A stretch of DNA of 60,600 nucleotides from Bacteroidales bacterium (GTDB lineage: Bacteria > Bacteroidota > Bacteroidia > Bacteroidales > UBA932): the NCBI GenBank assembly GCA_017962925.1, contig JAGCUK010000074.1:1-60600 (forward strand). The letters run 5' to 3'. The notes under the pieces were generated by a model. It searched no databases, was not told the origin of the DNA, and saw nothing but the letters and a program-made list of their open reading frames with translations. Position numbers and translations under genes: made by a program. Shown here in pieces: positions 1 through 60,600 of the stretch. Numbering within the stretch: position 1 is the first letter of the stretch; each line of letters begins with the position of its first letter.

Positions 1-2
1 AG

Positions 3-416
<414 letters not shown>

Positions 417-419
417 CAT

Positions 420-650
420 ATGGAACTCTGCATCATCACCCCGAACGGAATCGAAAAGCATCAGACGGAAGCGGTCTTCCTGCCCGGTGCCGCCGGCCCC
501 TTCGAAGTCCTCCACAGCCACGCTCCCATCATCTCCACACTGGTGGAAGGGGAGATTCGCTGGCGTACTGCAGGCTCCGAAGACTCCCGGCACATTTCGG
601 GCGGTGCGGTGATGGTGGAAAATGACGTGATTACTGTTTGCGCAGAATGA
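420..650 (+). CDS. atpC: F1 ATP synthase subunit epsilon, short form
   Basis: The 76-residue product matches only the N-terminal beta-sandwich of epsilon (MELCIITPNG, FLPGAAGPFEVLHSHAPIIS). The C-terminal helical hairpin, which in Escherichia coli and Bacillus blocks ATP hydrolysis, is absent. Short epsilon subunits are usual in Bacteroidota, so this is lineage typical and not a truncation; it implies that control of hydrolysis does not use the epsilon tail. The stop codon overlaps the next start as ATGA (647-650), which points to translational coupling with atpB. Confidence 0.93.
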   Translation: MELCIITPNGIEKHQTEAVFLPGAAGPFEVLHSHAPIISTLVEGEIRWRTAGSEDSRHISGGAVMVENDVITVCAE

Positions 651-1648
651 AGAAGGTGCTCGCCATAATTGTGATGTTGATGTCGTCCGCCCTTTGCAGG
701 GCCGACGACCTGGACATCGGCGAAATCATCTTCGAACATGTGCTGGACAGCTACGAGTGGCACATCACCGAATGGCGCGGGCATTCCGTGGCCATCCACC
801 TGCCGGTCATCCTCATAGACGGCGGCATCAAGACCTTCAACTCCAAACACATCCTGGAAACAGGGGAATACGAGGGCTACCACATCGCCGTTAAAGGCGA
901 GGCACACGAGGGAAAGATTGTGCGTGCGGATGGCAGCAAGCCCTTCGACATCTCCATCACCAAGAACGTGCTGCAACTGATGATGAATGCGCTGCTGCTG
1001 GTGCTGATCGTGCTGCTGTGCGCCCGCTGGTATCGCAAGCATGACGCCCTGAAGGAGCATCCTACCGGCATCGCGGCGCTGATGGAGCCGCTGATAATGA
1101 TGGTGCACGAGATGGCCAAAGAGAATATCGGAGAGGATTACCGCCGCTATTCGCCGTATCTACTGACGGTGTTCCTTTTCATCCTCTTCAGCAACTTCAT
1201 CGGCATCATCCCCATCTTCCCCGGCGGCGCGAACCTCACCGGAAACATCGCCTGCACCCTGGTGCTGGCCCTCTTCACTTTCTTCACGGTGAACCTCACC
1301 GGCACGAAGCACTACTATAAAGAAATCTTCAGCCCGGACGTGCCCGGCGTGCTGAAGCCACTGATGGCGGTGATCGAGACCTTCTCCGCCCTGGTGAAAC
1401 CGGTGTCGCTGACCATCCGACTCTTCGCCAACATGCTCGCCGGCCATATCCAGATTCTCTGCATGGTATGTATCATTTTCATAATGGGAAAGATGGGCAT
1501 AGCCATGACCGGCGGCGCAACCGCGATCTCGGTACTTTTCGGAATCTTCCTGGACGTGCTGGAGATGCTTATCTCCTTCATCCAGGCATACATATTTACA
1601 ATGCTGTCGTCCATCTACATAGGCATGGCCCGGCAGAAAGCGGAATAA
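647..1648 (+). CDS. atpB: F0 ATP synthase subunit a
   Basis: This is the stator channel subunit of F0, an integral membrane protein that forms the two proton half-channels. The chosen start is the ATG in the ATGA overlap with atpC; an upstream TTG at 638 is in frame but less likely. The product begins with a cleavable-looking signal (MKKVLAIIVMLMSSALCRA) and a long periplasmic N-terminal part, as in other Bacteroidota, then several membrane helices. The essential arginine lies in LTIRLFANMLAGH near residue 258. The C-terminus FIQAYIFTMLSSIYIGMA is also typical. It lies between atpC and atpE in the operon. Confidence 0.96.
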   Translation: MKKVLAIIVMLMSSALCRADDLDIGEIIFEHVLDSYEWHITEWRGHSVAIHLPVILIDGGIKTFNSKHILETGEYEGYHIAVKGEAHEGKIVRADGSKPFDISITKNVLQLMMNALLLVLIVLLCARWYRKHDALKEHPTGIAALMEPLIMMVHEMAKENIGEDYRRYSPYLLTVFLFILFSNFIGIIPIFPGGANLTGNIACTLVLALFTFFTVNLTGTKHYYKEIFSPDVPGVLKPLMAVIETFSALVKPVSLTIRLFANMLAGHIQILCMVCIIFIMGKMGIAMTGGATAISVLFGIFLDVLEMLISFIQAYIFTMLSSIYIGMARQKAE

Positions 1649-1669
1649 CAACTTTAAATTTATATCATT

Positions 1670-1927
1670 ATGGTACTCGCAATTATTCTTCAGGCAGTTG
1701 CCGGTGCGGCCCTCGGAAAGGCCGGCGCCGCAGTTGCAGCAGCCCTTGCAGCATTTGCAGCAGGTTATGGAATCGGTAAGGTCGGCACCTCCGCCATGGA
1801 AGCTATCGCCCGCCAGCCCGAATCCGCCGGAAACATCCGTTCCAGCATGATCATCGTCGCCGGTATGATAGAGGGTGCAGCCCTCCTCGGCATCATCGTT
1901 TGTCTGCTGGCCGTAGTGCTTAAGTAA
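1670..1927 (+). CDS. atpE: F0 ATP synthase subunit c
   Basis: The 85-residue product is a hairpin of two membrane helices joined by the polar loop ARQPES (residues 47-52). The ion-binding carboxylate is Glu68 in GMIEGAAL on the second helix. By hand alignment with the sodium-binding Ilyobacter c subunit, the glutamine on helix 1 and the serine after the glutamate are missing (here Ile and Gly), which favours a proton-driven ring. That is an inference from alignment, not a measured specificity. It is separated from atpB by 21 bases and from atpF by 3. Confidence 0.96.
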   Translation: MVLAIILQAVAGAALGKAGAAVAAALAAFAAGYGIGKVGTSAMEAIARQPESAGNIRSSMIIVAGMIEGAALLGIIVCLLAVVLK

Positions 1928-1930
1928 ACC

Positions 1931-2434
1931 ATGAACCTGATTACTCCGGATAGCGGCCTCCTGTTCTGGATGGTCCTCATCTTCGGCATCGTGTTTTTCA
2001 TCCTTGCCAAGTGGGGATTCCCGGCTATTACCGGCATGGTGGACGAGCGCAACAAGCACATCGACGAGTCGCTGAAGCTCGCCGATGAGGCTCAGGCGCG
2101 CATGTCGCATCTCGCGGAGGAACAGAAGGCGCTGATTGCCGAGACGAAGGCGGAGCAGAGCCGCATCCTCAAGGAAGCTGCCCAGGCCCGTAGCGAGATC
2201 CTCGCTCAGGCTAAGGCGGATGCGCAGGCGCAGACTGCCGAGATGGTGGAGAAAGCGCGGGAGCAGATTGCGAATGAGCGCGAGACTGCCCTGCGGGATA
2301 TCCGCCGCCAGGTGGCGTTGCTTTCGGTGGATGTTGCGGAGAAGGTGCTCCGCGCTAAGCTGGATGCCACGCCCGAGCAGCAGGCGCTGATCGACCGTCT
2401 GGCCAACGAGGCCACCGAGCAACCGAAAAGCTAA
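1931..2434 (+). CDS. atpF: F0 ATP synthase subunit b
   Basis: The 167-residue product has one N-terminal membrane helix (LLFWMVLIFGIVFFILAKWG, residues 10-29) followed by a long charged coiled coil rich in Ala, Glu, Lys and Gln. This is the peripheral stalk that links subunit a to delta and the alpha/beta head. The segment AEMVEKAREQIANERETAL is typical of b subunits. It starts 3 bases after atpE and precedes atpH by 6 bases, so it is part of the same transcript. Confidence 0.95.
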   Translation: MNLITPDSGLLFWMVLIFGIVFFILAKWGFPAITGMVDERNKHIDESLKLADEAQARMSHLAEEQKALIAETKAEQSRILKEAAQARSEILAQAKADAQAQTAEMVEKAREQIANERETALRDIRRQVALLSVDVAEKVLRAKLDATPEQQALIDRLANEATEQPKS

Positions 2435-2440
2435 CGCACT

Positions 2441-2917
2441 ATGAATCAGGGAGCTATAGCCAGCCGATATGCCAAGGCCTTCCTGCGATTGGTGCAGGAA
2501 AACAGCCGCGGGGAGCAGGTCTTCACACAGGTGAGGGCCCTGCTCGCGGATCCGTCTTCCGCCCCGCAGCCGCTGGAACCTGACATCGAAAGCTTGGTGC
2601 TGCTCCTTAAGAAGAACCGCAGGCTGGACTGCCTCAAGTTCATCCTGCACGATTTCATCCGCCAATGGTGCAAGGCTGAGGGCGTGGTCATCGCGAAGCT
2701 GATTAGCGCGGTGCCATCCCCGGGCCTCTCCGAAAGGCTTGAGGCGCTCCTGCGGGAGCGCACGGGCTGCAGGATCATCATGGAATCCGCCATCGACCCA
2801 GAACTTCTCGGGGGCTTTGTGCTGGAACTGGACAATGAAATGCTGGATGCGAGCGTGCGTCGCCAGATCGACGACATCCGCCGCCAGCTTGTACAAAAGA
2901 ACAACCGAATAATATGA
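2441..2917 (+). CDS. atpH: F1 ATP synthase subunit delta
   Basis: The 158-residue product begins [20 protein letters not shown], the usual start of the OSCP/delta family, which caps the F1 head and binds subunit b. The C-terminal part ([33 protein letters not shown]) carries the family pattern GGF and D-S-x-R. It is slightly shorter than the usual 170-180 residues. Its 3' end overlaps atpA by 4 bases (ATGA at 2914-2917). Confidence 0.94.
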
Positions 2918-4503
2918 CGCAGAATACAATCAAGGCAAGCGAGATATCCGATATCCTTCTCGGACAGCTGAAAGACATCGATACCACCGTGCATTTCGAG
3001 GAGACCGGCAAGGTGCTGCAGGTGAGCGACGGCGTGGCCCGTATCTACGGCCTGGTGAATGCTGAGGCCGGCGAGTTGCTGGAGTTTGCCTCCGGCGTGA
3101 AGGCCGTGGTGATGAATCTGGAGGAGGATAATGTGGGCGCGGTGCTGCTCGGCCCCACCGATCAGGTGAAAGAGGGCATGAGCGTGCGTCGCCTTGGCCG
3201 TATCGCCTCCATCAATGTGGGTGAGAAGATGGTCGGGCGCGTGGTGAATCCCCTTGGAGAGCCTCTGGATGGCCTGGGGGAGATTTCCGGCGAGCTGTTT
3301 GAGATGCCGCTGGAGCGCAAGGCACCGGGAGTGGTGTACCGCGAGCCCGTGACCGAGCCTCTGCAGACCGGCCTGAAGGCGGTGGACTCCATGATCCCCA
3401 TCGGCCGTGGCCAGCGCGAGCTCATCATCGGCGACCGCCAGACCGGAAAGACCGCCCTTGCCATCGATACCATCATCAACCAGCGCAGATGCTTTGAGGC
3501 CGGCAAGCCCGTATATTGCATCTACGTGGCGGTGGGCCAGAAGGGTTCGACCGTTGCTTCCATAGTAGAGACTTTGCGCTCGAAGGGGGCGATGGATTAT
3601 ACCATAGTGGTGGCGGCAACGGCATCCGATCCTGCCGCGGTCCAGTATTATGCGCCTTTCGCCGGGGCTGCCGTCGGGGAGTACTTCCGCGACACCGGCC
3701 GTCCCGCGCTTATCATCTACGACGATCTTTCCAAGCAGGCAGTGGCCTACCGCGAGGTGTCGCTGATCCTGCGCCGCCCTTCCGGCCGCGAGGCTTATCC
3801 GGGAGATGTGTTCTATCTGCACAGCCGCTTGCTCGAGCGTGCTGCCAAAATCATCGGCCAGCAGGAGGTCGCGGAGCAGATGAACGACCTGCCCGAGTCG
3901 CTGAAGGGGCATGTCAAGGCGGGAGGATCCCTCACCGCTCTGCCTATTATTGAAACGCAGGCGGGGGATGTTTCCGCCTACATCCCGACCAACGTGATTT
4001 CCATCACCGACGGTCAGATTTATCTTGAAAGTTCTCTTTTCAACCAGGGATTCCGCCCGGCAATCAACGTGGGTATTTCCGTGTCCCGTGTGGGTGGTTC
4101 CGCGCAGTTGAAGAGTATGAAGAAGGTGGCGGGCACGCTGAAGATCGACCAGGCTCAGTACAACGAGCTGGAGGCATTCAGTAAGTTTTCTTCCGATATG
4201 GACAAGGTGACTGCGCAGACTTTGGACAAGGGGCGCAAGAACAATCGTCTGTTGATCCAGCCTCAGTATGCGCCGATGCCGGTCGGCGAGCAGGTGGCCG
4301 TGTTGTATTGCGGCACGCATGCGCTCATGGCGGATATTCCGCTGGATGCGGTTTCCGAGTTCGAGGCTCATTTCCTTGACAGGATGCGGGCTTCGCACCG
4401 CGATGTTTTGGATACCCTTGATGCCGGCAAGATCGATGAGGCTGCCGAGGCGGTTCTGACCAAGGTTGCCGCGGAGGTTTGTGGGCAGATTAATTCAAAG
4501 TAA
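2914..4503 (+). CDS. atpA: F1 ATP synthase subunit alpha
   Basis: This is the non-catalytic nucleotide-binding subunit of F1. The 529-residue protein has the N-terminal beta barrel (about 25-95), the nucleotide-binding domain with Walker A GDRQTGKT at 173-180, the motif [20 protein letters not shown], and the family signature [14 protein letters not shown] before the C-terminal helical bundle. The length is slightly above the usual 510-525. The start overlaps atpH in an ATGA and the stop is 3 bases from the atpG start. Confidence 0.98.
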
Positions 4504-4506
4504 CGG

Positions 4507-5529
4507 ATGGCTTCGCTTCGGGAGATAAAGGATCACATCGGTTCCGTCCGCAGTACGCTGAAGATTACTTCGGCGATGAAGTTGGTGTCTTCGGCGAAGT
4601 TGCGGAAGGCGCAGCAGGCGGCGGAAGGCGTGAGGCCGTATACCGAAGCGTTGGCTGGCATGCTTTCGCGCGTGCTGGCGGCTCCTTCCGCGACGGGGGA
4701 GCGTATGCAAAATGGGCAGTTTTGCATACAGACAGGCGAAAAAACGGGCAACGGTATGCAGAATGGGCAGTTTTGCATACAGGAGGGGAGTGGGAAGGTG
4801 GCGATTGTGGCGGTGGCGAGCAATTCGTCGTTGTGCGGGGGATTCAATATCAACGTGATCCATAAGGTGCAGGAGGTGGTAGCGGAGTTGAGGAAGGATG
4901 GGACCGAGGTGGAGGTGATTTCGGTGGGGCGGAAGATGGCAGAGGCGATGCGCAAGGCGGGGTTTGCTCCGGAAGATCATGCCGATCTGGTGGGGCGCAA
5001 CACTTTCGAAAAGTCGGCCGCCTTCGCACAGACCCTCATAGATGCCTTCAATTCCGGCCGCTACAGCCGAATTCTCTTCATTTATAATCACTTTGTCTCC
5101 ACCGCTTCGCAGAAGGTCACCGTTGAAACATACCTTCCGTTCTCAACAGGGCGGCAGATGGGCTATCCCCTCCGGACGCCCTATCCGCCCACGGATGAAG
5201 TGGGAGGGGCCCAGCTCCGCTGGGAGGGGCCGTCAGGCCGGCTTGAGGAGGGGATAGCCCAGCCGTCCGCCCCTGAAGAAGAATACATTCTGGAACCATC
5301 CAGGGAGGAGATTCTGGCGACGCTCCTGCCGCAGGTGATGCGCTTGAGGGTCCATACCGTGCTGCTGGATTCGATAGCGGCGGAGCACGCGGCCCGCACG
5401 ATCGCGATGCAGACTGCATCCGACAACGCCGAAGACCTTCTCTCAGAACTGACGCTGGAATATAACAAGGGCCGTCAGCAGAAGATCACATCCGAGATAC
5501 TGGATCTCGTGGGAGGAGCGCAGCAATGA
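4507..5529 (+). CDS. atpG: F1 ATP synthase subunit gamma with two in-frame palindromic insertions
   Basis: Gamma is the rotor shaft of F1. Both conserved helices are present: the N-terminal MASLREIKDHIGSVRSTLKI and the C-terminal AMQTASDNAEDLLSELTLEY with NKGRQQKIT. The protein is 340 residues, about 50 longer than the usual 285-295, and the extra length lies in two places. Residues about 66-92 contain the peptide MQNGQFCIQ twice and coincide with a tandem DNA hairpin (4703-4780). Residues about 218-252 (proline and glycine rich, WEGPSGRLEE) lie between 15-bp inverted repeats (5159-5261). The frame stays open through both, and conserved gamma sequence resumes after each (VAIVAVASNSSLCGGFN; EYILEPSREEILATLLPQ), so the gene is probably functional. 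The stop overlaps the next start (ATGA). Confidence 0.95.
   Translation: MASLREIKDHIGSVRSTLKITSAMKLVSSAKLRKAQQAAEGVRPYTEALAGMLSRVLAAPSATGERMQNGQFCIQTGEKTGNGMQNGQFCIQEGSGKVAIVAVASNSSLCGGFNINVIHKVQEVVAELRKDGTEVEVISVGRKMAEAMRKAGFAPEDHADLVGRNTFEKSAAFAQTLIDAFNSGRYSRILFIYNHFVSTASQKVTVETYLPFSTGRQMGYPLRTPYPPTDEVGGAQLRWEGPSGRLEEGIAQPSAPEEEYILEPSREEILATLLPQVMRLRVHTVLLDSIAAEHAARTIAMQTASDNAEDLLSELTLEYNKGRQQKITSEILDLVGGAQQ
4703..4780 (+). repeat. Twin hairpin element inside atpG (family A)
   Basis: Two 27-bp copies lie at 4703-4729 and 4754-4780, with a period of exactly 51 bases (17 codons). Each has perfect or near-perfect arms GTATGCAAAA and TTTTGCATAC around the loop TGGGCAG; the second copy has one change in the left arm (GTATGCAGAA). 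The loops are in the same orientation, so the copies are direct repeats of a palindrome. They code for the repeated peptide MQNGQFCIQ in gamma. Confidence 0.9.
5159..5261 (+). repeat. Insertion with 15-bp terminal inverted repeats inside atpG (family B)
   Basis: TGGGCTATCCCCTCC at 5159-5173 and its exact reverse complement GGAGGGGATAGCCCA at 5247-5261 enclose 73 bases. The interior holds the direct repeat TGGGAGGGGCC twice. No protein-sized reading frame lies inside other than the gamma frame itself. It codes for a low-complexity Pro/Gly/Glu segment absent from normal gamma subunits. Confidence 0.85.
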
Positions 5530-6170
5530 CGGCGGTAATCCTGGCAAACGGGGAATTCCCCCGAAAAGAATATCCCCTCTGGCTGCTGCGGGAGGCGGAT
5601 ATCGTAGTCTGCTGCGATAGCGCCACCTCTTTAAAGCGTATGCAGAAACTTGGCATCGAGCCTGTCGCCGTGGTTGGTGACATGGATTCACTCCCGTCTG
5701 CCCAGCGCAAAACCCTTGGAAAAAGGGCCGTAAAGGTGGATGAGCAGGACTATAACGACCTGAACAAAGCCTTCCTCTGGCTGCTGCAAAACTATCCGCA
5801 AGTAACTGATATCCATATACTTGGCGCAACCGGCAAGAGCGAGGCGCATGCGCTTGGGAATCTTTCCTACCTTATGTTCTGGGAGCACGAACACGACCTC
5901 GCCGCCAGAGGAATCCGGGTGGAGATGGTATCTGACTACAATACTGCCTTTGCTATTACAAACAGTTGCGACCTCCACGTTGGTGAAGGTCGCAAAGTGT
6001 CGCTGTTTTCTCAGGATGGCACGCTCCGGATTTCATCTTCCGGGCTGCAGTGGCCGACGGATGTCGTGGCCTTCGATTTCTGGTTCCGGGGCACGCTCAA
6101 CCGCGCCACGTCCGACGTGATCTCTCTCCGCTTCAACCACCCCGCTCCGGCGCTGGTGATTCTGGACTGA
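5526..6170 (+). CDS. thiN: Thiamine pyrophosphokinase
   Basis: This enzyme transfers pyrophosphate from ATP to thiamine to make thiamine diphosphate. The 214-residue protein shows the N-terminal Rossmann-like domain with the motif VGDMDS (51-55 for GDMDS) and QDYNDLNKAF (74-83), which bind metal and ATP, then GATGKSEAHALGNLSYL, and a C-terminal beta-sandwich thiamine-binding domain (GRKVSLFSQDG, LQWPTD). It is slightly shorter than many homologues but complete. The ATGA overlap with atpG indicates co-transcription with the ATP synthase genes; I know no functional reason for this pairing. Confidence 0.92.
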   Translation: MTAVILANGEFPRKEYPLWLLREADIVVCCDSATSLKRMQKLGIEPVAVVGDMDSLPSAQRKTLGKRAVKVDEQDYNDLNKAFLWLLQNYPQVTDIHILGATGKSEAHALGNLSYLMFWEHEHDLAARGIRVEMVSDYNTAFAITNSCDLHVGEGRKVSLFSQDGTLRISSSGLQWPTDVVAFDFWFRGTLNRATSDVISLRFNHPAPALVILD

Positions 6171-6197
6171 ATTCTTTTTGTTTTCTCTTATTTAATT

Positions 6198-6215
6198 ACT
6201 ATATTTGTATATAGT
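6198..6215 (+). promoter_or_regulatory. hipBA promoter with a palindrome over the -7 box
   Basis: ACTATATTTGTATATAGT is a perfect 7+4+7 inverted repeat. The Bacteroidota -7 box TATATTTG occupies 6200-6207, inside the palindrome. A further half-site ACTATA lies at 6252-6257, just before the hipB start. The layout predicts that the HipB-like protein represses its own operon by covering the -7 box. Confidence 0.6.
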
Positions 6216-6259
6216 AGTATCTTATATTATGGATTTTAGGGATTATTAAATACTATAAT

Positions 6260-6571
6260 ATGCAATATTCATTAGATATTTATGGTAATAAAGCTGATTT
6301 GTTGCTCGATATTCTTTCTATGAACTGCAGGAAACGCAGGCTCGAGAAAGGGCTGAGCAGAAAACATCTCTCCGAAATCAGCGACGTTCCTGCACCAACG
6401 ATAGCCAAGTTTGAGCAAACAGGAAAAATATCTCTGGAGTCTTTTTCAAGGATTGCTGACAGCCTTGGTTATTATGATGAGTTATATAAGGTTTTTCTGG
6501 AGCCAAAATATAAAACCATCGAGGAGTTGGAAACCATACAGAGGAATTATAGCCGCAGCAAAGGAAGATGA
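6260..6571 (+). CDS. HipB-like antitoxin, XRE family repressor
   Basis: The 103-residue product has a helix-turn-helix of the Cro/C1 type at about residues 20-80: CRKRRLEKGLSRKHLSEIS, then DVPAPTIAKFEQTGKISLES and FSRIADSLG. Such proteins bind operator palindromes and neutralise the cognate HipA kinase. The tail (KTIEELETIQRNYSRSKGR) is basic. The gene is visibly richer in A+T than the flanking ATPase genes, which fits a mobile toxin-antitoxin module. The stop overlaps the hipA start as ATGA (6568-6571). Confidence 0.85.
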   Translation: MQYSLDIYGNKADLLLDILSMNCRKRRLEKGLSRKHLSEISDVPAPTIAKFEQTGKISLESFSRIADSLGYYDELYKVFLEPKYKTIEELETIQRNYSRSKGR

Positions 6572-7692
6572 AAGACATTATAAAAACGACGGTTACTTAT
6601 CATGGACGGAATGTAGGAGTGATTCTTCGAACTCCGGACCAAAGAAACTGTGTATTCGAATATGATAAGTCCTGGATTGCTGAAGGTTTCTCCGTCTCTC
6701 CTATCGAGCTTCCGTTGAAAGAGGGGTTGTTTTTTGCCGATGAAAACTATCTCGATGGTGCATTTTATGTTTTTGAAGATAGTATGCCTGATGGTTATGG
6801 CCTGTATCTTCTTGACAAAATGCTGAAAAAGGAAGGATGTTCACTTAAAAAATTGTCCCCTTTACAGCGCTTGTCGTTGGTGGGACCGGCTGGAATGGGT
6901 GCTTTGGAGTACTCCCCAAAGGAGTTCCTGAAACAACCTGTCCTTAAAATGGAGGATGTGGATTTCGACGACCTGCAACTGAAGGCCCTGGATATATTCT
7001 CCGATAAAAGTACTACGGATCCTTCTTTGTTGTATTACAATAGCAGTAATTCCGGAGGCGCCCGCCCGAAAGTCGTTGTAAGGCAAAAGGATGGTTCGAG
7101 TTGGATTGTAAAGTTCCGCCATACCTATGATCCTGAAGATGTGGGTATTACCGAATACCGGTACATGAAGGTTGCTCAAGATTGTGGAATAAAAGTCGCG
7201 CGTCCGGGTCTTGTGAGGGGGAAGTATTTTGCCTGTCAGAGATTTGATATAGAGAACGGAGTCAGACTGCACACAGTAACAGCGGCTGCCCTTATGAAAA
7301 CGGATTTCCGTGCCCAGACGGCGGATTACAGCAACCTTCTGGCGCTGACCGGTTATCTTACCCAGGACCCGGCGCAGGTAGAGCAGATGTTCCGCCTGAT
7401 GGTCTTCAACATCGTGTCGCTCAACAAAGACGACCATGCTAAGAACTTCAGCTTCATCTACCGCGAGCCCACAGGCTGGGAGCTCGCTCCCGCATACGAC
7501 CTGACGTTCTCCCCCGAAGGAACTCGCGGGGAGCATTCCACGTCCATAATGTACAAGGGAAATCCTTCCCTGGAAGATGTCCTCAAGGCCGGCACCGGCA
7601 TCCGTATTCCAAAAAAACAATGCCTGGAAATCATCGAAGAAATCCAGGCAGTGTGTGGAAAGGAATTGGACAGGACTGAAAATCTTCTGTAG
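6568..7692 (+). CDS. HipA-like serine/threonine kinase toxin
   Basis: HipA proteins are kinases that halt translation; the E. coli enzyme phosphorylates glutamyl-tRNA synthetase. The 374-residue protein has the N-terminal HipA subdomain (about 1-120), a flexible P-loop-like segment SSNSGGARPK (159-168), the ATP lysine in IVKF (180-183), the catalytic loop NKDDHAKNFS (286-295) and the metal-binding DLT (311-313). All expected kinase residues are present, so it looks active. It is somewhat shorter than E. coli HipA (440). The first half is A+T-rich and the second half has host-like composition. It ends 5 bases from a convergent TonB receptor gene. Confidence 0.9.
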   Translation: MKDIIKTTVTYHGRNVGVILRTPDQRNCVFEYDKSWIAEGFSVSPIELPLKEGLFFADENYLDGAFYVFEDSMPDGYGLYLLDKMLKKEGCSLKKLSPLQRLSLVGPAGMGALEYSPKEFLKQPVLKMEDVDFDDLQLKALDIFSDKSTTDPSLLYYNSSNSGGARPKVVVRQKDGSSWIVKFRHTYDPEDVGITEYRYMKVAQDCGIKVARPGLVRGKYFACQRFDIENGVRLHTVTAAALMKTDFRAQTADYSNLLALTGYLTQDPAQVEQMFRLMVFNIVSLNKDDHAKNFSFIYREPTGWELAPAYDLTFSPEGTRGEHSTSIMYKGNPSLEDVLKAGTGIRIPKKQCLEIIEEIQAVCGKELDRTENLL

Positions 7693-7697
7693 CCCGG

Positions 7698-9791
7698 TTA
7701 GAATTCCACCCGGTAGCTGAAGCTCGGGAGAATCGGGAACAGGGAGATCTGTTTACAGACCTTATCTTCTGTATCGTAATAGACAGCGAAAGGGTTGTGC
7801 CTGTTCAGTACATTGTATATCCCCACATTCAGAACGGAAGGATGCACCGCTTTCTTGAAGCGCAAGAAGACTCCTGCATCCATGCGGATGTATGCGGGCA
7901 TGGTGTAGTTGTTGATCGACCCGGAAAACACACTCATGGGAATGGAAGGATTGCCAAAAAAGTCGAAGGTGCTCAGTTCTCCCTCGGGTACGGTTTCCTT
8001 GAGGCCGGACTGATATGTGAAGAACGCGGAAAATCCCATCTCACGCTCGTTATCTTCTCTTAAAACGTATTCTGCGCCAACGTTCAGTATATGCCTCCGG
8101 TCAAATTTTGCCGGGAAGATCTCATCATTGTTGATGCCCGGGAATCTCCTGTCGGTTTTCGACCATGTATAGGCCACCCTGCCGGAGAGTGAAGCGGAAT
8201 GGTACTCATAGAGAAACTCCGCCCCATAGGACCATCCGTCTCCTACTACGATATTGTTTTCCCATCCTGCCAGGGAGGGGGAAAACAGAGAGGCGGCATC
8301 TTCGAAATATGCCAGATTCCACAGGCGCTTATAGAATGCTCCGGCCGTAATAGAGTTATTCCCAAAAGAAGAGAACAAGCCGGAATAGCCCTGCGCCGTA
8401 TGCTCGGGTGCGATTCTGATGTCGGAAGGAACGAGCATGTCGATGGACCATCCCATCGGAATGCCTTCCAGGACATGATTGTACATGGTTAGATAGTCCA
8501 GGGTCGCCTCAAGGCCGAAGTGCTTTCCGAAGAACTTCCTTGCCGAGAAGCTGGCAGAAGGAGAAGGAATGACACGGAATCCATCGTCGGACGTCCTGTC
8601 CGGGTATAGCATGGCGGCAATCCTTCCGGCGGCCTTGACTTCGTATTTCCCTTTCCTGCGCCAGATTTCCTGTATATGGGCGACAGCGGAAAGCCGGTAT
8701 TTATAATTGCCGTTCATTACAGATGCCTTCGGCACAATGACCCCTGGCCCGTCGATATGGACCGTAGATCCCGGAGAGTACCGGTCGAGTCGTATCTTCG
8801 CACCGCGGGAAACGCTCTTTCTTCTGCTCAAACGTTTCTCTATCAAAATGCGGTACTCTAGCTCATCCAGGGCGCTGCGTATGGCCAGGGCGTTTTCGGT
8901 GTCGTCGTTGACATATGATGCCTGCATCCCGGAATAGCGGTTAAACGACAGCCCACGAGTGTCCTTCGAGCCGTCTTTATAGGTTCTCTCCCTCCACCAG
9001 TTGAGGATCAGGTTCGCCCAGCGGGCGGAATTGTCGGTCGCGGAGCCATACGAATACCTGTATGCATCCAGGCTGTTGAAGAAAGACAGGTAATTCTTCG
9101 TATTGGCATCCTTCACGGTAGACATCTTCAAGAATATGTCGTATACTCCGGTTGAAAGGTCCTTCAGTTCAGAGGAGGCAAGGCCCTTCAGGGCATACCA
9201 TTCAAGCTGAGCCGGAGAAATGCGGGCTGCCGCGAACAGGCTTGTATTATTGTCTAGAATTCTTTTGCCGGCGCTCCCTCCAAGCATAAAACTGCTTGCA
9301 GATGCATTCCCTTTCAGAGAATTGAAAAACTCGTCCGTCGTTTTAACCCGTACGTGGGATGCGGTAAGGTTGTCTTCATCGGAAGAAAAACCGCCGATTG
9401 CAATGTCGATGTTGTCTACAATCTCTGGAGAGTACACGGATGTGAGCCCGAAGAGATGTCCCGACCCGTAAACCGGGATGTCATCTAACGTGAGCATGTT
9501 GCCCCCAAGGTTACCTCCGCGGGCAAAATACGCGTTGCCGCCTTCGATTCCCATGGATATGCCCGGAAGCGTCTGCACGTACTTAACAGCATCCTTTTCT
9601 CCAATTGCACTTACCGTGCGGCCTATAGAAGCATGGTTGAGATTGTGGCGCCCCGGTTCTACCTTGAGCATCAACGATTCCGTTATAGTTGATTCCCTCA
9701 ATGTGTCCCGCACATCTTGTGCGGAAAGAGGAATTCCACAAATGGTCAACGATGCAAGGAACGCTGCATATATGTATTGGAAAGACTTCAC
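7698..9791 (-). CDS. TonB-dependent outer-membrane receptor
   Basis: The 697-residue product has a signal peptide (about 1-24, ending PLSAQ), a plug domain (KDAVKYVQTLPGISMGIEGG, YFARGGNLGGNMLTLDDIPV) and a beta barrel ending in aromatic VEF. It lacks the long N-terminal carboxypeptidase-like domain of SusC proteins, though a shortened one cannot be excluded. It lies 29 bases downstream of the DUF4249 lipoprotein gene; this pair recurs in Bacteroidota, where the lipoprotein is thought to act with the receptor. As last gene of the minus-strand operon it probably imports a product of the locus. Confidence 0.88.
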   Translation of the reverse strand: MKSFQYIYAAFLASLTICGIPLSAQDVRDTLRESTITESLMLKVEPGRHNLNHASIGRTVSAIGEKDAVKYVQTLPGISMGIEGGNAYFARGGNLGGNMLTLDDIPVYGSGHLFGLTSVYSPEIVDNIDIAIGGFSSDEDNLTASHVRVKTTDEFFNSLKGNASASSFMLGGSAGKRILDNNTSLFAAARISPAQLEWYALKGLASSELKDLSTGVYDIFLKMSTVKDANTKNYLSFFNSLDAYRYSYGSATDNSARWANLILNWWRERTYKDGSKDTRGLSFNRYSGMQASYVNDDTENALAIRSALDELEYRILIEKRLSRRKSVSRGAKIRLDRYSPGSTVHIDGPGVIVPKASVMNGNYKYRLSAVAHIQEIWRRKGKYEVKAAGRIAAMLYPDRTSDDGFRVIPSPSASFSARKFFGKHFGLEATLDYLTMYNHVLEGIPMGWSIDMLVPSDIRIAPEHTAQGYSGLFSSFGNNSITAGAFYKRLWNLAYFEDAASLFSPSLAGWENNIVVGDGWSYGAEFLYEYHSASLSGRVAYTWSKTDRRFPGINNDEIFPAKFDRRHILNVGAEYVLREDNEREMGFSAFFTYQSGLKETVPEGELSTFDFFGNPSIPMSVFSGSINNYTMPAYIRMDAGVFLRFKKAVHPSVLNVGIYNVLNRHNPFAVYYDTEDKVCKQISLFPILPSFSYRVEF

Positions 9792-9820
9792 CGTTTATAA
9801 TCGAATAAAAATAACCGATG

Positions 9821-10768
9821 CTATCGTCCAGTTATATAGTATTGAGTGTAAGTCGCCCCAAATACGCCGTGCCCGCCATTGATATTGTTGACAGATTCAC
9901 GGTCGAACATGCTGGACAACAGGTCATTGTTATTCTTCTCCCGTTTTTTGCAGTACCGTAAATAATCTGCATAAGAGTCGGACACGAAAGCAGCCGCCCA
10001 TGAACTGCCATCTTTATCCGGAGGAGACACGATAAATGCCTTGTCCGTATTTAAACCATATTCTTCTAGTTCATTATGTGAAATACCACAGGAATAGTTC
10101 CCGTCATGCCGGATGATAACCATCTGTTTATAGCCACGGCCTCCTTTTACGCGCTTTCCCTCAAATGGCGAAACAACTCCTACAGATGAATGAGTGGTAT
10201 GTTCAACATGCCAATAAATATCATCTGACGAGAAATAGTGATCACTTAATGAAACGGCATCGGCTCCGGAATGATTGGTCCAAATAGAAGAGCCATCATC
10301 CGGGACACCACTAAATAAAACAATATTACACGAATGCTCGTATGGTTTTCGTTCCAAATACTTATATACCGCAAACCAAGGTGCTTTCCAATCAGATCTG
10401 CACCATATTCCCGTGATTTCCAGATTCTCAGGAAACATGGTTTCCGCCCATGCTTTTTGGCCGAGGGCTTCTATCTCGAGCCGGTACAGGTAACCATGCT
10501 GGGGTGCAAGGACGGTTTCATAAATGCCGTTACCCACATGGACGAAACGGAAAGTGTCCCTGTTTCGTAATATCCATGCCTTTGCATTTTCAATCGGCAG
10601 GTCTCCTACCCCCATACCCCCGGCAATCCGGGAAAGTTTCAGGGTTTGTTTATCCCCTTTTTCCAGGATGCAATATACACCAATGCCCTCTTCAGCCGGG
10701 CTCATGTCGATAGTTTCAACGCAGGCTGCCAGAGAGAAGAGGGCAAGGATGGGTAAGAACCGGGACAT
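9821..10768 (-). CDS. DUF4249 family lipoprotein
   Basis: The 315-residue product begins with a lipoprotein signal (MSRFLPILALFSLAAC, lipid-modified Cys16) and continues with a beta-rich domain (LKLSRIAGGMGVGDLPIENAK, YLYRLEIEALGQKAWAETMF) of the DUF4249 type. Members of this family are commonly encoded next to TonB receptors, as here. No enzyme motif is visible. The start follows the M6 protease stop by one base, so the genes are co-translated from one mRNA. Confidence 0.8.
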   Translation of the reverse strand: MSRFLPILALFSLAACVETIDMSPAEEGIGVYCILEKGDKQTLKLSRIAGGMGVGDLPIENAKAWILRNRDTFRFVHVGNGIYETVLAPQHGYLYRLEIEALGQKAWAETMFPENLEITGIWCRSDWKAPWFAVYKYLERKPYEHSCNIVLFSGVPDDGSSIWTNHSGADAVSLSDHYFSSDDIYWHVEHTTHSSVGVVSPFEGKRVKGGRGYKQMVIIRHDGNYSCGISHNELEEYGLNTDKAFIVSPPDKDGSSWAAAFVSDSYADYLRYCKKREKNNNDLLSSMFDRESVNNINGGHGVFGATYTQYYITGR

Positions 10769-10769
10769 G

Positions 10770-13325
10770 CTACAGAACTTCTATAACCTGCTCGAGTTCT
10801 TCGATGTTGCCGTTGGCGTAGGTTACGATGGCTTTGACGGTGTGTTGGCCGGAGGCGGACAAGGTTATGGCCTCGCCGGAAACTGGCTGACCGTCGTAAT
10901 ACCATGCTACTGAATCCGGAACTCCGTTGATATAGTTGTCTATAAAGGTGAGCGGGAAGGTGCTGCCGCTGGCATATTTCCCATCGGCAGAAGCGCTTAT
11001 CACCCTGATGCCAAGGCTGGCAAAGGGAGAAATCGCCTGGGTGAGCCCCGCGTCGATGATGAAGTTATACGACACACTCTGCCATTCATTGCTTCCCTCA
11101 GTCTGGAATCCGCTTCTTATCAGTCCGCCGCCTGGTACTGCGCTCTCGCCATCGATAGCCATCCAGTATTGCTCCTTGATATCCTTTACAGCATATCCAA
11201 TGAACACACCTTTCCCTTCGGGGATGGTAAGGCCGGCATCGGAGATGTCGATAGTCTGCTTTTTCTTGTAAACGGGGGAGGTGACGGTCTTGGTGTATAC
11301 CCGTTCACCGTTAAAGTCGACGAACACGTCCACCTGTGCCGGTGCCTCGCCGGAGCCGTTCATCACGAAAGAGATGTTATCGATGTTGTATCCGACATAA
11401 GGCTGGAGTTCATCGGCATAAAACAGGGTTGCAAGGGTGGCCGAGTAGGTGTCGGCCTGCTGGGAGAACCCGATTGAATAGCCGGAAGCCCCGGAGTTCT
11501 TCGAAAGAGTGGCAGGTTTGCCCTCCGAGTAATTAAACATCTGGACATCCTGCCTGGAGGCGCCTCCGCTCACGGTTATGGTTCGATGCTCGGTAGTGAA
11601 CATTTCCTTGCTCCAGATTAGCTCGAGAGTTCTGGTTCCGGTGCCAGGAACTTCAAGCACGTAGGTGCCATCCTGCTGGGAATATGTTGAATATCTGGAG
11701 ACCGACCGGAGTTCTTTCAGGCTGACGAAACGATTCTTCTTGAGGGCCTGGACACCGGAATCAGTCTCCACCGCGGCTTCCACGAGTACGCCGGAAAGAG
11801 GGTCTCCGTTGGAATCAATCACCTTACCGATCACTAGCAGGGAATTGGGCACTTCCAGGTTCAATGTAACATTGCCTTCGGAATATTGAATGTTGGAAAG
11901 GACATATCTCGATCTGATGGCAGCCCAGTCTGTGCCCTCGAAATAGTCCGTCCCGGTACTTCCGGGATACAGCATGTCATTGTAATTGCTCCAGGAGTTC
12001 TTGGGGAGAACCATGTAATAGCAGGGGTGAACCTCGTAGGCGTTCAGGGTGTTGCTTGACCAAAGATTTCTGGCTATCCCTGCGTCCACTACCATGTTTG
12101 TCGACATGTCCACATGATAAGCGATAAGCCCATGCACGAATGCGTCGGAGGAACGCGCCTTGATGGCGGAATCCCAGCCACTGCCGTCGCGCACTTCATA
12201 GAGGAAGAACTCGTCCTCGACAGAGGTCCTGGTCATGGCTCCCGAATTCTGGTGAACCGGCTTCAGTGTTTTAGCTCCGGGTTCGTCCCACCAGGGAATA
12301 TCGGCCCATCCCAGCATCCACCTTTCAAGTATGCCGAGGTAGGGGGGAGTGCGTCCATTATTGTTGTAGTTTCCGCTGCACATCAGCGAGAATATGTAAA
12401 CGGTATTGGCTGATCCGTTCTTTTCGTAATCGATATCATAGAAGTCCGGCAGGCCGAGCACGTGCCCGAATTCGTGGCAGAAGGTGCCTATACCGGCCAT
12501 GTTGGTGCCGGAAGATCCTCTGTACTCGGAAGTGCAGGCATAAGAATAGACCTTGACTCCGTCATAGCCGTTTTCCCTGGGATTCAGTCCACTGGCGTGA
12601 GGCCAGATGGTATCCTCTCCACCGGCTTCAGCTTCGTTGTGGCCGGCATAATAGAAGAAAACGTTATCGACGTAACCGTCTTTATCGTTGTCGTATTGTG
12701 CGAAGTTTACAAGCCCCTGTTCGTGGGCGATTTTGCAGGCTTCAGAGAATGCGCCACGGGGATCCAGATCGTGGCCTTCATCGTCGTTGCCGCCGTATTC
12801 TGCAAAGCCTTTAGACAATTTGACGGGCCCGACCACATCATAGATGGGGTCGAACTGCCCGGTGGAATTCTCGTAATAGTAGTCATGCACCGAGCCGGTG
12901 CCGCCGTTTGCAGAATAGCCGCTTTCGTTCAGCATCGCATAGAAAGCATCGTGGGCATTCTCGACCGTGAACTCCAGATCCTGGAATTCTACGAGGATGA
13001 TGAGGAATCGCTTCTGCCCCATGGTGATGGATGATTCTTTGCCGGCAGAACCTGCGCGCAAGTTGGGGTTGGCGGTGCGGACTCTCTTTATGGAAGATGT
13101 GCCGCGTGCGGGGAGCTTGGCAGCATGGTAAAAACCGTCTTTGCCTCTGGCTACGACTTTGCCGCCCATTGTGGTGTAGTGGTAGAACTCGTCGCCATGC
13201 ATCTGGATAGTGACCACGCTTCCGTCCGGCTGGCGGTATTTAATAGGCCAGGGGTATGCCGGCACGGCATATGACATGACGCAAAATGCGAAGGCCAATA
13301 CCAAAGTGGAAAGTATTCTTTTCAT
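10770..13325 (-). CDS. Secreted M6-family zinc metalloprotease
   Basis: M6 peptidases (immune inhibitor A type) are extracellular zinc endopeptidases. The zinc motif HEFGHVLGLPDFYD lies near residue 280, with the Met-turn region and IIA-like sequence around it (DYYYENSTGQF, YDNDKDGYVDN, GEDTIWPHAS). A signal peptide (MKRILSTLVLAFAFCVMSYA) and a propeptide precede it; after the catalytic domain come a carboxypeptidase-regulatory-like domain (VIGKVIDSNGDPLSGVLVEA) and a PKD/Ig-like C-terminus. The ATG at 13325 is preferred over 13331 because an AAGGAGGA sequence ends 7 bases upstream of it but touches the earlier one. I see no obvious type IX secretion tail. It probably feeds peptides to the SusC/SusD system in the same operon. 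Confidence 0.9.
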   Translation of the reverse strand: MKRILSTLVLAFAFCVMSYAVPAYPWPIKYRQPDGSVVTIQMHGDEFYHYTTMGGKVVARGKDGFYHAAKLPARGTSSIKRVRTANPNLRAGSAGKESSITMGQKRFLIILVEFQDLEFTVENAHDAFYAMLNESGYSANGGTGSVHDYYYENSTGQFDPIYDVVGPVKLSKGFAEYGGNDDEGHDLDPRGAFSEACKIAHEQGLVNFAQYDNDKDGYVDNVFFYYAGHNEAEAGGEDTIWPHASGLNPRENGYDGVKVYSYACTSEYRGSSGTNMAGIGTFCHEFGHVLGLPDFYDIDYEKNGSANTVYIFSLMCSGNYNNNGRTPPYLGILERWMLGWADIPWWDEPGAKTLKPVHQNSGAMTRTSVEDEFFLYEVRDGSGWDSAIKARSSDAFVHGLIAYHVDMSTNMVVDAGIARNLWSSNTLNAYEVHPCYYMVLPKNSWSNYNDMLYPGSTGTDYFEGTDWAAIRSRYVLSNIQYSEGNVTLNLEVPNSLLVIGKVIDSNGDPLSGVLVEAAVETDSGVQALKKNRFVSLKELRSVSRYSTYSQQDGTYVLEVPGTGTRTLELIWSKEMFTTEHRTITVSGGASRQDVQMFNYSEGKPATLSKNSGASGYSIGFSQQADTYSATLATLFYADELQPYVGYNIDNISFVMNGSGEAPAQVDVFVDFNGERVYTKTVTSPVYKKKQTIDISDAGLTIPEGKGVFIGYAVKDIKEQYWMAIDGESAVPGGGLIRSGFQTEGSNEWQSVSYNFIIDAGLTQAISPFASLGIRVISASADGKYASGSTFPLTFIDNYINGVPDSVAWYYDGQPVSGEAITLSASGQHTVKAIVTYANGNIEELEQVIEVL

Positions 13326-13337
13326 AGCCATTCCTCC

Positions 13338-14300
13338 TTATTTCATTACCACATAGCAGACGTCTCCGTCGAGAATCCAGATCATTTTATCGTCGACTCT
13401 GTAAACCTGAGCATTGACCTGACTTGTATACTCGAGGTTTTTAGTCCAGTTCTGGAACAGAGTGAACGAGACAGAGTCTCCGGCTTTGAGGTTGGCAGGA
13501 AGGCCGCGCACGAGCAGGAATTTATTCTGCCCGGGGGCAATCATGCGGAAGTCCTGGGTGCCATCAGTTCTCCTAAGCACGGACACCTGATGCGCCAACG
13601 GTTCGTAAGCGATGTTGGTGCCTTTCTTGTCGTAGTTGAAAAGGCCGTAGGTTTTGCCGAGGATGGTGCTGACCTCCTGAGTGACAGTGACCTTGAATAC
13701 AAGGTCCCCGCATTTTATCACGGCGATTCCGTTAAGCGTTTCCTCTCCGAAATTCGGAAGGTCGGCCTGGAACACCACGCTGGCCATGATGTTCGCCTGA
13801 CCCTCGCTGGGGGTGGCGGTGAACCAGGTGACAGGTTTTCCGTTAGTGTCTTCGCAACTGATTGTCCAGTTGTCCGGAAGCCTTACGGAAAGAGTCTCGG
13901 GGTTGGTGTCCTTGAGCGTGATCGCCTTGGTAGGGAACAGTTTGGAAGCGGGCAGCTGAGAAAAACCGCCTTCAATACTTTTCTTGCCAGCCGTGATGAC
14001 CAGCTTGCCGCTCCGCTCCTCTTCTGTGATGTTGGCGGAAAGCATGATTTTAATTATCGTCGAGCCATTACCATCCTCCGTGCTGGAAGAAATAGTGGCC
14101 CACGGAGCATTATCTATGGCAGATTCAAATGCTTTGTCGCAAGTAACTTTGAACTGTATTTCATGCCCGTTTCCTGGTTCGGAAGTCACTCTTGCAGGGC
14201 TGATTTTCAGAACCTCCGGAGTGGGATCCTCCTTCGGTCCGCCACATCCGGCAATGAATAGCAACACCGGGATGGCGATAATAAAACCAAAATGCTTCAT
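13338..14300 (-). CDS. BACON-like repeat surface lipoprotein
   Basis: The 320-residue product has a lipoprotein signal (LLFIAGC, Cys19) and then two Ig-like beta domains resembling BACON modules (VTCDKAFESAIDNAPWATIS; LSVRLPDNWTISCEDTNGKPVTWF), followed by a distinct C-terminal domain ending WILDGDVCYVVMK. BACON-like domains often serve for binding in Bacteroidota surface proteins. No catalytic motif is seen. It lies between a SusD-linked lipoprotein and the M6 protease in one operon, so a substrate-binding or docking role is inferred. Confidence 0.7.
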   Translation of the reverse strand: MKHFGFIIAIPVLLFIAGCGGPKEDPTPEVLKISPARVTSEPGNGHEIQFKVTCDKAFESAIDNAPWATISSSTEDGNGSTIIKIMLSANITEEERSGKLVITAGKKSIEGGFSQLPASKLFPTKAITLKDTNPETLSVRLPDNWTISCEDTNGKPVTWFTATPSEGQANIMASVVFQADLPNFGEETLNGIAVIKCGDLVFKVTVTQEVSTILGKTYGLFNYDKKGTNIAYEPLAHQVSVLRRTDGTQDFRMIAPGQNKFLLVRGLPANLKAGDSVSFTLFQNWTKNLEYTSQVNAQVYRVDDKMIWILDGDVCYVVMK

Positions 14301-14369
14301 AATTATAAGAAAAATTCCGGGCCGGTGTATAAAACAGACAGCCCGGAATAATTAAACAATGTTTAGAGA

Positions 14370-15230
14370 CTACAGGTCAGGCTCAAATACGTCGACCATG
14401 GAGTTGAATGCTCCAGCAGAAACACGATAACGGAGATTCAGTACGCAATAACCGTCATCATCGTACTTGTAGCAGTTATAACCGCCATCATAGAAATAGT
14501 TATCGCCGAGATCATAACCGAAGTCAAGAACGTCAACCGGGCCATAAGTAGCATGGACGAGAGATGTGGACTGCCTTGCAACACGGAAGTAGCGGATAAG
14601 ACCATAAGTTCCAGTGTCTACAGGATCATCATCTGTCACCTTGATCTTCAAACTCTTGCCGGCTCCGTAAAGATCTTTGAAGCGGAAGAGCTTTTCGTCG
14701 CTTTCGCACTGCTGAAGTTCAGTTACCTGACCAGCATCGCCACCGGCGGTCAAACCGCGGATATTGCCGTTATAGATGGTATAAACACCCTTGATTCCGG
14801 GTTTCCACGCCAGACCTTCAAAGGTGCTGGAGCAGAGCTCCTTCTTGCTGCCGTTGACAGCCACTACGGTAATGTCGTAGAAGTTGGCAAGGCCGGTCAG
14901 CAGGACATCGAATGTGCCTTCATCGGAGAAGGTAATATCGGTACCATTTGCGAGAACCTTTTCGATGTAAGCCTTCTCACCATCTGCCTCGATAGCGGCT
15001 TCCTTATCCTTGGTAAGCTCGACAAGATACTTGGCGGAGGTGGTCTGCTTGTTCTTTACGATACGGATGCTGACATCCTCATCGGCGTTGTACTCCGCAG
15101 AAGGAGTGTACTGGAAGATGGTCACTTTGGGCTGACCATCGCTACCGGGCACAGTGCCTTCCTGCTCCGTGCAAGAAGCAGCAAAGATACCGAGCAGGGC
15201 AACGCTAAGAATATATGCTAATTTTTTCAT
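14370..15230 (-). CDS. Surface lipoprotein of the SusCD locus, unknown family
   Basis: The 286-residue product begins MKKLAYILSVALLGIFAASC, a lipoprotein signal with Cys20. The mature protein looks like two beta-sandwich domains: an N-terminal one (VTIFQYTPSAEYNADEDVSI) and a C-terminal one rich in Tyr and Asp (DDDPVDTGTYGLIRYFRVAR; DNYFYDGGYNCYKYDDDGYC). It is encoded 18 bases after susD, where SusE/SusF-like ligand-binding lipoproteins usually are, so a surface glycan- or peptide-binding role is inferred from position. I do not recognise the family. Confidence 0.65.
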   Translation of the reverse strand: MKKLAYILSVALLGIFAASCTEQEGTVPGSDGQPKVTIFQYTPSAEYNADEDVSIRIVKNKQTTSAKYLVELTKDKEAAIEADGEKAYIEKVLANGTDITFSDEGTFDVLLTGLANFYDITVVAVNGSKKELCSSTFEGLAWKPGIKGVYTIYNGNIRGLTAGGDAGQVTELQQCESDEKLFRFKDLYGAGKSLKIKVTDDDPVDTGTYGLIRYFRVARQSTSLVHATYGPVDVLDFGYDLGDNYFYDGGYNCYKYDDDGYCVLNLRYRVSAGAFNSMVDVFEPDL

Positions 15231-15248
15231 ATAAACCTGTCTTTTAAA

Positions 15249-16922
15249 TTACCAAACAAAGGGCTGTGAATTTCCGTCGAGGGGTTCAGGAACGGTGTTC
15301 TGGACCAGAGCAACGTTGTAGTTAGCCTCGGTGCCTACGAAGCAGAGAGTCATCCACTGCGGAGGAACTTCGGAATTCCACTGGAAAGTGTCGATATGAT
15401 TGGTACCTGCATAGCTGCGGATGATACCCTTGTTCAGACGCTTGATGTCCTTGGTTGCGAAACCTTCGCCCCAAAGCTCAACGCGGCGCTGCCACCAGCA
15501 CTCGTTCTGGAATGCAGGAGTTGCAGAGTTGAAGTACATATCGTTATGAGTTCCGTAGGTGTAGCTTGCATCACGGGTCTTAGCAAATGCGGTAAGGAGA
15601 GCGATACCTTCGGCTTCCTTGCCAGCCTGCATACCGGTGGCCTCTGCCTCGATGAGGTACATTTCCTCAACGCGCATGATAGGAACTGCAACGCAGAATG
15701 CGGCATACTGGTCGGCGTGCTCACCGTTCTTAGGACGGAACTTGAGAGCGATATGTGCGAGGTCGCCACTTTCACTGATGGTGATACCAGTCTTGTAAAC
15801 ACCGGCGGGATCGTCGGTATATGCTGCAAGGGCGGTGAGAGCATCGGTCGGGCTCATTGCATCGAGAGCAGGATCGAGGAAGCACATCTTCCTGAAGTCA
15901 GTAGCGGGGATGGTGCTGTAGAGGTGAGCGTCGATACGCTTGGGACCCACATAGTTGGCAGCATAGCCGCAACCTGAAGCACTAACCTCGGGGATCATCT
16001 GGGAACCCCAGCAAGAGTCGGCGTCGTTAGCAAGAATGTTAGGATCGCTGGACTTGAAGGTCAGGCCGAACATCCATGCATCGTTAGGAGTGTTGAAGCC
16101 GTCGGTCTTGGAAAGATACTGCTCCTTGGTGAGAATGGTGTAGCCATTCTGTGCCTTCTTTGCATAGTTGGCTGCATTAACCCAATCCTCGGTCTCGAGA
16201 TAAGCACGTGCCTTGAGGCCGTAAACCACGGTGGTGTCGGGAACGTACTTGTTGGGACGGATAAAGCCGGAGAGCAGAGTCTCTGCTGCGTCGAGGTCCT
16301 CGAGAATGAAGCTCCAGATCTTTTCGTTGGTTGCACGAGGGTTGTTACATGCGATAGTAGGAGTGGTCTTCTCGTCTACGATAGGAACGGTAGGAGAATT
16401 CTTGTCGGCTGCATAGCTCTTCTCGGAGAACATGCGGGCAAGATCCATGTAGAACATGGCGCGCATTGCGTGTGCAATACCGGCACCGTGCTTCTGGCTT
16501 TCGATGGGATCCTCACCTGCTACACTAAGAACGGTGTTGCAGTTCTTGATCCACTTGTAGTAATATGTCCAGGGGAGCTGGCAGACGGCATAGCCGGGGC
16601 CAAGGCCCGTGCCGCACTGGTACCATGTAGAATACCATTCGCTACCACCATCCTGAGGGACGATATCCTGACCCATCACATCCCACATGATGTAGAAGGA
16701 AGGATAACCGTAGTCCCAAGGATACTGGTTGGAACCGGAATAGGTGAATTCACCTACGAGCTGGCCGGTAATTGCATCCACGAAACCCTGGAATGCACCG
16801 GGAGCGTTCAAAGCCTGCGCTTCGGTAATGGTAGAAGTCTGGGGGTCAACCTCCTTGATGCAGGAGCTGGCCATAAACATGACAACTGCTATGAGCAGAC
16901 TGATTTTATATAATGCTTTCAT
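15249..16922 (-). CDS. susD: SusD/RagB-family nutrient-binding lipoprotein
   Basis: The 557-residue product has a lipoprotein signal (MKALYKISLLIAVVMFMASSC, Cys21) and the helical TPR-like fold of SusD proteins, with conserved pieces such as GLKARAYLETEDWVNAANYAK and a C-terminal QRRVELWGEGFATKDIKRL. SusD acts as the lid over its SusC partner at the outer-membrane surface. The gene lies 18 bases downstream of susC. Substrate cannot be read from sequence; the M6 protease downstream suggests a protein rather than a glycan. Confidence 0.92.
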   Translation of the reverse strand: MKALYKISLLIAVVMFMASSCIKEVDPQTSTITEAQALNAPGAFQGFVDAITGQLVGEFTYSGSNQYPWDYGYPSFYIMWDVMGQDIVPQDGGSEWYSTWYQCGTGLGPGYAVCQLPWTYYYKWIKNCNTVLSVAGEDPIESQKHGAGIAHAMRAMFYMDLARMFSEKSYAADKNSPTVPIVDEKTTPTIACNNPRATNEKIWSFILEDLDAAETLLSGFIRPNKYVPDTTVVYGLKARAYLETEDWVNAANYAKKAQNGYTILTKEQYLSKTDGFNTPNDAWMFGLTFKSSDPNILANDADSCWGSQMIPEVSASGCGYAANYVGPKRIDAHLYSTIPATDFRKMCFLDPALDAMSPTDALTALAAYTDDPAGVYKTGITISESGDLAHIALKFRPKNGEHADQYAAFCVAVPIMRVEEMYLIEAEATGMQAGKEAEGIALLTAFAKTRDASYTYGTHNDMYFNSATPAFQNECWWQRRVELWGEGFATKDIKRLNKGIIRSYAGTNHIDTFQWNSEVPPQWMTLCFVGTEANYNVALVQNTVPEPLDGNSQPFVW

Positions 16923-16940
16923 ATTCGTATCTCCTTTAAA

Positions 16941-19900
16941 TTAGAAGGTCAACTGAACACCGCCCGAAATGGTGCGGACAGGAGAATAGACGGAAACATA
17001 GGTGTTGCCGGTGTAGGAGTACCTGGGATCCAGACCCTTGCGGGCAGACCAGAACTTGAGGTTTTCACCCATGGCGTAGAAACGAACCTTCGAAATGCCA
17101 AGCTTCTTGGTGGTCTTCTCAGGAAGAGTGTAACCAACGGAGAAGGACTGGAAGTTGAAGTAGCTTGCGTTCACGAGGAAGCGGTCGGATGATGCGGCAG
17201 TGAACTGGTCGCCATACCACCAACGAGGAATATTACTGCTGGTGTTGTCCGGGCTCCAGGACCTGTACCAATCCTTGTGGAAGGTAGAACCTGCATCGGA
17301 AGAAGTGTAGCAAGGCTCCATGTATCCCTGATATCCGGAATCGAAGATCTTACCACCGATCTGATAGTCGAAGGAAGCGCTTGCATCGAATCCCTTGAAG
17401 CGGATAGAAGTGGAGAGACCGCCGAATGCCTTAGGCAGCATGCTTCCGACATTGTAGAAGGATGCTACGTTAGGATTGGTGGTGGTGGAGGAATACTTGC
17501 TACCAGGACGGTTGACAGCTCCTTTGAGGTCGTCATCGACCCAGTAGAGAGCCTGACCATTCTCGTCCAGACCTGCAAACACATGACGGAAGGCGCTGTA
17601 CATGGAGCCACCCTCTTCGAGCCAGAGGCTGCTTTCGGTGAAGCCCTTGGTGCCTTCGATCTTCTTGCTCTCAGGGAGTTCGAGGATCTTGTCCTTGTTG
17701 CTTGCGATATTGAAGCTGGCGGACCAGGTGAAGTCCTTGGTACGGACGAGGTCTGCGTTCAAAACAAGTTCGATACCGTTGTTGCGGATCTTACCCATGT
17801 TACCATAGTAACCGCGGGAACCGATGGATTCGGCAACGGAGAGCCAGAAGAGCTGACCGTCGGAGATCTTGGAGTAGTAGTCGATGCTACCGGAGAGGCG
17901 TCCCCTGTAGAGGCTGAACTCTGCACCGATGTTGCGGTTGGTAGTGGTTTCCCAAGAGATGTCCTTGTTACCGATACGGGCGAAGGAAGGTGCCATGGTG
18001 TAGGTACCGGTCTTGGAAAGGGTGTAAAGGTCGGTGTATGCCCATGCTCCGATATCATCGTTACCCTGCTGGCCGATGGAGGCCTTGATCTTGAGGATAT
18101 CGATAGCGGAGATGTTGGAGAAGAACGCCTCCTTGTTCACGATCCAGGCTGCACCCAGGGACCAGAAGTTACCCCAGCGGTGATCCTTATCGAAGTAGGA
18201 GGTTGCATCACGACGGAAGGAAGCGGAAGCATAGTACTTCTGTGCGTAGTTGAACTGAGCACTTGCGAAGTAACCTTCCACATTGTATTCAGAGGAGCTG
18301 GAACCGGAATCGTACTGAGTGTTAGCAGCAGCGTTGAGTTCGAGAATTTGGGGGCTGTAGAGACCCTGGCCTTCTGCGTAGAGGCTGGTGCTGTTGGTGT
18401 CGTACCATTCGTGACCGGCGATGACGTTGACGTTGAAGTCACCGATCTGGTTCACATAGGTGAGGCTCTGGATATTGTTGGTACGGATGGTGGTGGAAGC
18501 GCTCTTGTAGAGCTGGCCGTTCACACTGACCTTAGGTCCGTACAGGGAGTTGTCGTAGTGGGAATAACGAGTGGAACCCCAAATGACGGTGGAAGTGATG
18601 TTTGCGGAGAGGTGGTCGGAAATGGTGAAGTCGGCCACGAAGTTGCCGTTCATCTGGTTTCCGGCGCTCTTATCCACATTGTACCTGTTGCTGCCGATAG
18701 GGTTACCGGTCTGCAGGAATGCACGGTTCACAGGATAGTCGGAACCTGCCACACCGTAGTCGTACTGAGGATTGCCGTTGTCATCGGTACGAACGACAGG
18801 GTTGCCGTTTGCATCGAGCACATAAACGTATACAGGATAGATAGGTGCGATGTGGGAAGTGTAGTACATCAGGTTGGTGGAACCGAGAGAGGTGCCCATG
18901 TTAGGGTTGGAAGTCTGCAGGGAATTCACAAAACCTACGTTTGCACCGAGCTTCAACCACTTCTTTGCCTGGTAGTCGGCCTTGAGGCGGGCGCTGACAC
19001 GCTCGTATCCGGAATACTGGATGACACCGTCTTCGTTGAGGTAGCTCAAGCTAGCATAGTAGGAAGACTTCTCGGTGCCGCCGGAAACGCTGGCCACATA
19101 CTCCTTACGGAGGGCCTTCTTGTAGGCGAGGTCAGTCCAGTTGTCGGGCTGGAACCAGTAATCCTCACCACCGGAAGTCATCTTGTAACCGAGGGTGGCG
19201 TTAGGATTGAGCTTGCCGTCGGTGCCGATCAGCTGTTCGCCTGCAGGGATGGTGTAGACCTGATATTTGAGGTCTGCGAGCATCTTGGTGTTGGCGTCCA
19301 GGTTGGCCTGTGCGGAGGTCTTGCCCTGTCCATAGAAGTACAGATTGTACAACTGGGCATAGTATGCTTCGTAGTATTCACCGGGATCGGTGATGAAGTC
19401 ATAGTCAGGAATTGAACGGGAGTTGACACCCCATTTAACGTCGAGGTTGACAACTGCATCGTTGGTGCGGCCCTTCTTGGTGGTGACGATGATAACACCG
19501 GAAGCACCACGAGCGCCGTACAGAGCAGCAGAGGCGGCGTCCTTAAGGACGGTCACGGACTCAATGTCGCTCTGAGGAATGTTGGAAAGCGATGCGGTGT
19601 AAGGAGCGCCGTCAACGATAACCAGCGGGTCGGTTCCTGCATAGAGGGAGGAAATACCGCGGATGTTGATGGAACCACTGCCTGCACCAGGAGCACCGGA
19701 TGATCCCCTCATCTGGAGACCGGCGACGGAACCGACAAGCGCGTTGGCGATGTTCGTCGTCTGGCGTTTCTGGATGTCATCGGCTTTCAGAACGGAAGCG
19801 GAACCTGTGAAAGCCTCCTTGGTAGTGGTACCGAAGGCAACCACGATGGTCTCGTCCAGCAACTGAGAGTCGTCGGCCAGAACCACGTTGATAACCGATT

Positions 19901-20159
19901 TCTTCTCGACCGGGATGATCTGAGTCTCATAACCCACGGAAGAGAAAACGAGTGTTGCATTTCCGGGAACCGAGATGGTATATTCACCGTCAAGACCAGT
20001 GGCTACACCCTTGGTGGTCCCTTGTACAACGACGCCGGCACCCGGAATCGGAGCTCCGGAAGCATCGGTGACAACACCTTTGACAGTAATGTTCTGTGCA
20101 GTTGCGAGAACGCTTGCAAAGAGCATTAAAGAGGTGATAAAGAGCTTAAATTTTCTCAT
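16941..20159 (-). CDS. susC: SusC/RagA-family TonB-dependent transporter
   Basis: The 1072-residue product has a signal peptide (MRKFKLFITSLMLFASVLATAQ), a carboxypeptidase-regulatory-like domain (about 24-100, VKGVVTDASGAPIPGAGVVV), the conserved LDETIVVAFGTTTKEAFTGS region, a plug domain with the SusC signature (SDIESVTVLKDAASAALYGARGA) and a large beta barrel ending QLTF. It imports oligomers delivered by SusD. There is no extra N-terminal STN domain, so control through a FecI/FecR-like sigma pathway is not indicated. It is the first gene of a seven-gene minus-strand operon. Confidence 0.95.
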   Translation of the reverse strand: MRKFKLFITSLMLFASVLATAQNITVKGVVTDASGAPIPGAGVVVQGTTKGVATGLDGEYTISVPGNATLVFSSVGYETQIIPVEKKSVINVVLADDSQLLDETIVVAFGTTTKEAFTGSASVLKADDIQKRQTTNIANALVGSVAGLQMRGSSGAPGAGSGSINIRGISSLYAGTDPLVIVDGAPYTASLSNIPQSDIESVTVLKDAASAALYGARGASGVIIVTTKKGRTNDAVVNLDVKWGVNSRSIPDYDFITDPGEYYEAYYAQLYNLYFYGQGKTSAQANLDANTKMLADLKYQVYTIPAGEQLIGTDGKLNPNATLGYKMTSGGEDYWFQPDNWTDLAYKKALRKEYVASVSGGTEKSSYYASLSYLNEDGVIQYSGYERVSARLKADYQAKKWLKLGANVGFVNSLQTSNPNMGTSLGSTNLMYYTSHIAPIYPVYVYVLDANGNPVVRTDDNGNPQYDYGVAGSDYPVNRAFLQTGNPIGSNRYNVDKSAGNQMNGNFVADFTISDHLSANITSTVIWGSTRYSHYDNSLYGPKVSVNGQLYKSASTTIRTNNIQSLTYVNQIGDFNVNVIAGHEWYDTNSTSLYAEGQGLYSPQILELNAAANTQYDSGSSSSEYNVEGYFASAQFNYAQKYYASASFRRDATSYFDKDHRWGNFWSLGAAWIVNKEAFFSNISAIDILKIKASIGQQGNDDIGAWAYTDLYTLSKTGTYTMAPSFARIGNKDISWETTTNRNIGAEFSLYRGRLSGSIDYYSKISDGQLFWLSVAESIGSRGYYGNMGKIRNNGIELVLNADLVRTKDFTWSASFNIASNKDKILELPESKKIEGTKGFTESSLWLEEGGSMYSAFRHVFAGLDENGQALYWVDDDLKGAVNRPGSKYSSTTTNPNVASFYNVGSMLPKAFGGLSTSIRFKGFDASASFDYQIGGKIFDSGYQGYMEPCYTSSDAGSTFHKDWYRSWSPDNTSSNIPRWWYGDQFTAASSDRFLVNASYFNFQSFSVGYTLPEKTTKKLGISKVRFYAMGENLKFWSARKGLDPRYSYTGNTYVSVYSPVRTISGGVQLTF

Positions 20160-20420
20160 AAGCCATTCTTTAAATTAAACAATAAAAACTATACTAACTA
20201 TACTAGTTATCAAATCAGGTGCATTTTGGACAGGGTCCAATAAGCGCAATTTGAGCCGGCAAGTTCGGAAAAATAAATAACAATTCCAAAAAAATTTTAA
20301 AAACTCTTCGCGCGCGCGTCCTATTTTCTTAATTGCGCGTACATGAGGGCGACCCTTAGACCATATATCCAAAAAAAGCAGTATCTTTGCAGGTTATTAC
20401 TTTAGATGCAGCTTTATATT
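20160..20420. promoter_or_regulatory. Divergent intergenic region between susC and alaS
   Basis: An A+T-rich stretch that must hold promoters in both directions. For alaS a clear -7 box TATCTTTG is at 20382-20389. For susC no perfect TAnnTTTG is seen. Possible control elements are the inverted repeat TTGGAC-AGG-GTCCAA (20226-20240), a direct repeat ACTATACTA near 20188-20205, and a short alternating CG run near 20309. No reading frame of note. Confidence 0.5.
20382..20389 (+). promoter_or_regulatory. alaS promoter, -7 box TATCTTTG
   Basis: Exact match to the Bacteroidota -7 consensus TAnnTTTG, 31 bases before the preferred alaS ATG. No convincing -33 TTTG is visible. Confidence 0.6.
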
Positions 20421-23036
20421 ATGATGACTTCCAAGGAAATACGTAAAAAATTTCTGGACTTTTTCGAGTCGAAAGGGCACGTCGTAGTGCCATCCGCTCC
20501 GATGGTGGTAAAGAACGATCCGACGCTGATGTTCACGAACGCCGGCATGAATCAGTTCAAAGACATCTTTCTCGGCAACGCAACCCCCAAAATGAAGCGG
20601 GCTACCGACAGCCAGAAGTGCCTCAGAGTCAGCGGAAAACACAATGACCTCGAAGAAGTCGGTCACGATACCTATCACCATACAATGTTCGAGATGCTCG
20701 GCAACTGGAGCTTCGGGGATTACTTCAAGACCGAAGCCATCGACTGGGCATGGGAGCTCCTGACCGGAGTTTACGGCATCAACCCCGAACTCCTTTATGC
20801 AACCGTGTTCGAGGGCAGCGCCGAGGATGGCACCGAGCTCGACACCGAGGCCCGCGAAGCCTGGCTCAAGCATCTCCCCGCGGAGCGCATCCTGCTTGGC
20901 AACAAGCACGATAACTTCTGGGAGATGGGAGAAACCGGCCCCTGCGGCCCCTGCTCCGAGATCCACATCGACATCCGCACCCCCGAAGAAAAGGCCAGCG
21001 GAGTGCCCGGAAAGGACCTTGTGAACAAGAGCGATCCTCACGTGATAGAGATCTGGAACCTGGTGTTCATGCAGTTCGAGCGCAAGGCGGACGGCCATCT
21101 GGAGCCTCTGCCCGCCAAGAACATCGACACCGGAATGGGCTTCGAGCGCCTCTGCGCCGTGCTTCAGGGCAAGAACAGCAACTACGATTCGGACGTTTTC
21201 ACCGGCCTTCTTTCCAAGATCGGCGAGCTCTCCGGCCATAAATACGGCGAAAGCAATGAGACCGACGTGGCAATGCGCGTCATCGCAGACCACATCCGCG
21301 CCATCTCCTTCAGCATCGCCGACGGCCAGCTGCCTTCCAACGTCAAGGCTGGCTATGTCATCCGCCGCATCCTGCGCCGTGCAGTGCGCTACGGCTACAC
21401 CTTCCTCGGCTTCACCGAGCCCTTCCTCTGCCGGCTGGTTCCCCAGCTGATCGAGGAGATGGGAGAGGCCTACCCCGAGCTGAAGGCCCAGCAGAAGCTG
21501 ATAGAGAACGTCATCCGCGAAGAGGAACTCGCATTCCTGCGCACTCTGGACCGCGGAATCAAGCTTCTGGACGATTATATGGCGAAGAATGCCGCCACCA
21601 AGGTGCTGCCCGGCACCGACGCGTTCGTGCTCTACGACACCTTCGGATTCCCCATCGACCTCACCGAACTAATCGCGGGCGAGAAGGGATACAAGGTGGA
21701 TCTGGAAGGCTTCCAGGTGGAGCTCGGCAAACAGAAGGAGCGCGCCCGTAACGCCACCGCCAATGAATTTGGCGACTGGACCGTCTACAACGAAGGCGAG
21801 GATGTGCAGTTCACCGGCTACGACACCGTGGAGCAGTCCGGAGTGCTGCTGCTGAAGAGCCGCAAGGTGGTGCAGAAGAACAAAGAGATGCTTCAGCTGG
21901 TGTTCAGCTCCACTCCTTTCTACGGAGAGATGGGCGGCGAAGTCGGCGATACCGGCGTTGCCATCGCCTCCGACGGAGAGGAAATCAAGATTCTCAACAC
22001 CGTCAAGGAGAACAACCTCACCATCCATATCGCGGACCGTCTGCCCGCCAATCCTGAAGGTGCTTTCACCCTCAAAGTGGATGCCGCCCGCAGGCAGCGC
22101 ATAGCCAACAATCACACCTGCACCCACCTGCTGGACCGTGCACTGCGCGAGATCGTTGGCACTCATGTGGAGCAGAAGGGATCGTTCGTTTGCGACAAGT
22201 ATTTCCGCTTCGATTTCTCTCACTTCGAGAAGCTCTCCGACGAGCAGATCCACGCTGTTGAGGCTCGAGTTAACGAGCTGATACGCAGCAACTTCCCTCT
22301 TGAGGAAACTCGCGAAGCCACCATGGAAGAAGCCAACGCTATGGGCGCCATCGCCCTCTTCGGCGAGAAGTACGGCGACCGGGTGCGCGTGGTCAAATTC
22401 GGACCCAGCGTGGAGCTCTGCGGCGGCTGCCATACATCCGCAACCGGGCGCATCGGCCTCTTCAAGATCACATCCGAATCTGCCATCGCCGCAGGCATCC
22501 GCCGCATCGAGGCAGTCACCGGTGTGGAGGCGGAGAATGTGGTCAACGTCCTCCAGGAGATGGTGAAGACCGCCCGTGCGATGTTCAACAACGCCCCCGG
22601 CCTCAACGATGCCATCCGCAAGATGATAGAAGAGAACGAAGGATACAAGAAGCAGATTGCCGAAATCGCGAAAGAAAAGACCATGCAGCTCAAGAAGGGA
22701 CTGCTGGAGCACGCGGTGGTGATCAACGGACATAACGTGGTGAAAATCAACGAGTCCCGGGATCTTACCATGCTTCGCGATGCGGCCACAATGCTGCAGA
22801 AAGAAGCCACCAACCTCGTGATTGCAGCCGCCTTCGAAAGCGGCGGCAAACCCCAGCTTCTGCTGATGTATTCGCAGGATTTGGTGGAGGCTGGCAAGAA
22901 TGCTGGCGCGGACATCCGCGAAGCAGCTAAACTTATTCAGGGCGGAGGTGGCGGCCAGCCCGGCCTCGCAACTGCTGGCGGCAAGGATATTGCAGGTCTG
23001 TCAGCTGCCCTCGACAAAATGATTGAGAAGATTTGA
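20421..23036 (+). CDS. alaS: Alanyl-tRNA synthetase
   Basis: AlaRS charges tRNA-Ala with alanine. The protein has the class II catalytic core ([42 protein letters not shown]-type region as [16 protein letters not shown]), the editing domain with HTCTHLL and the zinc motif [10 protein letters not shown], and the C-terminal glycine-rich C-Ala domain. An ATG at 20406 is in frame, but the ATG at 20421 aligns with the MLTAKEI start of Bacteroides homologues and leaves a leader of normal size. The length of about 870 residues is normal. The stop overlaps the next start as TTGA. Confidence 0.96.
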
Positions 23037-25432
23037 AAAAGCTCGACCGCTTCATACTCACAGCATTCATAGGACCGTTCATAGCGATCCTGGTGATAGT
23101 CATATTCATCCTGATGATGCAATTCCTCTGGGTGTATATAGACGAGCTTGTGGGTAAGGGCCTCGGCCTGGGAGTGGTGCTGGAGTTCATGCTCCTGGGC
23201 GGATGTACCATCCTGCCCCTGGCCCTTCCGCTGGCCACCCTGCTATCTTCCATGATGGTTCTGGGCCAGATGGGAGACCACAACGAGCTGATGGCCATCA
23301 AGAGTTCCGGCGTGTCGCTGGCGCGAGTGATGCTGCCGCTGATGATAGCATCCCTCGTGATCAGCATCGGCGCCTTCTATGTGGGCAACAATCTGGTGCC
23401 TATCGCCTGGAATGAAATCTACACCCTCCGGGATGATATCGGTCGCACCAAGAACGAAATCAAGATCCCCGCAGGCACCTTCTACGACGGCATCGACGGC
23501 TACGTGCTGCGCACCGAAACTCAGGACGAGAACGGGATGATGCACGGGGTGATGGTTTATGACCACACTTCCAATAAGGGCAATACATCCCTTTCCCTGG
23601 CGGATTCCGCGATGATGAAGATGAGTAAGAATAAGGACTATCTCACCTTCACTCTCTTCAACGGATCCAATTATCAGGAGACCAATACCCGCCGCTACAG
23701 AGACACCACCCTGGAGCTCCAGCGCATCCGCTTCGACCGTCAGGAACTGATCATCCCGCTCAAGAACTACAGCTTCCAGAAGTCCGACAGCAGCCGCTTC
23801 GGAGACCAGGTTAAAGCCATGCGCATGGGGCAGCTCAAGTCTCAGAAAGACTCTCTGGAGAGGCTGGCGACAACTGCCCGCGAGTCCCGTTACACATCGA
23901 TTTCCCAGTACGGCACCTTCTCCATGAAGGATCAGCTGGATACTGCCAAAATCCAGGAGCGCGCCAAGTACAAGAACTACTTCGAAGACCCTAAATATCT
24001 CAAATGGGATAAGGTCGCGGCCAAGAAACGTGCCTATGAAAAGGCGGCGGACAATGCCGAGCGCATGCAGGGCAGTCTGCTGTCTTACGGCAGTGAGGTT
24101 TATGAGTATTATTTCTACCTCCGCCGCACCAACATAGAACTACTTAAGAAGTTCGCGCAGGCGCTCGCGTGCCTGTTGCTGTTCTTCATCGGAGCCCCTC
24201 TGGGTGCATTCGTTCGCAAGGGTGCGCTCGGAGTCAGCGCCATCATCTCGGTGCTCTTCTTCGTGCTCTACTGGGTGGTGGATATCACCGGCATCAAGCT
24301 TGCCCGCGACGGTGCCGTCGGCGCTCCTTTGGGCACGTTTATATCTGCGTTGGTGCTCGGCCCCATAGGGGCCTATCTGACTTCCCGCGCCATCAAGGAC
24401 GCAACCCTCTTCAGCAACGATTCGCTGCTGAACCACTGGCGCAAACTCAAGAGCCAGGTGGCCCGCCTCTTCCGCCCGAAGCGCATCGTATTCATGGGTA
24501 CCCCTGAATTCGCGGTGGCTTCGCTGGATGCCCTGATCAAGGCCCGCTACAAGGTCGTGGGCGTTGTGACGGTGGCGGATAAACCCAGCGGACGCGGTCT
24601 GGAGGTGCACGAGAGCGCGGTCAAGAAATATGCCGTAGAGCACGGCCTGCCGGTGTTGCAGCCGGTCAAGCTGAAGGATCCCGAGTTCTTGTCGGCGCTT
24701 GCCGAGTGGAAGGCGGATCTCTTCGTGGTGGTGGCGTTCCGCATGCTGCCGGAGGAGGTCTGGGGGATGCCGAAGCTCGGCACGTTCAACCTGCATGCCG
24801 CCCTTCTGCCACAGTACCGCGGTGCCGCACCTATCAACTGGGCGGTGATTAACGGGGAGCGTATTTCCGGCGTGACTACCTTCATGATAGATAAGGATAT
24901 AGATACCGGCGGCATCATCCTCCGCCACGAGGTGCGAATCGATCCGGAAGATACGGCCGGGGATCTGCACAACCGTTTGATGGAGGTGGGTGCAAAGCTG
25001 GTGGTGGAGACCACCGAGGGTATCTTCCAGCATACTGTAGAGACGCGTGTGCAGAGGTCCTTCATCCAGGGGTCGGAGGTGCTGAAGCCTGCGCCGAAGC
25101 TGACGAAGGAGAATACACGCATCGACTGGAGCCGCCGCACCGAGGCGATCCGGAATTTCGTGCGTGGTTTGAATCCTTATCCTTCCGCCTGGACTACGCT
25201 CGTTTGCGATGGCAAAGCCACGGATGTTAAAATCTTCGCCGTGGCAGCCAAGTCGCTGAATGACAGTGGCCTGCCCGGAACGGTGGTGCTGGCGGATGGG
25301 AAGGCTTTGTGTGTGAAGACCGGCGACGGCTGGCTGGAAGTGAAGGAACTTCAGCTGGCCGGAAAGAAGCGCATGGCGGCCGATGCATTCCTCCGCGGAT
25401 TCAGAGATATTGAAAACTGCAAGTTTGTATAA
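23033..25432 (+). CDS. Fusion of LptF/LptG-family permease and methionyl-tRNA formyltransferase
   Basis: One 799-residue frame carries two unrelated families. Residues 1-475 are a YjgP/YjgQ (LptF/G) permease: two N-terminal membrane helix groups ([20 protein letters not shown]), a periplasmic jelly-roll insert and C-terminal helices ([20 protein letters not shown]). Such proteins extract lipopolysaccharide from the inner membrane. From about residue 482 the sequence is a full Fmt: [20 protein letters not shown], formate-binding region [21 protein letters not shown], and the C-terminal domain. There is no ATG at the junction; a GTG at 24458 could start a separate Fmt but has no ribosome site. 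The start is TTG at 23033, coupled to alaS. If real, Fmt is tethered to the cytoplasmic membrane face. Confidence 0.85.
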
Positions 25433-26400
25433 TGCCGAGATACGTATTCAACCCGATTACACTGCAGTACGAGGTTCGCGAAGAACCCCGCTACGTCCGG
25501 CATTTACGCAATATACTTATAGTGGTATCGGTTATCGGTCTCTGCATACTGTATTTCTGGCTCTACACGGACGTGCTCGGATGGGATCTTCCCAAAACGG
25601 CGCGGCTGAAGAAAGAAAATGCGGTTTGGCAATCCAAAATCGCCCTTGCAGAGCGCCAGATGGACATTTGCGAAGTAACGCTGAACGGAATCGAGGAACG
25701 CGACGACTTCGTGTATCGCTCGATCTTCGGCCTCAACGTGATTCCCGAAGAGGTGAAGGAAGCCAAGACCGATCCCGAGGCGGATAAAGTCACGAAGCGC
25801 CTGGATGCACTCACCAAGCGTGCCTATGTTCAGACCATGGCCCTCGACGAGGTTTACGGCATAGCCATCAACGCCGGCGATATGGTTTCCCACATCCCGG
25901 CAGTGCCGCCCATCCTCCCCAAGAGAGGATCTTACCGCATGGCGAGCCCCTTCGGATACCGCGTGGATCCGGTTTACGGTGGCACTCGTTTCCATGCAGG
26001 GCAGGATTTCGCCGCGGACGTGGGATACCCCGTGTATGTGACTGGCGACGGTGTGGTGGAGAAGGTGAATTATGGCTTCACGGGCTATGGGAACGAGATT
26101 ATCATAGACCATGGCTTCGGCTACAAGACCCGCTACGCCCACCTCAGCCGCATCGACGTGGCCAAGGGGATGAAGGTGTTGCGAGGAGATTAGATCGGTG
26201 CGGTTGGCAAGACCGGCAAGGCTACCGGCCCGCATCTCCACTACGAAATACTCTACAGGGGCAATGCCATCAACCCCTACAGTTATATGAATCTGGACAT
26301 GACGGTGGAGGAATACATCGCCATGATCACCCGCCGCAGGGAGGAATCCGGTCCCAAGACCAAATCCACCCTGGAACTGCTTAAAGGACACGGACGATGA
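25432..26400 (+). pseudogene. M23-family peptidase interrupted by an in-frame TAG
   Basis: The frame opens at an ATG overlapping the previous stop (TAATG) and codes for a membrane-anchored LytM/M23 protein: one helix (ILIVVSVIGLCILYFWLY), a coiled-coil linker, then the peptidase domain (MASPFGYRVDPVYGGTRFHAGQDFA). At 26191-26193 a TAG follows MKVLRGD. In the same frame the sequence continues IGAVGKTGKATGPHLHYEIL up to TGA at 26398-26400, including the catalytic HLH. The paralogue directly downstream has Lys at the aligned place, so one base change (AAG to TAG) suffices. Without read-through the product (253 residues) lacks the active-site histidine and is dead as a hydrolase. It may be a nonsense mutation, an assembly error or suppressed. 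Confidence 0.8.
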
Positions 26401-27350
26401 GCAAGAAGACCTACATATTCGACGCCGCGGCCATAACGGTGCGCAAGGTGACCCGCTCGGTATGGACCGTTCTCTGGTCTATCCTGAGGGTGTTCCTGGT
26501 GTCGGTATCGCTCTTCATTGTCATCTACCTCATACTTTCCCTAGTGCTCAGCACCGACACCGAAAAGCGTCTGCGCCGCGAAAACCGCCACTACGAAAAG
26601 GTGTTCGAGAGCATCCCGGAGAAGCAGGAACTCCTCTCGGAGTCCCTCGAAATCCTGGTCTGGAAGGACGGCCGCATCTACGAGGAAGTCTTCCACACCA
26701 AGGCCCCGGTGGTGGATCCCGTCGGTTCGCTGGAGTTCCTCTTCGGTGCCGACACCATCCCCGACGGGAAGATAGTGACCTATACCACCAAGAAGGCGGA
26801 TGCTCTCCTGAAGACCGCCGGCGAGGTGGATGCGGCGTTCGAGAAGATCTACCGGACGATGGGGGAGAAGGGCTTCGTGATGCCGCCCATGAGCATCCCC
26901 GTGAAGGATGTTTCCTACCCGCAGATCGGCGCATCCGAAGGCCTCCGCATAAACCCCTTCTACAAGACGGAGGTGGTGCATCACGGCCTGGATATCATAG
27001 TGCCGCAGGGCTCCCCGGTATTTGCTCCCGCGGATGGAGTGGTGGAGAATGTGGTGCGCAGTTCCAAAGGCGATGGCAACACCATAACTCTCGCTCATGC
27101 AGGAGGATACATGACGCGCTACCTGCATCTGGACGAGATTTTCGTGGAGAGGGGACAGCGCGTGAAGAGGGGCAAGAAGATGGCCACCGTCGGAATGTCC
27201 GGCAGCGCATACGCCCCGCACCTGCACTACGAGGTGAAACTGGACGGCGTCTATCGCAATCCGGTCAACTACCTCTTCGGATCGCTTGAACCGGACGAGT
27301 ATCCGAACTTCCTATTCATGTCGATAAATACCAGACAATCAATGGACTAA
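26397..27350 (+). CDS. Membrane-anchored M23-family (LytM) peptidase
   Basis: The 317-residue product has one membrane helix (about 30-52, LRVFLVSVSLFIVIYLILSL), a charged coiled-coil region and a C-terminal M23 domain with the zinc motifs HHGLDI and HLHYE. M23 enzymes cut peptide cross-links in peptidoglycan; LytM proteins may also only activate amidases. All metal ligands are present. It overlaps the upstream M23 gene in ATGA, and the two are paralogues from a tandem duplication. Confidence 0.9.
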   Translation: MSKKTYIFDAAAITVRKVTRSVWTVLWSILRVFLVSVSLFIVIYLILSLVLSTDTEKRLRRENRHYEKVFESIPEKQELLSESLEILVWKDGRIYEEVFHTKAPVVDPVGSLEFLFGADTIPDGKIVTYTTKKADALLKTAGEVDAAFEKIYRTMGEKGFVMPPMSIPVKDVSYPQIGASEGLRINPFYKTEVVHHGLDIIVPQGSPVFAPADGVVENVVRSSKGDGNTITLAHAGGYMTRYLHLDEIFVERGQRVKRGKKMATVGMSGSAYAPHLHYEVKLDGVYRNPVNYLFGSLEPDEYPNFLFMSINTRQSMD

Positions 27351-27353
27351 CAT

Positions 27354-27671
27354 ATGAGTAAACTGTTCTACACCATTGGCGAGACCGCCGAAATCCTGGG
27401 AGAGAATGTCTCCCTGGTGCGCTACTGGTCGGGCTACTTCGAGAAGTATCTCAAGACCTCCCGCACCACCCGCGGCGACCGCCGTTTCACCGCCGAGGAC
27501 ATCGACACCTTCAAGCAGATCCACCTGCTGGTGAAGGAGCAAGGCCTGACCCTGGACGGAGCGGCCAAACAGCTTGCAGCCAACAAGGCATCCGTCGATA
27601 AACGCGTCCGTGCTCTGGAGTCTCTCAAGAGCATCCGCGAGCAGCTAGCAGAAATCCGCAAGACGCTATGA
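27354..27671 (+). CDS. MerR-family transcriptional regulator
   Basis: The 105-residue product has the winged-helix DNA-binding domain of MerR proteins (YTIGETAEILGENVSLVRYW, then TRGDRRFTAEDIDTFKQIHL) and a short dimerisation coiled coil. There is no C-terminal effector domain or cysteine-based metal site, so the signal is unknown. This type of short MerR next to an M23 peptidase and nif3 is common in Bacteroidota. The stop overlaps the nif3 start (ATGA). Confidence 0.88.
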   Translation: MSKLFYTIGETAEILGENVSLVRYWSGYFEKYLKTSRTTRGDRRFTAEDIDTFKQIHLLVKEQGLTLDGAAKQLAANKASVDKRVRALESLKSIREQLAEIRKTL

Positions 27672-28447
27672 AAGTAAAGGATATCGTAGCTGCGATCGAG
27701 GAATTCGCACCCGCATCGTACCAGTCGGATTTCGACAACACGGGGCTTCAGTACGGCTCTCCCGAGCAGGAAGTGCACGGGGTGCTGGCGGGCTTCGATT
27801 GCACACCGGAACTGGTGCAGGAGGCGGTGGAGAAGGGATGCGACATGATTGTCACGCATCATCCTCTTATCTATCATCCTATCAAGAAGTTGGATCCCGC
27901 AGATCCGGCTGCTGCCGCAGTGATCGCGGCGGTCAAGTCCGGGGTGGCGGTGTATTCCGCTCATACCAGTGCCGATAAGGTGCAGGATGGGGTGAGCTGG
28001 ACGATGGCGCAGAAGCTGGGGCTGAAGAATGTCCGCACGCTGGCCCCGGAAGATCCCGGAGTGGGCTTCGGCGTGGTGGGAGATCTCCCCGAAGCGCTGC
28101 CTGCCAAGGAAGCCGTCGCCCTGGTGAAAAAGGCCTTCGGGCTGCCTGTAGTGCGCACTTCCGCTCTGGTGAAGGAGCCCGTTAGCCGGATTGCGATGTG
28201 CGGAGGATCCGGCACTTCGCTGATTCCCGCAGCCCTTGCCGCAGGGGCTCAAATGTATATTTGCGGCGATATTTCGTATCATTATTTCTTCGTCCCGGAA
28301 GGCTTCATGGTGGTGGATGCCGGGCATTTTGAGACAGAAGTTGAAATAGTGAAAGTTTTGCTTTCCGTTATACGGAAAAAATTTCCTACCTTTGTAGCCC
28401 TTGCGTCTGAAAATGTCGGCAAGGCCAACCCGGTAAATTATTTGTAA
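27668..28447 (+). CDS. Nif3-like dinuclear metal-centre protein
   Basis: NIF3/YbgI proteins bind two metal ions; some are annotated GTP cyclohydrolase 1 type 2, but the general function is unsettled. The 259-residue product shows the metal-binding pieces THHPLIY, SAHTSAD, CGDISYH and DAGHFETE. It is the short form without the central CutA-like insert found in about 370-residue members. It is followed after 7 bases by the zinc-ribbon gene, a conserved pairing in Bacteroidota. Confidence 0.9.
   Translation: MKVKDIVAAIEEFAPASYQSDFDNTGLQYGSPEQEVHGVLAGFDCTPELVQEAVEKGCDMIVTHHPLIYHPIKKLDPADPAAAAVIAAVKSGVAVYSAHTSADKVQDGVSWTMAQKLGLKNVRTLAPEDPGVGFGVVGDLPEALPAKEAVALVKKAFGLPVVRTSALVKEPVSRIAMCGGSGTSLIPAALAAGAQMYICGDISYHYFFVPEGFMVVDAGHFETEVEIVKVLLSVIRKKFPTFVALASENVGKANPVNYL
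28387..28394 (+). promoter_or_regulatory. Internal promoter, -7 box TACCTTTG, before the zinc-ribbon gene
   Basis: An exact TAnnTTTG inside the 3' end of nif3, 60 bases before the next start. A small hairpin TTTCCG-ttata-CGGAAA lies just upstream at about 28362-28378. It would allow the zinc-ribbon gene and dnaB to be transcribed apart from nif3. Confidence 0.4.
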
Positions 28448-28454
28448 TTACAAT

Positions 28455-29267
28455 ATGGCAACCAAGAAAACAGTCAAGAAAATCGAGACCCCCATCGATG
28501 AGCGAGAGACCTTCGTAAGTCTGCAGAAGACCTTTGCAGACTCCGACCTTAGCGTAACCGAGAAACTGAAAGTTCTCTATCAGCTGCAGGCAGCCGATAA
28601 CGAAATCGGCAAACTCGTGCAGCTCAGGGGCGAGCTTCCCGCAGAAGTGGCGGCTCTCGAGGCAGAAATCGAGGGCTTCAAGGCCAAGATCGAGCGCCTC
28701 AACGAGGCCATCAAGGGCGAAGAAGCAGCTATCGAGGTGAACAAGGGCAAGATCGCCGAGCATGAGGCAGATATCGACAAGTACAAGGCTCAGCTCGAGA
28801 ACATAGCCAACAGCCGCGAATACGATTCCATCAGCAAGGAACTCGAGAATGAGAACCTGCTGCTCCGCATCGCGGACAAGTTCATCGTCGAAGCAAAGGA
28901 GCGTATCGTAGAAGACAAGAAGCAGATCGAGGAATACGAGGAGCGTATTTCCGTTCGCAACGAAGACCTCGCAGCCAAGAACGAGGAACTCGCGGCCATT
29001 GTCAACTCGACCGCAGACGAAGAAAAAACCTACACCGACAAGCGCGACGCCCTTGCTGCAAAGCTGGACGCCCGCACCATGAGCGCCTACGAGCGCATCA
29101 AGGCCAGCACCCACAATCACCTTGCAGTTGTCCCCGTCTATAACGGAGAGGCTTGCGGAGGATGCTTCAACACCATCACTCCCCAGCGCCTCGTGGACAT
29201 CGCATCCGGCACCAAGCTGGTGATCTGCGAGCACTGCGGCCGCATCATCGTCAATCCCGAAATCTAG
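28455..29267 (+). CDS. Coiled-coil protein with C4 zinc ribbon (CT398-like)
   Basis: The 270-residue product is a long charged coiled coil (about 35-205, repeated Glu/Lys/Leu heptads) ending in a zinc ribbon with two CxxC-type pairs: CGGCFNTITPQRLVDI and CEHCGRIIVNPEI. The family is related to Chlamydia CT398 and Helicobacter HP0958, which bind RpoN or flagellar RNA; the function in Bacteroidota is not established. It lies between nif3 and dnaB. Confidence 0.85.
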   Translation: MATKKTVKKIETPIDERETFVSLQKTFADSDLSVTEKLKVLYQLQAADNEIGKLVQLRGELPAEVAALEAEIEGFKAKIERLNEAIKGEEAAIEVNKGKIAEHEADIDKYKAQLENIANSREYDSISKELENENLLLRIADKFIVEAKERIVEDKKQIEEYEERISVRNEDLAAKNEELAAIVNSTADEEKTYTDKRDALAAKLDARTMSAYERIKASTHNHLAVVPVYNGEACGGCFNTITPQRLVDIASGTKLVICEHCGRIIVNPEI

Positions 29268-29276
29268 TCAGGCAAA

Positions 29277-30722
29277 ATGGCAGAGCAGAAAACACGCAAG
29301 AAGGCACAGGCCAGCATCGACACCTTAGGGCTTGAGATAGGTAACAAACCACCCCAGGCTCTGGAGGCGGAGGAGGCCGTGCTCGGTGCTATGCTGCTCG
29401 AGCCTTCCGTGGTGGACGCTTCCATGGCGGAGCTCACCAAGGATTGCTTCTACGACAAGAAAAACCAGATGATATTCGAGGCGATGAGCAAGCTCGTCAC
29501 CGAGCACACCTCGCTGGATATCATCACCGTAAGCGAAAAGCTCAAGGCCCTCGGCAACCTGGAGGCAGTGGGCGGATCGGTTGTGCTGGCGAACTATTCC
29601 GAAAGGGTGGGTTCCGCCGCACACGTCGAGTACTACATCAAGATCCTCAAGCAGAAGACCATCCAGAGGGACCTCATCACTGCATCCTACGCCATCCTCA
29701 AAGAGGCGTTCGACGATTCGGCAGATGTGGACGACCTCATCGATATGGCTCAGTCCAAGGTCTATGATGCGGTGCAGAACAATGTCCGTAAGGATGTGCA
29801 GGAGATTGGCTCTGTGCTCAACGAGGTCATCACCGACATCCAGGACCGCCAGGACAAGACCGGCCTCAGCGGGGTGCCTTCGGGCTTCCCGACTCTGGAC
29901 CAGATCACCCAGGGCTGGCAGCCGAGCGACCTTATCATCCTCGCCGCCCGTCCTTCCGTGGGTAAAACCGCTTTCTCGCTTAACATCGCGCGCAATGCCG
30001 CGGTGGACCACCACATGCCGGTGGCGTTCTTCTCTCTGGAAATGTCCGCGCGCCAGCTGGCCAAGCGTCTCGCAGTGAGCGAGACCGGCCTCAGCGCAGA
30101 TAAGATCAAGGGAGCCATCCGCCTCGAGCAATACGAGTGGGAGCAGCTCGAATATAAGATCAAGGACCTCGCAAAGGCTCCTCTCTATATCGACGATACT
30201 CCCGGCCTGCCCCTGATGGAGTTCCGCACCAAGGCCAAGAACCTGGTGAAGAACAAGGGGGTGAGGCTGATCGTGGTGGACTACCTGCAGCTCATGCAGG
30301 GCCCGGCAGAACTCAGGGGCATGCGCGAACAGGAGGTTGCAGCAATCTCCCGCACCCTGAAAGCCACTGCGAAGGAGTTGGACGTGCCTATCATCGCCCT
30401 TTCCCAGCTTTCCCGTCAGGCGGTGCAGCGCACCGGCGGCGCGGGCAAACCTCAGCTGAGCGACCTCCGCGAATCCGGCTCAATCGAGCAGGATGCCGAT
30501 ATGGTCATCTTCATCCACCGTCCGGACTTCGTCGGTCTGTCCGATAACCCGGAAGACAAGGAGAAGACTCAGATCATCATCGCCAAGCACCGTAACGGCG
30601 AGACCAGGGACATCGACATGGTGTTCAAGAGCGAGCGCGTCAAGTTCCTCGAAATGGACGATGTGCTTTACGCTCAGACCGGCCCGGTGGCTTCTGCAAT
30701 GAACAACGAATTCGAGCAGTAG
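29277..30722 (+). CDS. dnaB: Replicative DNA helicase
   Basis: DnaB is the hexameric helicase at the replication fork. The 481-residue protein has the N-terminal primase-interacting domain (PPQALEAEEAVLGAMLLEPS), linker helix, and RecA-like motor with Walker A ARPSVGKTAF, Walker B LIVVDYLQLM, and the motifs QLSRQAVQR and SGSIEQDADMVIFIHRP. No intein is inserted. Length and start are as in other Bacteroidales. Confidence 0.96.
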   Translation: MAEQKTRKKAQASIDTLGLEIGNKPPQALEAEEAVLGAMLLEPSVVDASMAELTKDCFYDKKNQMIFEAMSKLVTEHTSLDIITVSEKLKALGNLEAVGGSVVLANYSERVGSAAHVEYYIKILKQKTIQRDLITASYAILKEAFDDSADVDDLIDMAQSKVYDAVQNNVRKDVQEIGSVLNEVITDIQDRQDKTGLSGVPSGFPTLDQITQGWQPSDLIILAARPSVGKTAFSLNIARNAAVDHHMPVAFFSLEMSARQLAKRLAVSETGLSADKIKGAIRLEQYEWEQLEYKIKDLAKAPLYIDDTPGLPLMEFRTKAKNLVKNKGVRLIVVDYLQLMQGPAELRGMREQEVAAISRTLKATAKELDVPIIALSQLSRQAVQRTGGAGKPQLSDLRESGSIEQDADMVIFIHRPDFVGLSDNPEDKEKTQIIIAKHRNGETRDIDMVFKSERVKFLEMDDVLYAQTGPVASAMNNEFEQ

Positions 30723-30725
30723 CCT

Positions 30726-31142
30726 ATGGCGGTTCCGGAAATCTCCCACATGGGGAAAATAGTGGACGTTGCAACGGACTTCATCACGGTAGAGATCGTG
30801 GCGGAGTCCGCTTGCGCTTCATGCCATGCCTCTTCCCTCTGCGGCACGCTGGACGCTACCCACAAGGCCATCTCCGTACCATCTACTATGGGGGACTGGC
30901 ACGTGGGGCAGGAAGTCCGCGTGTTCCTCAAACGCTCCATGGGATTCAAGGCAGTGTGGCTGGCATATGCCATCCCTCTGGTGGTGCTGCTCGCCGTGCT
31001 GCTGGGCCTAAACTACGCCGGAATGGGGGAGCTCGCCTCCGGGCTCATCGCCATAGCTGCCGTTGGAGTTTACTACCTCGGGCTCTGGCTTTTCCGGGAC
31101 AAACTACGTAACGAGTATTCTTTCTACATAAAAGAAGTATGA
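30726..31142 (+). CDS. rseC: RseC/SoxR-reducing system protein
   Basis: The 138-residue membrane protein has an N-terminal beta domain with the CASCHASSLCG cysteine cluster and two hydrophobic helices (WLAYAIPLVVLLAVLLGLNY and SGLIAIAAVGVYYLGLWLF). Members of this family are coded with Rnf genes; in E. coli they take part in reducing SoxR and in sigma-E control. Here it is the first gene of the rnf operon and its stop overlaps rnfB in ATGA. Confidence 0.88.
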   Translation: MAVPEISHMGKIVDVATDFITVEIVAESACASCHASSLCGTLDATHKAISVPSTMGDWHVGQEVRVFLKRSMGFKAVWLAYAIPLVVLLAVLLGLNYAGMGELASGLIAIAAVGVYYLGLWLFRDKLRNEYSFYIKEV

Positions 31143-32023
31143 ATTCAATTGTAATCTGGACTATCGTAATCCTGGCGGGGCTCGGTCTCGTGCTTGCCGT
31201 GGTCCTCTTCTTCATCGCGGAGAAATTCAAGGTGGAGGAGGATCCGCGCATCGAGCAGATCGAGAAGACGCTGCCGGGTGCGAACTGCGGTGGCTGCGGC
31301 TATGCCGGATGCCACGCTTTCGCCGATTCTGCCGTGAAGGCGTCCGACCTGAGCGCCCATTTCTGCCCTGTTGGCGGCAATGAGGTGATGAAGAAGGTTG
31401 CGGAGATTCTCGGCTATGCCATGGTGGAAAAGGCACCCCAGGTGGCCGTGCTTCGATGCAACGGCACCTGCGAGGCGCGCCCCAAGACCAACACTTACGA
31501 CGGCGACGTCAGCTGCCGCGTGAAGGCTGCCCTCTATAGCGGGGACACTGCCTGCCCCTTCGGCTGCCTGGGTTGCGGGGACTGCGTAGATGCCTGCGAG
31601 TTCGGCGCGCTCAGCATGGATCCTGCCACCGGCCTGCCGGTGCTGGACGAGAACAAGTGTGTGGCTTGCGGCAACTGCGTGAAGGCTTGCCCCAAGAAAC
31701 TTATCGAACTGCGTCCGAAGGGCCCCCGCGGCATGCGCGAGGCGGTGCTTTGCCGCAATGAGGATAAGGGCCCGGCGGCCAAGAAGGCCTGCGCTAATGC
31801 CTGCATAGGCTGCGGCATTTGCGTGAAGACCTGCACCCACGAGGCTATCAGTCTGGAGAACAATCTGGCGTATATCGATCCTGCGAAGTGCAAGCTTTGC
31901 CGCGAGTGCGAGGCGATGTGCCCGACGGGTGCCATCCACGGAGTCAACTTCCCCAAGGAACTCGACCGCGAAGGCATCAAGGCCCGAGTCGCCAATCGGA
32001 AAAAGGAGGTAAGCAATGAGTAA
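31139..32023 (+). CDS. rnfB: Rnf complex subunit B, iron-sulfur ferredoxin-interacting subunit
   Basis: RnfB takes electrons from ferredoxin and passes them to the membrane. The 294-residue protein has one N-terminal membrane helix (IVILAGLGLVLAVVLFFIAE), a 4Fe-4S domain (GANCGGCGYAGCHAFADSAV with a later Cys), and two pairs of ferredoxin motifs: CFGCLGCGDCVDAC, CVACGNCVKACP, CIGCGICVKTC and CKLCRECEAMCP. All ligands are intact. It overlaps rnfC by 8 bases (ATGAGTAA). Confidence 0.95.
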   Translation: MNSIVIWTIVILAGLGLVLAVVLFFIAEKFKVEEDPRIEQIEKTLPGANCGGCGYAGCHAFADSAVKASDLSAHFCPVGGNEVMKKVAEILGYAMVEKAPQVAVLRCNGTCEARPKTNTYDGDVSCRVKAALYSGDTACPFGCLGCGDCVDACEFGALSMDPATGLPVLDENKCVACGNCVKACPKKLIELRPKGPRGMREAVLCRNEDKGPAAKKACANACIGCGICVKTCTHEAISLENNLAYIDPAKCKLCRECEAMCPTGAIHGVNFPKELDREGIKARVANRKKEVSNE

Positions 32024-33365
32024 GATAACATTTGCCATCGGCGGCGTCCATCCGGACGATGCGAAGCTCGCACGCGGCTGCGCGATAGAAGTGCTGCCTC
32101 TGCCGCAGACTATGTATGTGTCTATGGCTCAGCATCTTGGCGCACCCGCAAAACCTCTCGTCGCAGTCGGCGACAAGGTTAAGACCGGGCAGGTTATAGC
32201 CGAACCCGGCGGATTTATCTCCGCATTCGTGCACTCTCCTGCATCCGGCACCGTCAAGAGCATCGGCCCCCGCAAGGATCTGGCCGGCAACAATGCCACC
32301 CACATCGAGATAGCGGTGGAGGGAGATGAATGGGTCGAGGGAGTGGACCTCTCCGACACCCTTGTCACCGAGATTCCCGAAGACCGCCAGTTCATCCTGG
32401 ACCGCATCAAGGCCTGCGGCGTGGTAGGCCTCGGCGGTGCCACCTTCCCCACTCACGTCAAGCTCAATCCCGCCCCAGGCAGCGTGGCAGAATGCCTCAT
32501 CCTGAACGGAGCGGAGTGCGAGCCCTATCTCACCAGCGACTTCCGCATCATGCTGGAGCGCACGAAGGAGATTGTGGTGGGCGCTGCCATCATGCAGAAA
32601 GTGCTCGGCGGATGCCGCACCGTCATCGGTATAGAAGAGAACAAGCCTGAGGCCATCGAGGCCATGCAGAAGGCTGTCGCGGAGCTGCCCTATAAGGTCG
32701 AGATCCTTCCTCTCAAGAAGAAGTATCCGCAGGGCGGCGAAAAGCAGCTGATCCAGGCGGTGATGCACCGCGAGGTAGGCTCCGGCGGCCTGCCCATCAG
32801 CGTGGGTGCGGTGGTGCAGAACGTGGCCACTTCGCTCGCGGTATATGAGGCTGTGCAGAAGAATAAGCCCCTAATTACCAATACTTTGACCATCACCGGC
32901 AACTGCCTGCCCGTGGAGAAGATGCACAACTATCTCTTCCGCATCGGCATGCCGCTGAGTTATATCGCGGAGTACGCCGGTGGAGTGCCGGAGGGTGCCG
33001 CCAAGCTTATCAGCGGAGGTCCCATGATGGGCCGCGCCATCGCCAACCTCGATGCCGCCACCGTCAAGGGTTCATCCTCCATTCTCTATCTTTCCGAAGA
33101 GTCGACCAAGCGCGGGCAGGAGTCCCTCTGCATCCGCTGTGGACGTTGCTCCGAGGCTTGCCCGATGGGGCTGGAGCCTTTCCTGCTGAATCGCCTCTAT
33201 AAGGTCGGCGATGTGGAGGCACTGGAGGCCAACGCAGCCCAGGATTGTATTGAATGTGGTTGCTGCCTCTACAGCTGCCCTGCCTATATCCCTCTACTGG
33301 ACCGTGTGCGTCAGGCCAAGGGTATGGCGATGGCGGCTATCCGGGCCCGCGCTCCTAAAAAGTAA
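32016..33365 (+). CDS. rnfC: Rnf complex subunit C, NADH-binding subunit
   Basis: RnfC is the peripheral subunit with NADH and FMN sites. The 449-residue protein shows the N-terminal domain, the nucleotide-binding core (GVVGLGGATFPTHVKL, ILNGAECEPYLTSD), SLBB-like region and two C-terminal 4Fe-4S motifs, CIRCGRCSEACP and CIECGCCLYSCP. It lacks the long repetitive Ala/Lys-rich tail of E. coli RsxC and ends soon after the clusters. Confidence 0.95.
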   Translation: MSKITFAIGGVHPDDAKLARGCAIEVLPLPQTMYVSMAQHLGAPAKPLVAVGDKVKTGQVIAEPGGFISAFVHSPASGTVKSIGPRKDLAGNNATHIEIAVEGDEWVEGVDLSDTLVTEIPEDRQFILDRIKACGVVGLGGATFPTHVKLNPAPGSVAECLILNGAECEPYLTSDFRIMLERTKEIVVGAAIMQKVLGGCRTVIGIEENKPEAIEAMQKAVAELPYKVEILPLKKKYPQGGEKQLIQAVMHREVGSGGLPISVGAVVQNVATSLAVYEAVQKNKPLITNTLTITGNCLPVEKMHNYLFRIGMPLSYIAEYAGGVPEGAAKLISGGPMMGRAIANLDAATVKGSSSILYLSEESTKRGQESLCIRCGRCSEACPMGLEPFLLNRLYKVGDVEALEANAAQDCIECGCCLYSCPAYIPLLDRVRQAKGMAMAAIRARAPKK

Positions 33366-33370
33366 TCGCC

Positions 33371-34324
33371 ATGATAGTATCACCCAACCCCCATATACAT
33401 GCCAACGTCAGCACCAAGAAGCTGATGCTGGACGTGATAATAGCGCTGTGCCCGGCGGCTATCGTCTCATTCCTGTTCTACGGACTGAGCGAAATCGCCA
33501 TCATGGCAATCAGCGTCGCATCCTGCGTAGTGCTGGAATGGGCCATCACCAAATATCTGATGAAGAAGCCCTCCACCACCGGCGACCTTTCCGCCATCGT
33601 CACTGGCATGCTGCTGGCAATGAACCTTCCGCCGACCTGCCCCCTGTGGGTGGTGTTCATCGGTGCGGTAGTTGCCATCGCGGTAGCCAAGATGAGCTTC
33701 GGCGGAGTCGGGCAGAACATCTGGAACCCCGCTCTCGTGGGCCGCGTGTTCCTGCTGGTTTCCTTCCCGACCTACATGACCGACTGGACGGTGCCCGCCG
33801 GATTCATCTCCAATGTGGATGCATTCTCCGGCGCCACGCTGCTCGGGCAGGTGTCCATCCTGGGTGCTCTGGAGGCCGATAAACTGGTGAATCTGCAGAC
33901 GCTCTTCTACAACATCGGCGGTTCCGCGGGCGAGATTTCCGCTCTGGCGCTACTCGCCGGATGGGTGTATCTGCTGGTGCGCAAGGTCATCAGGCCTTGG
34001 ATCACCCTGAGCATCTTTGCCACAGTGGCCCTCGTGGCAGGCATCTTCCATATGGTGGATCCCGCCGCATACACCGGGCCCCTCTTCAACCTGCTCACCG
34101 GCGGCGTCATCCTCGGCGCCTGCTTTATGGCAACGGACTACGTGACCTCGCCCATGAGCAACTGGGGCGGAGTGGTTTATGGCATAGGCATCGGTTTCAT
34201 CGTGATGATGATCTGCTACTTCGGGTCCTACCCCGAGGGCATGTCCTTCGCGATTCTGCTGATGAATACCGCCGTGCCGCTTATCAACATTAAGTTCCAC
34301 CAGCGTAAATACGGGAGGAAATAG
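33371..34324 (+). CDS. rnfD: Rnf complex subunit D
   Basis: This integral membrane subunit carries FMN bound covalently to threonine. The 317-residue protein has about nine hydrophobic helices and the flavin motif SGATLLG in VDAFSGATLLGQVS. Related to NqrB of the sodium-pumping NADH dehydrogenase. Lies between rnfC and rnfG with gaps of 5 and 2 bases. Confidence 0.94.
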   Translation: MIVSPNPHIHANVSTKKLMLDVIIALCPAAIVSFLFYGLSEIAIMAISVASCVVLEWAITKYLMKKPSTTGDLSAIVTGMLLAMNLPPTCPLWVVFIGAVVAIAVAKMSFGGVGQNIWNPALVGRVFLLVSFPTYMTDWTVPAGFISNVDAFSGATLLGQVSILGALEADKLVNLQTLFYNIGGSAGEISALALLAGWVYLLVRKVIRPWITLSIFATVALVAGIFHMVDPAAYTGPLFNLLTGGVILGACFMATDYVTSPMSNWGGVVYGIGIGFIVMMICYFGSYPEGMSFAILLMNTAVPLINIKFHQRKYGRK

Positions 34325-34326
34325 GT

Positions 34327-34884
34327 ATGGCGGCTAAATCCAATCTGATCAATATGGCTCTGTGCCTGACCGCGGTCTGCCTGGTGTGCGCTGCGGTTCT
34401 GGGTGTGACCTACGCGGTCACCTGCGAGCCCATCGCAGCTGCTGCGGCCGCCGAGGCCCAGGCTTCGATTGCCAAGGTACTGCCCGCCGGGGGAGAGATT
34501 TCCGAGGAGATCGCTTCCGATGCGGAGGGAGTGGACGGATACTTCGTGCAGAGTGATGCCGAAGGTGCCGTGACTGCCTATGCAGTGAAATCTACTACCG
34601 GTGGATTCGGGGGCCCTCTCACTCTGATGGTGGGGGTGCTGCCGGACGGCACCGTCTACAATACCTCCGTGCTGGCGCATTCCGAGACTCCCGGTCTCGG
34701 AGCGAAGTGCACCGAGGAGAAATCTTCTTTCCGCGAGCAGTGGAAGGGCTTTGCGGGGGCGTTCGCCGTCCGCAAGGATGGCGGCGATGTGGATGCTATC
34801 ACAGCTTCTACCATCACCTCCCGCGCCTACACCAAGGCTGTCGCTCAGGCTGTTGAATTGGTAAAATCTATGAGCAATGAGTAA
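34327..34884 (+). CDS. rnfG: Rnf complex subunit G
   Basis: RnfG is a periplasmic FMN subunit with one N-terminal membrane helix (LCLTAVCLVCAAVLGVTYAV). The 185-residue protein has the FMN-binding domain and a flavinylation-type motif, here DAITASTITS where SGATxT is usual; the final Thr needed for FMN attachment is kept but the Ser-Gly-Ala preceding it is changed. It overlaps rnfE by 8 bases with the same ATGAGTAA junction as rnfB/rnfC. Confidence 0.92.
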   Translation: MAAKSNLINMALCLTAVCLVCAAVLGVTYAVTCEPIAAAAAAEAQASIAKVLPAGGEISEEIASDAEGVDGYFVQSDAEGAVTAYAVKSTTGGFGGPLTLMVGVLPDGTVYNTSVLAHSETPGLGAKCTEEKSSFREQWKGFAGAFAVRKDGGDVDAITASTITSRAYTKAVAQAVELVKSMSNE

Positions 34885-35458
34885 GTTTTCGCTGATAACA
34901 AAGGGCCTGCTGAAGGAAAACCCGACCTTCGTGCTGGTGCTGGGCATGTGCCCCACTCTGGCAACCACGACGTCGGCCATGAACGGCCTGGAGATGGGCC
35001 TGGCGACAATGTTCGTCCTCATCCTCTCCAATATAGTAATCTCCCTCATCGCTCCGGTGGTGCCGGACAAGGTGCACATCCCCGTCTATATCGTGGTGAT
35101 CGCCACCTTTGTGACGGTGCTGCAGTTGCTGATGCAGGCATTCACCCCTGCGGTTTATAAGACCCTCGGCCTCTTCATCCCCCTGATCGTGGTGAACTGC
35201 ATCATCCTCGGCCGCGCCGAAGCCTTCGCCAACAAGAACGGAGTCTGGGATTCCGCGCTGGACGGCATCGGCATCGGAATCGGCTTCACCCTGTCGCTCA
35301 CCGTGATCGGCATTGTGCGCGAGATTCTCGGCAGCGGCGCCATCTTCGGGTGGAAGTTCATCACCGGCGACGGCATGCTGGCATTCGTGATGGCTCCGGG
35401 CGCATTCATCGTGCTTGGCTATCTTATGGTTCTGTTCAATAAAATCGCTAAAAAGTAA
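34877..35458 (+). CDS. rnfE: Rnf complex subunit E
   Basis: A 193-residue membrane protein with about six helices and the family pieces NPTFVLVLGMCPTLATTTSA and LGLFIPLIVVNCIILGRAEAF. RnfE and RnfA form a pseudo-symmetric pair that holds an iron-sulfur centre between conserved membrane cysteines; the Cys in GMCPTLA and in VNCIILG are present. Confidence 0.94.
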   Translation: MSKFSLITKGLLKENPTFVLVLGMCPTLATTTSAMNGLEMGLATMFVLILSNIVISLIAPVVPDKVHIPVYIVVIATFVTVLQLLMQAFTPAVYKTLGLFIPLIVVNCIILGRAEAFANKNGVWDSALDGIGIGIGFTLSLTVIGIVREILGSGAIFGWKFITGDGMLAFVMAPGAFIVLGYLMVLFNKIAKK

Positions 35459-35463
35459 GGGCT

Positions 35464-36063
35464 ATGGAAATTCTGCTTATAATCATTTCGGCGATTTTCG
35501 TCAACAACATAGTGCTGGCGCAGTTCCTCGGTATCTGCCCCTTCCTGGGAGTTTCGAACAAACTCTCCACTGCATCCGGCATGAGCCTCGCGGTGTGCTT
35601 CGTCATCACCCTCGCCACGGTTGTCACATATCTTATCAATAAGTTCCTGCTGGTGCCTTTCGGGCTGACCTTCCTGCAGACCATCGCGTTCATCCTTGTG
35701 ATCGCCGCGTTGGTGCAGACGGTGGAGATCGTGCTGAAGAAAGTATCCCCTTCGCTCTATCAGGCGCTGGGTATTTTTCTCCCGCTGATTACCACTAACT
35801 GCGCAGTGCTCGGTGTTGCTATCAACGTGGTTACCAAGGAGTTCACCTTCGGCGGCACGGCTCATCTGATGGGTCTGGGAGAAGCCACGATTTATGCTTT
35901 TGCAACATCGCTGGGCTATGGCCTTGCGATGATACTCTTCGCGGGAATACGCGAGCATCTCGCCATGAACGAAGTGCCCAAAGCCTTCCGGGGTCTGCCC
36001 ATCGCGCTGATCTCCGTCGGCATTATGGCGCTGGCGTTTCTTGGATTTTCCGGGATTGTTTAA
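35464..36063 (+). CDS. rnfA: Rnf complex subunit A
   Basis: A 199-residue six-helix membrane protein, partner of RnfE. The conserved cysteines lie in FLGICPFLGVSNK and ITTNCAVLGVAINV. It is the last gene of rseC-rnfBCDGEA. Its 3' end overlaps by 41 bases the convergent gene that ends at 36023. Confidence 0.94.
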   Translation: MEILLIIISAIFVNNIVLAQFLGICPFLGVSNKLSTASGMSLAVCFVITLATVVTYLINKFLLVPFGLTFLQTIAFILVIAALVQTVEIVLKKVSPSLYQALGIFLPLITTNCAVLGVAINVVTKEFTFGGTAHLMGLGEATIYAFATSLGYGLAMILFAGIREHLAMNEVPKAFRGLPIALISVGIMALAFLGFSGIV

Positions 36064-36754
36064 GCGCCCCGTACACGGGAGCATAGAAATCTTTCAGATA
36101 ACTGATGTTGCGGTTCGCGGCTGCGCGGACCGCAAGGTCGGTGCTTTTCGGCAGGTTGGCGTAGAGCAGCATCCCGCCGCCGAGAAATGTGGCGGTGTAT
36201 AGCCCGGAAAGGAAGGTGCCCACTCCGAGGGCGATAATCGAACCGTTTATCAAGAAGTATTTTCCTGCCGCGGCATAGTCTCCGGCATAGGCCAGGCCGG
36301 CCCCGGGGATGACGCTTAGAAGCATGGCGGCATCCTCGCTCTTATGGCGCGGGTTTCCCTCGGGGATCAGTTGCTCTACCTGTAGCAGGCCGCTGCCGGA
36401 GGCTTCTTCCAGCAGGGCGACGAAGGCATCCATCATATCCGCCTCATAGGCAGAGGTGAGCTTGCGGGAGAGAAGATCGGCGCGTCTGGATTCGTTCATC
36501 CCGAAGGAGGAGATGCGGCAGAGGGTCTCGTATGCGCGGGTGGTCTCGCCGGCGGCCGAAAGGAACTCGGCCTTCTGCATCAGCAGCGAATCCCGCTCGG
36601 CCTTGGCGGAACTCTCCCAGCTGGCCATCTCGCAGAGGGCCGCTGACAGCTCCGGACCGGGGCCGTCTCCATCGTCGATTCTGGCACTCAGACTAAAACT
36701 GGTGGAGAGGAATGCGCAGACCGAACAAAAGAGTAGCTTTCTGAGCGTCTTCAT
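36023..36754 (-). CDS. Membrane protein with a PGxGxxYAGD motif, unknown function
   Basis: The 243-residue product has a signal peptide (LLFCSVCAFLSTSFSLSA), a helical region resembling a short tetratricopeptide-like stretch (LSAAGETTRAYETLCRISSF), then LLSVIPGAGLAYAGDYAAAG and two hydrophobic segments (KYFLINGSIIALGVGTFLSG; TATFLGGGMLLYANL). The PGAGLAYAGD segment resembles the motif in DUF5683/TM2-like proteins and matches that of its upstream neighbour. The gene overlaps that neighbour by 62 bases and converges on rnfA. Function unknown. Confidence 0.7.
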   Translation of the reverse strand: MKTLRKLLFCSVCAFLSTSFSLSARIDDGDGPGPELSAALCEMASWESSAKAERDSLLMQKAEFLSAAGETTRAYETLCRISSFGMNESRRADLLSRKLTSAYEADMMDAFVALLEEASGSGLLQVEQLIPEGNPRHKSEDAAMLLSVIPGAGLAYAGDYAAAGKYFLINGSIIALGVGTFLSGLYTATFLGGGMLLYANLPKSTDLAVRAAANRNISYLKDFYAPVYGALKQSRKIQETPAP

Positions 36755-37493
36755 AAGTTTGCTTAGTCACCGATACAGACAGCGCGCTGCCATATATATT
36801 AGCTATATAGAACACTCCGAAGAGAGATGATAGGGTGATGGTCCGCCAGTCCTTGATGCCGAGTTTGGACCAGGATTCCGCGGCCATTGCCCCCAGGGCG
36901 CCTACTATGAGGAAGGTGGATACGCCGCTGCGGAGGTCGCCGGCATAAATCTTTCCGGAACCTGGGATAACTGCGGACATGGCACCGGCGAGCCAGGGGC
37001 TTTTATCCTTATAATCAGGGAGTTCCGGTTGCGAAGTCCATGCATCCACGAAGGCTTTCGCGGCCGGTTGGAAGGGGCTCTCAGCACTGACGGCGGAGAA
37101 GTTCTTTGCGGCCAGGGCGAAGTCGTGGATGTCGTAGGCGAGCACTCCTCTCAGATAGCTGAGGGTATCCGATTCCGGGAAGAGGCCATCCGCGAACAGC
37201 AGGGCCGCAGCGTCTTTATAGAGTTTGGAGTTGAGGGCATAGGAGAAGAACTCCATCCGGTCCCGGTCCAGGGCGAGGGGAGCGTCTTTCCAGGAGGATG
37301 CGAGCGAATCCACCGAGAAGAAAGGGGTGAAGATCTGATCGGTTTTCTGCCGGAGTTCATAGACACCGCCGCTGCGGGCGATGACTGTAGTGTTCATCAC
37401 CTTATCCGCCAGAGAAAAAGGCCCGCGCACTTCCTGGGAGGCCGCCGCGGTGCAGATCAAGGTCGCAAGCAAGATGGTCAGTCCCGCCCTCAT
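36693..37493 (-). CDS. Membrane protein with a PGxGxxYAGD motif, DUF5683-like
   Basis: The 266-residue product has a signal peptide (LTILLATLICTAAAS), a helical middle part that tracks tetratricopeptide-like proteins (LAYDIHDFALAAKNFSAVSAE), and then AMSAVIPGSGKIYAGDLRSG followed by hydrophobic helices. The C-terminal half is related to that of the next gene, suggesting an old duplication. It starts in an ATGA overlap with the LolA-like gene, so at least these two are co-translated. Role unknown; an envelope function is inferred. Confidence 0.7.
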   Translation of the reverse strand: MRAGLTILLATLICTAAASQEVRGPFSLADKVMNTTVIARSGGVYELRQKTDQIFTPFFSVDSLASSWKDAPLALDRDRMEFFSYALNSKLYKDAAALLFADGLFPESDTLSYLRGVLAYDIHDFALAAKNFSAVSAESPFQPAAKAFVDAWTSQPELPDYKDKSPWLAGAMSAVIPGSGKIYAGDLRSGVSTFLIVGALGAMAAESWSKLGIKDWRTITLSSLFGVFYIANIYGSALSVSVTKQTYEDAQKATLLFGLRIPLHQF

Positions 37494-38257
37494 TTTACTT
37501 GTTTTGAGTAGGCCTTCAGCCCATCCTTGAGCTTGACAGGCTTGGCATCGGAGGGAATGCGGAAGGAATGAGTATCCGACCGCACGTCGATTTCCAGATT
37601 CTTGTAAATGTCCAGGCGCACCGTGGAGTCATTCTTCTCCTTGAAATAGGAGATTTCGGTCACCCTCATGGGGAAGACGAAGCCCTTCACGGTGGTGTAG
37701 TTGGACATATAGGTTTTGGTGATAACCTTCCCCTTTTTGTCGAAATAGGCGCAGTAGACCGGGAGAAAATCGCTGTTGTATGCGATCTCTACCCATGCGC
37801 AGATGGTGCCGGTCTCCCGGGGTTCGAAGCGCCGCACCATGAAATCCCCGTCCTTCTTGGTGGACTTCAGGAAGAAGCCCTCGCGGGAGAGGCCCAGATC
37901 CTCAGTCCATCCATCTGCGAACAGCACCAGAGTCTCGTCTGTTGCCTTCATCATGTTCGCATCCAGTGTCATGGATTCGTTCGAGGCGGGATAATAGAAT
38001 TGAGTTATGCCGAAGGGGGATGTGGTGGAGTAGTAGGATGCTCCGCCGCTTTTCCACAGAATGTTCAGGTCGCCTCCTCTAGTGTAGTAGAGTTGTTTCT
38101 CCGCTACCTTCATTTTCCCGTCTTTGACCGTCTTGGATACTTCATCTATATGAAAGAACCGCTGGGCATAGGCGGGGCCGGCGCCAAGAAGACAGAGCGC
38201 CAAAAGGATAAAAAAAAGGCGGCCGGTACCGACCGCCCTGTTGCTTTGATGCAGCAT
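37490..38257 (-). CDS. LolA-like periplasmic protein
   Basis: The 255-residue product has an N-terminal hydrophobic signal (FFILLALCLLGAGPAYAQ) and a beta-rich body that reads like the half-barrel of LolA/outer-membrane lipoprotein-sorting proteins: KMKVAEKQLYYTRGGDLNIL, TVKGFVFPMRVTEISY, KNLEIDV and a closing FRIPSDAKPVKLKDG. LolA proteins ferry lipoproteins across the periplasm. The match is by eye and distant. It stands 3 bases from the TM2 gene and overlaps the next gene in ATGA. Confidence 0.55.
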   Translation of the reverse strand: MLHQSNRAVGTGRLFFILLALCLLGAGPAYAQRFFHIDEVSKTVKDGKMKVAEKQLYYTRGGDLNILWKSGGASYYSTTSPFGITQFYYPASNESMTLDANMMKATDETLVLFADGWTEDLGLSREGFFLKSTKKDGDFMVRRFEPRETGTICAWVEIAYNSDFLPVYCAYFDKKGKVITKTYMSNYTTVKGFVFPMRVTEISYFKEKNDSTVRLDIYKNLEIDVRSDTHSFRIPSDAKPVKLKDGLKAYSKQVK

Positions 38258-38260
38258 ATC

Positions 38261-38659
38261 CTAGATCCACATGATGAATGCAGGATTGTCGAGCCAGGAA
38301 GCGCTTCCCTGAATGAGGTCGACGATGAGCAGGATGCCATCTACGAGCGGAATCACACCGAAAATGCCACCAACTGTCAGGGTGTACCAGATGCAGTTGA
38401 GGGGGTTGGTTCCGAGGACAAGCCTGTGGATGCCGAAGAATCCAAGGCCGATCCAGTCGACTACGAGGGCGACAACGTTAGTGACAGTAGAATCACCGCC
38501 GATAGATGCACTGATGGGGGAGATTGCTACTGAAGGGGCCTCGACAACTGCCTCGGTGAAGAGGGCGTCGATGGAAGCCTCGTCAACGGAATAGTTCGTT
38601 GCGCTTGCTACAGCTGCGAAAGCAAGGATAGCTACGAACGCTGCAAGTAATTTTTTCAT
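38261..38659 (-). CDS. TM2-domain protein with signal peptide
   Basis: The 132-residue product has a signal peptide (MKKLLAAFVAILAFAAVASA), a short linker, and a TM2 domain: two hydrophobic helices around the turn GLGFFGIHRLVLG, then GGIFGVIPLVDGILLIVDLI. TM2 proteins are common but poorly understood; the GxHR turn is the conserved mark. It is the first gene of a four-gene minus-strand cluster. Confidence 0.8.
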   Translation of the reverse strand: MKKLLAAFVAILAFAAVASATNYSVDEASIDALFTEAVVEAPSVAISPISASIGGDSTVTNVVALVVDWIGLGFFGIHRLVLGTNPLNCIWYTLTVGGIFGVIPLVDGILLIVDLIQGSASWLDNPAFIMWI

Positions 38660-38747
38660 AAAAAACGTTTTTTGAAATTAACTTATCCCATATGGGAACA
38701 CACAAAGTTTACAAAAAAAAATGAGATATGCAAATGATAATATTTTG

Positions 38748-38755
38748 TAACTTTG
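38748..38755 (+). promoter_or_regulatory. nfnA promoter, -7 box TAACTTTG
   Basis: Exact TAnnTTTG 19 bases before the nfnA ATG. On the other strand, near 38704, TAAACTTTG is a one-base-off candidate for the divergent TM2 gene, whose leader would include the palindrome CCCATATGGG. Confidence 0.55.
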
Positions 38756-38774
38756 AAAGCATATACCACATTCT

Positions 38775-39611
38775 ATGTTCAAGATTCTCGAGAAAAATAT
38801 GCTGAATCCCACCATCTGCAAAATGGTGGTCGAAGCACCGCGCATCGCCAAAGCAGCCCTCCCCGGGCAGTTCCTGATAGTGCGCGCAGACGAGCCCGGA
38901 GAGCGCATCCCGCTGACAATCAGCGACTACGACCGCACCGCAGGCACAGTCACCATCGTCATACAACCCATAGGCGCATCCACCCGCGCAATGGTGGAAG
39001 GCTTCGAGGCGGGGGATTCCTTCGCCGACGTGGCCGGTCCCCTCGGCAATCCCTCGGAGTTCGTGAGGATGCCGGAGGAGGAACTGAAGGCCCAGCGCGT
39101 GGTCTTCATCGCCGGAGGCCTCGGCACCGCGCCCGTCTATCCTCAGGCAAAGTGGCTGCATGAGCATGGCGTGCCGGTGGACGTTATCATTGGCGCCCGC
39201 ACCAAGGATCTGCTCATCTACGAAGAGGAGTTCAAGAGCGTCACGGACAATCTTTACATGTGCACGGATGACGGCTCCTATGGCTTCAAGGGGGTGGGTA
39301 CAGCCCGCCTGGAGGCGCTGGTGGCCGAGGGCAAGACCTACACTCAGTGCGTGGCGATCGGCCCGATGATCATGATGAAGTTCTCGGCGCTGACCTGCAA
39401 GAAGCTGGGCATCCCTATCTGGGTAAGTATGAACACTTTGATGGTGGATGGCACCGGCATGTGCGGGGCCTGCCGTCTTTCGGTTGGCGGAGTGACCAAG
39501 TTCGCCTGTGTGGATGGCCCCGAGTTCGACGGTTATCTTGTTGATTTCGACGAAGCGATGAGGCGTTCTGCCCAATATAAGGCCGAGGAGGGCCTGGCAA
39601 ATGGCAAATAG
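38775..39611 (+). CDS. nfnA: NfnA/SudB-type ferredoxin-NADP reductase subunit alpha
   Basis: With the next gene this forms the NADH-dependent ferredoxin:NADP+ oxidoreductase (Nfn), which bifurcates electrons from NADPH to ferredoxin and NAD+, or runs in reverse. The 278-residue protein has an FAD-binding barrel (ERIPLTISDYD), an NAD-binding domain (VVFIAGGLGTAPVYPQAK) and the C-terminal 2Fe-2S cysteines in GTGMCGACRLSVGGVTKFAC. It overlaps nfnB by 11 bases. A role as dihydroorotate dehydrogenase electron-transfer subunit is less likely because of the nfnB partner. Confidence 0.9.
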   Translation: MFKILEKNMLNPTICKMVVEAPRIAKAALPGQFLIVRADEPGERIPLTISDYDRTAGTVTIVIQPIGASTRAMVEGFEAGDSFADVAGPLGNPSEFVRMPEEELKAQRVVFIAGGLGTAPVYPQAKWLHEHGVPVDVIIGARTKDLLIYEEEFKSVTDNLYMCTDDGSYGFKGVGTARLEALVAEGKTYTQCVAIGPMIMMKFSALTCKKLGIPIWVSMNTLMVDGTGMCGACRLSVGGVTKFACVDGPEFDGYLVDFDEAMRRSAQYKAEEGLANGK

Positions 39612-41001
39612 GATTCCGCGTGTGCCTGTGCGCGAGCAGGACCCGAAGGTTCGTGCGCACAATTTCGATGAGGTTTGCTACGGTTATAATAAGGAAGAGG
39701 CGATGCTGGAGGCTTCCCGCTGCCTGCATTGCAAGAATCCGCGTTGCGTGACGGCCTGCCCGGTGGGCGTGAAGATTCCGGATTTCATCGAGCTGGTTGC
39801 CGCCGGCGATATTGTCGGTGCCGCCGCGAAGATTGCGGAGGATTCATCCCTGCCTGCGGTCTGTGGCCGCGTGTGCCCTCAGGAGACTCAGTGCGAGGGT
39901 TCCTGCGTGTTGGGCGTGAAGTTTGAGCCGGTTTCGATCGGCAAACTCGAACGTTTCGTTGCGGACTGGGCAGCGGAGCGTTCCGGTTCGGACGCCTTTA
40001 TGGCTCGAGAACCGGAAACCTCCGCGGCCCGTAAGGTGGCGATTATTGGTAGCGGGCCGGCGGGGTTGGCATGCGCCAGCGACCTGGCGAAAGCCGGCTA
40101 CGACGTCACCATCTTCGAAGCCCTCCACAAACCCGGCGGCGTGCTGGAATACGGCATCCCCGAATTCCGTCTCCCTAAAGAAAAAGTGCTCAAACGCGAA
40201 CTGGACGCCGTCCGCGCCCTGGGCGTAAAGATAGAAAACGACGTCATCATCGGCCGCACCGTCACCATCGATTCCCTGATGGATGAGGAAGGCTTCGAGG
40301 CAGTATTCGTCGGCACCGGCGCAGGCCTCCCCAAATTCATGGGCATCCCCGGCGAGAACCTCAACGGCGTCTTCTCCGCCAACGAGTTCCTCACCCGTAA
40401 CAACCTGATGAAGGCCTTCCGCGAGGATTATCGCACCCCGATCCATGCCGGCAGCCAGGTCTGCGTGGTGGGTGGTGGCAATGTTGCGATGGACGCCGCC
40501 CGCACGGCTCTGCGCCTCGGTGCGGATACCACTATCGTCTATCGCCGCACCGAAGTTGAGCTTCCGGCGCGTAAGGAAGAAGTGCATCACGCGAAAGAGG
40601 AAGGCATTGATTTCCAGATGCTTACCAATCCTGTAGAGATTCTTGGAGACGAGCGTGGATGGGTCCGTGCGCTGAAGTGTGTGCGCATGGAACTGGGCGA
40701 GCCGGACGAAAGCGGCCGTCGCAGCCCCGTGGTCATCCCCGGCTCCGAATTCGAGATTCCCACCGAGACCGTGATCATGGCCCTGGGCACTTCGCCCAAT
40801 CCGCTGATCGCCCGCACCACTCCCGGTCTGGAAACTACCCGTCGCGGTGGCTTGGTCGCCGATGAAGCCGGCGCCACTACCCGTCCCGGTGTCTTTGCCG
40901 GTGGTGATGCCGTCACCGGTGCCGCTACCGTGATCCTTGCCATGGGCGCTGGCCGCAAAGCCGCCGCTGCCATCGACGAATACTTAAAAGGCCGTTCATG
41001 A
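39601..41001 (+). CDS. nfnB: NfnB/SudA-type NADPH-binding subunit, glutamate-synthase small-subunit family
   Basis: The 466-residue protein has an N-terminal domain with eight cysteines for two 4Fe-4S clusters (CLHCKNPRCVTACPVG; CGRVCPQETQCEGSCV), an FAD Rossmann motif (GSGPAGLACASDLAKAGYDV) and an NADPH-binding domain (GGGNVAMDAARTALRLGAD). With nfnA upstream it is the large subunit of Nfn rather than a glutamate synthase, since no large glutamate synthase subunit is nearby. It shares the ferredoxin pool with Rnf, coded 3 kb upstream. Confidence 0.9.
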   Translation: MANRIPRVPVREQDPKVRAHNFDEVCYGYNKEEAMLEASRCLHCKNPRCVTACPVGVKIPDFIELVAAGDIVGAAAKIAEDSSLPAVCGRVCPQETQCEGSCVLGVKFEPVSIGKLERFVADWAAERSGSDAFMAREPETSAARKVAIIGSGPAGLACASDLAKAGYDVTIFEALHKPGGVLEYGIPEFRLPKEKVLKRELDAVRALGVKIENDVIIGRTVTIDSLMDEEGFEAVFVGTGAGLPKFMGIPGENLNGVFSANEFLTRNNLMKAFREDYRTPIHAGSQVCVVGGGNVAMDAARTALRLGADTTIVYRRTEVELPARKEEVHHAKEEGIDFQMLTNPVEILGDERGWVRALKCVRMELGEPDESGRRSPVVIPGSEFEIPTETVIMALGTSPNPLIARTTPGLETTRRGGLVADEAGATTRPGVFAGGDAVTGAATVILAMGAGRKAAAAIDEYLKGRS

Positions 41002-41549
41002 GAATCAGACTAATTGTTTTGGCCGCGATGGCGTGTGTCGTTGTCGCTTGCGGAGAGAAAAAGGTCAGTCCTGTAGAAGAGGCCATCACGAAAAAGATCG
41101 CCGAGCAACTCGGGGACCTCGACAATATTTACTTCAGTTCATTGGCTCTGGTGGATTCCACCACCTTCGGCGAGGAGGTGGCCCGGCGCCGCAACACGTT
41201 GGAAGCCAGATACAAGCAGAACTTGAAGTTGGCCCGGGACTATGAATCTGCGGGTAAACTCCGGAACGAGGCAAAGAAGCGGGAAGATGCCGCCAATGAT
41301 CAGCAGCGGCTGGAAGGCCTGGCTGCCCTGGAGCAGCGTCTGGCCGAGAATGATTCGCTGAATGTCGTGGAAGTGTATATCTACAAGTTTTCCGGCAAAG
41401 CCCGCAACTATAAAGGCACCGTCACCATCGACAATATGTATGTGTCCATCACCCCTGACAACGAGGTCGTTGCGATGGACTACAAGAAAGAAGGTGTCCT
41501 GAAATCCACAGGTCACCTGATCCCCGGCTACTCTTCTTTGTTCGAGTAA
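40998..41549 (+). CDS. Small lipoprotein with coiled-coil insert
   Basis: The 183-residue product has a lipoprotein signal (LIVLAAMACVVVAC). Its two ends match the small lipoprotein coded at 44175-44477: SPVEEAI, LALVDST, VTIDNMYVSITPDNEVVAMDY here against TPVEDAI, LTLVDST, ISIDKMYVAITPDNKIVKMDY there. Between the two shared parts this copy has about 75 extra residues of charged helix (NTLEARYKQNLKLARDYESA onward), probably a coiled coil. The start overlaps the nfnB stop (ATGA). Family and role unknown. Confidence 0.7.
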   Translation: MRIRLIVLAAMACVVVACGEKKVSPVEEAITKKIAEQLGDLDNIYFSSLALVDSTTFGEEVARRRNTLEARYKQNLKLARDYESAGKLRNEAKKREDAANDQQRLEGLAALEQRLAENDSLNVVEVYIYKFSGKARNYKGTVTIDNMYVSITPDNEVVAMDYKKEGVLKSTGHLIPGYSSLFE

Positions 41550-41574
41550 CTTCCCCAATCATTATTAATGAAAC

Positions 41575-42726
41575 GTGGACAATTACAAGATTATAAGACC
41601 ATCAGATAACGAGTCGTTCGCCGTGGCCATGGCTAGCGTGGTTTCCGGTGTTGACGACTTTTTGGCTACTGAAGAGGCAGCCGGCTTCAAGCCGGTCCGC
41701 ATCCAACTCTTCCTCAGTGACGCCCAGAACCAGTCGGCAGCATTGCGCGATATGGTGGGCTCGCTGACCGGATTTGAGGGAGCCTTTCGGACGGGCAATG
41801 CCCGTACCGGGTTTTTCTCTATTGTGGAACAACCGCCGCTGGATGGGAGCAGGGTGGCAGCGCTGGTGCATACATCCTCCGAAGCGGACAAATTCCTGTT
41901 CCATAGCCTGCGCCTTACCGAAGAGGAGGCCGCCGGCAAAAACTCCTACGAACAGAGCCGCATCCTCTTCGCAAAATATCTGGATATCATCAAACCCCTC
42001 GGCCTCGAACTCAAAACCCACTGCGTCCGAACCTGGATCTACGTACGCGACATCGACTCCAACTACGCCGGAATGGTGCGCGCCCGAAACGAGGTTTTCT
42101 CGGAGGAAGGACTTGATAATCACTACATTGCTAGCACCGGCATAGGCGGCGCCAGCGAGGTTCGTTCTGCCCTCGTGGCGATGGATTTCCTAACGTGCCC
42201 GGCAATAAAGGAGGAGGATAAGACCTATCTGAAGGCCCTGAGTCATCTGAGTCCGACGCGCGATTATGGAGTGGCGTTCGAGCGGGGTGTCAAGGTGGAT
42301 GGCCATATCTTCATCAGCGGCACTGCCAGCATCGATCACCGCGGACACATCCTCCACGAAGGGGATGTTCTTGCTCAGGCTGACCGCCTGCTGGAAAACA
42401 TCGACGCCCTGCTGGCGGAAGGTCTGCAGGACGGGCGCGAGAGCGTTTTACGGCCGGGCAATGCCCGTACTGGGGTCCCCTTGCGGGACACAGACGGGCC
42501 CTTTGCCCGCCGCGGACGGCAAACCGTCCTGCCATACTTCGTCATCTACCTCCGAGATATTTCGGACTACGCAAAAATTGATGCCTACATGCAGGCCCGC
42601 TACCCGGACATCCCCCGCATAATCCTCGAAGCCCGCGTTTGCCGCCCCGGCTGGCTCATAGAAATGGAATGCGAAGTTTCGTTCCGAAAAACCTGCCAAA
42701 ACGGGAACGAAACGCAAAAAATATGA
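41575..42726 (+). CDS. RidA/YjgF-related two-domain protein with in-frame palindromic insertions
   Basis: The 383-residue product has an N-terminal domain (about 1-210) and a C-terminal RidA/YjgF-like domain (about 225-375, VKVDGHIFISGTASIDHRG, YFVIYLRDISDY, and a closing ILEARVCRPGWLIEMECEV). The layout recalls chorismatase-type proteins of the FkbO/Hyg5 group, but no active-site claim is made. The start is a GTG; an ATG at 41568 is out of frame. Three palindromic elements lie in the frame: 41791-41805 (peptide RTGNARTG), 42455-42509 (PGNARTGVPLRDTDGPFAR, in a surface loop before a beta strand), and 42676-42713, which adds SFRKTCQNGNETQKI after the natural C-terminus. Confidence 0.75.
   Translation: MDNYKIIRPSDNESFAVAMASVVSGVDDFLATEEAAGFKPVRIQLFLSDAQNQSAALRDMVGSLTGFEGAFRTGNARTGFFSIVEQPPLDGSRVAALVHTSSEADKFLFHSLRLTEEEAAGKNSYEQSRILFAKYLDIIKPLGLELKTHCVRTWIYVRDIDSNYAGMVRARNEVFSEEGLDNHYIASTGIGGASEVRSALVAMDFLTCPAIKEEDKTYLKALSHLSPTRDYGVAFERGVKVDGHIFISGTASIDHRGHILHEGDVLAQADRLLENIDALLAEGLQDGRESVLRPGNARTGVPLRDTDGPFARRGRQTVLPYFVIYLRDISDYAKIDAYMQARYPDIPRIILEARVCRPGWLIEMECEVSFRKTCQNGNETQKI
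41791..41805 (+). repeat. Half copy of the family C palindrome
   Basis: ACGGGCAATGCCCGT is a 15-bp perfect palindrome with an odd centre base. It is identical to one end of the 55-bp element at 42455-42509 and codes for the same peptide GNART. Confidence 0.8.
42455..42509 (+). repeat. 55-bp palindrome-ended element in the RidA-like gene (family C)
   Basis: The ends are small hairpins: CGGGCAATGCCCGTAC on the left and ACGGGCCCTTTGCCCG on the right. The reverse complement is nearly identical to 58594-58648 in rnpA: of 55 positions about 50 agree, and the first 21 are the same. A further perfect hairpin GGACGG-CAAA-CCGTCC follows at 42514-42529. It codes for a loop in the RidA-like domain. Confidence 0.9.
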
Positions 42727-42760
42727 AGTTTGTTCCGAAAAACCTGCCAAAACGGGAACG
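42676..42760 (+). repeat. Twin hairpin element at the end of the RidA-like gene (family D)
   Basis: A 29-base unit beginning GTTCCGAAAAACCTGCC occurs without change at 42681-42709 and 42732-42760, a period of exactly 51 bases. The first copy sits in a perfect 10-bp stem, GTTTCGTTCC (42676-42685) with GGAACGAAAC (42704-42713); the second has a 5-bp stem GTTCC/GGAAC. The RidA-like stop codon (42724-42726) lies between the copies. Confidence 0.88.
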
Positions 42761-42792
42761 GGGTGACCGAGAAAGAAATGGAAATTAAGAAT

Positions 42793-44178
42793 ATGAAACG
42801 ATTCTATATAATAATTGCTGCGGCGATGCTGATGGCCACCCTGCCATCCTGCACCCGAACCAAATACGCCGACAAATACGGCTTCCTGCCGGAAAACGAC
42901 GCAGTGACCAACTCCGAAGCCTTCCAGAAATGCCTGGACCACGGCGGCCACATCAAAGTGCGCAAACCGGGCGAATATAAACTCTGCCGCACCATCTACC
43001 TGGATTCAAATACCGAGCTGAAATTCGACCCCGGCGCCATACTCAGCCGGGCCGAAGACTCGGAAGGGATGGCCGCCCGCTTCATCCTCCTGAACCGCGG
43101 CGCCCTCACCCGCGAATACAACGAAAACATCTGCATCAAAGGCATTCAGCTCAAGGCGAACGGCATCGACTCCGGCAAAGGCAGGCCGGTGGACATCCCC
43201 ACGATCGTGGGTATGTGCTGCCACACCGGATTCTTCTATGTGAGGAACCTGGTGCTGGATGGCTATACCTTCCTGGATCTGCCCCCGAACGACTTCGCCA
43301 TCCAGATCTGCACCTTCGAGAACGCCATCGTGGAGAACGTGCATATCGAGGGGATGAAGGATGCTGTCCACTTCGGCCCCGGGCGCAATTTCATCGTCCG
43401 CCACGGCATCTTCAAGACCTACGACGACCCCATCGCTCTGAACGCGCATGACTACACCACCTCCAACCCGGAACTCGGCTGGATCGAGAACGGCCTCATC
43501 GAAGATTGCATCGATCTGGACGATCCCGAGCGCGGCACCACCGGGTACTTCGCCCGCATCCTGGCAGGCGGATGGCGCGATTGGGAGTCGGGGATGGACA
43601 TCCAGTCTTCGGGGGATGCGGTGGTCTGCGGAGGGCGCATCTATCGCTCCAACGGCCCCAAGGTGAAGGTGAATTACGTCTCTACCTGCCGCCCGGAGCA
43701 CACAGAAGGCACCGTTACCTACCCCGACGGCATCACCTGGACGATGAGCCAGGACAGCAATATCTGCCACAGTTGCGGCGTGCGCAACGTCATCTTCCGG
43801 GACATCCACCTCGCCAAGAAACGCAGGGTGGCGCTATGCCTGCACTTCGACCACGACCAGTACTCCCGCAGCTTCTATCCCTACGCCGAGATCCCCGTGC
43901 AGAGCAACATAGTGTTCGAGCGGGTGTATGTGGAGAACGAGATTCCCGCGCTGATCCAGAGCCGCACGCCGGTGGACAGCATCATCCTCCGCGACTCCCG
44001 CATCGGCAGCAGCGAGATCCGTATGCTGCATGCGCTGGATACGGAGGGGATGGTGTATGATACTACCCTGGTGCGAGTGGAGAATGTGGAGGCGGATGAC
44101 CTCAGTAAGCTGGTGGGCACCGCCGGCCGCCCGGTGAAAGCCATCGGTGCAGGGGTGTATCGTATCGGAAACAACTAA
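42793..44178 (+). CDS. Right-handed beta-helix lipoprotein, polygalacturonase-like
   Basis: The 461-residue product has a lipoprotein signal (MKRFYIIIAAAMLMATLPSC, Cys20) and a parallel beta-helix: NITEAFQ-type start NSEAFQKCLDHGGHIKV, strands such as NICIKGIQLKANGIDS and RNLVLDGYTFLDLPPNDFAI, and NGPKVKVNYVS. The fold fits glycoside hydrolase family 28 or pectate-lyase-like enzymes. I cannot confirm the catalytic aspartates, and the substrate is unknown. The ATG at 42793 is chosen because it gives the signal peptide; the frame is open further upstream only through the repeat at 42732-42760. Confidence 0.75.
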   Translation: MKRFYIIIAAAMLMATLPSCTRTKYADKYGFLPENDAVTNSEAFQKCLDHGGHIKVRKPGEYKLCRTIYLDSNTELKFDPGAILSRAEDSEGMAARFILLNRGALTREYNENICIKGIQLKANGIDSGKGRPVDIPTIVGMCCHTGFFYVRNLVLDGYTFLDLPPNDFAIQICTFENAIVENVHIEGMKDAVHFGPGRNFIVRHGIFKTYDDPIALNAHDYTTSNPELGWIENGLIEDCIDLDDPERGTTGYFARILAGGWRDWESGMDIQSSGDAVVCGGRIYRSNGPKVKVNYVSTCRPEHTEGTVTYPDGITWTMSQDSNICHSCGVRNVIFRDIHLAKKRRVALCLHFDHDQYSRSFYPYAEIPVQSNIVFERVYVENEIPALIQSRTPVDSIILRDSRIGSSEIRMLHALDTEGMVYDTTLVRVENVEADDLSKLVGTAGRPVKAIGAGVYRIGNN

Positions 44179-44477
44179 TCCAAGAGCTCCGGAGTGTAGT
44201 CCATCTTGACGATCTTGTTGTCGGGGGTGATGGCTACGTACATTTTATCGATGCTGATGCAGCCGCCGCTGACGGGGAATGCGCGGGCGGAGAATCTCCA
44301 GATATAGGCGACAGAAGTGGAATCCACGAGCGTCAACTCGCTGAATTCCATGGAGTTGAGCTCTCCCAGCCGAGCCGAGACACTGGCCCGGATGGCATCC
44401 TCCACGGGCGTGCTTTTTTTCTGGCTGCAGGCACCGGCCAGCAGCAGGACACATAATAGTATTATTCTGGCTCGCAT
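44175..44477 (-). CDS. Small lipoprotein, paralogue of the one at 40998
   Basis: The 100-residue product begins MRARIILLCVLLLAGAC, a lipoprotein signal with Cys17. The body (STPVEDAI, LTLVDST, IDKMYVAITPDNKIVKMDY) matches the ends of the 183-residue lipoprotein 2.7 kb away but lacks its coiled-coil middle. The frame runs open far upstream on the minus strand only as a shadow of pgk; the ATG at 44477 is the real start since it gives a signal peptide and follows a -7 box by 5 bases. The 3' end overlaps the beta-helix gene end by 4 bases. Confidence 0.75.
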   Translation of the reverse strand: MRARIILLCVLLLAGACSQKKSTPVEDAIRASVSARLGELNSMEFSELTLVDSTSVAYIWRFSARAFPVSGGCISIDKMYVAITPDNKIVKMDYTPELLD

Positions 44478-44482
44478 AAGCG

Positions 44483-44490
44483 CAAAGTTA
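44483..44490 (-). promoter_or_regulatory. -7 box TAACTTTG for the small lipoprotein
   Basis: Exact TAnnTTTG on the minus strand ending 5 bases before the ATG at 44477, so the mRNA would be leaderless or nearly so. Confidence 0.6.
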
Positions 44491-44513
44491 ACAAGGATTA
44501 TCGGTATTTTTAT

Positions 44514-44521
44514 TAAATTTG
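44514..44521 (+). promoter_or_regulatory. pgk promoter, -7 box TAAATTTG
   Basis: Exact TAnnTTTG 31 bases before the pgk ATG, divergent from the small-lipoprotein promoter. Confidence 0.6.
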
Positions 44522-44552
44522 CACTCGGAAAATTCAAACCATTTAAAATATT

Positions 44553-45806
44553 ATGCAACAGCACATTGATTCTTATGATTTCACCGGCAAAAAAGCTATT
44601 GTCCGCGTAGATTTCAATGTTCCCCTCAACGAAAATTTCGAAATTACCGACGATACCCGCATCCGTCGCGCCATCCCTACCCTTAAGAAGGTCCTGGCCG
44701 GAGGCGGTTCGGTCATTATAATGAGCCACCTCGGACGCCCCAAGAAGGTAGATCCGAAGTTCTCCCTCAAGCACATCGTCGCTCATGTGAGCGAATGCCT
44801 CGGAGTGCCCGTCCAGTTCGCAGAGGACTGCCAGGCTGCTGACGCACAGGCTGCCGCTCTGAAGCCGGGTGAGGCTCTGCTTCTCGAGAACCTCCGCTTC
44901 TATGCAGAGGAAGAGGGCAAGCCCCGCGGACTTGCAGAGGATGCCTCCGATGAGGAGAAGGCCGCTGCAAAGAAAGCCGTGAAGGCCTCCCAGAAGGAGT
45001 TCACCAAGAAGCTCGCTTCCTATGCAGACTGCTACATCAACGACGCATTTGGCACCGCACACCGTGCACACGCCTCCACCGCCCTTATCGCAGAGTACTT
45101 CCCGAACGACAAGATGTTCGGCTACCTGATGGAAGGCGAGATCAAGGCTATCGACAACGTGCTCAAGAACGCCAAGCGCCCCTTCACCGCAATCATCGGC
45201 GGTAGCAAGGTTTCCTCCAAACTCGCAGTTCTGGAGAACCTCCTTCCCAAGGTGGACAACCTGATCATCGGCGGCGGTATGGGATACACCTTCATCAAGG
45301 CCATGGGCGGCACCATCGGCAACTCCCTGCACGAGGATGACCTCATCCCTCAGGCCCTTGATATCATGAAGCGCGCCAAGGAACTCGGAGTGAACCTGTC
45401 GGTTTCCGTCGAGACCGTGGTTGCCACCGAATATAGCAACGACGCCCCTCACAAGACCGTTTCTTCCATGGAGATTCCCGAAGGATGGGAGGGTATGGAT
45501 GCCGGCGAGGCCTCTCTCGCAAAGTGGAAGGATATCATCCTCGGTTCCAAGACTATCCTCTGGAACGGCCCCGTGGGTGTGTTCGAAATGGAGACCTTCG
45601 CGAAGGGTACCTTGAAGATCGCCGAGTATCTGGCAGATGCAACTGCAGCCGGAGCCTACACCCTCGTCGGTGGCGGTGACTCCGTCGCTGCTGTTACCCA
45701 GATGGGTTATGCCGATAAGGTCAGCTATGTCTCCACCGGTGGCGGCGCAATGCTCGAGGCCATCGAAGGCAAAGACCTTCCCGGCATCGCCGCAGTCCGC
45801 GACTAA
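44553..45806 (+). CDS. pgk: Phosphoglycerate kinase
   Basis: This glycolytic enzyme moves phosphate between 1,3-bisphosphoglycerate and ADP. The 417-residue protein shows the signature [10 protein letters not shown], the substrate-binding SHLGRPK, the hinge and nucleotide-binding pieces ([44 protein letters not shown]) and the C-terminal [19 protein letters not shown]. Length is normal. The DUF2807 gene follows after 14 bases. Confidence 0.98.
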
Positions 45807-45820
45807 TTTTTCCGACCGAA

Positions 45821-46576
45821 ATGAAAAGGATATTTTTTCTTGCTGCTACAGCGGTGCTGGCTTCCTGCCAGATGTTCACCACCCTCTACCAAGTGGGTGA
45901 CGGAGAATCCGTAGACACCATCGTCGATGTTAAGGAATTTGAAACCATTTCAGTTCCGAGCTCGCTGGACGTGTTTTATACTCAGGAAGCCGGAGATCCA
46001 TCCGTCGTCCTCACCTGCGATTCGAATCTGGTGGAGTATTTCAATATCAGAGTCGAGAACGGAACGTTGGTGGTGGACACCCAGAAGGGCTACAGCCTGT
46101 CTCCGAAGGTAAAAACCTACCTCAGGGTCAAGTCTGCAAAGCTCACCGGCGTCAAAAGTTCCGGCTCGGGCGATATCGAAATCAGCAGCTCCCTGACGAA
46201 CGTCGAAGACTTCAGCGTTAAGGCTTCCGGCAGCGGAGATATCTTCTGCCTGGGCACTATTCTTTGCACCAACTTCTCATCCTCCGTCACCGGCTCCGGG
46301 GATACCTCGCTTGCCGGCGTGCAGGCAACGACGGCCGACTTCAAGGATTCCGGCAGCGGCGACATCGGTGTAGATTACCTGAATGCTAATGATATCAACG
46401 TCAGGATGACCGGCAGCGGAGATGTCTCCCTGACGTGCGTGAATGCGGGTTATATCGTGGCTAACCTCAGTGGCAGCGGGGACCTGATCCTCACCGGCGG
46501 CGCCCGTTCCGTGCAGAGCGATGTCACCGGCAGCGGCCGCGTGAACTCCAAGGACCTGACCATCATAAAGCAATAG
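45821..46576 (+). CDS. DUF2807 lipoprotein (GIN-domain, GSGD repeats)
   Basis: The 251-residue product has a lipoprotein signal (FFLAATAVLASC) and a beta-helix-like domain with repeated (S/T)GSGD turns, at least six of them (SSGSGDIEIS, ASGSGDIFCL, VTGSGDTSLA, DSGSGDIGVD, MTGSGDVSLT, LSGSGDLILT). This is the DUF2807 or head-GIN family, widespread in Bacteroidota, without known activity. It is probably co-transcribed with pgk. Confidence 0.88.
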   Translation: MKRIFFLAATAVLASCQMFTTLYQVGDGESVDTIVDVKEFETISVPSSLDVFYTQEAGDPSVVLTCDSNLVEYFNIRVENGTLVVDTQKGYSLSPKVKTYLRVKSAKLTGVKSSGSGDIEISSSLTNVEDFSVKASGSGDIFCLGTILCTNFSSSVTGSGDTSLAGVQATTADFKDSGSGDIGVDYLNANDINVRMTGSGDVSLTCVNAGYIVANLSGSGDLILTGGARSVQSDVTGSGRVNSKDLTIIKQ

Positions 46577-46578
46577 TT

Positions 46579-47472
46579 ATGGTAGAGTTCCCGGGGGACC
46601 AGTGGAAGGATTATGAGCTGCTGGACAGCGGCCGTGGCGAGAAACTCGAACGTTTCGGCCAGGTCGTGATGTGTCGCCCGGAACCTAAAGCCCTGTGGGA
46701 TAAGTCTTTATCTGATGCCGAATGGCGGAGGAGGGCGCACTTTGCGTTCCGTCTGTCGGGGGGCAAGAACAGCGGCTCCGGTGCCATCGAAGACCGGGGC
46801 ACCTGGGACCGTCTGAAGAAGATGGATGACCAGTGGTACATCCGCTACACCGGCTCCGACGACCTGCAGTTCCGCCTGCGCCTGGGCCTCACCGCCTTCA
46901 AGCACGTGGGCGTCTTCCCCGAACAGGCCCCGAACTGGGAATTCATCTACCAGAATACAAAAAGGCTGAACAAGCCGAAGGTGCTGAACCTCTTCGCCTA
47001 CACCGGTGGCGCATCGCTGGCGGCAAAAGCGGCCGGCGCGGATGTCACCCATCTCGACAGCATCAAGCAGGTGGTCACCTGGGCCCGCGGGAATATGGAA
47101 GCCAGCGGCATGGAGGGCATTCGCTGGATTGTGGAGGATGCGATGAAGTTCGTCCAGCGCGAAGAACGCCGCGGCAATCTCTACGACGGCATCATCCTGG
47201 ATCCGCCGGCCTATGGGCATGGCCCGAACGGGGAGAAGTGGAAGTTGGATGAGAGCCTGTTCGGTCTGCTGAAGAGCGTGGCGCATATCCTGAAGCCAAA
47301 GGACTCCTTCATGGTCCTGAACCTCTACTCCAACGGCTACTCCGCCGCCCTGGGTGAGACTCTGGTAAAGGAGTCGTTCGGGCCTAGTTCCCTGACAAGC
47401 GGCGAACTAGCCCTGACCGACCCCTTTGGCAAAACCCTCCCCCTCAGCATCTACGTCCGCCTCACCCGCTAA
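46579..47472 (+). CDS. Class I SAM-dependent methyltransferase, RlmI-like
   Basis: The 297-residue protein has the SAM-binding motif VLNLFAYTGGASLAAKAAGA, an acidic motif in VTHLDSIKQVV, and the DPPAYGHGP motif typical of RNA or DNA amino/base methyltransferases of the RlmI/RlmK group. It lacks a PUA domain. By similarity it probably methylates 23S rRNA. It starts 2 bases after the DUF2807 gene. Near its 3' end an imperfect hairpin (47380-47413) codes for SLTSGELAL. Confidence 0.85.
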   Translation: MVEFPGDQWKDYELLDSGRGEKLERFGQVVMCRPEPKALWDKSLSDAEWRRRAHFAFRLSGGKNSGSGAIEDRGTWDRLKKMDDQWYIRYTGSDDLQFRLRLGLTAFKHVGVFPEQAPNWEFIYQNTKRLNKPKVLNLFAYTGGASLAAKAAGADVTHLDSIKQVVTWARGNMEASGMEGIRWIVEDAMKFVQREERRGNLYDGIILDPPAYGHGPNGEKWKLDESLFGLLKSVAHILKPKDSFMVLNLYSNGYSAALGETLVKESFGPSSLTSGELALTDPFGKTLPLSIYVRLTR

Positions 47473-47491
47473 AAACCAAACACCAAATCAT

Positions 47492-48721
47492 ATGACCAAG
47501 AAAAAAATAAGCACCCTCCCCCTAATCGAACAGGGAAAATGCCATTACGAAGAATACAATATGGTCGAGGCCTGGATTGCATTTTCGAAAGCTGCGGATG
47601 AAGGAGAAGCCGGCGCCTACGCATACATGGGCCAAATGCTTTACGACGGGGATTGGACCCCGGATTACAAATCCGATGTCAATGGCGCGCTTGATCTTTG
47701 GGAGACCGGAATGAAGCTGGGAGATGCCGGATGCAAGGAGCTGTTCGAGCAGCACAAGGATGAAAAGATGTTGGATCCGCAGAAGATAGAGTTCAAGAAC
47801 GGCGACAGATATCTGGGAGATGTCGATGATGCCGGCATGCCGCACGGAAGCGGCCATATGGATTACAAAATCAACGGCTATTATGCTTCATACGATGGCT
47901 TGTGGAAGCACGGAAAACGCTGTGGCAAAGGCACTTACCACAAGTTTAGCAGCGGCGGTGGAGCCAGTCACCGCTATGACTACAAGGGCGAATGGCTGGA
48001 CGACAAAGAGCACGGCAAAGGCGTATCCACCAACAGCGACGAGATTGGCGTCCACCTGAGCAGGGTTGCCGAGGTCTATACAGGAGGATTCCGCGAAGGT
48101 AAGCGCCATGGACACGGCGTTGTGGAAAAAGATAGCTTCGACGGATGTTTCTCCAACGGCAAGGACCGTTTCGAAGGCGAGTTCGAAGATGGCAGGACAG
48201 TCGGCCACGGAGTCTGGGAATATGCCAACGGAGACCGCTTCGAGGGCGAATTCAGCGACTACTTCAATAAGAACGGCCATGGAGTCTATACCTTCTGTGA
48301 CGGCCGGAAATTCGAGGGCGAGTGGGAGGACAATTACTTCCTCGAAGAGAGCTTCCAAAGCGGCGAAAAGACCCCTGTCCTGCTGATAAAGGAGCATCAC
48401 CATGGCTTCGACTACAACTGGACCGGCGTATTCCTGCTGATCCCTCGGAAGGGTATGAATTACTACGAAGAAGCCGCCACCATCAAGAGGGATTCAACTT
48501 TCGAAATGGAGGACAGCGGCCTGGAGGTGCTGAAGATAGATTACGACAGTGTCAGCTACAAGGTTAAGGCGGAGTTCGCAGATAACTCCAAGGAGTCCGA
48601 AGACACCATCCGCCGCGGAGAAACCAAGATCTACAAAAGCTACCGGGAGACCTCCGCAACTATCGAAGGCGACGATTACGATTATTCAATAGAACACCGG
48701 CTGGAAATCACCTGCCGTTAA
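47492..48721 (+). CDS. MORN-repeat protein with Sel1-like N-terminus
   Basis: The 409-residue product has an N-terminal Sel1/TPR-like helical part (EEYNMVEAWIAFSKAADEGE) and then about seven MORN repeats (YKGEWLDDKEHGKG, YTGGFREGKRHGHG, FEGEFEDGRTVGHG, FEGEWEDN), followed by a C-terminal beta domain. There is no signal peptide, so it is probably cytoplasmic. MORN repeats bind lipids or proteins; the role here is unknown. The ATG at 47492 is chosen because the upstream part of the frame overlaps the methyltransferase. It ends directly against the convergent gene with no gap. Confidence 0.8.
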   Translation: MTKKKISTLPLIEQGKCHYEEYNMVEAWIAFSKAADEGEAGAYAYMGQMLYDGDWTPDYKSDVNGALDLWETGMKLGDAGCKELFEQHKDEKMLDPQKIEFKNGDRYLGDVDDAGMPHGSGHMDYKINGYYASYDGLWKHGKRCGKGTYHKFSSGGGASHRYDYKGEWLDDKEHGKGVSTNSDEIGVHLSRVAEVYTGGFREGKRHGHGVVEKDSFDGCFSNGKDRFEGEFEDGRTVGHGVWEYANGDRFEGEFSDYFNKNGHGVYTFCDGRKFEGEWEDNYFLEESFQSGEKTPVLLIKEHHHGFDYNWTGVFLLIPRKGMNYYEEAATIKRDSTFEMEDSGLEVLKIDYDSVSYKVKAEFADNSKESEDTIRRGETKIYKSYRETSATIEGDDYDYSIEHRLEITCR

Positions 48722-49486
48722 TTACCTCGCACGGGCGATCAGATCCTCGAAGATGGGGAGGACGGCGGTGTTGCCGCCGCGGGAGTAGAGGAGTTCGGGG
48801 TGGAACTGCACGCATACCAGCGTGCTGCGGCTAGGGCTCTCCCATTCCCAGGCTTCGATGACGCCATCGGCTGCGCGGGCTGCTATGCGGATGCCTGGAG
48901 CGGGATCCTTCACTGCCTGATGATGGAAGGTGTTGACCATCAGCGAATCGGCGCCCAGAATCTTATGCAGGCGCGACTCAGCCTCCAGATAAATCATATG
49001 AGTGCCCACTCCGTCCGGCTCGCTTTGCCTATGCACGACGCCCAGCTGCCCGGGCAGATCCTGATACAGCGAACCACCCAGAGCTACGTTCATCAACTGT
49101 TCTCCTCGGCAGATGCCAAGGATGGGCAGGCCGCGCCGCAGAGCCTCGGCAGCCAGCAGGAAATCGGAGGTATCGCGCGGAGCATTCACTTCCACGGTGG
49201 AATCCAGGACATCCTCTCCATAACGCGCCGGGTCCACATCCTCTCCGCCCGAAAGAATAAGGGCATCTACCGCAGACAGCGCCGCGGCAGCATCCTCCTC
49301 GCTCAGGACCGGGGGCAGCACCACCGGAACTCCGCCGGCAGCTCGCACCGCGGTCAGGTAGGCATCGCTCAGCGACACCCGGCCCTTCTCCCAGCAGCAG
49401 GACACCCCCACCACTATCGGCCGGGGCCCGCGACAACCTGCCAGGGCCGCGATAATAAGCAGAATGCACGCAAGCCTTTTCATCAT
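48722..49486 (-). CDS. Class I glutamine amidotransferase (peptidase C26) lipoprotein
   Basis: The 254-residue product resembles gamma-glutamyl-GABA hydrolase (PuuD-like): the nucleophile Cys in LGICRGEQLMNVALGGSLYQ, and the His-Glu pair in VQFHPE; NTFHHQAVKD is also typical. It has a lipoprotein signal (CILLIIAALAGC), so it acts in the periplasm or outer membrane, probably on gamma-glutamyl peptides. Lipid-anchored members are less usual than cytoplasmic ones. The start overlaps the DUF2723 stop (ATGA). Confidence 0.88.
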   Translation of the reverse strand: MMKRLACILLIIAALAGCRGPRPIVVGVSCCWEKGRVSLSDAYLTAVRAAGGVPVVLPPVLSEEDAAAALSAVDALILSGGEDVDPARYGEDVLDSTVEVNAPRDTSDFLLAAEALRRGLPILGICRGEQLMNVALGGSLYQDLPGQLGVVHRQSEPDGVGTHMIYLEAESRLHKILGADSLMVNTFHHQAVKDPAPGIRIAARAADGVIEAWEWESPSRSTLVCVQFHPELLYSRGGNTAVLPIFEDLIARAR

Positions 49487-52400
49487 TTCTCTTGGGCAGA
49501 ACCGATTAGATCAGCAAAACTCTTCTCGATGTTTTCCGCCAGCTCCTTCTCTCCGCCGGCACGCAGGGAATCCGCCAGGAAATAGATGTAATTTCCGCAC
49601 AACTCGAAATCGCTCTTCGCGAACGCGTAGAACTCGAGATAGAAAGTCGCGGCGGCAAGCACATCGTCGGCATACCTCTTGGCCAGCTCGACGCCCTTCT
49701 CCTTCTGCCCCAGCTTGCAATACAACTCCACGGTCTTGACCACCATGTAGTCGTTGCCGCTGAACCCGATAGGAATGGCGCAGACAGGGAAATTCACCAT
49801 CGCCGCCTCGCTGCGGTCCAGCATCTCCAGAGCCCTTTCAGGCTGCCCGCAGGCCAGGAAAGCATTCGCGCAGTTCACGTGCAGATTCCTTATTCCCATC
49901 ACCGCCAGGAAGGTATAGCAGTTCTGATAATCCACGAACCAGTTCGGAGCCTTCAGGGCATCGAAGGAATAAACCTCCGTCATGTAGTGATACAGCTCAT
50001 CGGGATCTACCAGCCCGAAGGAACTGGTGGAAGGACGGTTCTTGAAAGGCACCAGCTTGGCAGAGAAACCATCGCTCATCAAATATTCCTTGATGCCGAT
50101 ATTCAGGTCGCCGCCGTTGCTCAGGACGTTAATAGGCCTGTCCCACTGATAGTTGGAGAGCAGGTCGAGCATGAACAGCTCCGGTTTGGTGAGATAATCC
50201 TTGCCAGCGGGAATCTCCAGAATCAGGGTATCCATCATCCGCGAAGCCATCGCCTCGGAAACAATTCCGCTCTTGAGGGCGTTCTCCTTATTCACAGGCA
50301 CCGAGATCTTGCGGGAGGCGATGTAGTCGTACTTCCGGCCGGAACTCATCTGCACCTTCACCTGCGGATGCTTGAAGAGCGTCATCACATCGGAAATGCT
50401 CATCACGCGGCCGCGCTGGTCGTAGATGGGGATATATTCGTTGGTGCCGTAGAGATACTGCTCCGGACCGACGGTCAGGGGCAGCGGCTTGCTCTCGTTG
50501 CAGGCCCACTTCATCTGGTCGATATGCCAGTCGGTGCCGAGCAGGGAAGTGTTGGCAATTCGCACGTCGGTGCGCACATCCTCCACCTCCTGGGAATACC
50601 AGAGAGGGAAGGTGTCGTTATCGCCGTGGGTCACCAGGATGCCCTGGGGGCCGACGGAATTGAGGTAGTTGAATCCAAGTTCGGGTGCGGTGCGCCGGTT
50701 CGAGCGGTCATGGTCATCCCAGTTCTCCGCCCCCATCAGCGCGGGAACGCAAAGCCCCAGCGCCGTCACAATTGCTCCCAGAGCCATGCTATACTTCCCC
50801 TTCAGGGCATCGTTCAGCAGTTCGTAGATCCCCAGCACGCCGAGCCCTATCCACACCGTAAAGAAGTAGAAGGATCCCGCGAAGGCATAGTCCCTCTCGC
50901 GCACCTGATACGGCGGCATGTTGAGGTACACCGCCACGGCGATGCCGGTCATGAAGAACATCAGGAAGTTCAGCCAGCATCCGCGCTTGTCCCGTCCGAA
51001 ATGATAGAAAAGACCTATCAGGCCCAGCAGGAAGGGGAGGAAGAAGTAGTGGTTCTTGCCCTTGTTTTCGGCCAGCACTGCGGGGGCATCTCTCTGATCG
51101 CCCAGACGCCAGTGGTCGATGAACTTGACGCCGCTCTCCCAGTTGCCGTGGAAGATATTCCCGGGCGAAGGGCTGTGCACGTCATTCTGCCGGCCCACGA
51201 AGTTCCACATGAAGTAACGCCAGTACATCCATCCCAGCTGGAAGTCGAAGAAGAAGGTGAGGTTGGCGCCCATGGTAGGTTTGGGGGAGTCGGCTCCCTT
51301 GATCCTTGTGCCCTTGCCACCTGTGTAGACCTTGTAGAATTCTTTCGAGGCCTCGTCCATGCCGCTCCACATACGGGGGAAGAGCATCTTTCCGGCAGGG
51401 GTGTATTTTGCCTCGCCAGGGCCCGTGACCCTCTTGTATTTGCCGCCCAGGGGAGTCCAGTACTTGGTTTCCACCACATCGTAGGGGGCGTCATAATATT
51501 GCCCGTAGATGAGCGGGGTGCTGCCGTACTGCTCGCGGGTGAGGTAGCGGACGAGCGTGAATGCGTTGTCCGGCTGATACTCGTTGGTGGGCGTTTTTGC
51601 GCAGGAGCGGATGATATCTATACTGAAGATGGAGAAGCCTATGATGATGGTGGTGAGGCAGAGGAGCGCGGTGTTCCAGAAGGGTTTCTTCGCGTCCAGC
51701 GTGCGGAAGAGCCCCCAGAAGCAGAGGGCGAGGACCGCCACCAGGAAGAAGGCGGCGCCGGAGTTGTAGGGCAGCCCCAGCACGTTCACGAAGAAGAGGT
51801 CCACGTATGCCGCGGCCTTGGGGAACCAGGGGATGACGATGAACACCAGCAGTCCGAGTATCACTCCACCGATGATCAGGATCTTGAGGAGTTCCTTGAA
51901 GGTGAAGGGACCGTCTTCGCGCTTGCGGTAGTAGAACATGAATACCAGCGCGGGGATGGCGAGGAGGTTGAGGAGGTGGATGCCTATGCTGAGGCCCATC
52001 AGGAAGGCAATGAGTACGATCCAGCGGTTTGCATGCGGCTCGTCCGCGACATCGTACCATTTGGTCATGATCCAGAAGACGAGGGCGGTGACGAGCGAGC
52101 TCATGGCGTAGACTTCGCCTTCGACGGCGGAGAACCAGAAGGTGTCTGAGAAGCAGTATGCGAGGGCGCCGACGAGGCCGGAGCCGATGATGGCGAGGGA
52201 AAGCCTCTTGGCCATCCGTTTGGCGAACCAGACGATGGTGAGGTATAGGAAGAGGATGGTGAGGGCCGAGCACAGTGCGCTCATGGCATTCACCAGGATG
52301 GCGGCGTGCATATTATCCCCGAAGAGGGTGAAGATGCGCGCGAACAGCTGGAAGGTGGGGTTTCCCGGAGGATGCCCGACTTCGAGTTTGTATGAAGATG

Positions 52401-52527
52401 CGATGAACTCGCCGCAGTCCCAGAAGGATGCGGTGGGTTCTATGGTGCTGAGGTATGTGAACGCGGACACCACGAACGCAAACGCGGCGGCAATCCTGTT
52501 CCATAGTTTGAACTGCTTCGTTGTCAT
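49483..52527 (-). CDS. DUF2723 membrane protein, protein O-mannosyltransferase-like
   Basis: The 1014-residue protein has about a dozen membrane helices in its first 600 residues, a characteristic N-terminus (SFWDCGEFIASSYKLEVGHP, PGNPTFQLFARIF) with the acidic pair expected of GT-C glycosyltransferases, and a large C-terminal soluble part that ends in tetratricopeptide-like helices (ALEMLDRSEAAMVNF; QKEKGVELAKRYADD). DUF2723 members in Bacteroidota are linked to O-glycosylation of exported proteins, but the activity is not proven here. Its -7 box lies 6 bases before the ATG. Confidence 0.9.
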   Translation of the reverse strand: MTTKQFKLWNRIAAAFAFVVSAFTYLSTIEPTASFWDCGEFIASSYKLEVGHPPGNPTFQLFARIFTLFGDNMHAAILVNAMSALCSALTILFLYLTIVWFAKRMAKRLSLAIIGSGLVGALAYCFSDTFWFSAVEGEVYAMSSLVTALVFWIMTKWYDVADEPHANRWIVLIAFLMGLSIGIHLLNLLAIPALVFMFYYRKREDGPFTFKELLKILIIGGVILGLLVFIVIPWFPKAAAYVDLFFVNVLGLPYNSGAAFFLVAVLALCFWGLFRTLDAKKPFWNTALLCLTTIIIGFSIFSIDIIRSCAKTPTNEYQPDNAFTLVRYLTREQYGSTPLIYGQYYDAPYDVVETKYWTPLGGKYKRVTGPGEAKYTPAGKMLFPRMWSGMDEASKEFYKVYTGGKGTRIKGADSPKPTMGANLTFFFDFQLGWMYWRYFMWNFVGRQNDVHSPSPGNIFHGNWESGVKFIDHWRLGDQRDAPAVLAENKGKNHYFFLPFLLGLIGLFYHFGRDKRGCWLNFLMFFMTGIAVAVYLNMPPYQVRERDYAFAGSFYFFTVWIGLGVLGIYELLNDALKGKYSMALGAIVTALGLCVPALMGAENWDDHDRSNRRTAPELGFNYLNSVGPQGILVTHGDNDTFPLWYSQEVEDVRTDVRIANTSLLGTDWHIDQMKWACNESKPLPLTVGPEQYLYGTNEYIPIYDQRGRVMSISDVMTLFKHPQVKVQMSSGRKYDYIASRKISVPVNKENALKSGIVSEAMASRMMDTLILEIPAGKDYLTKPELFMLDLLSNYQWDRPINVLSNGGDLNIGIKEYLMSDGFSAKLVPFKNRPSTSSFGLVDPDELYHYMTEVYSFDALKAPNWFVDYQNCYTFLAVMGIRNLHVNCANAFLACGQPERALEMLDRSEAAMVNFPVCAIPIGFSGNDYMVVKTVELYCKLGQKEKGVELAKRYADDVLAAATFYLEFYAFAKSDFELCGNYIYFLADSLRAGGEKELAENIEKSFADLIGSAQEK

Positions 52528-52533
52528 AGACTA

Positions 52534-52541
52534 CAAATATA
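52534..52541 (-). promoter_or_regulatory. DUF2723 promoter, -7 box TATATTTG
   Basis: Exact TAnnTTTG on the minus strand with 6 bases between its last G and the ATG at 52527. Confidence 0.65.
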
Positions 52542-52586
52542 GTCATTTCTCTCGAAACCTGCTGCGCAGCGGTGGTTTTGGGCGCC

Positions 52587-52669
52587 CAGACTCATTTGGG
52601 GGGTGTTTTTGAGTCTGAGGTGCCGGTTTTGCCCGGTTCAGACTCACCAGGGGGTGCCATTTGAGTCTG
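52587..52669. repeat. Twin hairpins with CAGACTCA arms (family E)
   Basis: Two 31-bp palindromes lie at 52587-52617 and 52639-52669. Both have perfect arms CAGACTCA and TGAGTCTG and G-rich loops containing GGGGGTG. The period is 52 bases, close to the 51 of the coding-region twins at 4703 and 42681. Confidence 0.88.
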
Positions 52670-52674
52670 CAAAA

Positions 52675-52704
52675 ACAAGGGTGCCCGAAACCGAGCACCC
52701 TTGT
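52675..52704. terminator. Terminator-like stem-loop
   Basis: ACAAGGGTGC and GCACCCTTGT form a perfect 10-bp stem with a 10-base loop, flanked by A5 on the left and TTT on the right. It can end minus-strand transcripts coming from the TPR-LuxR gene (the A run becomes U on that strand). Confidence 0.65.
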
Positions 52705-52750
52705 TTAAGGATTTGCCTAAAAACTAGGCGATAGTATGGAACGGCGGAAA

Positions 52751-52816
52751 TTACAGCTTTTCGCAACGGACCTGGTAGCCGGCCGCTGCCAGAACGGGAA
52801 GTAATCTTGCGGTCAT
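52751..52816 (-). CDS. Possible 21-residue peptide or small RNA
   Basis: A minus-strand frame begins MTARLLPVL and ends QVRCEKL. A near -7 box, TATCTTTA, lies at 52831-52824 with 7 bases before the ATG, as for the leaderless genes in this window, and terminator-like stems follow. The start region can also fold (GGAAGT with ACTTCC), so a small RNA is equally possible. No homologue is known to me. Confidence 0.2.
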   Translation of the reverse strand: MTARLLPVLAAAGYQVRCEKL

Positions 52817-52851
52817 ACTTCCGTAAAGATAGTCATTTTTTGAACTGCGTC

Positions 52852-54066
52852 CTACAGTAGATTACCGTCTTTCGCGCGGAGGACGAGTTCGGCGGTGTTG
52901 GCAACGTCGAACTTGATGAGAAGCTTCTGGCGATACCACTTCACCGTCTCGGGGCTGAGGTGCAGGCAATCCGCGATCTGCGGGGATGTATATCCCTTCG
53001 CCAGCAGCTCCAGAATCTCCTTTTCGCGCGTGGAGATATCGGAGGATGCGGCCGCGGCGTGCTGCAGATCCGCCAGCGTCTCCTCCATCACCACCGCGGT
53101 CTCCTCCTGCTCCCTGCGGGATACGCGCAGCCTACGCCCGAGAAGAAGTATGCCGGCGGCGAGCAGGGCAAGCAGCACCATCCCGAAGATGATGACCGTC
53201 AGCTGCTTCTTCTGCTGCTGGAGTGCCAGGGACATATACTCGAAGTTCTCCTTACGGGGGACTGCCTCCTCCTTATCGTGGGCGGCGAAATACTCCTCCG
53301 CCTGATGAAGCTCGCGCAAAGCCTTCCCCATCTTCCCCCTATCCAGATACATCCGCCCCAGACCCTTGTGGCTGGTCGCTATCCAGAGGGAATCCTTCTC
53401 CATCTCGGCATAAGCCAGAGCCTTACGGTAGGCCTTTTCCGCCGCCTTCAGGTCCCCTTCGCCTGCCCAGGTCTCTCCAATATTATAGTAGAGGACGGAG
53501 TTGCTCGTGTTCCAGCCGTACTTGTCGAAGATGGCCCCTGCCTTGGCGTAGAATGCCATCGCCTGGGGGATGGAGTCCTGCATGCTGTAGAGGTTGCCGA
53601 TGGCACCGTAGAGGGAGGATTTGGCGTCGTCGATCTCCTTCTGGCCGTACCCTTCCGGCGCCGTGGGGGAAGTGCCGCCGTTCTCCATCCGCTCGATCGC
53701 CTCGCGGGCCTTGTTGTAGTAGAAGAGCGCGCTGTCGTATTTCTCCTGCGCCCAGAAACACTGGCCTATGAACTTGCTGGCATCCCAATTGGCGAACTCC
53801 CACCCGCGGGATTCGCTGATACTGAGGGCCTTGCGGGCGTAGAACTCGCTTTTGGGGCCGATGGTAGTGCTGTAGCCGAGCATCAGGCTGCGGCAGGCGT
53901 TGTTGAGGTCGATCAGTTCCTGGGTGCCGGCACGGTCGATGGCGTCCGGGGTCCAGCGGGCGACCACCCTTTCGAGGGAGTCCAGGTTGTGACCGCGATG
54001 GTCGTTGTATGCGGTGGCAGGCAGGACCGCGAGGGTTGCCAGAATTGCGATGATTCGTTTGTTCAT
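52852..54066 (-). CDS. TPR-membrane-LuxR transcriptional regulator
   Basis: The 404-residue protein has a signal or N-terminal hydrophobic segment, tetratricopeptide-like helices (about 60-265, e.g. KAAEKAYRKALAYAEMEK), one membrane helix (QLTVIIFGMVLLALLAAGIL, about 287-306), a coiled coil, and a C-terminal LuxR/GerE helix-turn-helix (STREKEILELLAKGYTSPQI, LSPETVKWYRQKLLIKF). This architecture is common in Bacteroidota; the periplasmic TPR part is thought to sense peptides or envelope state. The HTH is very similar to the divergent LuxR protein at 54224. Its -7 box lies 8 bases before the ATG. Confidence 0.88.
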   Translation of the reverse strand: MNKRIIAILATLAVLPATAYNDHRGHNLDSLERVVARWTPDAIDRAGTQELIDLNNACRSLMLGYSTTIGPKSEFYARKALSISESRGWEFANWDASKFIGQCFWAQEKYDSALFYYNKAREAIERMENGGTSPTAPEGYGQKEIDDAKSSLYGAIGNLYSMQDSIPQAMAFYAKAGAIFDKYGWNTSNSVLYYNIGETWAGEGDLKAAEKAYRKALAYAEMEKDSLWIATSHKGLGRMYLDRGKMGKALRELHQAEEYFAAHDKEEAVPRKENFEYMSLALQQQKKQLTVIIFGMVLLALLAAGILLLGRRLRVSRREQEETAVVMEETLADLQHAAAASSDISTREKEILELLAKGYTSPQIADCLHLSPETVKWYRQKLLIKFDVANTAELVLRAKDGNLL

Positions 54067-54074
54067 ACTCAGAA

Positions 54075-54082
54075 CAAATGTA
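54075..54082 (-). promoter_or_regulatory. TPR-LuxR promoter, -7 box TACATTTG
   Basis: Exact TAnnTTTG on the minus strand, 8 bases before the ATG at 54066. Confidence 0.6.
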
Positions 54083-54131
54083 GCGAAAATGTGTGAATGC
54101 CGGGGAGGCTGAGGAGAAAAAAGGGCGTTAT

Positions 54132-54171
54132 TCCACCCTTTGGGGTGGAGCTAACCACCCCGAGGGGTGGT
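54132..54171. repeat. Two adjacent hairpins between divergent LuxR genes
   Basis: TCCACCC-TTTG-GGGTGGA (54132-54149) and ACCACCCC-GA-GGGGTGGT (54154-54171) are both perfect palindromes, 4 bases apart, with the shared core CCACCC/GGGTGG. They lie midway between the two divergent regulators and could be an operator, a terminator, or another dispersed hairpin. Confidence 0.75.
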
Positions 54172-54223
54172 GTTTAAGCGGGGATTAATATGGATATTTG
54201 CAAATACCAATAAAACGGAAACG

Positions 54224-54433
54224 ATGGAAGACGTCAAAACCATTTCTCTAACCAAACGGGAACTCACGATCCTGAAGGAAATCGCCCTCGGCCGCACCAG
54301 CCCGCAAATCGCGGAAAAGTTCGGCCTCAGCCCCGAAACAGTGAAATGGTACCGCAAGCAAATGCTCGACAAATTCGCCGCCACCACCTCCGCCGAGATG
54401 ATCCGCAAGGCCCTCGAACAAAAAATCCTTTGA
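54224..54433 (+). CDS. Small LuxR-type DNA-binding protein
   Basis: The 69-residue product is almost only a LuxR/GerE helix-turn-helix (LTKRELTILKEIALGRTSPQ, LSPETVKWYRKQMLDKF). It has no receiver or sensor domain. Its HTH shares long stretches with the TPR-LuxR protein across the intergenic region, so the two probably bind similar sites and may compete or heterodimerise. The ATG at 54224 is chosen over an upstream frame extension because conserved sequence begins there. The 47-residue peptide gene follows 20 bases after its stop. Confidence 0.8.
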   Translation: MEDVKTISLTKRELTILKEIALGRTSPQIAEKFGLSPETVKWYRKQMLDKFAATTSAEMIRKALEQKIL

Positions 54434-54453
54434 CACATCAAATCTCAAACCAT

Positions 54454-54597
54454 ATGAAAAAAACAACTAGGGAATACCTCGCCCCTGAAGTGGAGGTAAT
54501 GGAAGTGGGCCTTGAAACAAGTTTGCTCACAGGTAGTGAAAACCAGATCCCCAAGCCGACGGATTATACCGGCAGCGGAGAAGGTTTTGATTGGTAA
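54454..54597 (+). CDS. 47-residue small protein of unknown function
   Basis: The peptide starts MKKTTREYLAPEVEVMEVGL and ends YTGSGEGFDW, with the middle ETSLLTGSENQIPK. The pattern Y-x-APE-x-EV followed by a hydrophobic turn and a Gly/Ser-rich tail recurs, in my recollection, in many short Bacteroidales proteins of unknown role. No signal peptide is visible. It lies 20 bases after luxR and 20 bases before a fimbrillin-like lipoprotein gene, so all three are likely one operon. Confidence 0.6.
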   Translation: MKKTTREYLAPEVEVMEVGLETSLLTGSENQIPKPTDYTGSGEGFDW

Positions 54598-54617
54598 ACG
54601 CTAAAAAGGAAAGTATT

Positions 54618-56039
54618 ATGAAAAAGAGTATTTATGCCATTTTAGCAATTGCCGCACTGGTGTGCGCTTGCAATACCAAGGAAGAATATACTCCCGAAGA
54701 AGCCACAGAAGGAATCCCCTTCGTCGCTACTGTTCAGAGTGAAGCTTACACGCGCGCTGTGGCTGAGTCCGGTGGGGATATCACTGTCAATTTTGCCGAG
54801 AGCGAAACCATCGCTCTTGTGTACGAGGTAAGTTCCACACCCTACAAGACCGATGCTACAATCACATCCGTAGACGGTTCTGGGAAAGCCACTATTACGG
54901 CGACTCTTCAGACCGGTGTCACTGACGGAACAGCCGTGACTTTGATTTATCCGGCTTCTGCCGCTGACGGAACTACCGGCAATGTGCTGGCTTCCGCACT
55001 CAGCGCACAGGACGGCACTCTCAGCGCAGCCCGTGACGTCCGTAAGGGAACCGGTACCATCAAGGTAGACGGAACGGCATCGCTTGCGAGCGGAGCAACT
55101 CTCGAGGCACAGTATGCAATCTGCAAGTTCGAAGTAGAGGATGTGGATGGAAGCAACAGCGTTTATGTGAGCAGTTTCGTGGTGAAAGACGCATCCGATA
55201 ATGTTATCACCACCGTTACTCCCGGCTCTGCCACGAGCACGCTTTATGTGGCACTTCCTGCCACCTCCGGTCTTATTTGGTTCGAGGCTGTCGCATCCGA
55301 CAAGCCCTATGTGGCTAAAGGCACTGCTTCCCTGACTGCCGGCAACTTCTACACCCCGACCGTGAGGATGGCAACGATTTTCAATGTCATTGGCCAGAAT
55401 GGTAAGTTCTACAAGGATAAGGCTGACGCTGTTGCTGCCAGTACTACTGCTGCAGCTATTATTGCCTATGTCGGCAATGGAACCGCCGAAAGCGGCTACT
55501 CTCATGGACTTGCAATAGCGATGAAAAATGCTTTAAATGGTACTTATAGTACTATGAGGTGGAGAGAAAGCGGCTCCGGTGTTGATAATGCCGGTCAGTA
55601 TGTTGCAACTTATTATGCCTTAGGTGCCCAGGAGTCCGGACTTACTATCAGTTCTACTAAAAATAACAGCACATATCCTGCTTTTCAGGCTGCAATTGCT
55701 AATTCCATCGCTCTTGTAGATGGTATCTCAAAAAGTGCTCCGTCAGGTACAAGCGGTTGGTTCCTTGCGTCTGCGTATCAGTGGAATCAGATTATCAAAA
55801 GTATGGCTGGAAGTGCTACCGATCTGTCGGAAACCACTAACAATAATCTAAAAAAGGATGCCTTCAATTCGTATTTGTCTGCGGCGGGGATAGATTATTC
55901 TGCTATGAACGAGACTTATTATTGGACAAGTACCGAGTATGATGCCTCTTACTGCTGGCGCTATGAACCAGGAAGTGGAAGGTTGTATTGGTCAGGTAAG
56001 ACAGTGTATCAGGCTGTAAGATCTACGCTTGCTTTCTAG
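54618..56039 (+). CDS. Fimbrillin-like lipoprotein with a C-terminal DUF1566-like domain
   Basis: The 473-residue product has a lipoprotein signal (YAILAIAALVCAC) and an N-terminal fimbrillin-like beta region (FVATVQSEAYTRAVAESGGD, TLIYPASAADGT, AQYAICKFEVEDVDGSN). The C-terminal third (SGWFLASAYQWNQIIKSM, ETYYWTSTEYDASYCW, VRSTLAF) resembles DUF1566/C-type-lectin-fold domains often displayed on the surface. An AAAGGAAAG ribosome site supports the ATG at 54618. From about 55380 the gene is richer in A+T. Its regulators are probably the two LuxR proteins beside it. A terminator follows at 56064. Confidence 0.7.
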   Translation: MKKSIYAILAIAALVCACNTKEEYTPEEATEGIPFVATVQSEAYTRAVAESGGDITVNFAESETIALVYEVSSTPYKTDATITSVDGSGKATITATLQTGVTDGTAVTLIYPASAADGTTGNVLASALSAQDGTLSAARDVRKGTGTIKVDGTASLASGATLEAQYAICKFEVEDVDGSNSVYVSSFVVKDASDNVITTVTPGSATSTLYVALPATSGLIWFEAVASDKPYVAKGTASLTAGNFYTPTVRMATIFNVIGQNGKFYKDKADAVAASTTAAAIIAYVGNGTAESGYSHGLAIAMKNALNGTYSTMRWRESGSGVDNAGQYVATYYALGAQESGLTISSTKNNSTYPAFQAAIANSIALVDGISKSAPSGTSGWFLASAYQWNQIIKSMAGSATDLSETTNNNLKKDAFNSYLSAAGIDYSAMNETYYWTSTEYDASYCWRYEPGSGRLYWSGKTVYQAVRSTLAF

Positions 56040-56063
56040 GAATTTGTTAATACAGATGCTATT

Positions 56064-56095
56064 CAGGGCTACCCTTCCGGGTGGCCCTGTTTTTG
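56064..56095 (+). terminator. Rho-independent terminator after the fimbrillin-like gene
   Basis: CAGGGCTACCC and GGGTGGCCCTG form an 11-bp stem (one wobble pair) with the loop TTCC, followed by TTTTT. Confidence 0.85.
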
Positions 56096-56126
56096 CTTTT
56101 ATTACAAAACTAGTTATACAATTATG

Positions 56127-56153
56127 ATAATTAGGTAATTATTATTATCTTTG
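56127..56153 (+). promoter_or_regulatory. higBA promoter and candidate operator
   Basis: A perfect palindrome ATAATTA-GG-TAATTAT (56127-56142) lies 3 bases before the -7 box TATCTTTG (56146-56153). The higB ATG follows at 56170. The placement fits autorepression by the HigA-like antitoxin. Confidence 0.55.
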
Positions 56154-56169
56154 CAGAAATGATAGTGAG

Positions 56170-56490
56170 ATGAAGGTATTAATGACACAGGAACTATACT
56201 CGCTTTATACTGAGGGGAAGAGCCGTGAGTATAAGGAAGTGGCGATGAACAAAGAACTATATAGTGGCTTTGTTCGTGCCGTCAGGTCAATGGAGTCTGC
56301 GGAGAATGTGGCGGCGTTAAAGCAGTTGAGTTACTTGCATTATGAGAGGTTGAAATATCAGTTGAATGATATGTCATCAGTGCGGTTGTCCAATCGTTTT
56401 GTACATAGATTGATTTTCAGAGAAATGGAAGATGGCATTCAGATTGATTTAATAGAAATAGACAATACACATTATGGAAACAAAAAATGA
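56170..56490 (+). CDS. HigB-like toxin (RelE-type mRNA interferase)
   Basis: The 106-residue basic-acidic product resembles plasmid-maintenance killer proteins of the RelE/HigB fold: helices at the N-terminus, then LSYLHYERLKYQLNDMSSVR and the strand region NRFVHRLIFREMEDGIQIDL. HigB proteins cut mRNA on the ribosome. Toxin-before-antitoxin order is typical of higBA. A+T-rich composition unlike the neighbours suggests transfer. It overlaps higA by 17 bases. Confidence 0.75.
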   Translation: MKVLMTQELYSLYTEGKSREYKEVAMNKELYSGFVRAVRSMESAENVAALKQLSYLHYERLKYQLNDMSSVRLSNRFVHRLIFREMEDGIQIDLIEIDNTHYGNKK

Positions 56491-56947
56491 AGGAATGGTT
56501 GCTTTGAATGGTGCATCACCTGCTATGTTGGTGCATCCTGGCAGTATTCTGGGGGAGGAGTTGAAAGCAAGGAATCTAAGGCAAAAAGACTTTGCAGATG
56601 CTATAGGGCTGCAAGCCACTCATTTAAGCGCATTGATTCACGGTGTACGCAATTTCACGCCAGAAATTGCTACGAAGATTGAGTCCGGTTTGCCGGAGAT
56701 CCCTGCGTCATTCTGGATGAAACTCCAGGCGCAGTACAATCTGGATAAGGCCCGCAAAATGCCCACTTCCCGTTATGTGGATGGGTATTTCCCGAAGACT
56801 TCCCAACAACCCATGATGCTCAGGGATATCGCATCCGAAAAAGGATATAACAACAAGACACAAGTCACTTTGTCTATCCCGCCTTCAGACTGGGAAATCA
56901 TCCGCCTCCTTAGTCTTCGTTTCGGCTGGGAATGGATTCGGCCTTAA
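56474..56947 (+). CDS. HigA-like antitoxin, XRE family
   Basis: The 157-residue product has a helix-turn-helix of the HigA/VapI type (PGSILGEELKARNLRQKDFA, DAIGLQATHLSALIHGVRNF) and a C-terminal extension (about 90-157) that is longer than in classical HigA of about 100 residues. It should neutralise HigB and repress the operon. It ends 40 bases before the DUF4271 promoter box. Confidence 0.82.
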   Translation: METKNEGMVALNGASPAMLVHPGSILGEELKARNLRQKDFADAIGLQATHLSALIHGVRNFTPEIATKIESGLPEIPASFWMKLQAQYNLDKARKMPTSRYVDGYFPKTSQQPMMLRDIASEKGYNNKTQVTLSIPPSDWEIIRLLSLRFGWEWIRP

Positions 56948-56987
56948 AATCTTTTGACGTTACTCGCAGTGAACGGGAAAGATTCCC

Positions 56988-56995
56988 TATCTTTG
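56988..56995 (+). promoter_or_regulatory. DUF4271 promoter, -7 box TATCTTTG
   Basis: Exact TAnnTTTG with 7 bases before the ATG at 57003. Confidence 0.65.
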
Positions 56996-57002
56996 CACCA
57001 CG

Positions 57003-57707
57003 ATGGATCTGGGGACTTTGCATCTGCCTACAGAGAGGCCGGCGGCGATCGTTGCGGCCGGGTGGGGGGATGTGCCGGCGCATACCTGGATGCTGCTGGC
57101 GTGTGCCGTCATCATCCTCTTCCTTCTTCTGGAAATCTACAAACTGCTGCCGGCGATGCTGGGATGTCTCGCGCGGAGCCGGGGGAATCTGGAGGTTGAG
57201 CATAGCGTCAGCACGGCACGCTCCAGGAACACCTGCGCGCGCCTCCTCTCCGTCACCTTCATAGTTGCGGCAGACCGCTACGCACTCTACAACGCCAGTT
57301 TCATCGCTCCCTGGAGCGAACCCTGGCTGCGGCTGGCGGAACTCGCGGCAGTGCTGCTGGCATTCAACAGCATCCGCCTCCTCATGCACGCCCTCCTCAT
57401 CGAACTCCGTCGCAACCGTCCGGACCACGAAACTCGCCTGGCACTCCGGCGCGGAATCTATAATTATTTCATCTGCTTCGTGCTGCTGATGTTGATTTCC
57501 CTCTGCGTACTGGTGGCGTTCCGCGCGTCGGATATCGCAATCCGCTGGTGTATATGGGGTGAACTGGCCGTGATGTGGCTGGTGGCGCTGGTCCGGGAAG
57601 GGCAGATTTTAAGCTCAAAATGCGGTGGATTGTCAACATTTTTGTATCTTTGCGGGCTTGAAATAATACCGGCCGCCGTGCTCATCGCCTCCGGGCTGGT
57701 TTTATAG
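57003..57707 (+). CDS. DUF4271 membrane protein
   Basis: The 234-residue product has about six hydrophobic helices (WMLLACAVIILFLLLEIYKL; YFICFVLLMLISLCVLVAFR; LEIIPAAVLIASGLVL) and matches the DUF4271 pattern that in Bacteroidales stands next to hemD. Function unknown. The position before hemD and the shared strand suggest one transcript, but an internal -7 box at 57645 allows hemD to be made alone. Confidence 0.8.
   Translation: MDLGTLHLPTERPAAIVAAGWGDVPAHTWMLLACAVIILFLLLEIYKLLPAMLGCLARSRGNLEVEHSVSTARSRNTCARLLSVTFIVAADRYALYNASFIAPWSEPWLRLAELAAVLLAFNSIRLLMHALLIELRRNRPDHETRLALRRGIYNYFICFVLLMLISLCVLVAFRASDIAIRWCIWGELAVMWLVALVREGQILSSKCGGLSTFLYLCGLEIIPAAVLIASGLVL
57645..57652 (+). promoter_or_regulatory. 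Internal promoter, -7 box TATCTTTG, before hemD
   Basis: Exact TAnnTTTG inside the 3' end of the DUF4271 gene, in a locally A+T-rich stretch, 71 bases before the hemD ATG. Confidence 0.45.
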
Positions 57708-57723
57708 GCCAGAATTGACAGAT

Positions 57724-58458
57724 ATGAGAATACTGATATCACAGCAGGCACCTGCGAAGATGACTGCGTACGAAACCCTGCAGGGGAAGTTCAAAGCGGA
57801 AGTTTCTTTCCGTCCGTTCTTCAAGATTGAAGCCCTCAGTTCCCGCGAATTCCGCGAACAGCGCGTCAACCTGCCGGACTATACCGCCATTCTTTTCTCT
57901 TCGCGTCACGCCATCGATGCATATTTCAAACTTGCCGAGGAGTTGCGTTTCAAGGTCCCCGAGACCATGAAATACTTCTGCTCCACCGAGTTAGTCGCCA
58001 TTTATCTCCAGAAACATATCGTTTTCCGCAAGCGCAAGATTTTCTTCGGCAACGGTTCTCCGGAGTCGGTGGTGGCGCTGATTGGCCCCAAGCACAAGGG
58101 CGAGAAGTTCCTCGTCACCAAGTCCGCCGGCGCAAATGTCGACGGGCTGACTTCTCTGCTCGACAAGGCTGGCATCGATTACACCGAGGCCGAGCTTGTG
58201 AAGAGTGTCACGCAGGATCTGCATGACCTCGATCTTTCTACCTACGATATTATCGCTCTCTACAATCCTGCGGATGTGAAGTCGCTGCAGGAGAATTTCC
58301 CTGAGTTCAAGCAGGGGAAGGTAAAGTTCGCCGGATGGGGCAAGAGTATTGTTCCGGCGATGGAGGAGGCGGGGTTGAATATCGATATTCAGGGTCCTAC
58401 TCCCGAGGCGCCTTCGGTGGCTCGGGCGATCGAGCTTTATCTTCAGCAGAATAAGTAG
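57724..58458 (+). CDS. hemD: Uroporphyrinogen-III synthase
   Basis: HemD closes hydroxymethylbilane to uroporphyrinogen III. The 244-residue protein has the two-lobed fold with typical pieces: YTAILFSSRHAIDAYFKLAE, KYFCSTELVAIYLQ, TYDIIALYNPADVKSLQENF and GPTPEAPSVARAIELYL. The ATG at 57724 is preferred to the TTG at 57715. It is followed by rnpA after 2 bases, as in other Bacteroidales. Confidence 0.9.
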   Translation: MRILISQQAPAKMTAYETLQGKFKAEVSFRPFFKIEALSSREFREQRVNLPDYTAILFSSRHAIDAYFKLAEELRFKVPETMKYFCSTELVAIYLQKHIVFRKRKIFFGNGSPESVVALIGPKHKGEKFLVTKSAGANVDGLTSLLDKAGIDYTEAELVKSVTQDLHDLDLSTYDIIALYNPADVKSLQENFPEFKQGKVKFAGWGKSIVPAMEEAGLNIDIQGPTPEAPSVARAIELYLQQNK

Positions 58459-58460
58459 TT

Positions 58461-58886
58461 ATGGCTTCGGGGGGCAACACGCTGAGCAAGGCTGAGCGGC
58501 TGTCTGGCAAGAAGTCAATTGCGACCCTTCTGGCCGACGGCAAGTGGGGGGCGTACGGCCATTTCCGGTATTGCTGGCTCATTCCCTCCTCGTCGGGCAA
58601 AGGGCCCGTCTGTGGCCCGCAAGGGGCCAGCAGTACGGGCATTGCCCTCCCGAAGGAGCCAACGCCTGCCAGCGACCGGCCGGGCCGGATACTGATATCC
58701 GTGCCGAAGCGGTATTTCAAGAGGGCGGTGAAGAGGAATTTGCTGAAGAGGAGGATACGGGAGGCGTACCGGGTGCGGAAGGTCTACGGCGTGGATATCC
58801 TCTTTCAATATAACTCGCCGGAGCTGGCGGATTTCGCGGCCATCAGCGCCGACGTTGCGGCAATTCTCGAACGGATAGAGGCATGA
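58461..58886 (+). CDS. rnpA: Ribonuclease P protein component with an in-frame palindromic insertion
   Basis: RnpA is the protein part of RNase P, which trims the 5' ends of tRNAs. The 141-residue protein has the family pattern at both ends: [20 protein letters not shown], and the RNR motif in [18 protein letters not shown]. Between them, where most homologues have a short loop, an extra segment (about residues 45-65, [20 protein letters not shown]) is coded by the 55-bp element at 58594-58648. The conserved strand LISVPKRYF resumes after it. The stop overlaps yidD as ATGA. Confidence 0.9.
58594..58648 (-). repeat. 55-bp palindrome-ended element in rnpA (family C, inverted)
   Basis: This is the reverse-oriented copy of 42455-42509. 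It starts CGGGCAAAGGGCCCGTCTGT and ends ACGGGCATTGCCCT. Weaker likeness continues a few bases beyond both ends (TCCnCGn before it; CCG after it), so the true element may be slightly longer than 55 bases. Confidence 0.9.
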
Positions 58887-59113
58887 AGTGGCTGAAGAAA
58901 ATACTCGCGGCGCCGTTCATCCTGCTGATAAAATTCTATCAGCTGTGCATCTCGCCGCTGAAACCACCCACCTGCCGCTTCACCCCCCCCTGCTAGCAGT
59001 ACGCCCTTGAGGCTTTCCGCAAGTACGGCCCGCTGAAGGGCTTCTGGCTCTCGCTCAAGCGCATCCTCCGATGCCACCCCTGGGGCGGCTCCGGATACGA
59101 CCCGGTTCCCTAA
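58883..59113 (+). pseudogene. yidD: Membrane insertion factor YidD interrupted by an in-frame TAG
   Basis: YidD is a small membrane-associated protein coded between rnpA and yidC-like genes that aids membrane protein insertion. The frame starts in an ATGA overlap with rnpA ([20 protein letters not shown]) and runs through CRFTPPC to TAG at 58994-58996, then continues in the same frame [36 protein letters not shown] to TAA at 59111. The TAG replaces the serine of the conserved family motif CRFxPTCSQYA, one base from TCG. The rest is intact, so the lesion is recent, suppressed, or a sequence error. Confidence 0.85.
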
Positions 59114-59124
59114 AGCTGCCGCTT

Positions 59125-59161
59125 CAGGGAACCCCTGTTTTTTAGGGGCGCTGCCCCTAAA
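59125..59161. terminator. Terminator and second hairpin after yidD
   Basis: CAGGG-AAC-CCCTG followed by T6 (59125-59143) is a terminator for the hemD-rnpA-yidD transcript. A second perfect hairpin TTTAGGGGC-GCT-GCCCCTAAA (59141-59161) abuts it. Confidence 0.75.
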
Positions 59162-59233
59162 GTACCCTGCGGCTCCCGGCCTTAGTCCTTCGGACCGGCC
59201 TCCGCCGTTCGCGCTGATGCGCTCATATTTTAC

Positions 59234-59241
59234 TATATTTG
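59234..59241 (+). promoter_or_regulatory. SUI1-family gene promoter, -7 box TATATTTG
   Basis: Exact TAnnTTTG with only 4 bases before the ATG at 59246, the tightest spacing in the window. Confidence 0.65.
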
Positions 59242-59245
59242 CAGT

Positions 59246-59593
59246 ATGAAGAACGAAAACGACTGGAAGCAGCGGCTGGGAGTGGTGTATTCCACCAACC
59301 CGGATTATCAATATCAGACAGCGCAGACCGTTGAGGAGGATACTTTGCCGCCTGCAAAGCAGCGGCTGATAGTGGCTATCGACCGTCGCCAACGAGCCGG
59401 GAAGCAGGTGACTCTGGTGAAGGGCTTCGTCGGCAAGCAGGATGACCTCGCAGCTCTGGCTAAGACCCTCAAAACCAAGTGCGGCGTAGGCGGCACTGCG
59501 AAGGATGGGGAGATCACCATCCAGGGGGATCTTCGGGACAAACTCGTCGCTCTCCTTACCTCCATGGGTTACAATGCCAAACGCGGCAACTAG
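59246..59593 (+). CDS. SUI1/eIF1-family translation initiation factor (YciH-like)
   Basis: The 115-residue product matches the bacterial eIF1/SUI1 family: QRLIVAIDRRQRAGKQVTLV, KGFVGKQDDLAALAKTLKTK, CGVGGTAKDGEITIQGD. E. coli YciH can discriminate start codons in vitro and inhibits some initiation; the role in Bacteroidota is not settled. It appears to be transcribed alone from a promoter giving a leaderless or near leaderless mRNA. Confidence 0.9.
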   Translation: MKNENDWKQRLGVVYSTNPDYQYQTAQTVEEDTLPPAKQRLIVAIDRRQRAGKQVTLVKGFVGKQDDLAALAKTLKTKCGVGGTAKDGEITIQGDLRDKLVALLTSMGYNAKRGN

Positions 59594-59724
59594 TTATTTC
59601 TTGCGCGGCGAACAATTAAGCATGTGTGGCAATTATTTAACCTGTTGCAGAAAATAGTTCTCTGTGTGCATGCAAGATTTGCTGAAGGTCTGCATTTATA
59701 AGGTGCGAAAAGAATATTGAAGGT

Positions 59725-60243
59725 ATGAAAAAGATTGCAGTTTTTCTTCTGGCAACGGTATTATCATGTGCCGCGGCATACGCACAACTCGGAATTGAAT
59801 TTAACCTCAGCGCCGGCGGTCCTGCTTATATGTTGGGATCGGTGGGAGGATATGAGTCGGGTTTTTCTGCCATGGCGGAAGTCAGATATACTCCGAACAA
59901 GTGGGTGAGCATAGGCCTGATGGGTGGGATGCACGATGCGCAGCCCCAGAGTGGTGTGTATTCTTCTGAAGAGCCCGTAAAGCCCGGCACATCAAGCACT
60001 TATGAATATAATCTGATGCTGATGCTCTATGGCAATTGGTACACCGGGGACCTGTTCCGCGTGTATTCAGGTGTAGGATATGGCACGATGGCGGGATATA
60101 CCGACGGCGACGGTCGTCCGGCGCACGGAGTGCAGATAGTCCCGGCAGGGATTTCTTTCGGCCGGCGCTTTTTCGGTTTTGCTGAACTCGGCATGGGGTG
60201 GATGTATTGTCCGTCGCGCGCCGGCATCGGCTTCCGCTTCTAA
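59725..60243 (+). CDS. Small outer-membrane beta-barrel-like protein
   Basis: The 172-residue product has a signal peptide (IAVFLLATVLSCAAAYAQ) and alternating beta strands (FSAMAEVRYTPNKWVSIGLM; LMLMLYGNWYTGDLFRVYSG; FAELGMGWMYCPSRAGIGFRF) ending in aromatic F, in the manner of small OmpA-like eight-strand barrels. No finer family is recognised. The 131 bases before it hold no clear promoter or other feature. Confidence 0.65.
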   Translation: MKKIAVFLLATVLSCAAAYAQLGIEFNLSAGGPAYMLGSVGGYESGFSAMAEVRYTPNKWVSIGLMGGMHDAQPQSGVYSSEEPVKPGTSSTYEYNLMLMLYGNWYTGDLFRVYSGVGYGTMAGYTDGDGRPAHGVQIVPAGISFGRRFFGFAELGMGWMYCPSRAGIGFRF

Positions 60244-60372
60244 TAGTTTTACCAGAAAATGCCATTTGAAGCCACTTTTATTCAATCGTTTCCGACGCGC
60301 ATGGTGGTGGCAACTCTACCAACCGAAAATGTCCATTATACCGTGGCGGGCATCTTATTGAATATCAATAAT

Positions 60373-60418
60373 TTACGTAAACTCTCCCCTCTGAAATCTA
60401 GGGGGACGCTTTGCGTAA
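60373..60418. repeat. Imperfect inverted repeat
   Basis: TTACGTAAAC on the left and GCTTTGCGTAA on the right frame CCCCT-ctgaaatct-AGGGG. The arms pair with a few mismatches over 17-18 positions. It may be another dispersed hairpin. Confidence 0.5.
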
Positions 60419-60484
60419 TCGGCTAATAATCAACAACTTATCCGCCACGACCATCCCAAAGAAATTCCGAGCGGAGCGAGCAAG

Positions 60485-60501
60485 CCCCTCCTGAGGAGGG
60501 G
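60485..60501. repeat. Short G/C hairpin CCCCTCC-TGA-GGAGGGG
   Basis: A perfect 7-bp stem with a 3-base loop. C/G-rich short hairpins of this look are scattered between genes in many Bacteroidota. Confidence 0.6.
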
Positions 60502-60552
60502 TTTGGGGAGGGTAATGACGGAAGCAAAAATAGCAATCTCGCCAGAAATTGC

Positions 60553-60560
60553 TATATTTG
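60553..60560 (+). promoter_or_regulatory. lepA promoter, -7 box TATATTTG
   Basis: Exact TAnnTTTG with 6 bases before the ATG at 60567. Confidence 0.6.
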
Positions 60561-60566
60561 CTTTCT

Positions 60567-60600
60567 ATGACAATGGACCGCATCCGAAACTTCTGCATCA
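60567..60600 (+). CDS. lepA: Elongation factor 4, first codons (cut by window edge)
   Basis: Only 11 codons are visible, reading MTMDRIRNFCI. The run IRNFCI at the very N-terminus is the start of LepA in this phylum (IRNFCIIAHIDHGKS in full-length members), a translational GTPase. A second ATG at 60573 is an alternative start. The identification rests on a short match. Confidence 0.65.
   Translation, partial: MTMDRIRNFCI

Follow-up and report, generated by a model that had tools for sequence, protein, structure and literature searches.

A dispersed palindromic element lies in frame in many genes of related Bacteroidales, with backward copies of host sequence at some sites and opposite orientations at orthologous sites

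Short palindromic repeats that sit in frame in conserved genes and leave these genes unbroken have been described as Rickettsia palindromic elements (RPE), with lengths of 105-146 bp (PMC2229807). Such in-frame selfish palindromes are described for Rickettsia and Wolbachia, where a genome can carry several families and one gene region can be used by different elements (PMC2229807, PMC3767692). REPs are imperfect palindromes of 20-40 bp, tagged by GTAG/CGTC and located mostly between or downstream of coding regions, sometimes within genes (PMC3733652). Template switching is reported to homogenise the arms of inverted repeats, to invert spacers and to make reverse-complement stems (PMC8604942, PMC8794818), and it has been discussed as a possible cause of the perfect inverted repeats in functional protein genes of Nematomorpha mitochondria (PMC6649704). 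Searches of the open-licence literature yielded no case of in-frame selfish palindromes from Bacteroidales or Bacteroidetes, and none of the papers found for the phrase itself names Bacteroidales in its title or the beginning of its abstract.

Two window copies and their host genes

The window, i.e. the whole analysed stretch of 60,600 nucleotides from a Bacteroidales bacterium, contains two copies of an element that we refer to as family A. A preliminary description had noted an agreement of about 50 in 55 positions between them; the exact comparison of copy 1 (42455-42509) with the reverse complement of 58594-58648 gave 50/55, and an nhmmer search with one copy as query recovered the other in the window (E = 9.2e-9). 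The relevant features are as follows.

41575..42726, + strand: host gene 1, RidA-like ORF (Pfam Ribonuc_L-PSP; weak similarity to chorismatase FkbO/Hyg5, NCBIfam, below cut-off)
41780..41811, + strand: partial element copy (left end alone) in the RidA-like gene, E 9.6e-4
42426..42434, + strand: copy 1 left outer arm GCAGGACGG, perfect 9-bp complement to 42524-42532
42446..42519, + strand: copy 1 of family A, its 74-nt core lying in frame within the RidA-like ORF; covariance-model match of 96 bits; 50/55 identity to copy 2
42524..42532, + strand: copy 1 right outer arm CCGTCCTGC, pairs with the left arm; relatives are insert-free here
47366..47391, + strand: insert-free site in a methyltransferase gene, where the related species RUG10780 (G045) has a family-A copy
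58461..58886, + strand: host gene 2, rnpA ORF (RNase P protein; NCBIfam ribonuclease P protein, below curated cut-off); insert-free relatives
58573..58578, + strand: copy 2 short outer arm GCTGGC, pairs with 58668-58673; a 6-bp run that alone is at chance level
58584..58657, - strand: copy 2 of family A, antiparallel to rnpA and in frame within it; covariance-model match of 86.4 bits

Both host ORFs stay open through the insert and belong to unrelated protein families, as had been proposed. The preliminary description had further assigned to the element a length of 55 bp and a small hairpin at each end. Its palindromic nature was borne out, but the core comprises about 74 nt (42446-42519 and 58584-58657), and instead of forming two separate hairpins the ends pair with each other in a single long three-tier hairpin.

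Insert-free alleles, which the same description had suggested looking for in relatives, were present at both sites. None of the eight aligned relatives has an insert in the RidA-like gene. For rnpA, 28 of 29 relative loci are insert-free, judged by an aligned stretch shorter than the protein of the window genome, and the remaining locus (G010) has a long loop of different sequence. In 15 of these relative loci, the inter-motif loop of rnpA measures 57-62 aa compared with 85 aa in the window genome. Alignments with the insert-free orthologs suggest that both inserts are located in surface loops. Host-derived inverted arms, orientation switching at orthologous sites and additional palindrome families of the genus were not part of the preliminary description.

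Structure and distribution of family A

Covariance-model searches detected 17 family-A matches in the genome of the window, 21 in RUG10780 and two in a third genome. In total, 81 copies from 12 compared genomes were analysed (41 + 40; 10 of 51 matches were dropped as RUG10780 copies already counted). A scan of GTDB (one genome per species, 84,980 species) with an exact degenerate pattern, which would miss divergent relatives, retrieved 38 stretches from 10 genomes, all of them uncultured Bacteroidales/Bacteroidia MAGs. Several of the species carrying family A are of rumen origin.

By our reading, 39 of the 40 copies in the three genomes are genic and in frame. Host genes include rnpA, metK, ileS, argS, metG, purL, murB and murF, and the sites lie in genes for tRNA synthetases, cell wall, nucleotides and RNA modification, which are often essential. 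The element occurs in either direction within host genes and uses at least five of the six frames, and the host frames that were read remain open. At least 50 open codons on either side, with a lower requirement where a contig ends, were found for 68/81 copies and for 1153/1500 random positions of the window and RUG10780; as random positions are nearly as often open, we do not claim that family A targets genes. Separately, 16 of 30 copies have no stop in any of the six frames, compared with 6.3% of mononucleotide shuffles, which survivorship may explain; this count covers 30 of 33 copies, leaving out two half copies (L009, L016) and an interrupted one (L010).

The same three copies were omitted from alignment A1, in which 30 copies share the three-tier hairpin with strong covariation. 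Changes on both sides occur at 16 of 23 pairs, 94.0% of the cells are paired (80.7% in shuffles) and covariation reaches 0.337 versus 0.111 (sd 0.010) in shuffles; on none of five measures did any of 500 shuffles attain the observed value. The core spans 74 positions or, as we read it, about 90 with the left extension, so that family A measures roughly 74-90 bp overall. To the left of the core there is a GC-GNNR-GC mini-hairpin; a similar motif is native in rsmE, yet many other copies have it as well.

The strong covariation and the invariant unpaired bases of family A would also fit a structured RNA under selection, be it regulatory, splicing-like or a ribosome bypass, with an outer stem selected for mRNA folding. 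We regard this as very improbable, in view of the use of both orientations and at least five of six frames, the open host frames and the Rfam result: searches of five loci with E values up to 1 gave nothing over gathering thresholds and three sub-threshold rows. Two of these rows overlap the element and belong to a Streptomyces sRNA model, which was rejected as G+C hairpin similarity (26.4 and 29.7 bits; gathering score 43). Family A also cautions against taking compensatory changes in palindromes as proof of a functional RNA. Most simply, it is read as tolerated selfish DNA, a dispersed, non-coding and apparently mobile palindromic element that is translated into an extra loop, presumably with neutral effect.

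The preliminary description had likened the element to RPE as a mobile palindrome tolerated by proteins, and its search for further copies is answered by those reported above. The analogy is apt: like the Rickettsia and Wolbachia elements, family A is palindromic, dispersed and in frame in ORFs that stay open. It differs in length, being below both the 105-146 bp (PMC2229807, accessible portion) and the unit of about 100-150 bp of RPE, and in distribution, as the exact-pattern scan found it in Bacteroidales/Bacteroidia MAGs alone and not in Rickettsiales. Moreover, at some sites its outer stem is copied from the host gene, and it occurs in opposite orientations at orthologous sites, neither of which is mentioned for RPE in the available parts of the sources. 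These distinctions are drawn from descriptions of RPE.

Host-derived arms

Many copies are extended by an outer stem made of host sequence. Perfect arm runs of at least 9 bp were found in 28 of 77 copies (of the 81) compared with 80 of 5814 mismatched flank pairs, and in a smaller set in 14 of 31 copies (of 33) compared with 10 of 930 such cross pairs. Eight sites with an insert-free allele allowed the arms to be compared with the native flank; ileS, truA, metG, fucosidase and L370 were not counted, since the subject has its own insert or remnant there. A backward copy of the native flank is clear at two of the eight, namely the rsmE C-site (13 bp; at this site in RUG257 and SRR873598 the backward copy extends to 16/17 nt) and glycosyltransferase site 1 (10 bp). 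It is partial at two others: in uvrD/pcrA, 10 bp match the flank as kept in the window genome and 6 bp the present one, and in the beta-glucosidase gene a 7-bp run has an imperfect extension. At three sites (rsmE N-site, the methyltransferase gene of RUG10780, L337) no arm exceeded chance, and at L373, with 8-bp arms, the native arm could not be distinguished.

It is improbable that family A targets pre-existing genic hairpins so that both arms are native. Some group II introns do use terminator stems as targets, and the arms in metK consist of conserved native codons (QIRH, MPYL) which are already partly complementary in insert-free relatives; no copying is therefore needed there. At the rsmE C-site and glycosyltransferase site 1, however, the insert-free alleles of other species lack the second arm, and the right arm and spacer belong to the inserted DNA.

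This last observation also fits an insertion reaction that itself makes the arm, whereby fold-back or hairpin-primed transposition produces an inverted copy of 8-20 nt of the target, while opposite orientations reflect independent insertions into insert-tolerant loops. Loop hot spots do exist, as loops hosting family A in truA, ileS and metK hold unrelated inserts in other species, and Y1 transposase (Y1_Tnp) genes are present in all nine genomes tested, in eight of them over the family cut-off. We nevertheless consider this explanation unlikely. Some copies lack long arms. In purL and truA, arm sequences at orthologous sites differ across species yet pair in each; one species has the purL arms GCATGACGC/GCGTCATGC, another GCAAGACGC/GCGTCTTGC. 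Such concerted change needs continued alteration after insertion.

Probably, family A comprises selfish in-gene palindromes, similar to but separate from RPE, with template switching acting to lengthen, homogenise and invert their stems. Once inserted, or during insertion itself, the hairpin would trigger template switching of the DNA polymerase; the nascent strand would fold back and copy the adjoining host sequence in inverted form, giving a longer stem. Further switching may maintain the complementarity of the two arms and now and then flip the hairpin interior. Arm homogenisation and reverse-complement stems are shared with quasipalindrome mutation, spacer inversion may be so too, and an arm equal to the reverse complement of the native flank (clear at 2/8, partial at 2/8 sites) is the product expected of it. 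Some observations speak against this reading: three of the eight sites have no arm above chance, metK needs no copying, and the near-identical and hence recent-looking copies L005 and L006 have arm runs of just 4 and 8 bp. In contrast to the switching reported in yeast genes and RNA genes (accessible portions of the sources), the process would here act repeatedly on a dispersed family within proteins. The coding palindromes of Nematomorpha differ in being mitochondrial and, judging from the available part of the source, apparently have no dispersed core element.

Opposite orientations, transposases and other palindromes

Of 19 shared sites, 8 carry the element in opposite orientations in different species. 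For this count the L333/L363 pair was left out on account of its repeat-rich sequence, and merged groups were split by hand (apbE plus two sites in rsmE; a pair of glycosyltransferase sites). Four of the 81 copies have the stem variant CCAGGC; all of them lie in mutL, and one is oriented opposite to the other three. In ileS, RUG10780 and RUG11258 have nearly identical 13-bp arms around 87-nt interiors that match at 80/87 positions once one is inverted. A better inverted match of the interior would be expected after any opposite insertion too; the spacer matches at 8/10 positions, as it does in one unrelated copy among the 81. The rare variant common to all mutL copies and the common ileS arms argue against independent insertions, and we infer that most differences in orientation arose by in-place inversion. 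Several related species provide full, empty and flipped alleles of one site, which makes the origin and upkeep of long perfect in-gene stems, as well as the share of protein loop evolution caused by hairpin-driven mutation, testable in sequence data. With regard to MITEs, which have terminal inverted repeats and target-site duplications, the element ends of family A pair, and an unsystematic reading of the full/empty site pairs noticed no target duplication.

Like REP/BIME sequences with their RAYT genes, family A consists of dispersed imperfect palindromes, and RAYT-like genes occur in this genus. It differs from them in being longer, chiefly genic and without an unpaired GTAG/CGTC tag (alignment A1 shows no invariant GTAG, and the CGTC of the right foot varies and takes part in pairing). 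No core-like match adjoins the gene in the 13 RAYT loci examined, and the closest family-A copy lies about 6.6 kb away (locus L171). A link between the Y1 transposase and family A was rejected on these grounds. When six RAYT loci were scanned for repeats against 361 kb of window-genome sequence, no peak appeared, but the scan was insensitive and missed the hairpins of L172. This RAYT locus of the window genome has flanking hairpins of its own, of TATGCAAAAC type, which are unlike family A.

A more general proposal, which we put forward tentatively, is that in this genus any inserted hairpin, whether of family A, family B (below), RAYT-linked REPs or others, may behave as a self-extending parasite of coding DNA that grows through backward copies of host-gene sequence, regains perfect pairing when the host has mutated, and reverses its orientation. 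Loops of essential proteins could then be shaped by DNA-hairpin drive rather than by protein selection.

Inverted repeats were surveyed in 20-kb samples; many matches were terminator-like short-loop hairpins, and selected long-arm cases were read singly. Family B has six matches in the genome of the window; its copy in the window is as follows.

5159..5261, + strand: family B palindrome copy with perfect arms of 15 bp and two GGGAGGGGCC boxes, lying in frame within the gene for ATP synthase gamma (Pfam ATP-synt)

Pfam confirms the assignments to ATP synthase gamma and DapF.

Copies of family A in the window and in related genomes

The two stretches singled out in the preliminary description are indeed alike, agreeing at 50 of 55 positions after one is reverse-complemented and matching each other within the window by nhmmer with E = 9.2e-9. 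As proposed there, the reading frame is kept at both sites, in a RidA-like gene and in rnpA. Both stretches belong to family A, a dispersed palindromic element lying mostly inside genes, with a core of about 74 nt.

Palindromic elements and host genes (window positions unless a locus is named)
5159-5261: family-B copy (second palindromic family; two GGGAGGGGCC boxes, perfect arms of 15 bp) that keeps the frame of its host, the ATP synthase gamma gene
41575-42726: RidA-like host gene (Pfam Ribonuc_L-PSP)
41780-41811: partial third family-A copy in the RidA-like gene, left end only, found by DNA search of the own genome and from the sequence
42446-42519: family-A copy in the RidA-like gene
58461-58886: rnpA host gene, with a family-A copy in frame
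58584-58657: family-A copy in rnpA, opposite to the gene
L109, truA locus of the relative G028: 27-bp perfect arms flanking a 114-nt loop, inside the gene

Identical 28-bp repeats (GTTCCGAAAAACCTGCCAAAACGGGAAC) lie at 42681-42708 and 42732-42759, their starts 51 bp apart. A palindrome resembling them (GTTCCGAAAA...CGGAAC) is found directly upstream of the apbE copies in RUG257 and SRR873598.

Searching the own genome (2.03 Mb, 84% complete) for family A at DNA level returned 17 rows at E ≤ 10. When the same search covered this genome and 100 relatives, matches at E ≤ 0.001 occurred in 3 of 101 genomes, all of one genus: the own genome, the related species RUG10780 and the relative G040. The further copies for which the preliminary description suggested searching do exist: a covariance model trained on 30 copies matched 17 times in the own genome, 21 times in RUG10780 and twice in G040 (E ≤ 0.1, from 150 scored candidates in each). 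Under stricter filtering, when 16 candidates from each genome went to scoring, the own genome and RUG10780 were the only ones matched at E ≤ 0.01 among 299 genomes of the taxonomic family. Scanning 84,980 species with an exact degenerate pattern (one genome per species, the own genome's records possibly lying outside) returned 38 stretches in 10 genomes, every one a Bacteroidales or Bacteroidia MAG. These are RUG10780, RUG257, RUG11258, RGIG7808, RGIG6641, RGIG2770, three SRR bins and UBA2861; the stated sources are water buffalo reticulum (RGIG7808), sheep rumen (RGIG6641) and goat omasum (RGIG2770), and the RUG labels presumably denote rumen genomes. Arms and orientation were compared in 81 copies from 12 genomes.

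A GH88-family gene carrying the element is 99.7% identical between RUG10780 and RUG257 in translated comparison (L034, L362), with no difference in the stretch that was read side by side; the remaining shared loci have mostly diverged further. This near-identity suggests recent transfer or shared assembly.

Host genes and hairpin structure

In the own genome, RUG10780 and G040, reading of frames and family searches placed 39 of 40 copies in frame inside genes; the sole exception (L333) sits in repeat-rich sequence. Hosts named by NCBIfam and Pfam, with a number of scores under curated cut-offs, include ArgS, PurL, MetK, RsmE (two sites), MnmA, RnpA, IleS, FolC, MurF, HemW, TruA, TrmB, AroD-AroA, ApbE, MutL, PcrA/UvrD, MurB, AroB, MetG, RsmA, AIR synthase (PurM-like), a glycosyltransferase and several glycosidases. 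DapF is a host in both the own genome and RUG10780, its copy occupying one shared site. Within the 81-copy set, one site, occupied in two species (L354, L357), was read as intergenic, past a stop codon and ahead of a start codon. In at least one frame, 68 of 81 copies have 50 or more codons open to the left and to the right, compared with 1153 of 1500 random positions from the window and RUG10780, fewer codons being demanded at contig ends. Family A thus does not avoid genes; random positions being open almost as often, a preference for them is not established. At least five of the six frames are used, and 16 of 30 copies are stop-free in all six, as against 6.3% of shuffles. One glycosyltransferase-gene copy (L010, 1430-1545) is split by another palindrome (CCCCCAAAAACTGCAGTTTTTCGGGGG), and its frame is still open.

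The core forms a single long hairpin consisting of an outer stem P1 (GACGGGCAA paired with TTGCCCGTC), a second stem P2 and a terminal hairpin P3, with invariant bases in the internal loops. Among 30 aligned copies, standard pairs fill 94.0% of cells compared with 80.7% in shuffles, both sides have changed in 16 of 23 pairs, and the covariation score is 0.337 versus 0.111 (sd 0.010). None of 500 shuffles reached any of the five structure measures, a comparison in which related sequences may exceed shuffles even without structure. Slid controls were all far lower; the structure was taken from one copy, which biases this control in its favour. At one metG site, two species have GAGAGGC/GCCTCTC as P1 and another two have GAAAAGC/GCTTTTC; P2 also differs between them. 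One of the glycosyltransferase copies appears to combine two variants as a mosaic, and metG of RUG10780 holds a deletion remnant (L245, 8733-8773).

Insert-free alleles, outer arms and orientation

Alignment of relatives, as the preliminary description had proposed, revealed alleles lacking the inserts: all eight RidA-like relatives aligned are without one, and at 28 of 29 rnpA loci the aligned region falls short of the own protein in length, in keeping with the absence of an insert. The remaining rnpA locus, from the relative G010, contains a long loop that differs in sequence. Motif scans of 29 relative loci each showed 23 of 24 readable ileS loci and 9 of 10 readable metK loci to be insert-free, with a different palindromic insert in ileS of G019 and a different insert in metK of G009. 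truA is a hot spot, where differing palindromic inserts with perfect arms of up to 27 bp occupy one loop across several species of the genus.

Many copies have an outer stem beyond the core, the sequence of which varies by site. With arm length taken as the longest stretch of perfect pairing of one 40-nt flank with the other, arms of at least 9 bp occurred in 14 of 31 copies versus 10 of 930 mismatched pairs and, in a larger set, in 28 of 77 versus 80 of 5814, the latter count being inflated by orthologous copies. Arm polarity was read at eight sites (six, then two more) for which another species offers an insert-free allele. At the rsmE C-site, insert-free in the own genome, RGIG7808 and SRR12081293, this allele contains the left segment alone; the DNA inserted in RUG10780 terminates in a 13-bp backward copy of that segment, and the corresponding stretch of RUG257 and SRR873598 matches at 16 of 17 nt. 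The inserted arm at glycosyltransferase site 1 is likewise a 10-bp backward copy. The left arm in uvrD/pcrA repeats 10 bp of the right flank backward if that flank is taken in the form kept by the own genome; the arm pair in RUG10780 itself is now 6 bp. The backward copy in the beta-glucosidase is imperfect (perfect run 7), L373 has an 8-bp arm pair whose native side is not assignable, and no arm above chance was seen at the rsmE N-site, one methyltransferase and L337. Both metK arms are native codons, and in orthologous purL copies the arms were altered in concert.

Nineteen sites, their groups split by hand reading, are common to two or more species. At eight of them (metK, ileS, mutL, apbE, murF, folC, truA and the rsmE C-site) the orientation of the element is opposite between species, and at 11 it is the same. 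All four mutL copies, of which three share one orientation and the fourth is reversed, have the stem variant CCAGGC, which the 77 other copies lack. Since a stem is unchanged by inversion, this sequence pattern speaks for flipping of the mutL element in place. Between ileS of RUG10780 and RUG11258 the 13-bp arms are nearly alike, and the 87-nt interior gives 80 matches inverted versus 64 (gapped) uninverted. Because the core fits better inverted after any opposite insertion, the evidence here consists of the shared arms and a spacer match of 8/10, which one unrelated copy among the 81 equals.

Known palindromes and a probable mechanism

Rickettsia palindromic elements, according to PMC2229807 and PMC3767692, are 105-146 bp long and lie in frame in conserved genes, one product having been shown active. 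They are the closest kind to family A. The likeness suggested in the preliminary description stands for behaviour but not for classification: family A is shorter and belongs to another phylum, a distinction drawn from length and host group. REPs (20-40 bp, tagged) are mostly outside genes according to the abstract of PMC3733652, and PMC6649704 reports coding palindromes also in Nematomorpha mitochondria. Searching the open-licence literature for a case in Bacteroidales or Bacteroidetes gave no paper, and the papers retrieved on protein-coding palindromes do not name Bacteroidales in the title or at the start of the abstract.

Template switching is described in the abstract of PMC8604942 as causing backward copies, arm homogenising and spacer inversion in yeast genes, and in that of PMC8794818 likewise for stems of RNA genes. 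Because this process fits the oddities of family A, its members are probably selfish, tolerated palindromes whose hairpins provoke template switching. Such switching would copy a flank backward, homogenise the arms and invert the spacer. The first arm may arise at insertion or afterwards; the existence of copies without long arms and the concerted change of arms speak for afterwards.

RAYT-like genes are present in the genomes, one of them (L172, own genome) flanked by its own hairpins; of 13 RAYT loci inspected, not one has family A beside it. Family B was matched six times in the own genome and, mostly weakly, in nine others among 61 genomes searched. The ATP synthase gamma gene also carries in frame, at about 4705-4780, a small hairpin (TATGCAAAAT...TTTTGCATA) of the type flanking L172, and a near copy follows it at a distance of about 51 bp. 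Some copies of this type (L239) were read as having host-specific arms of 9-10 bp.
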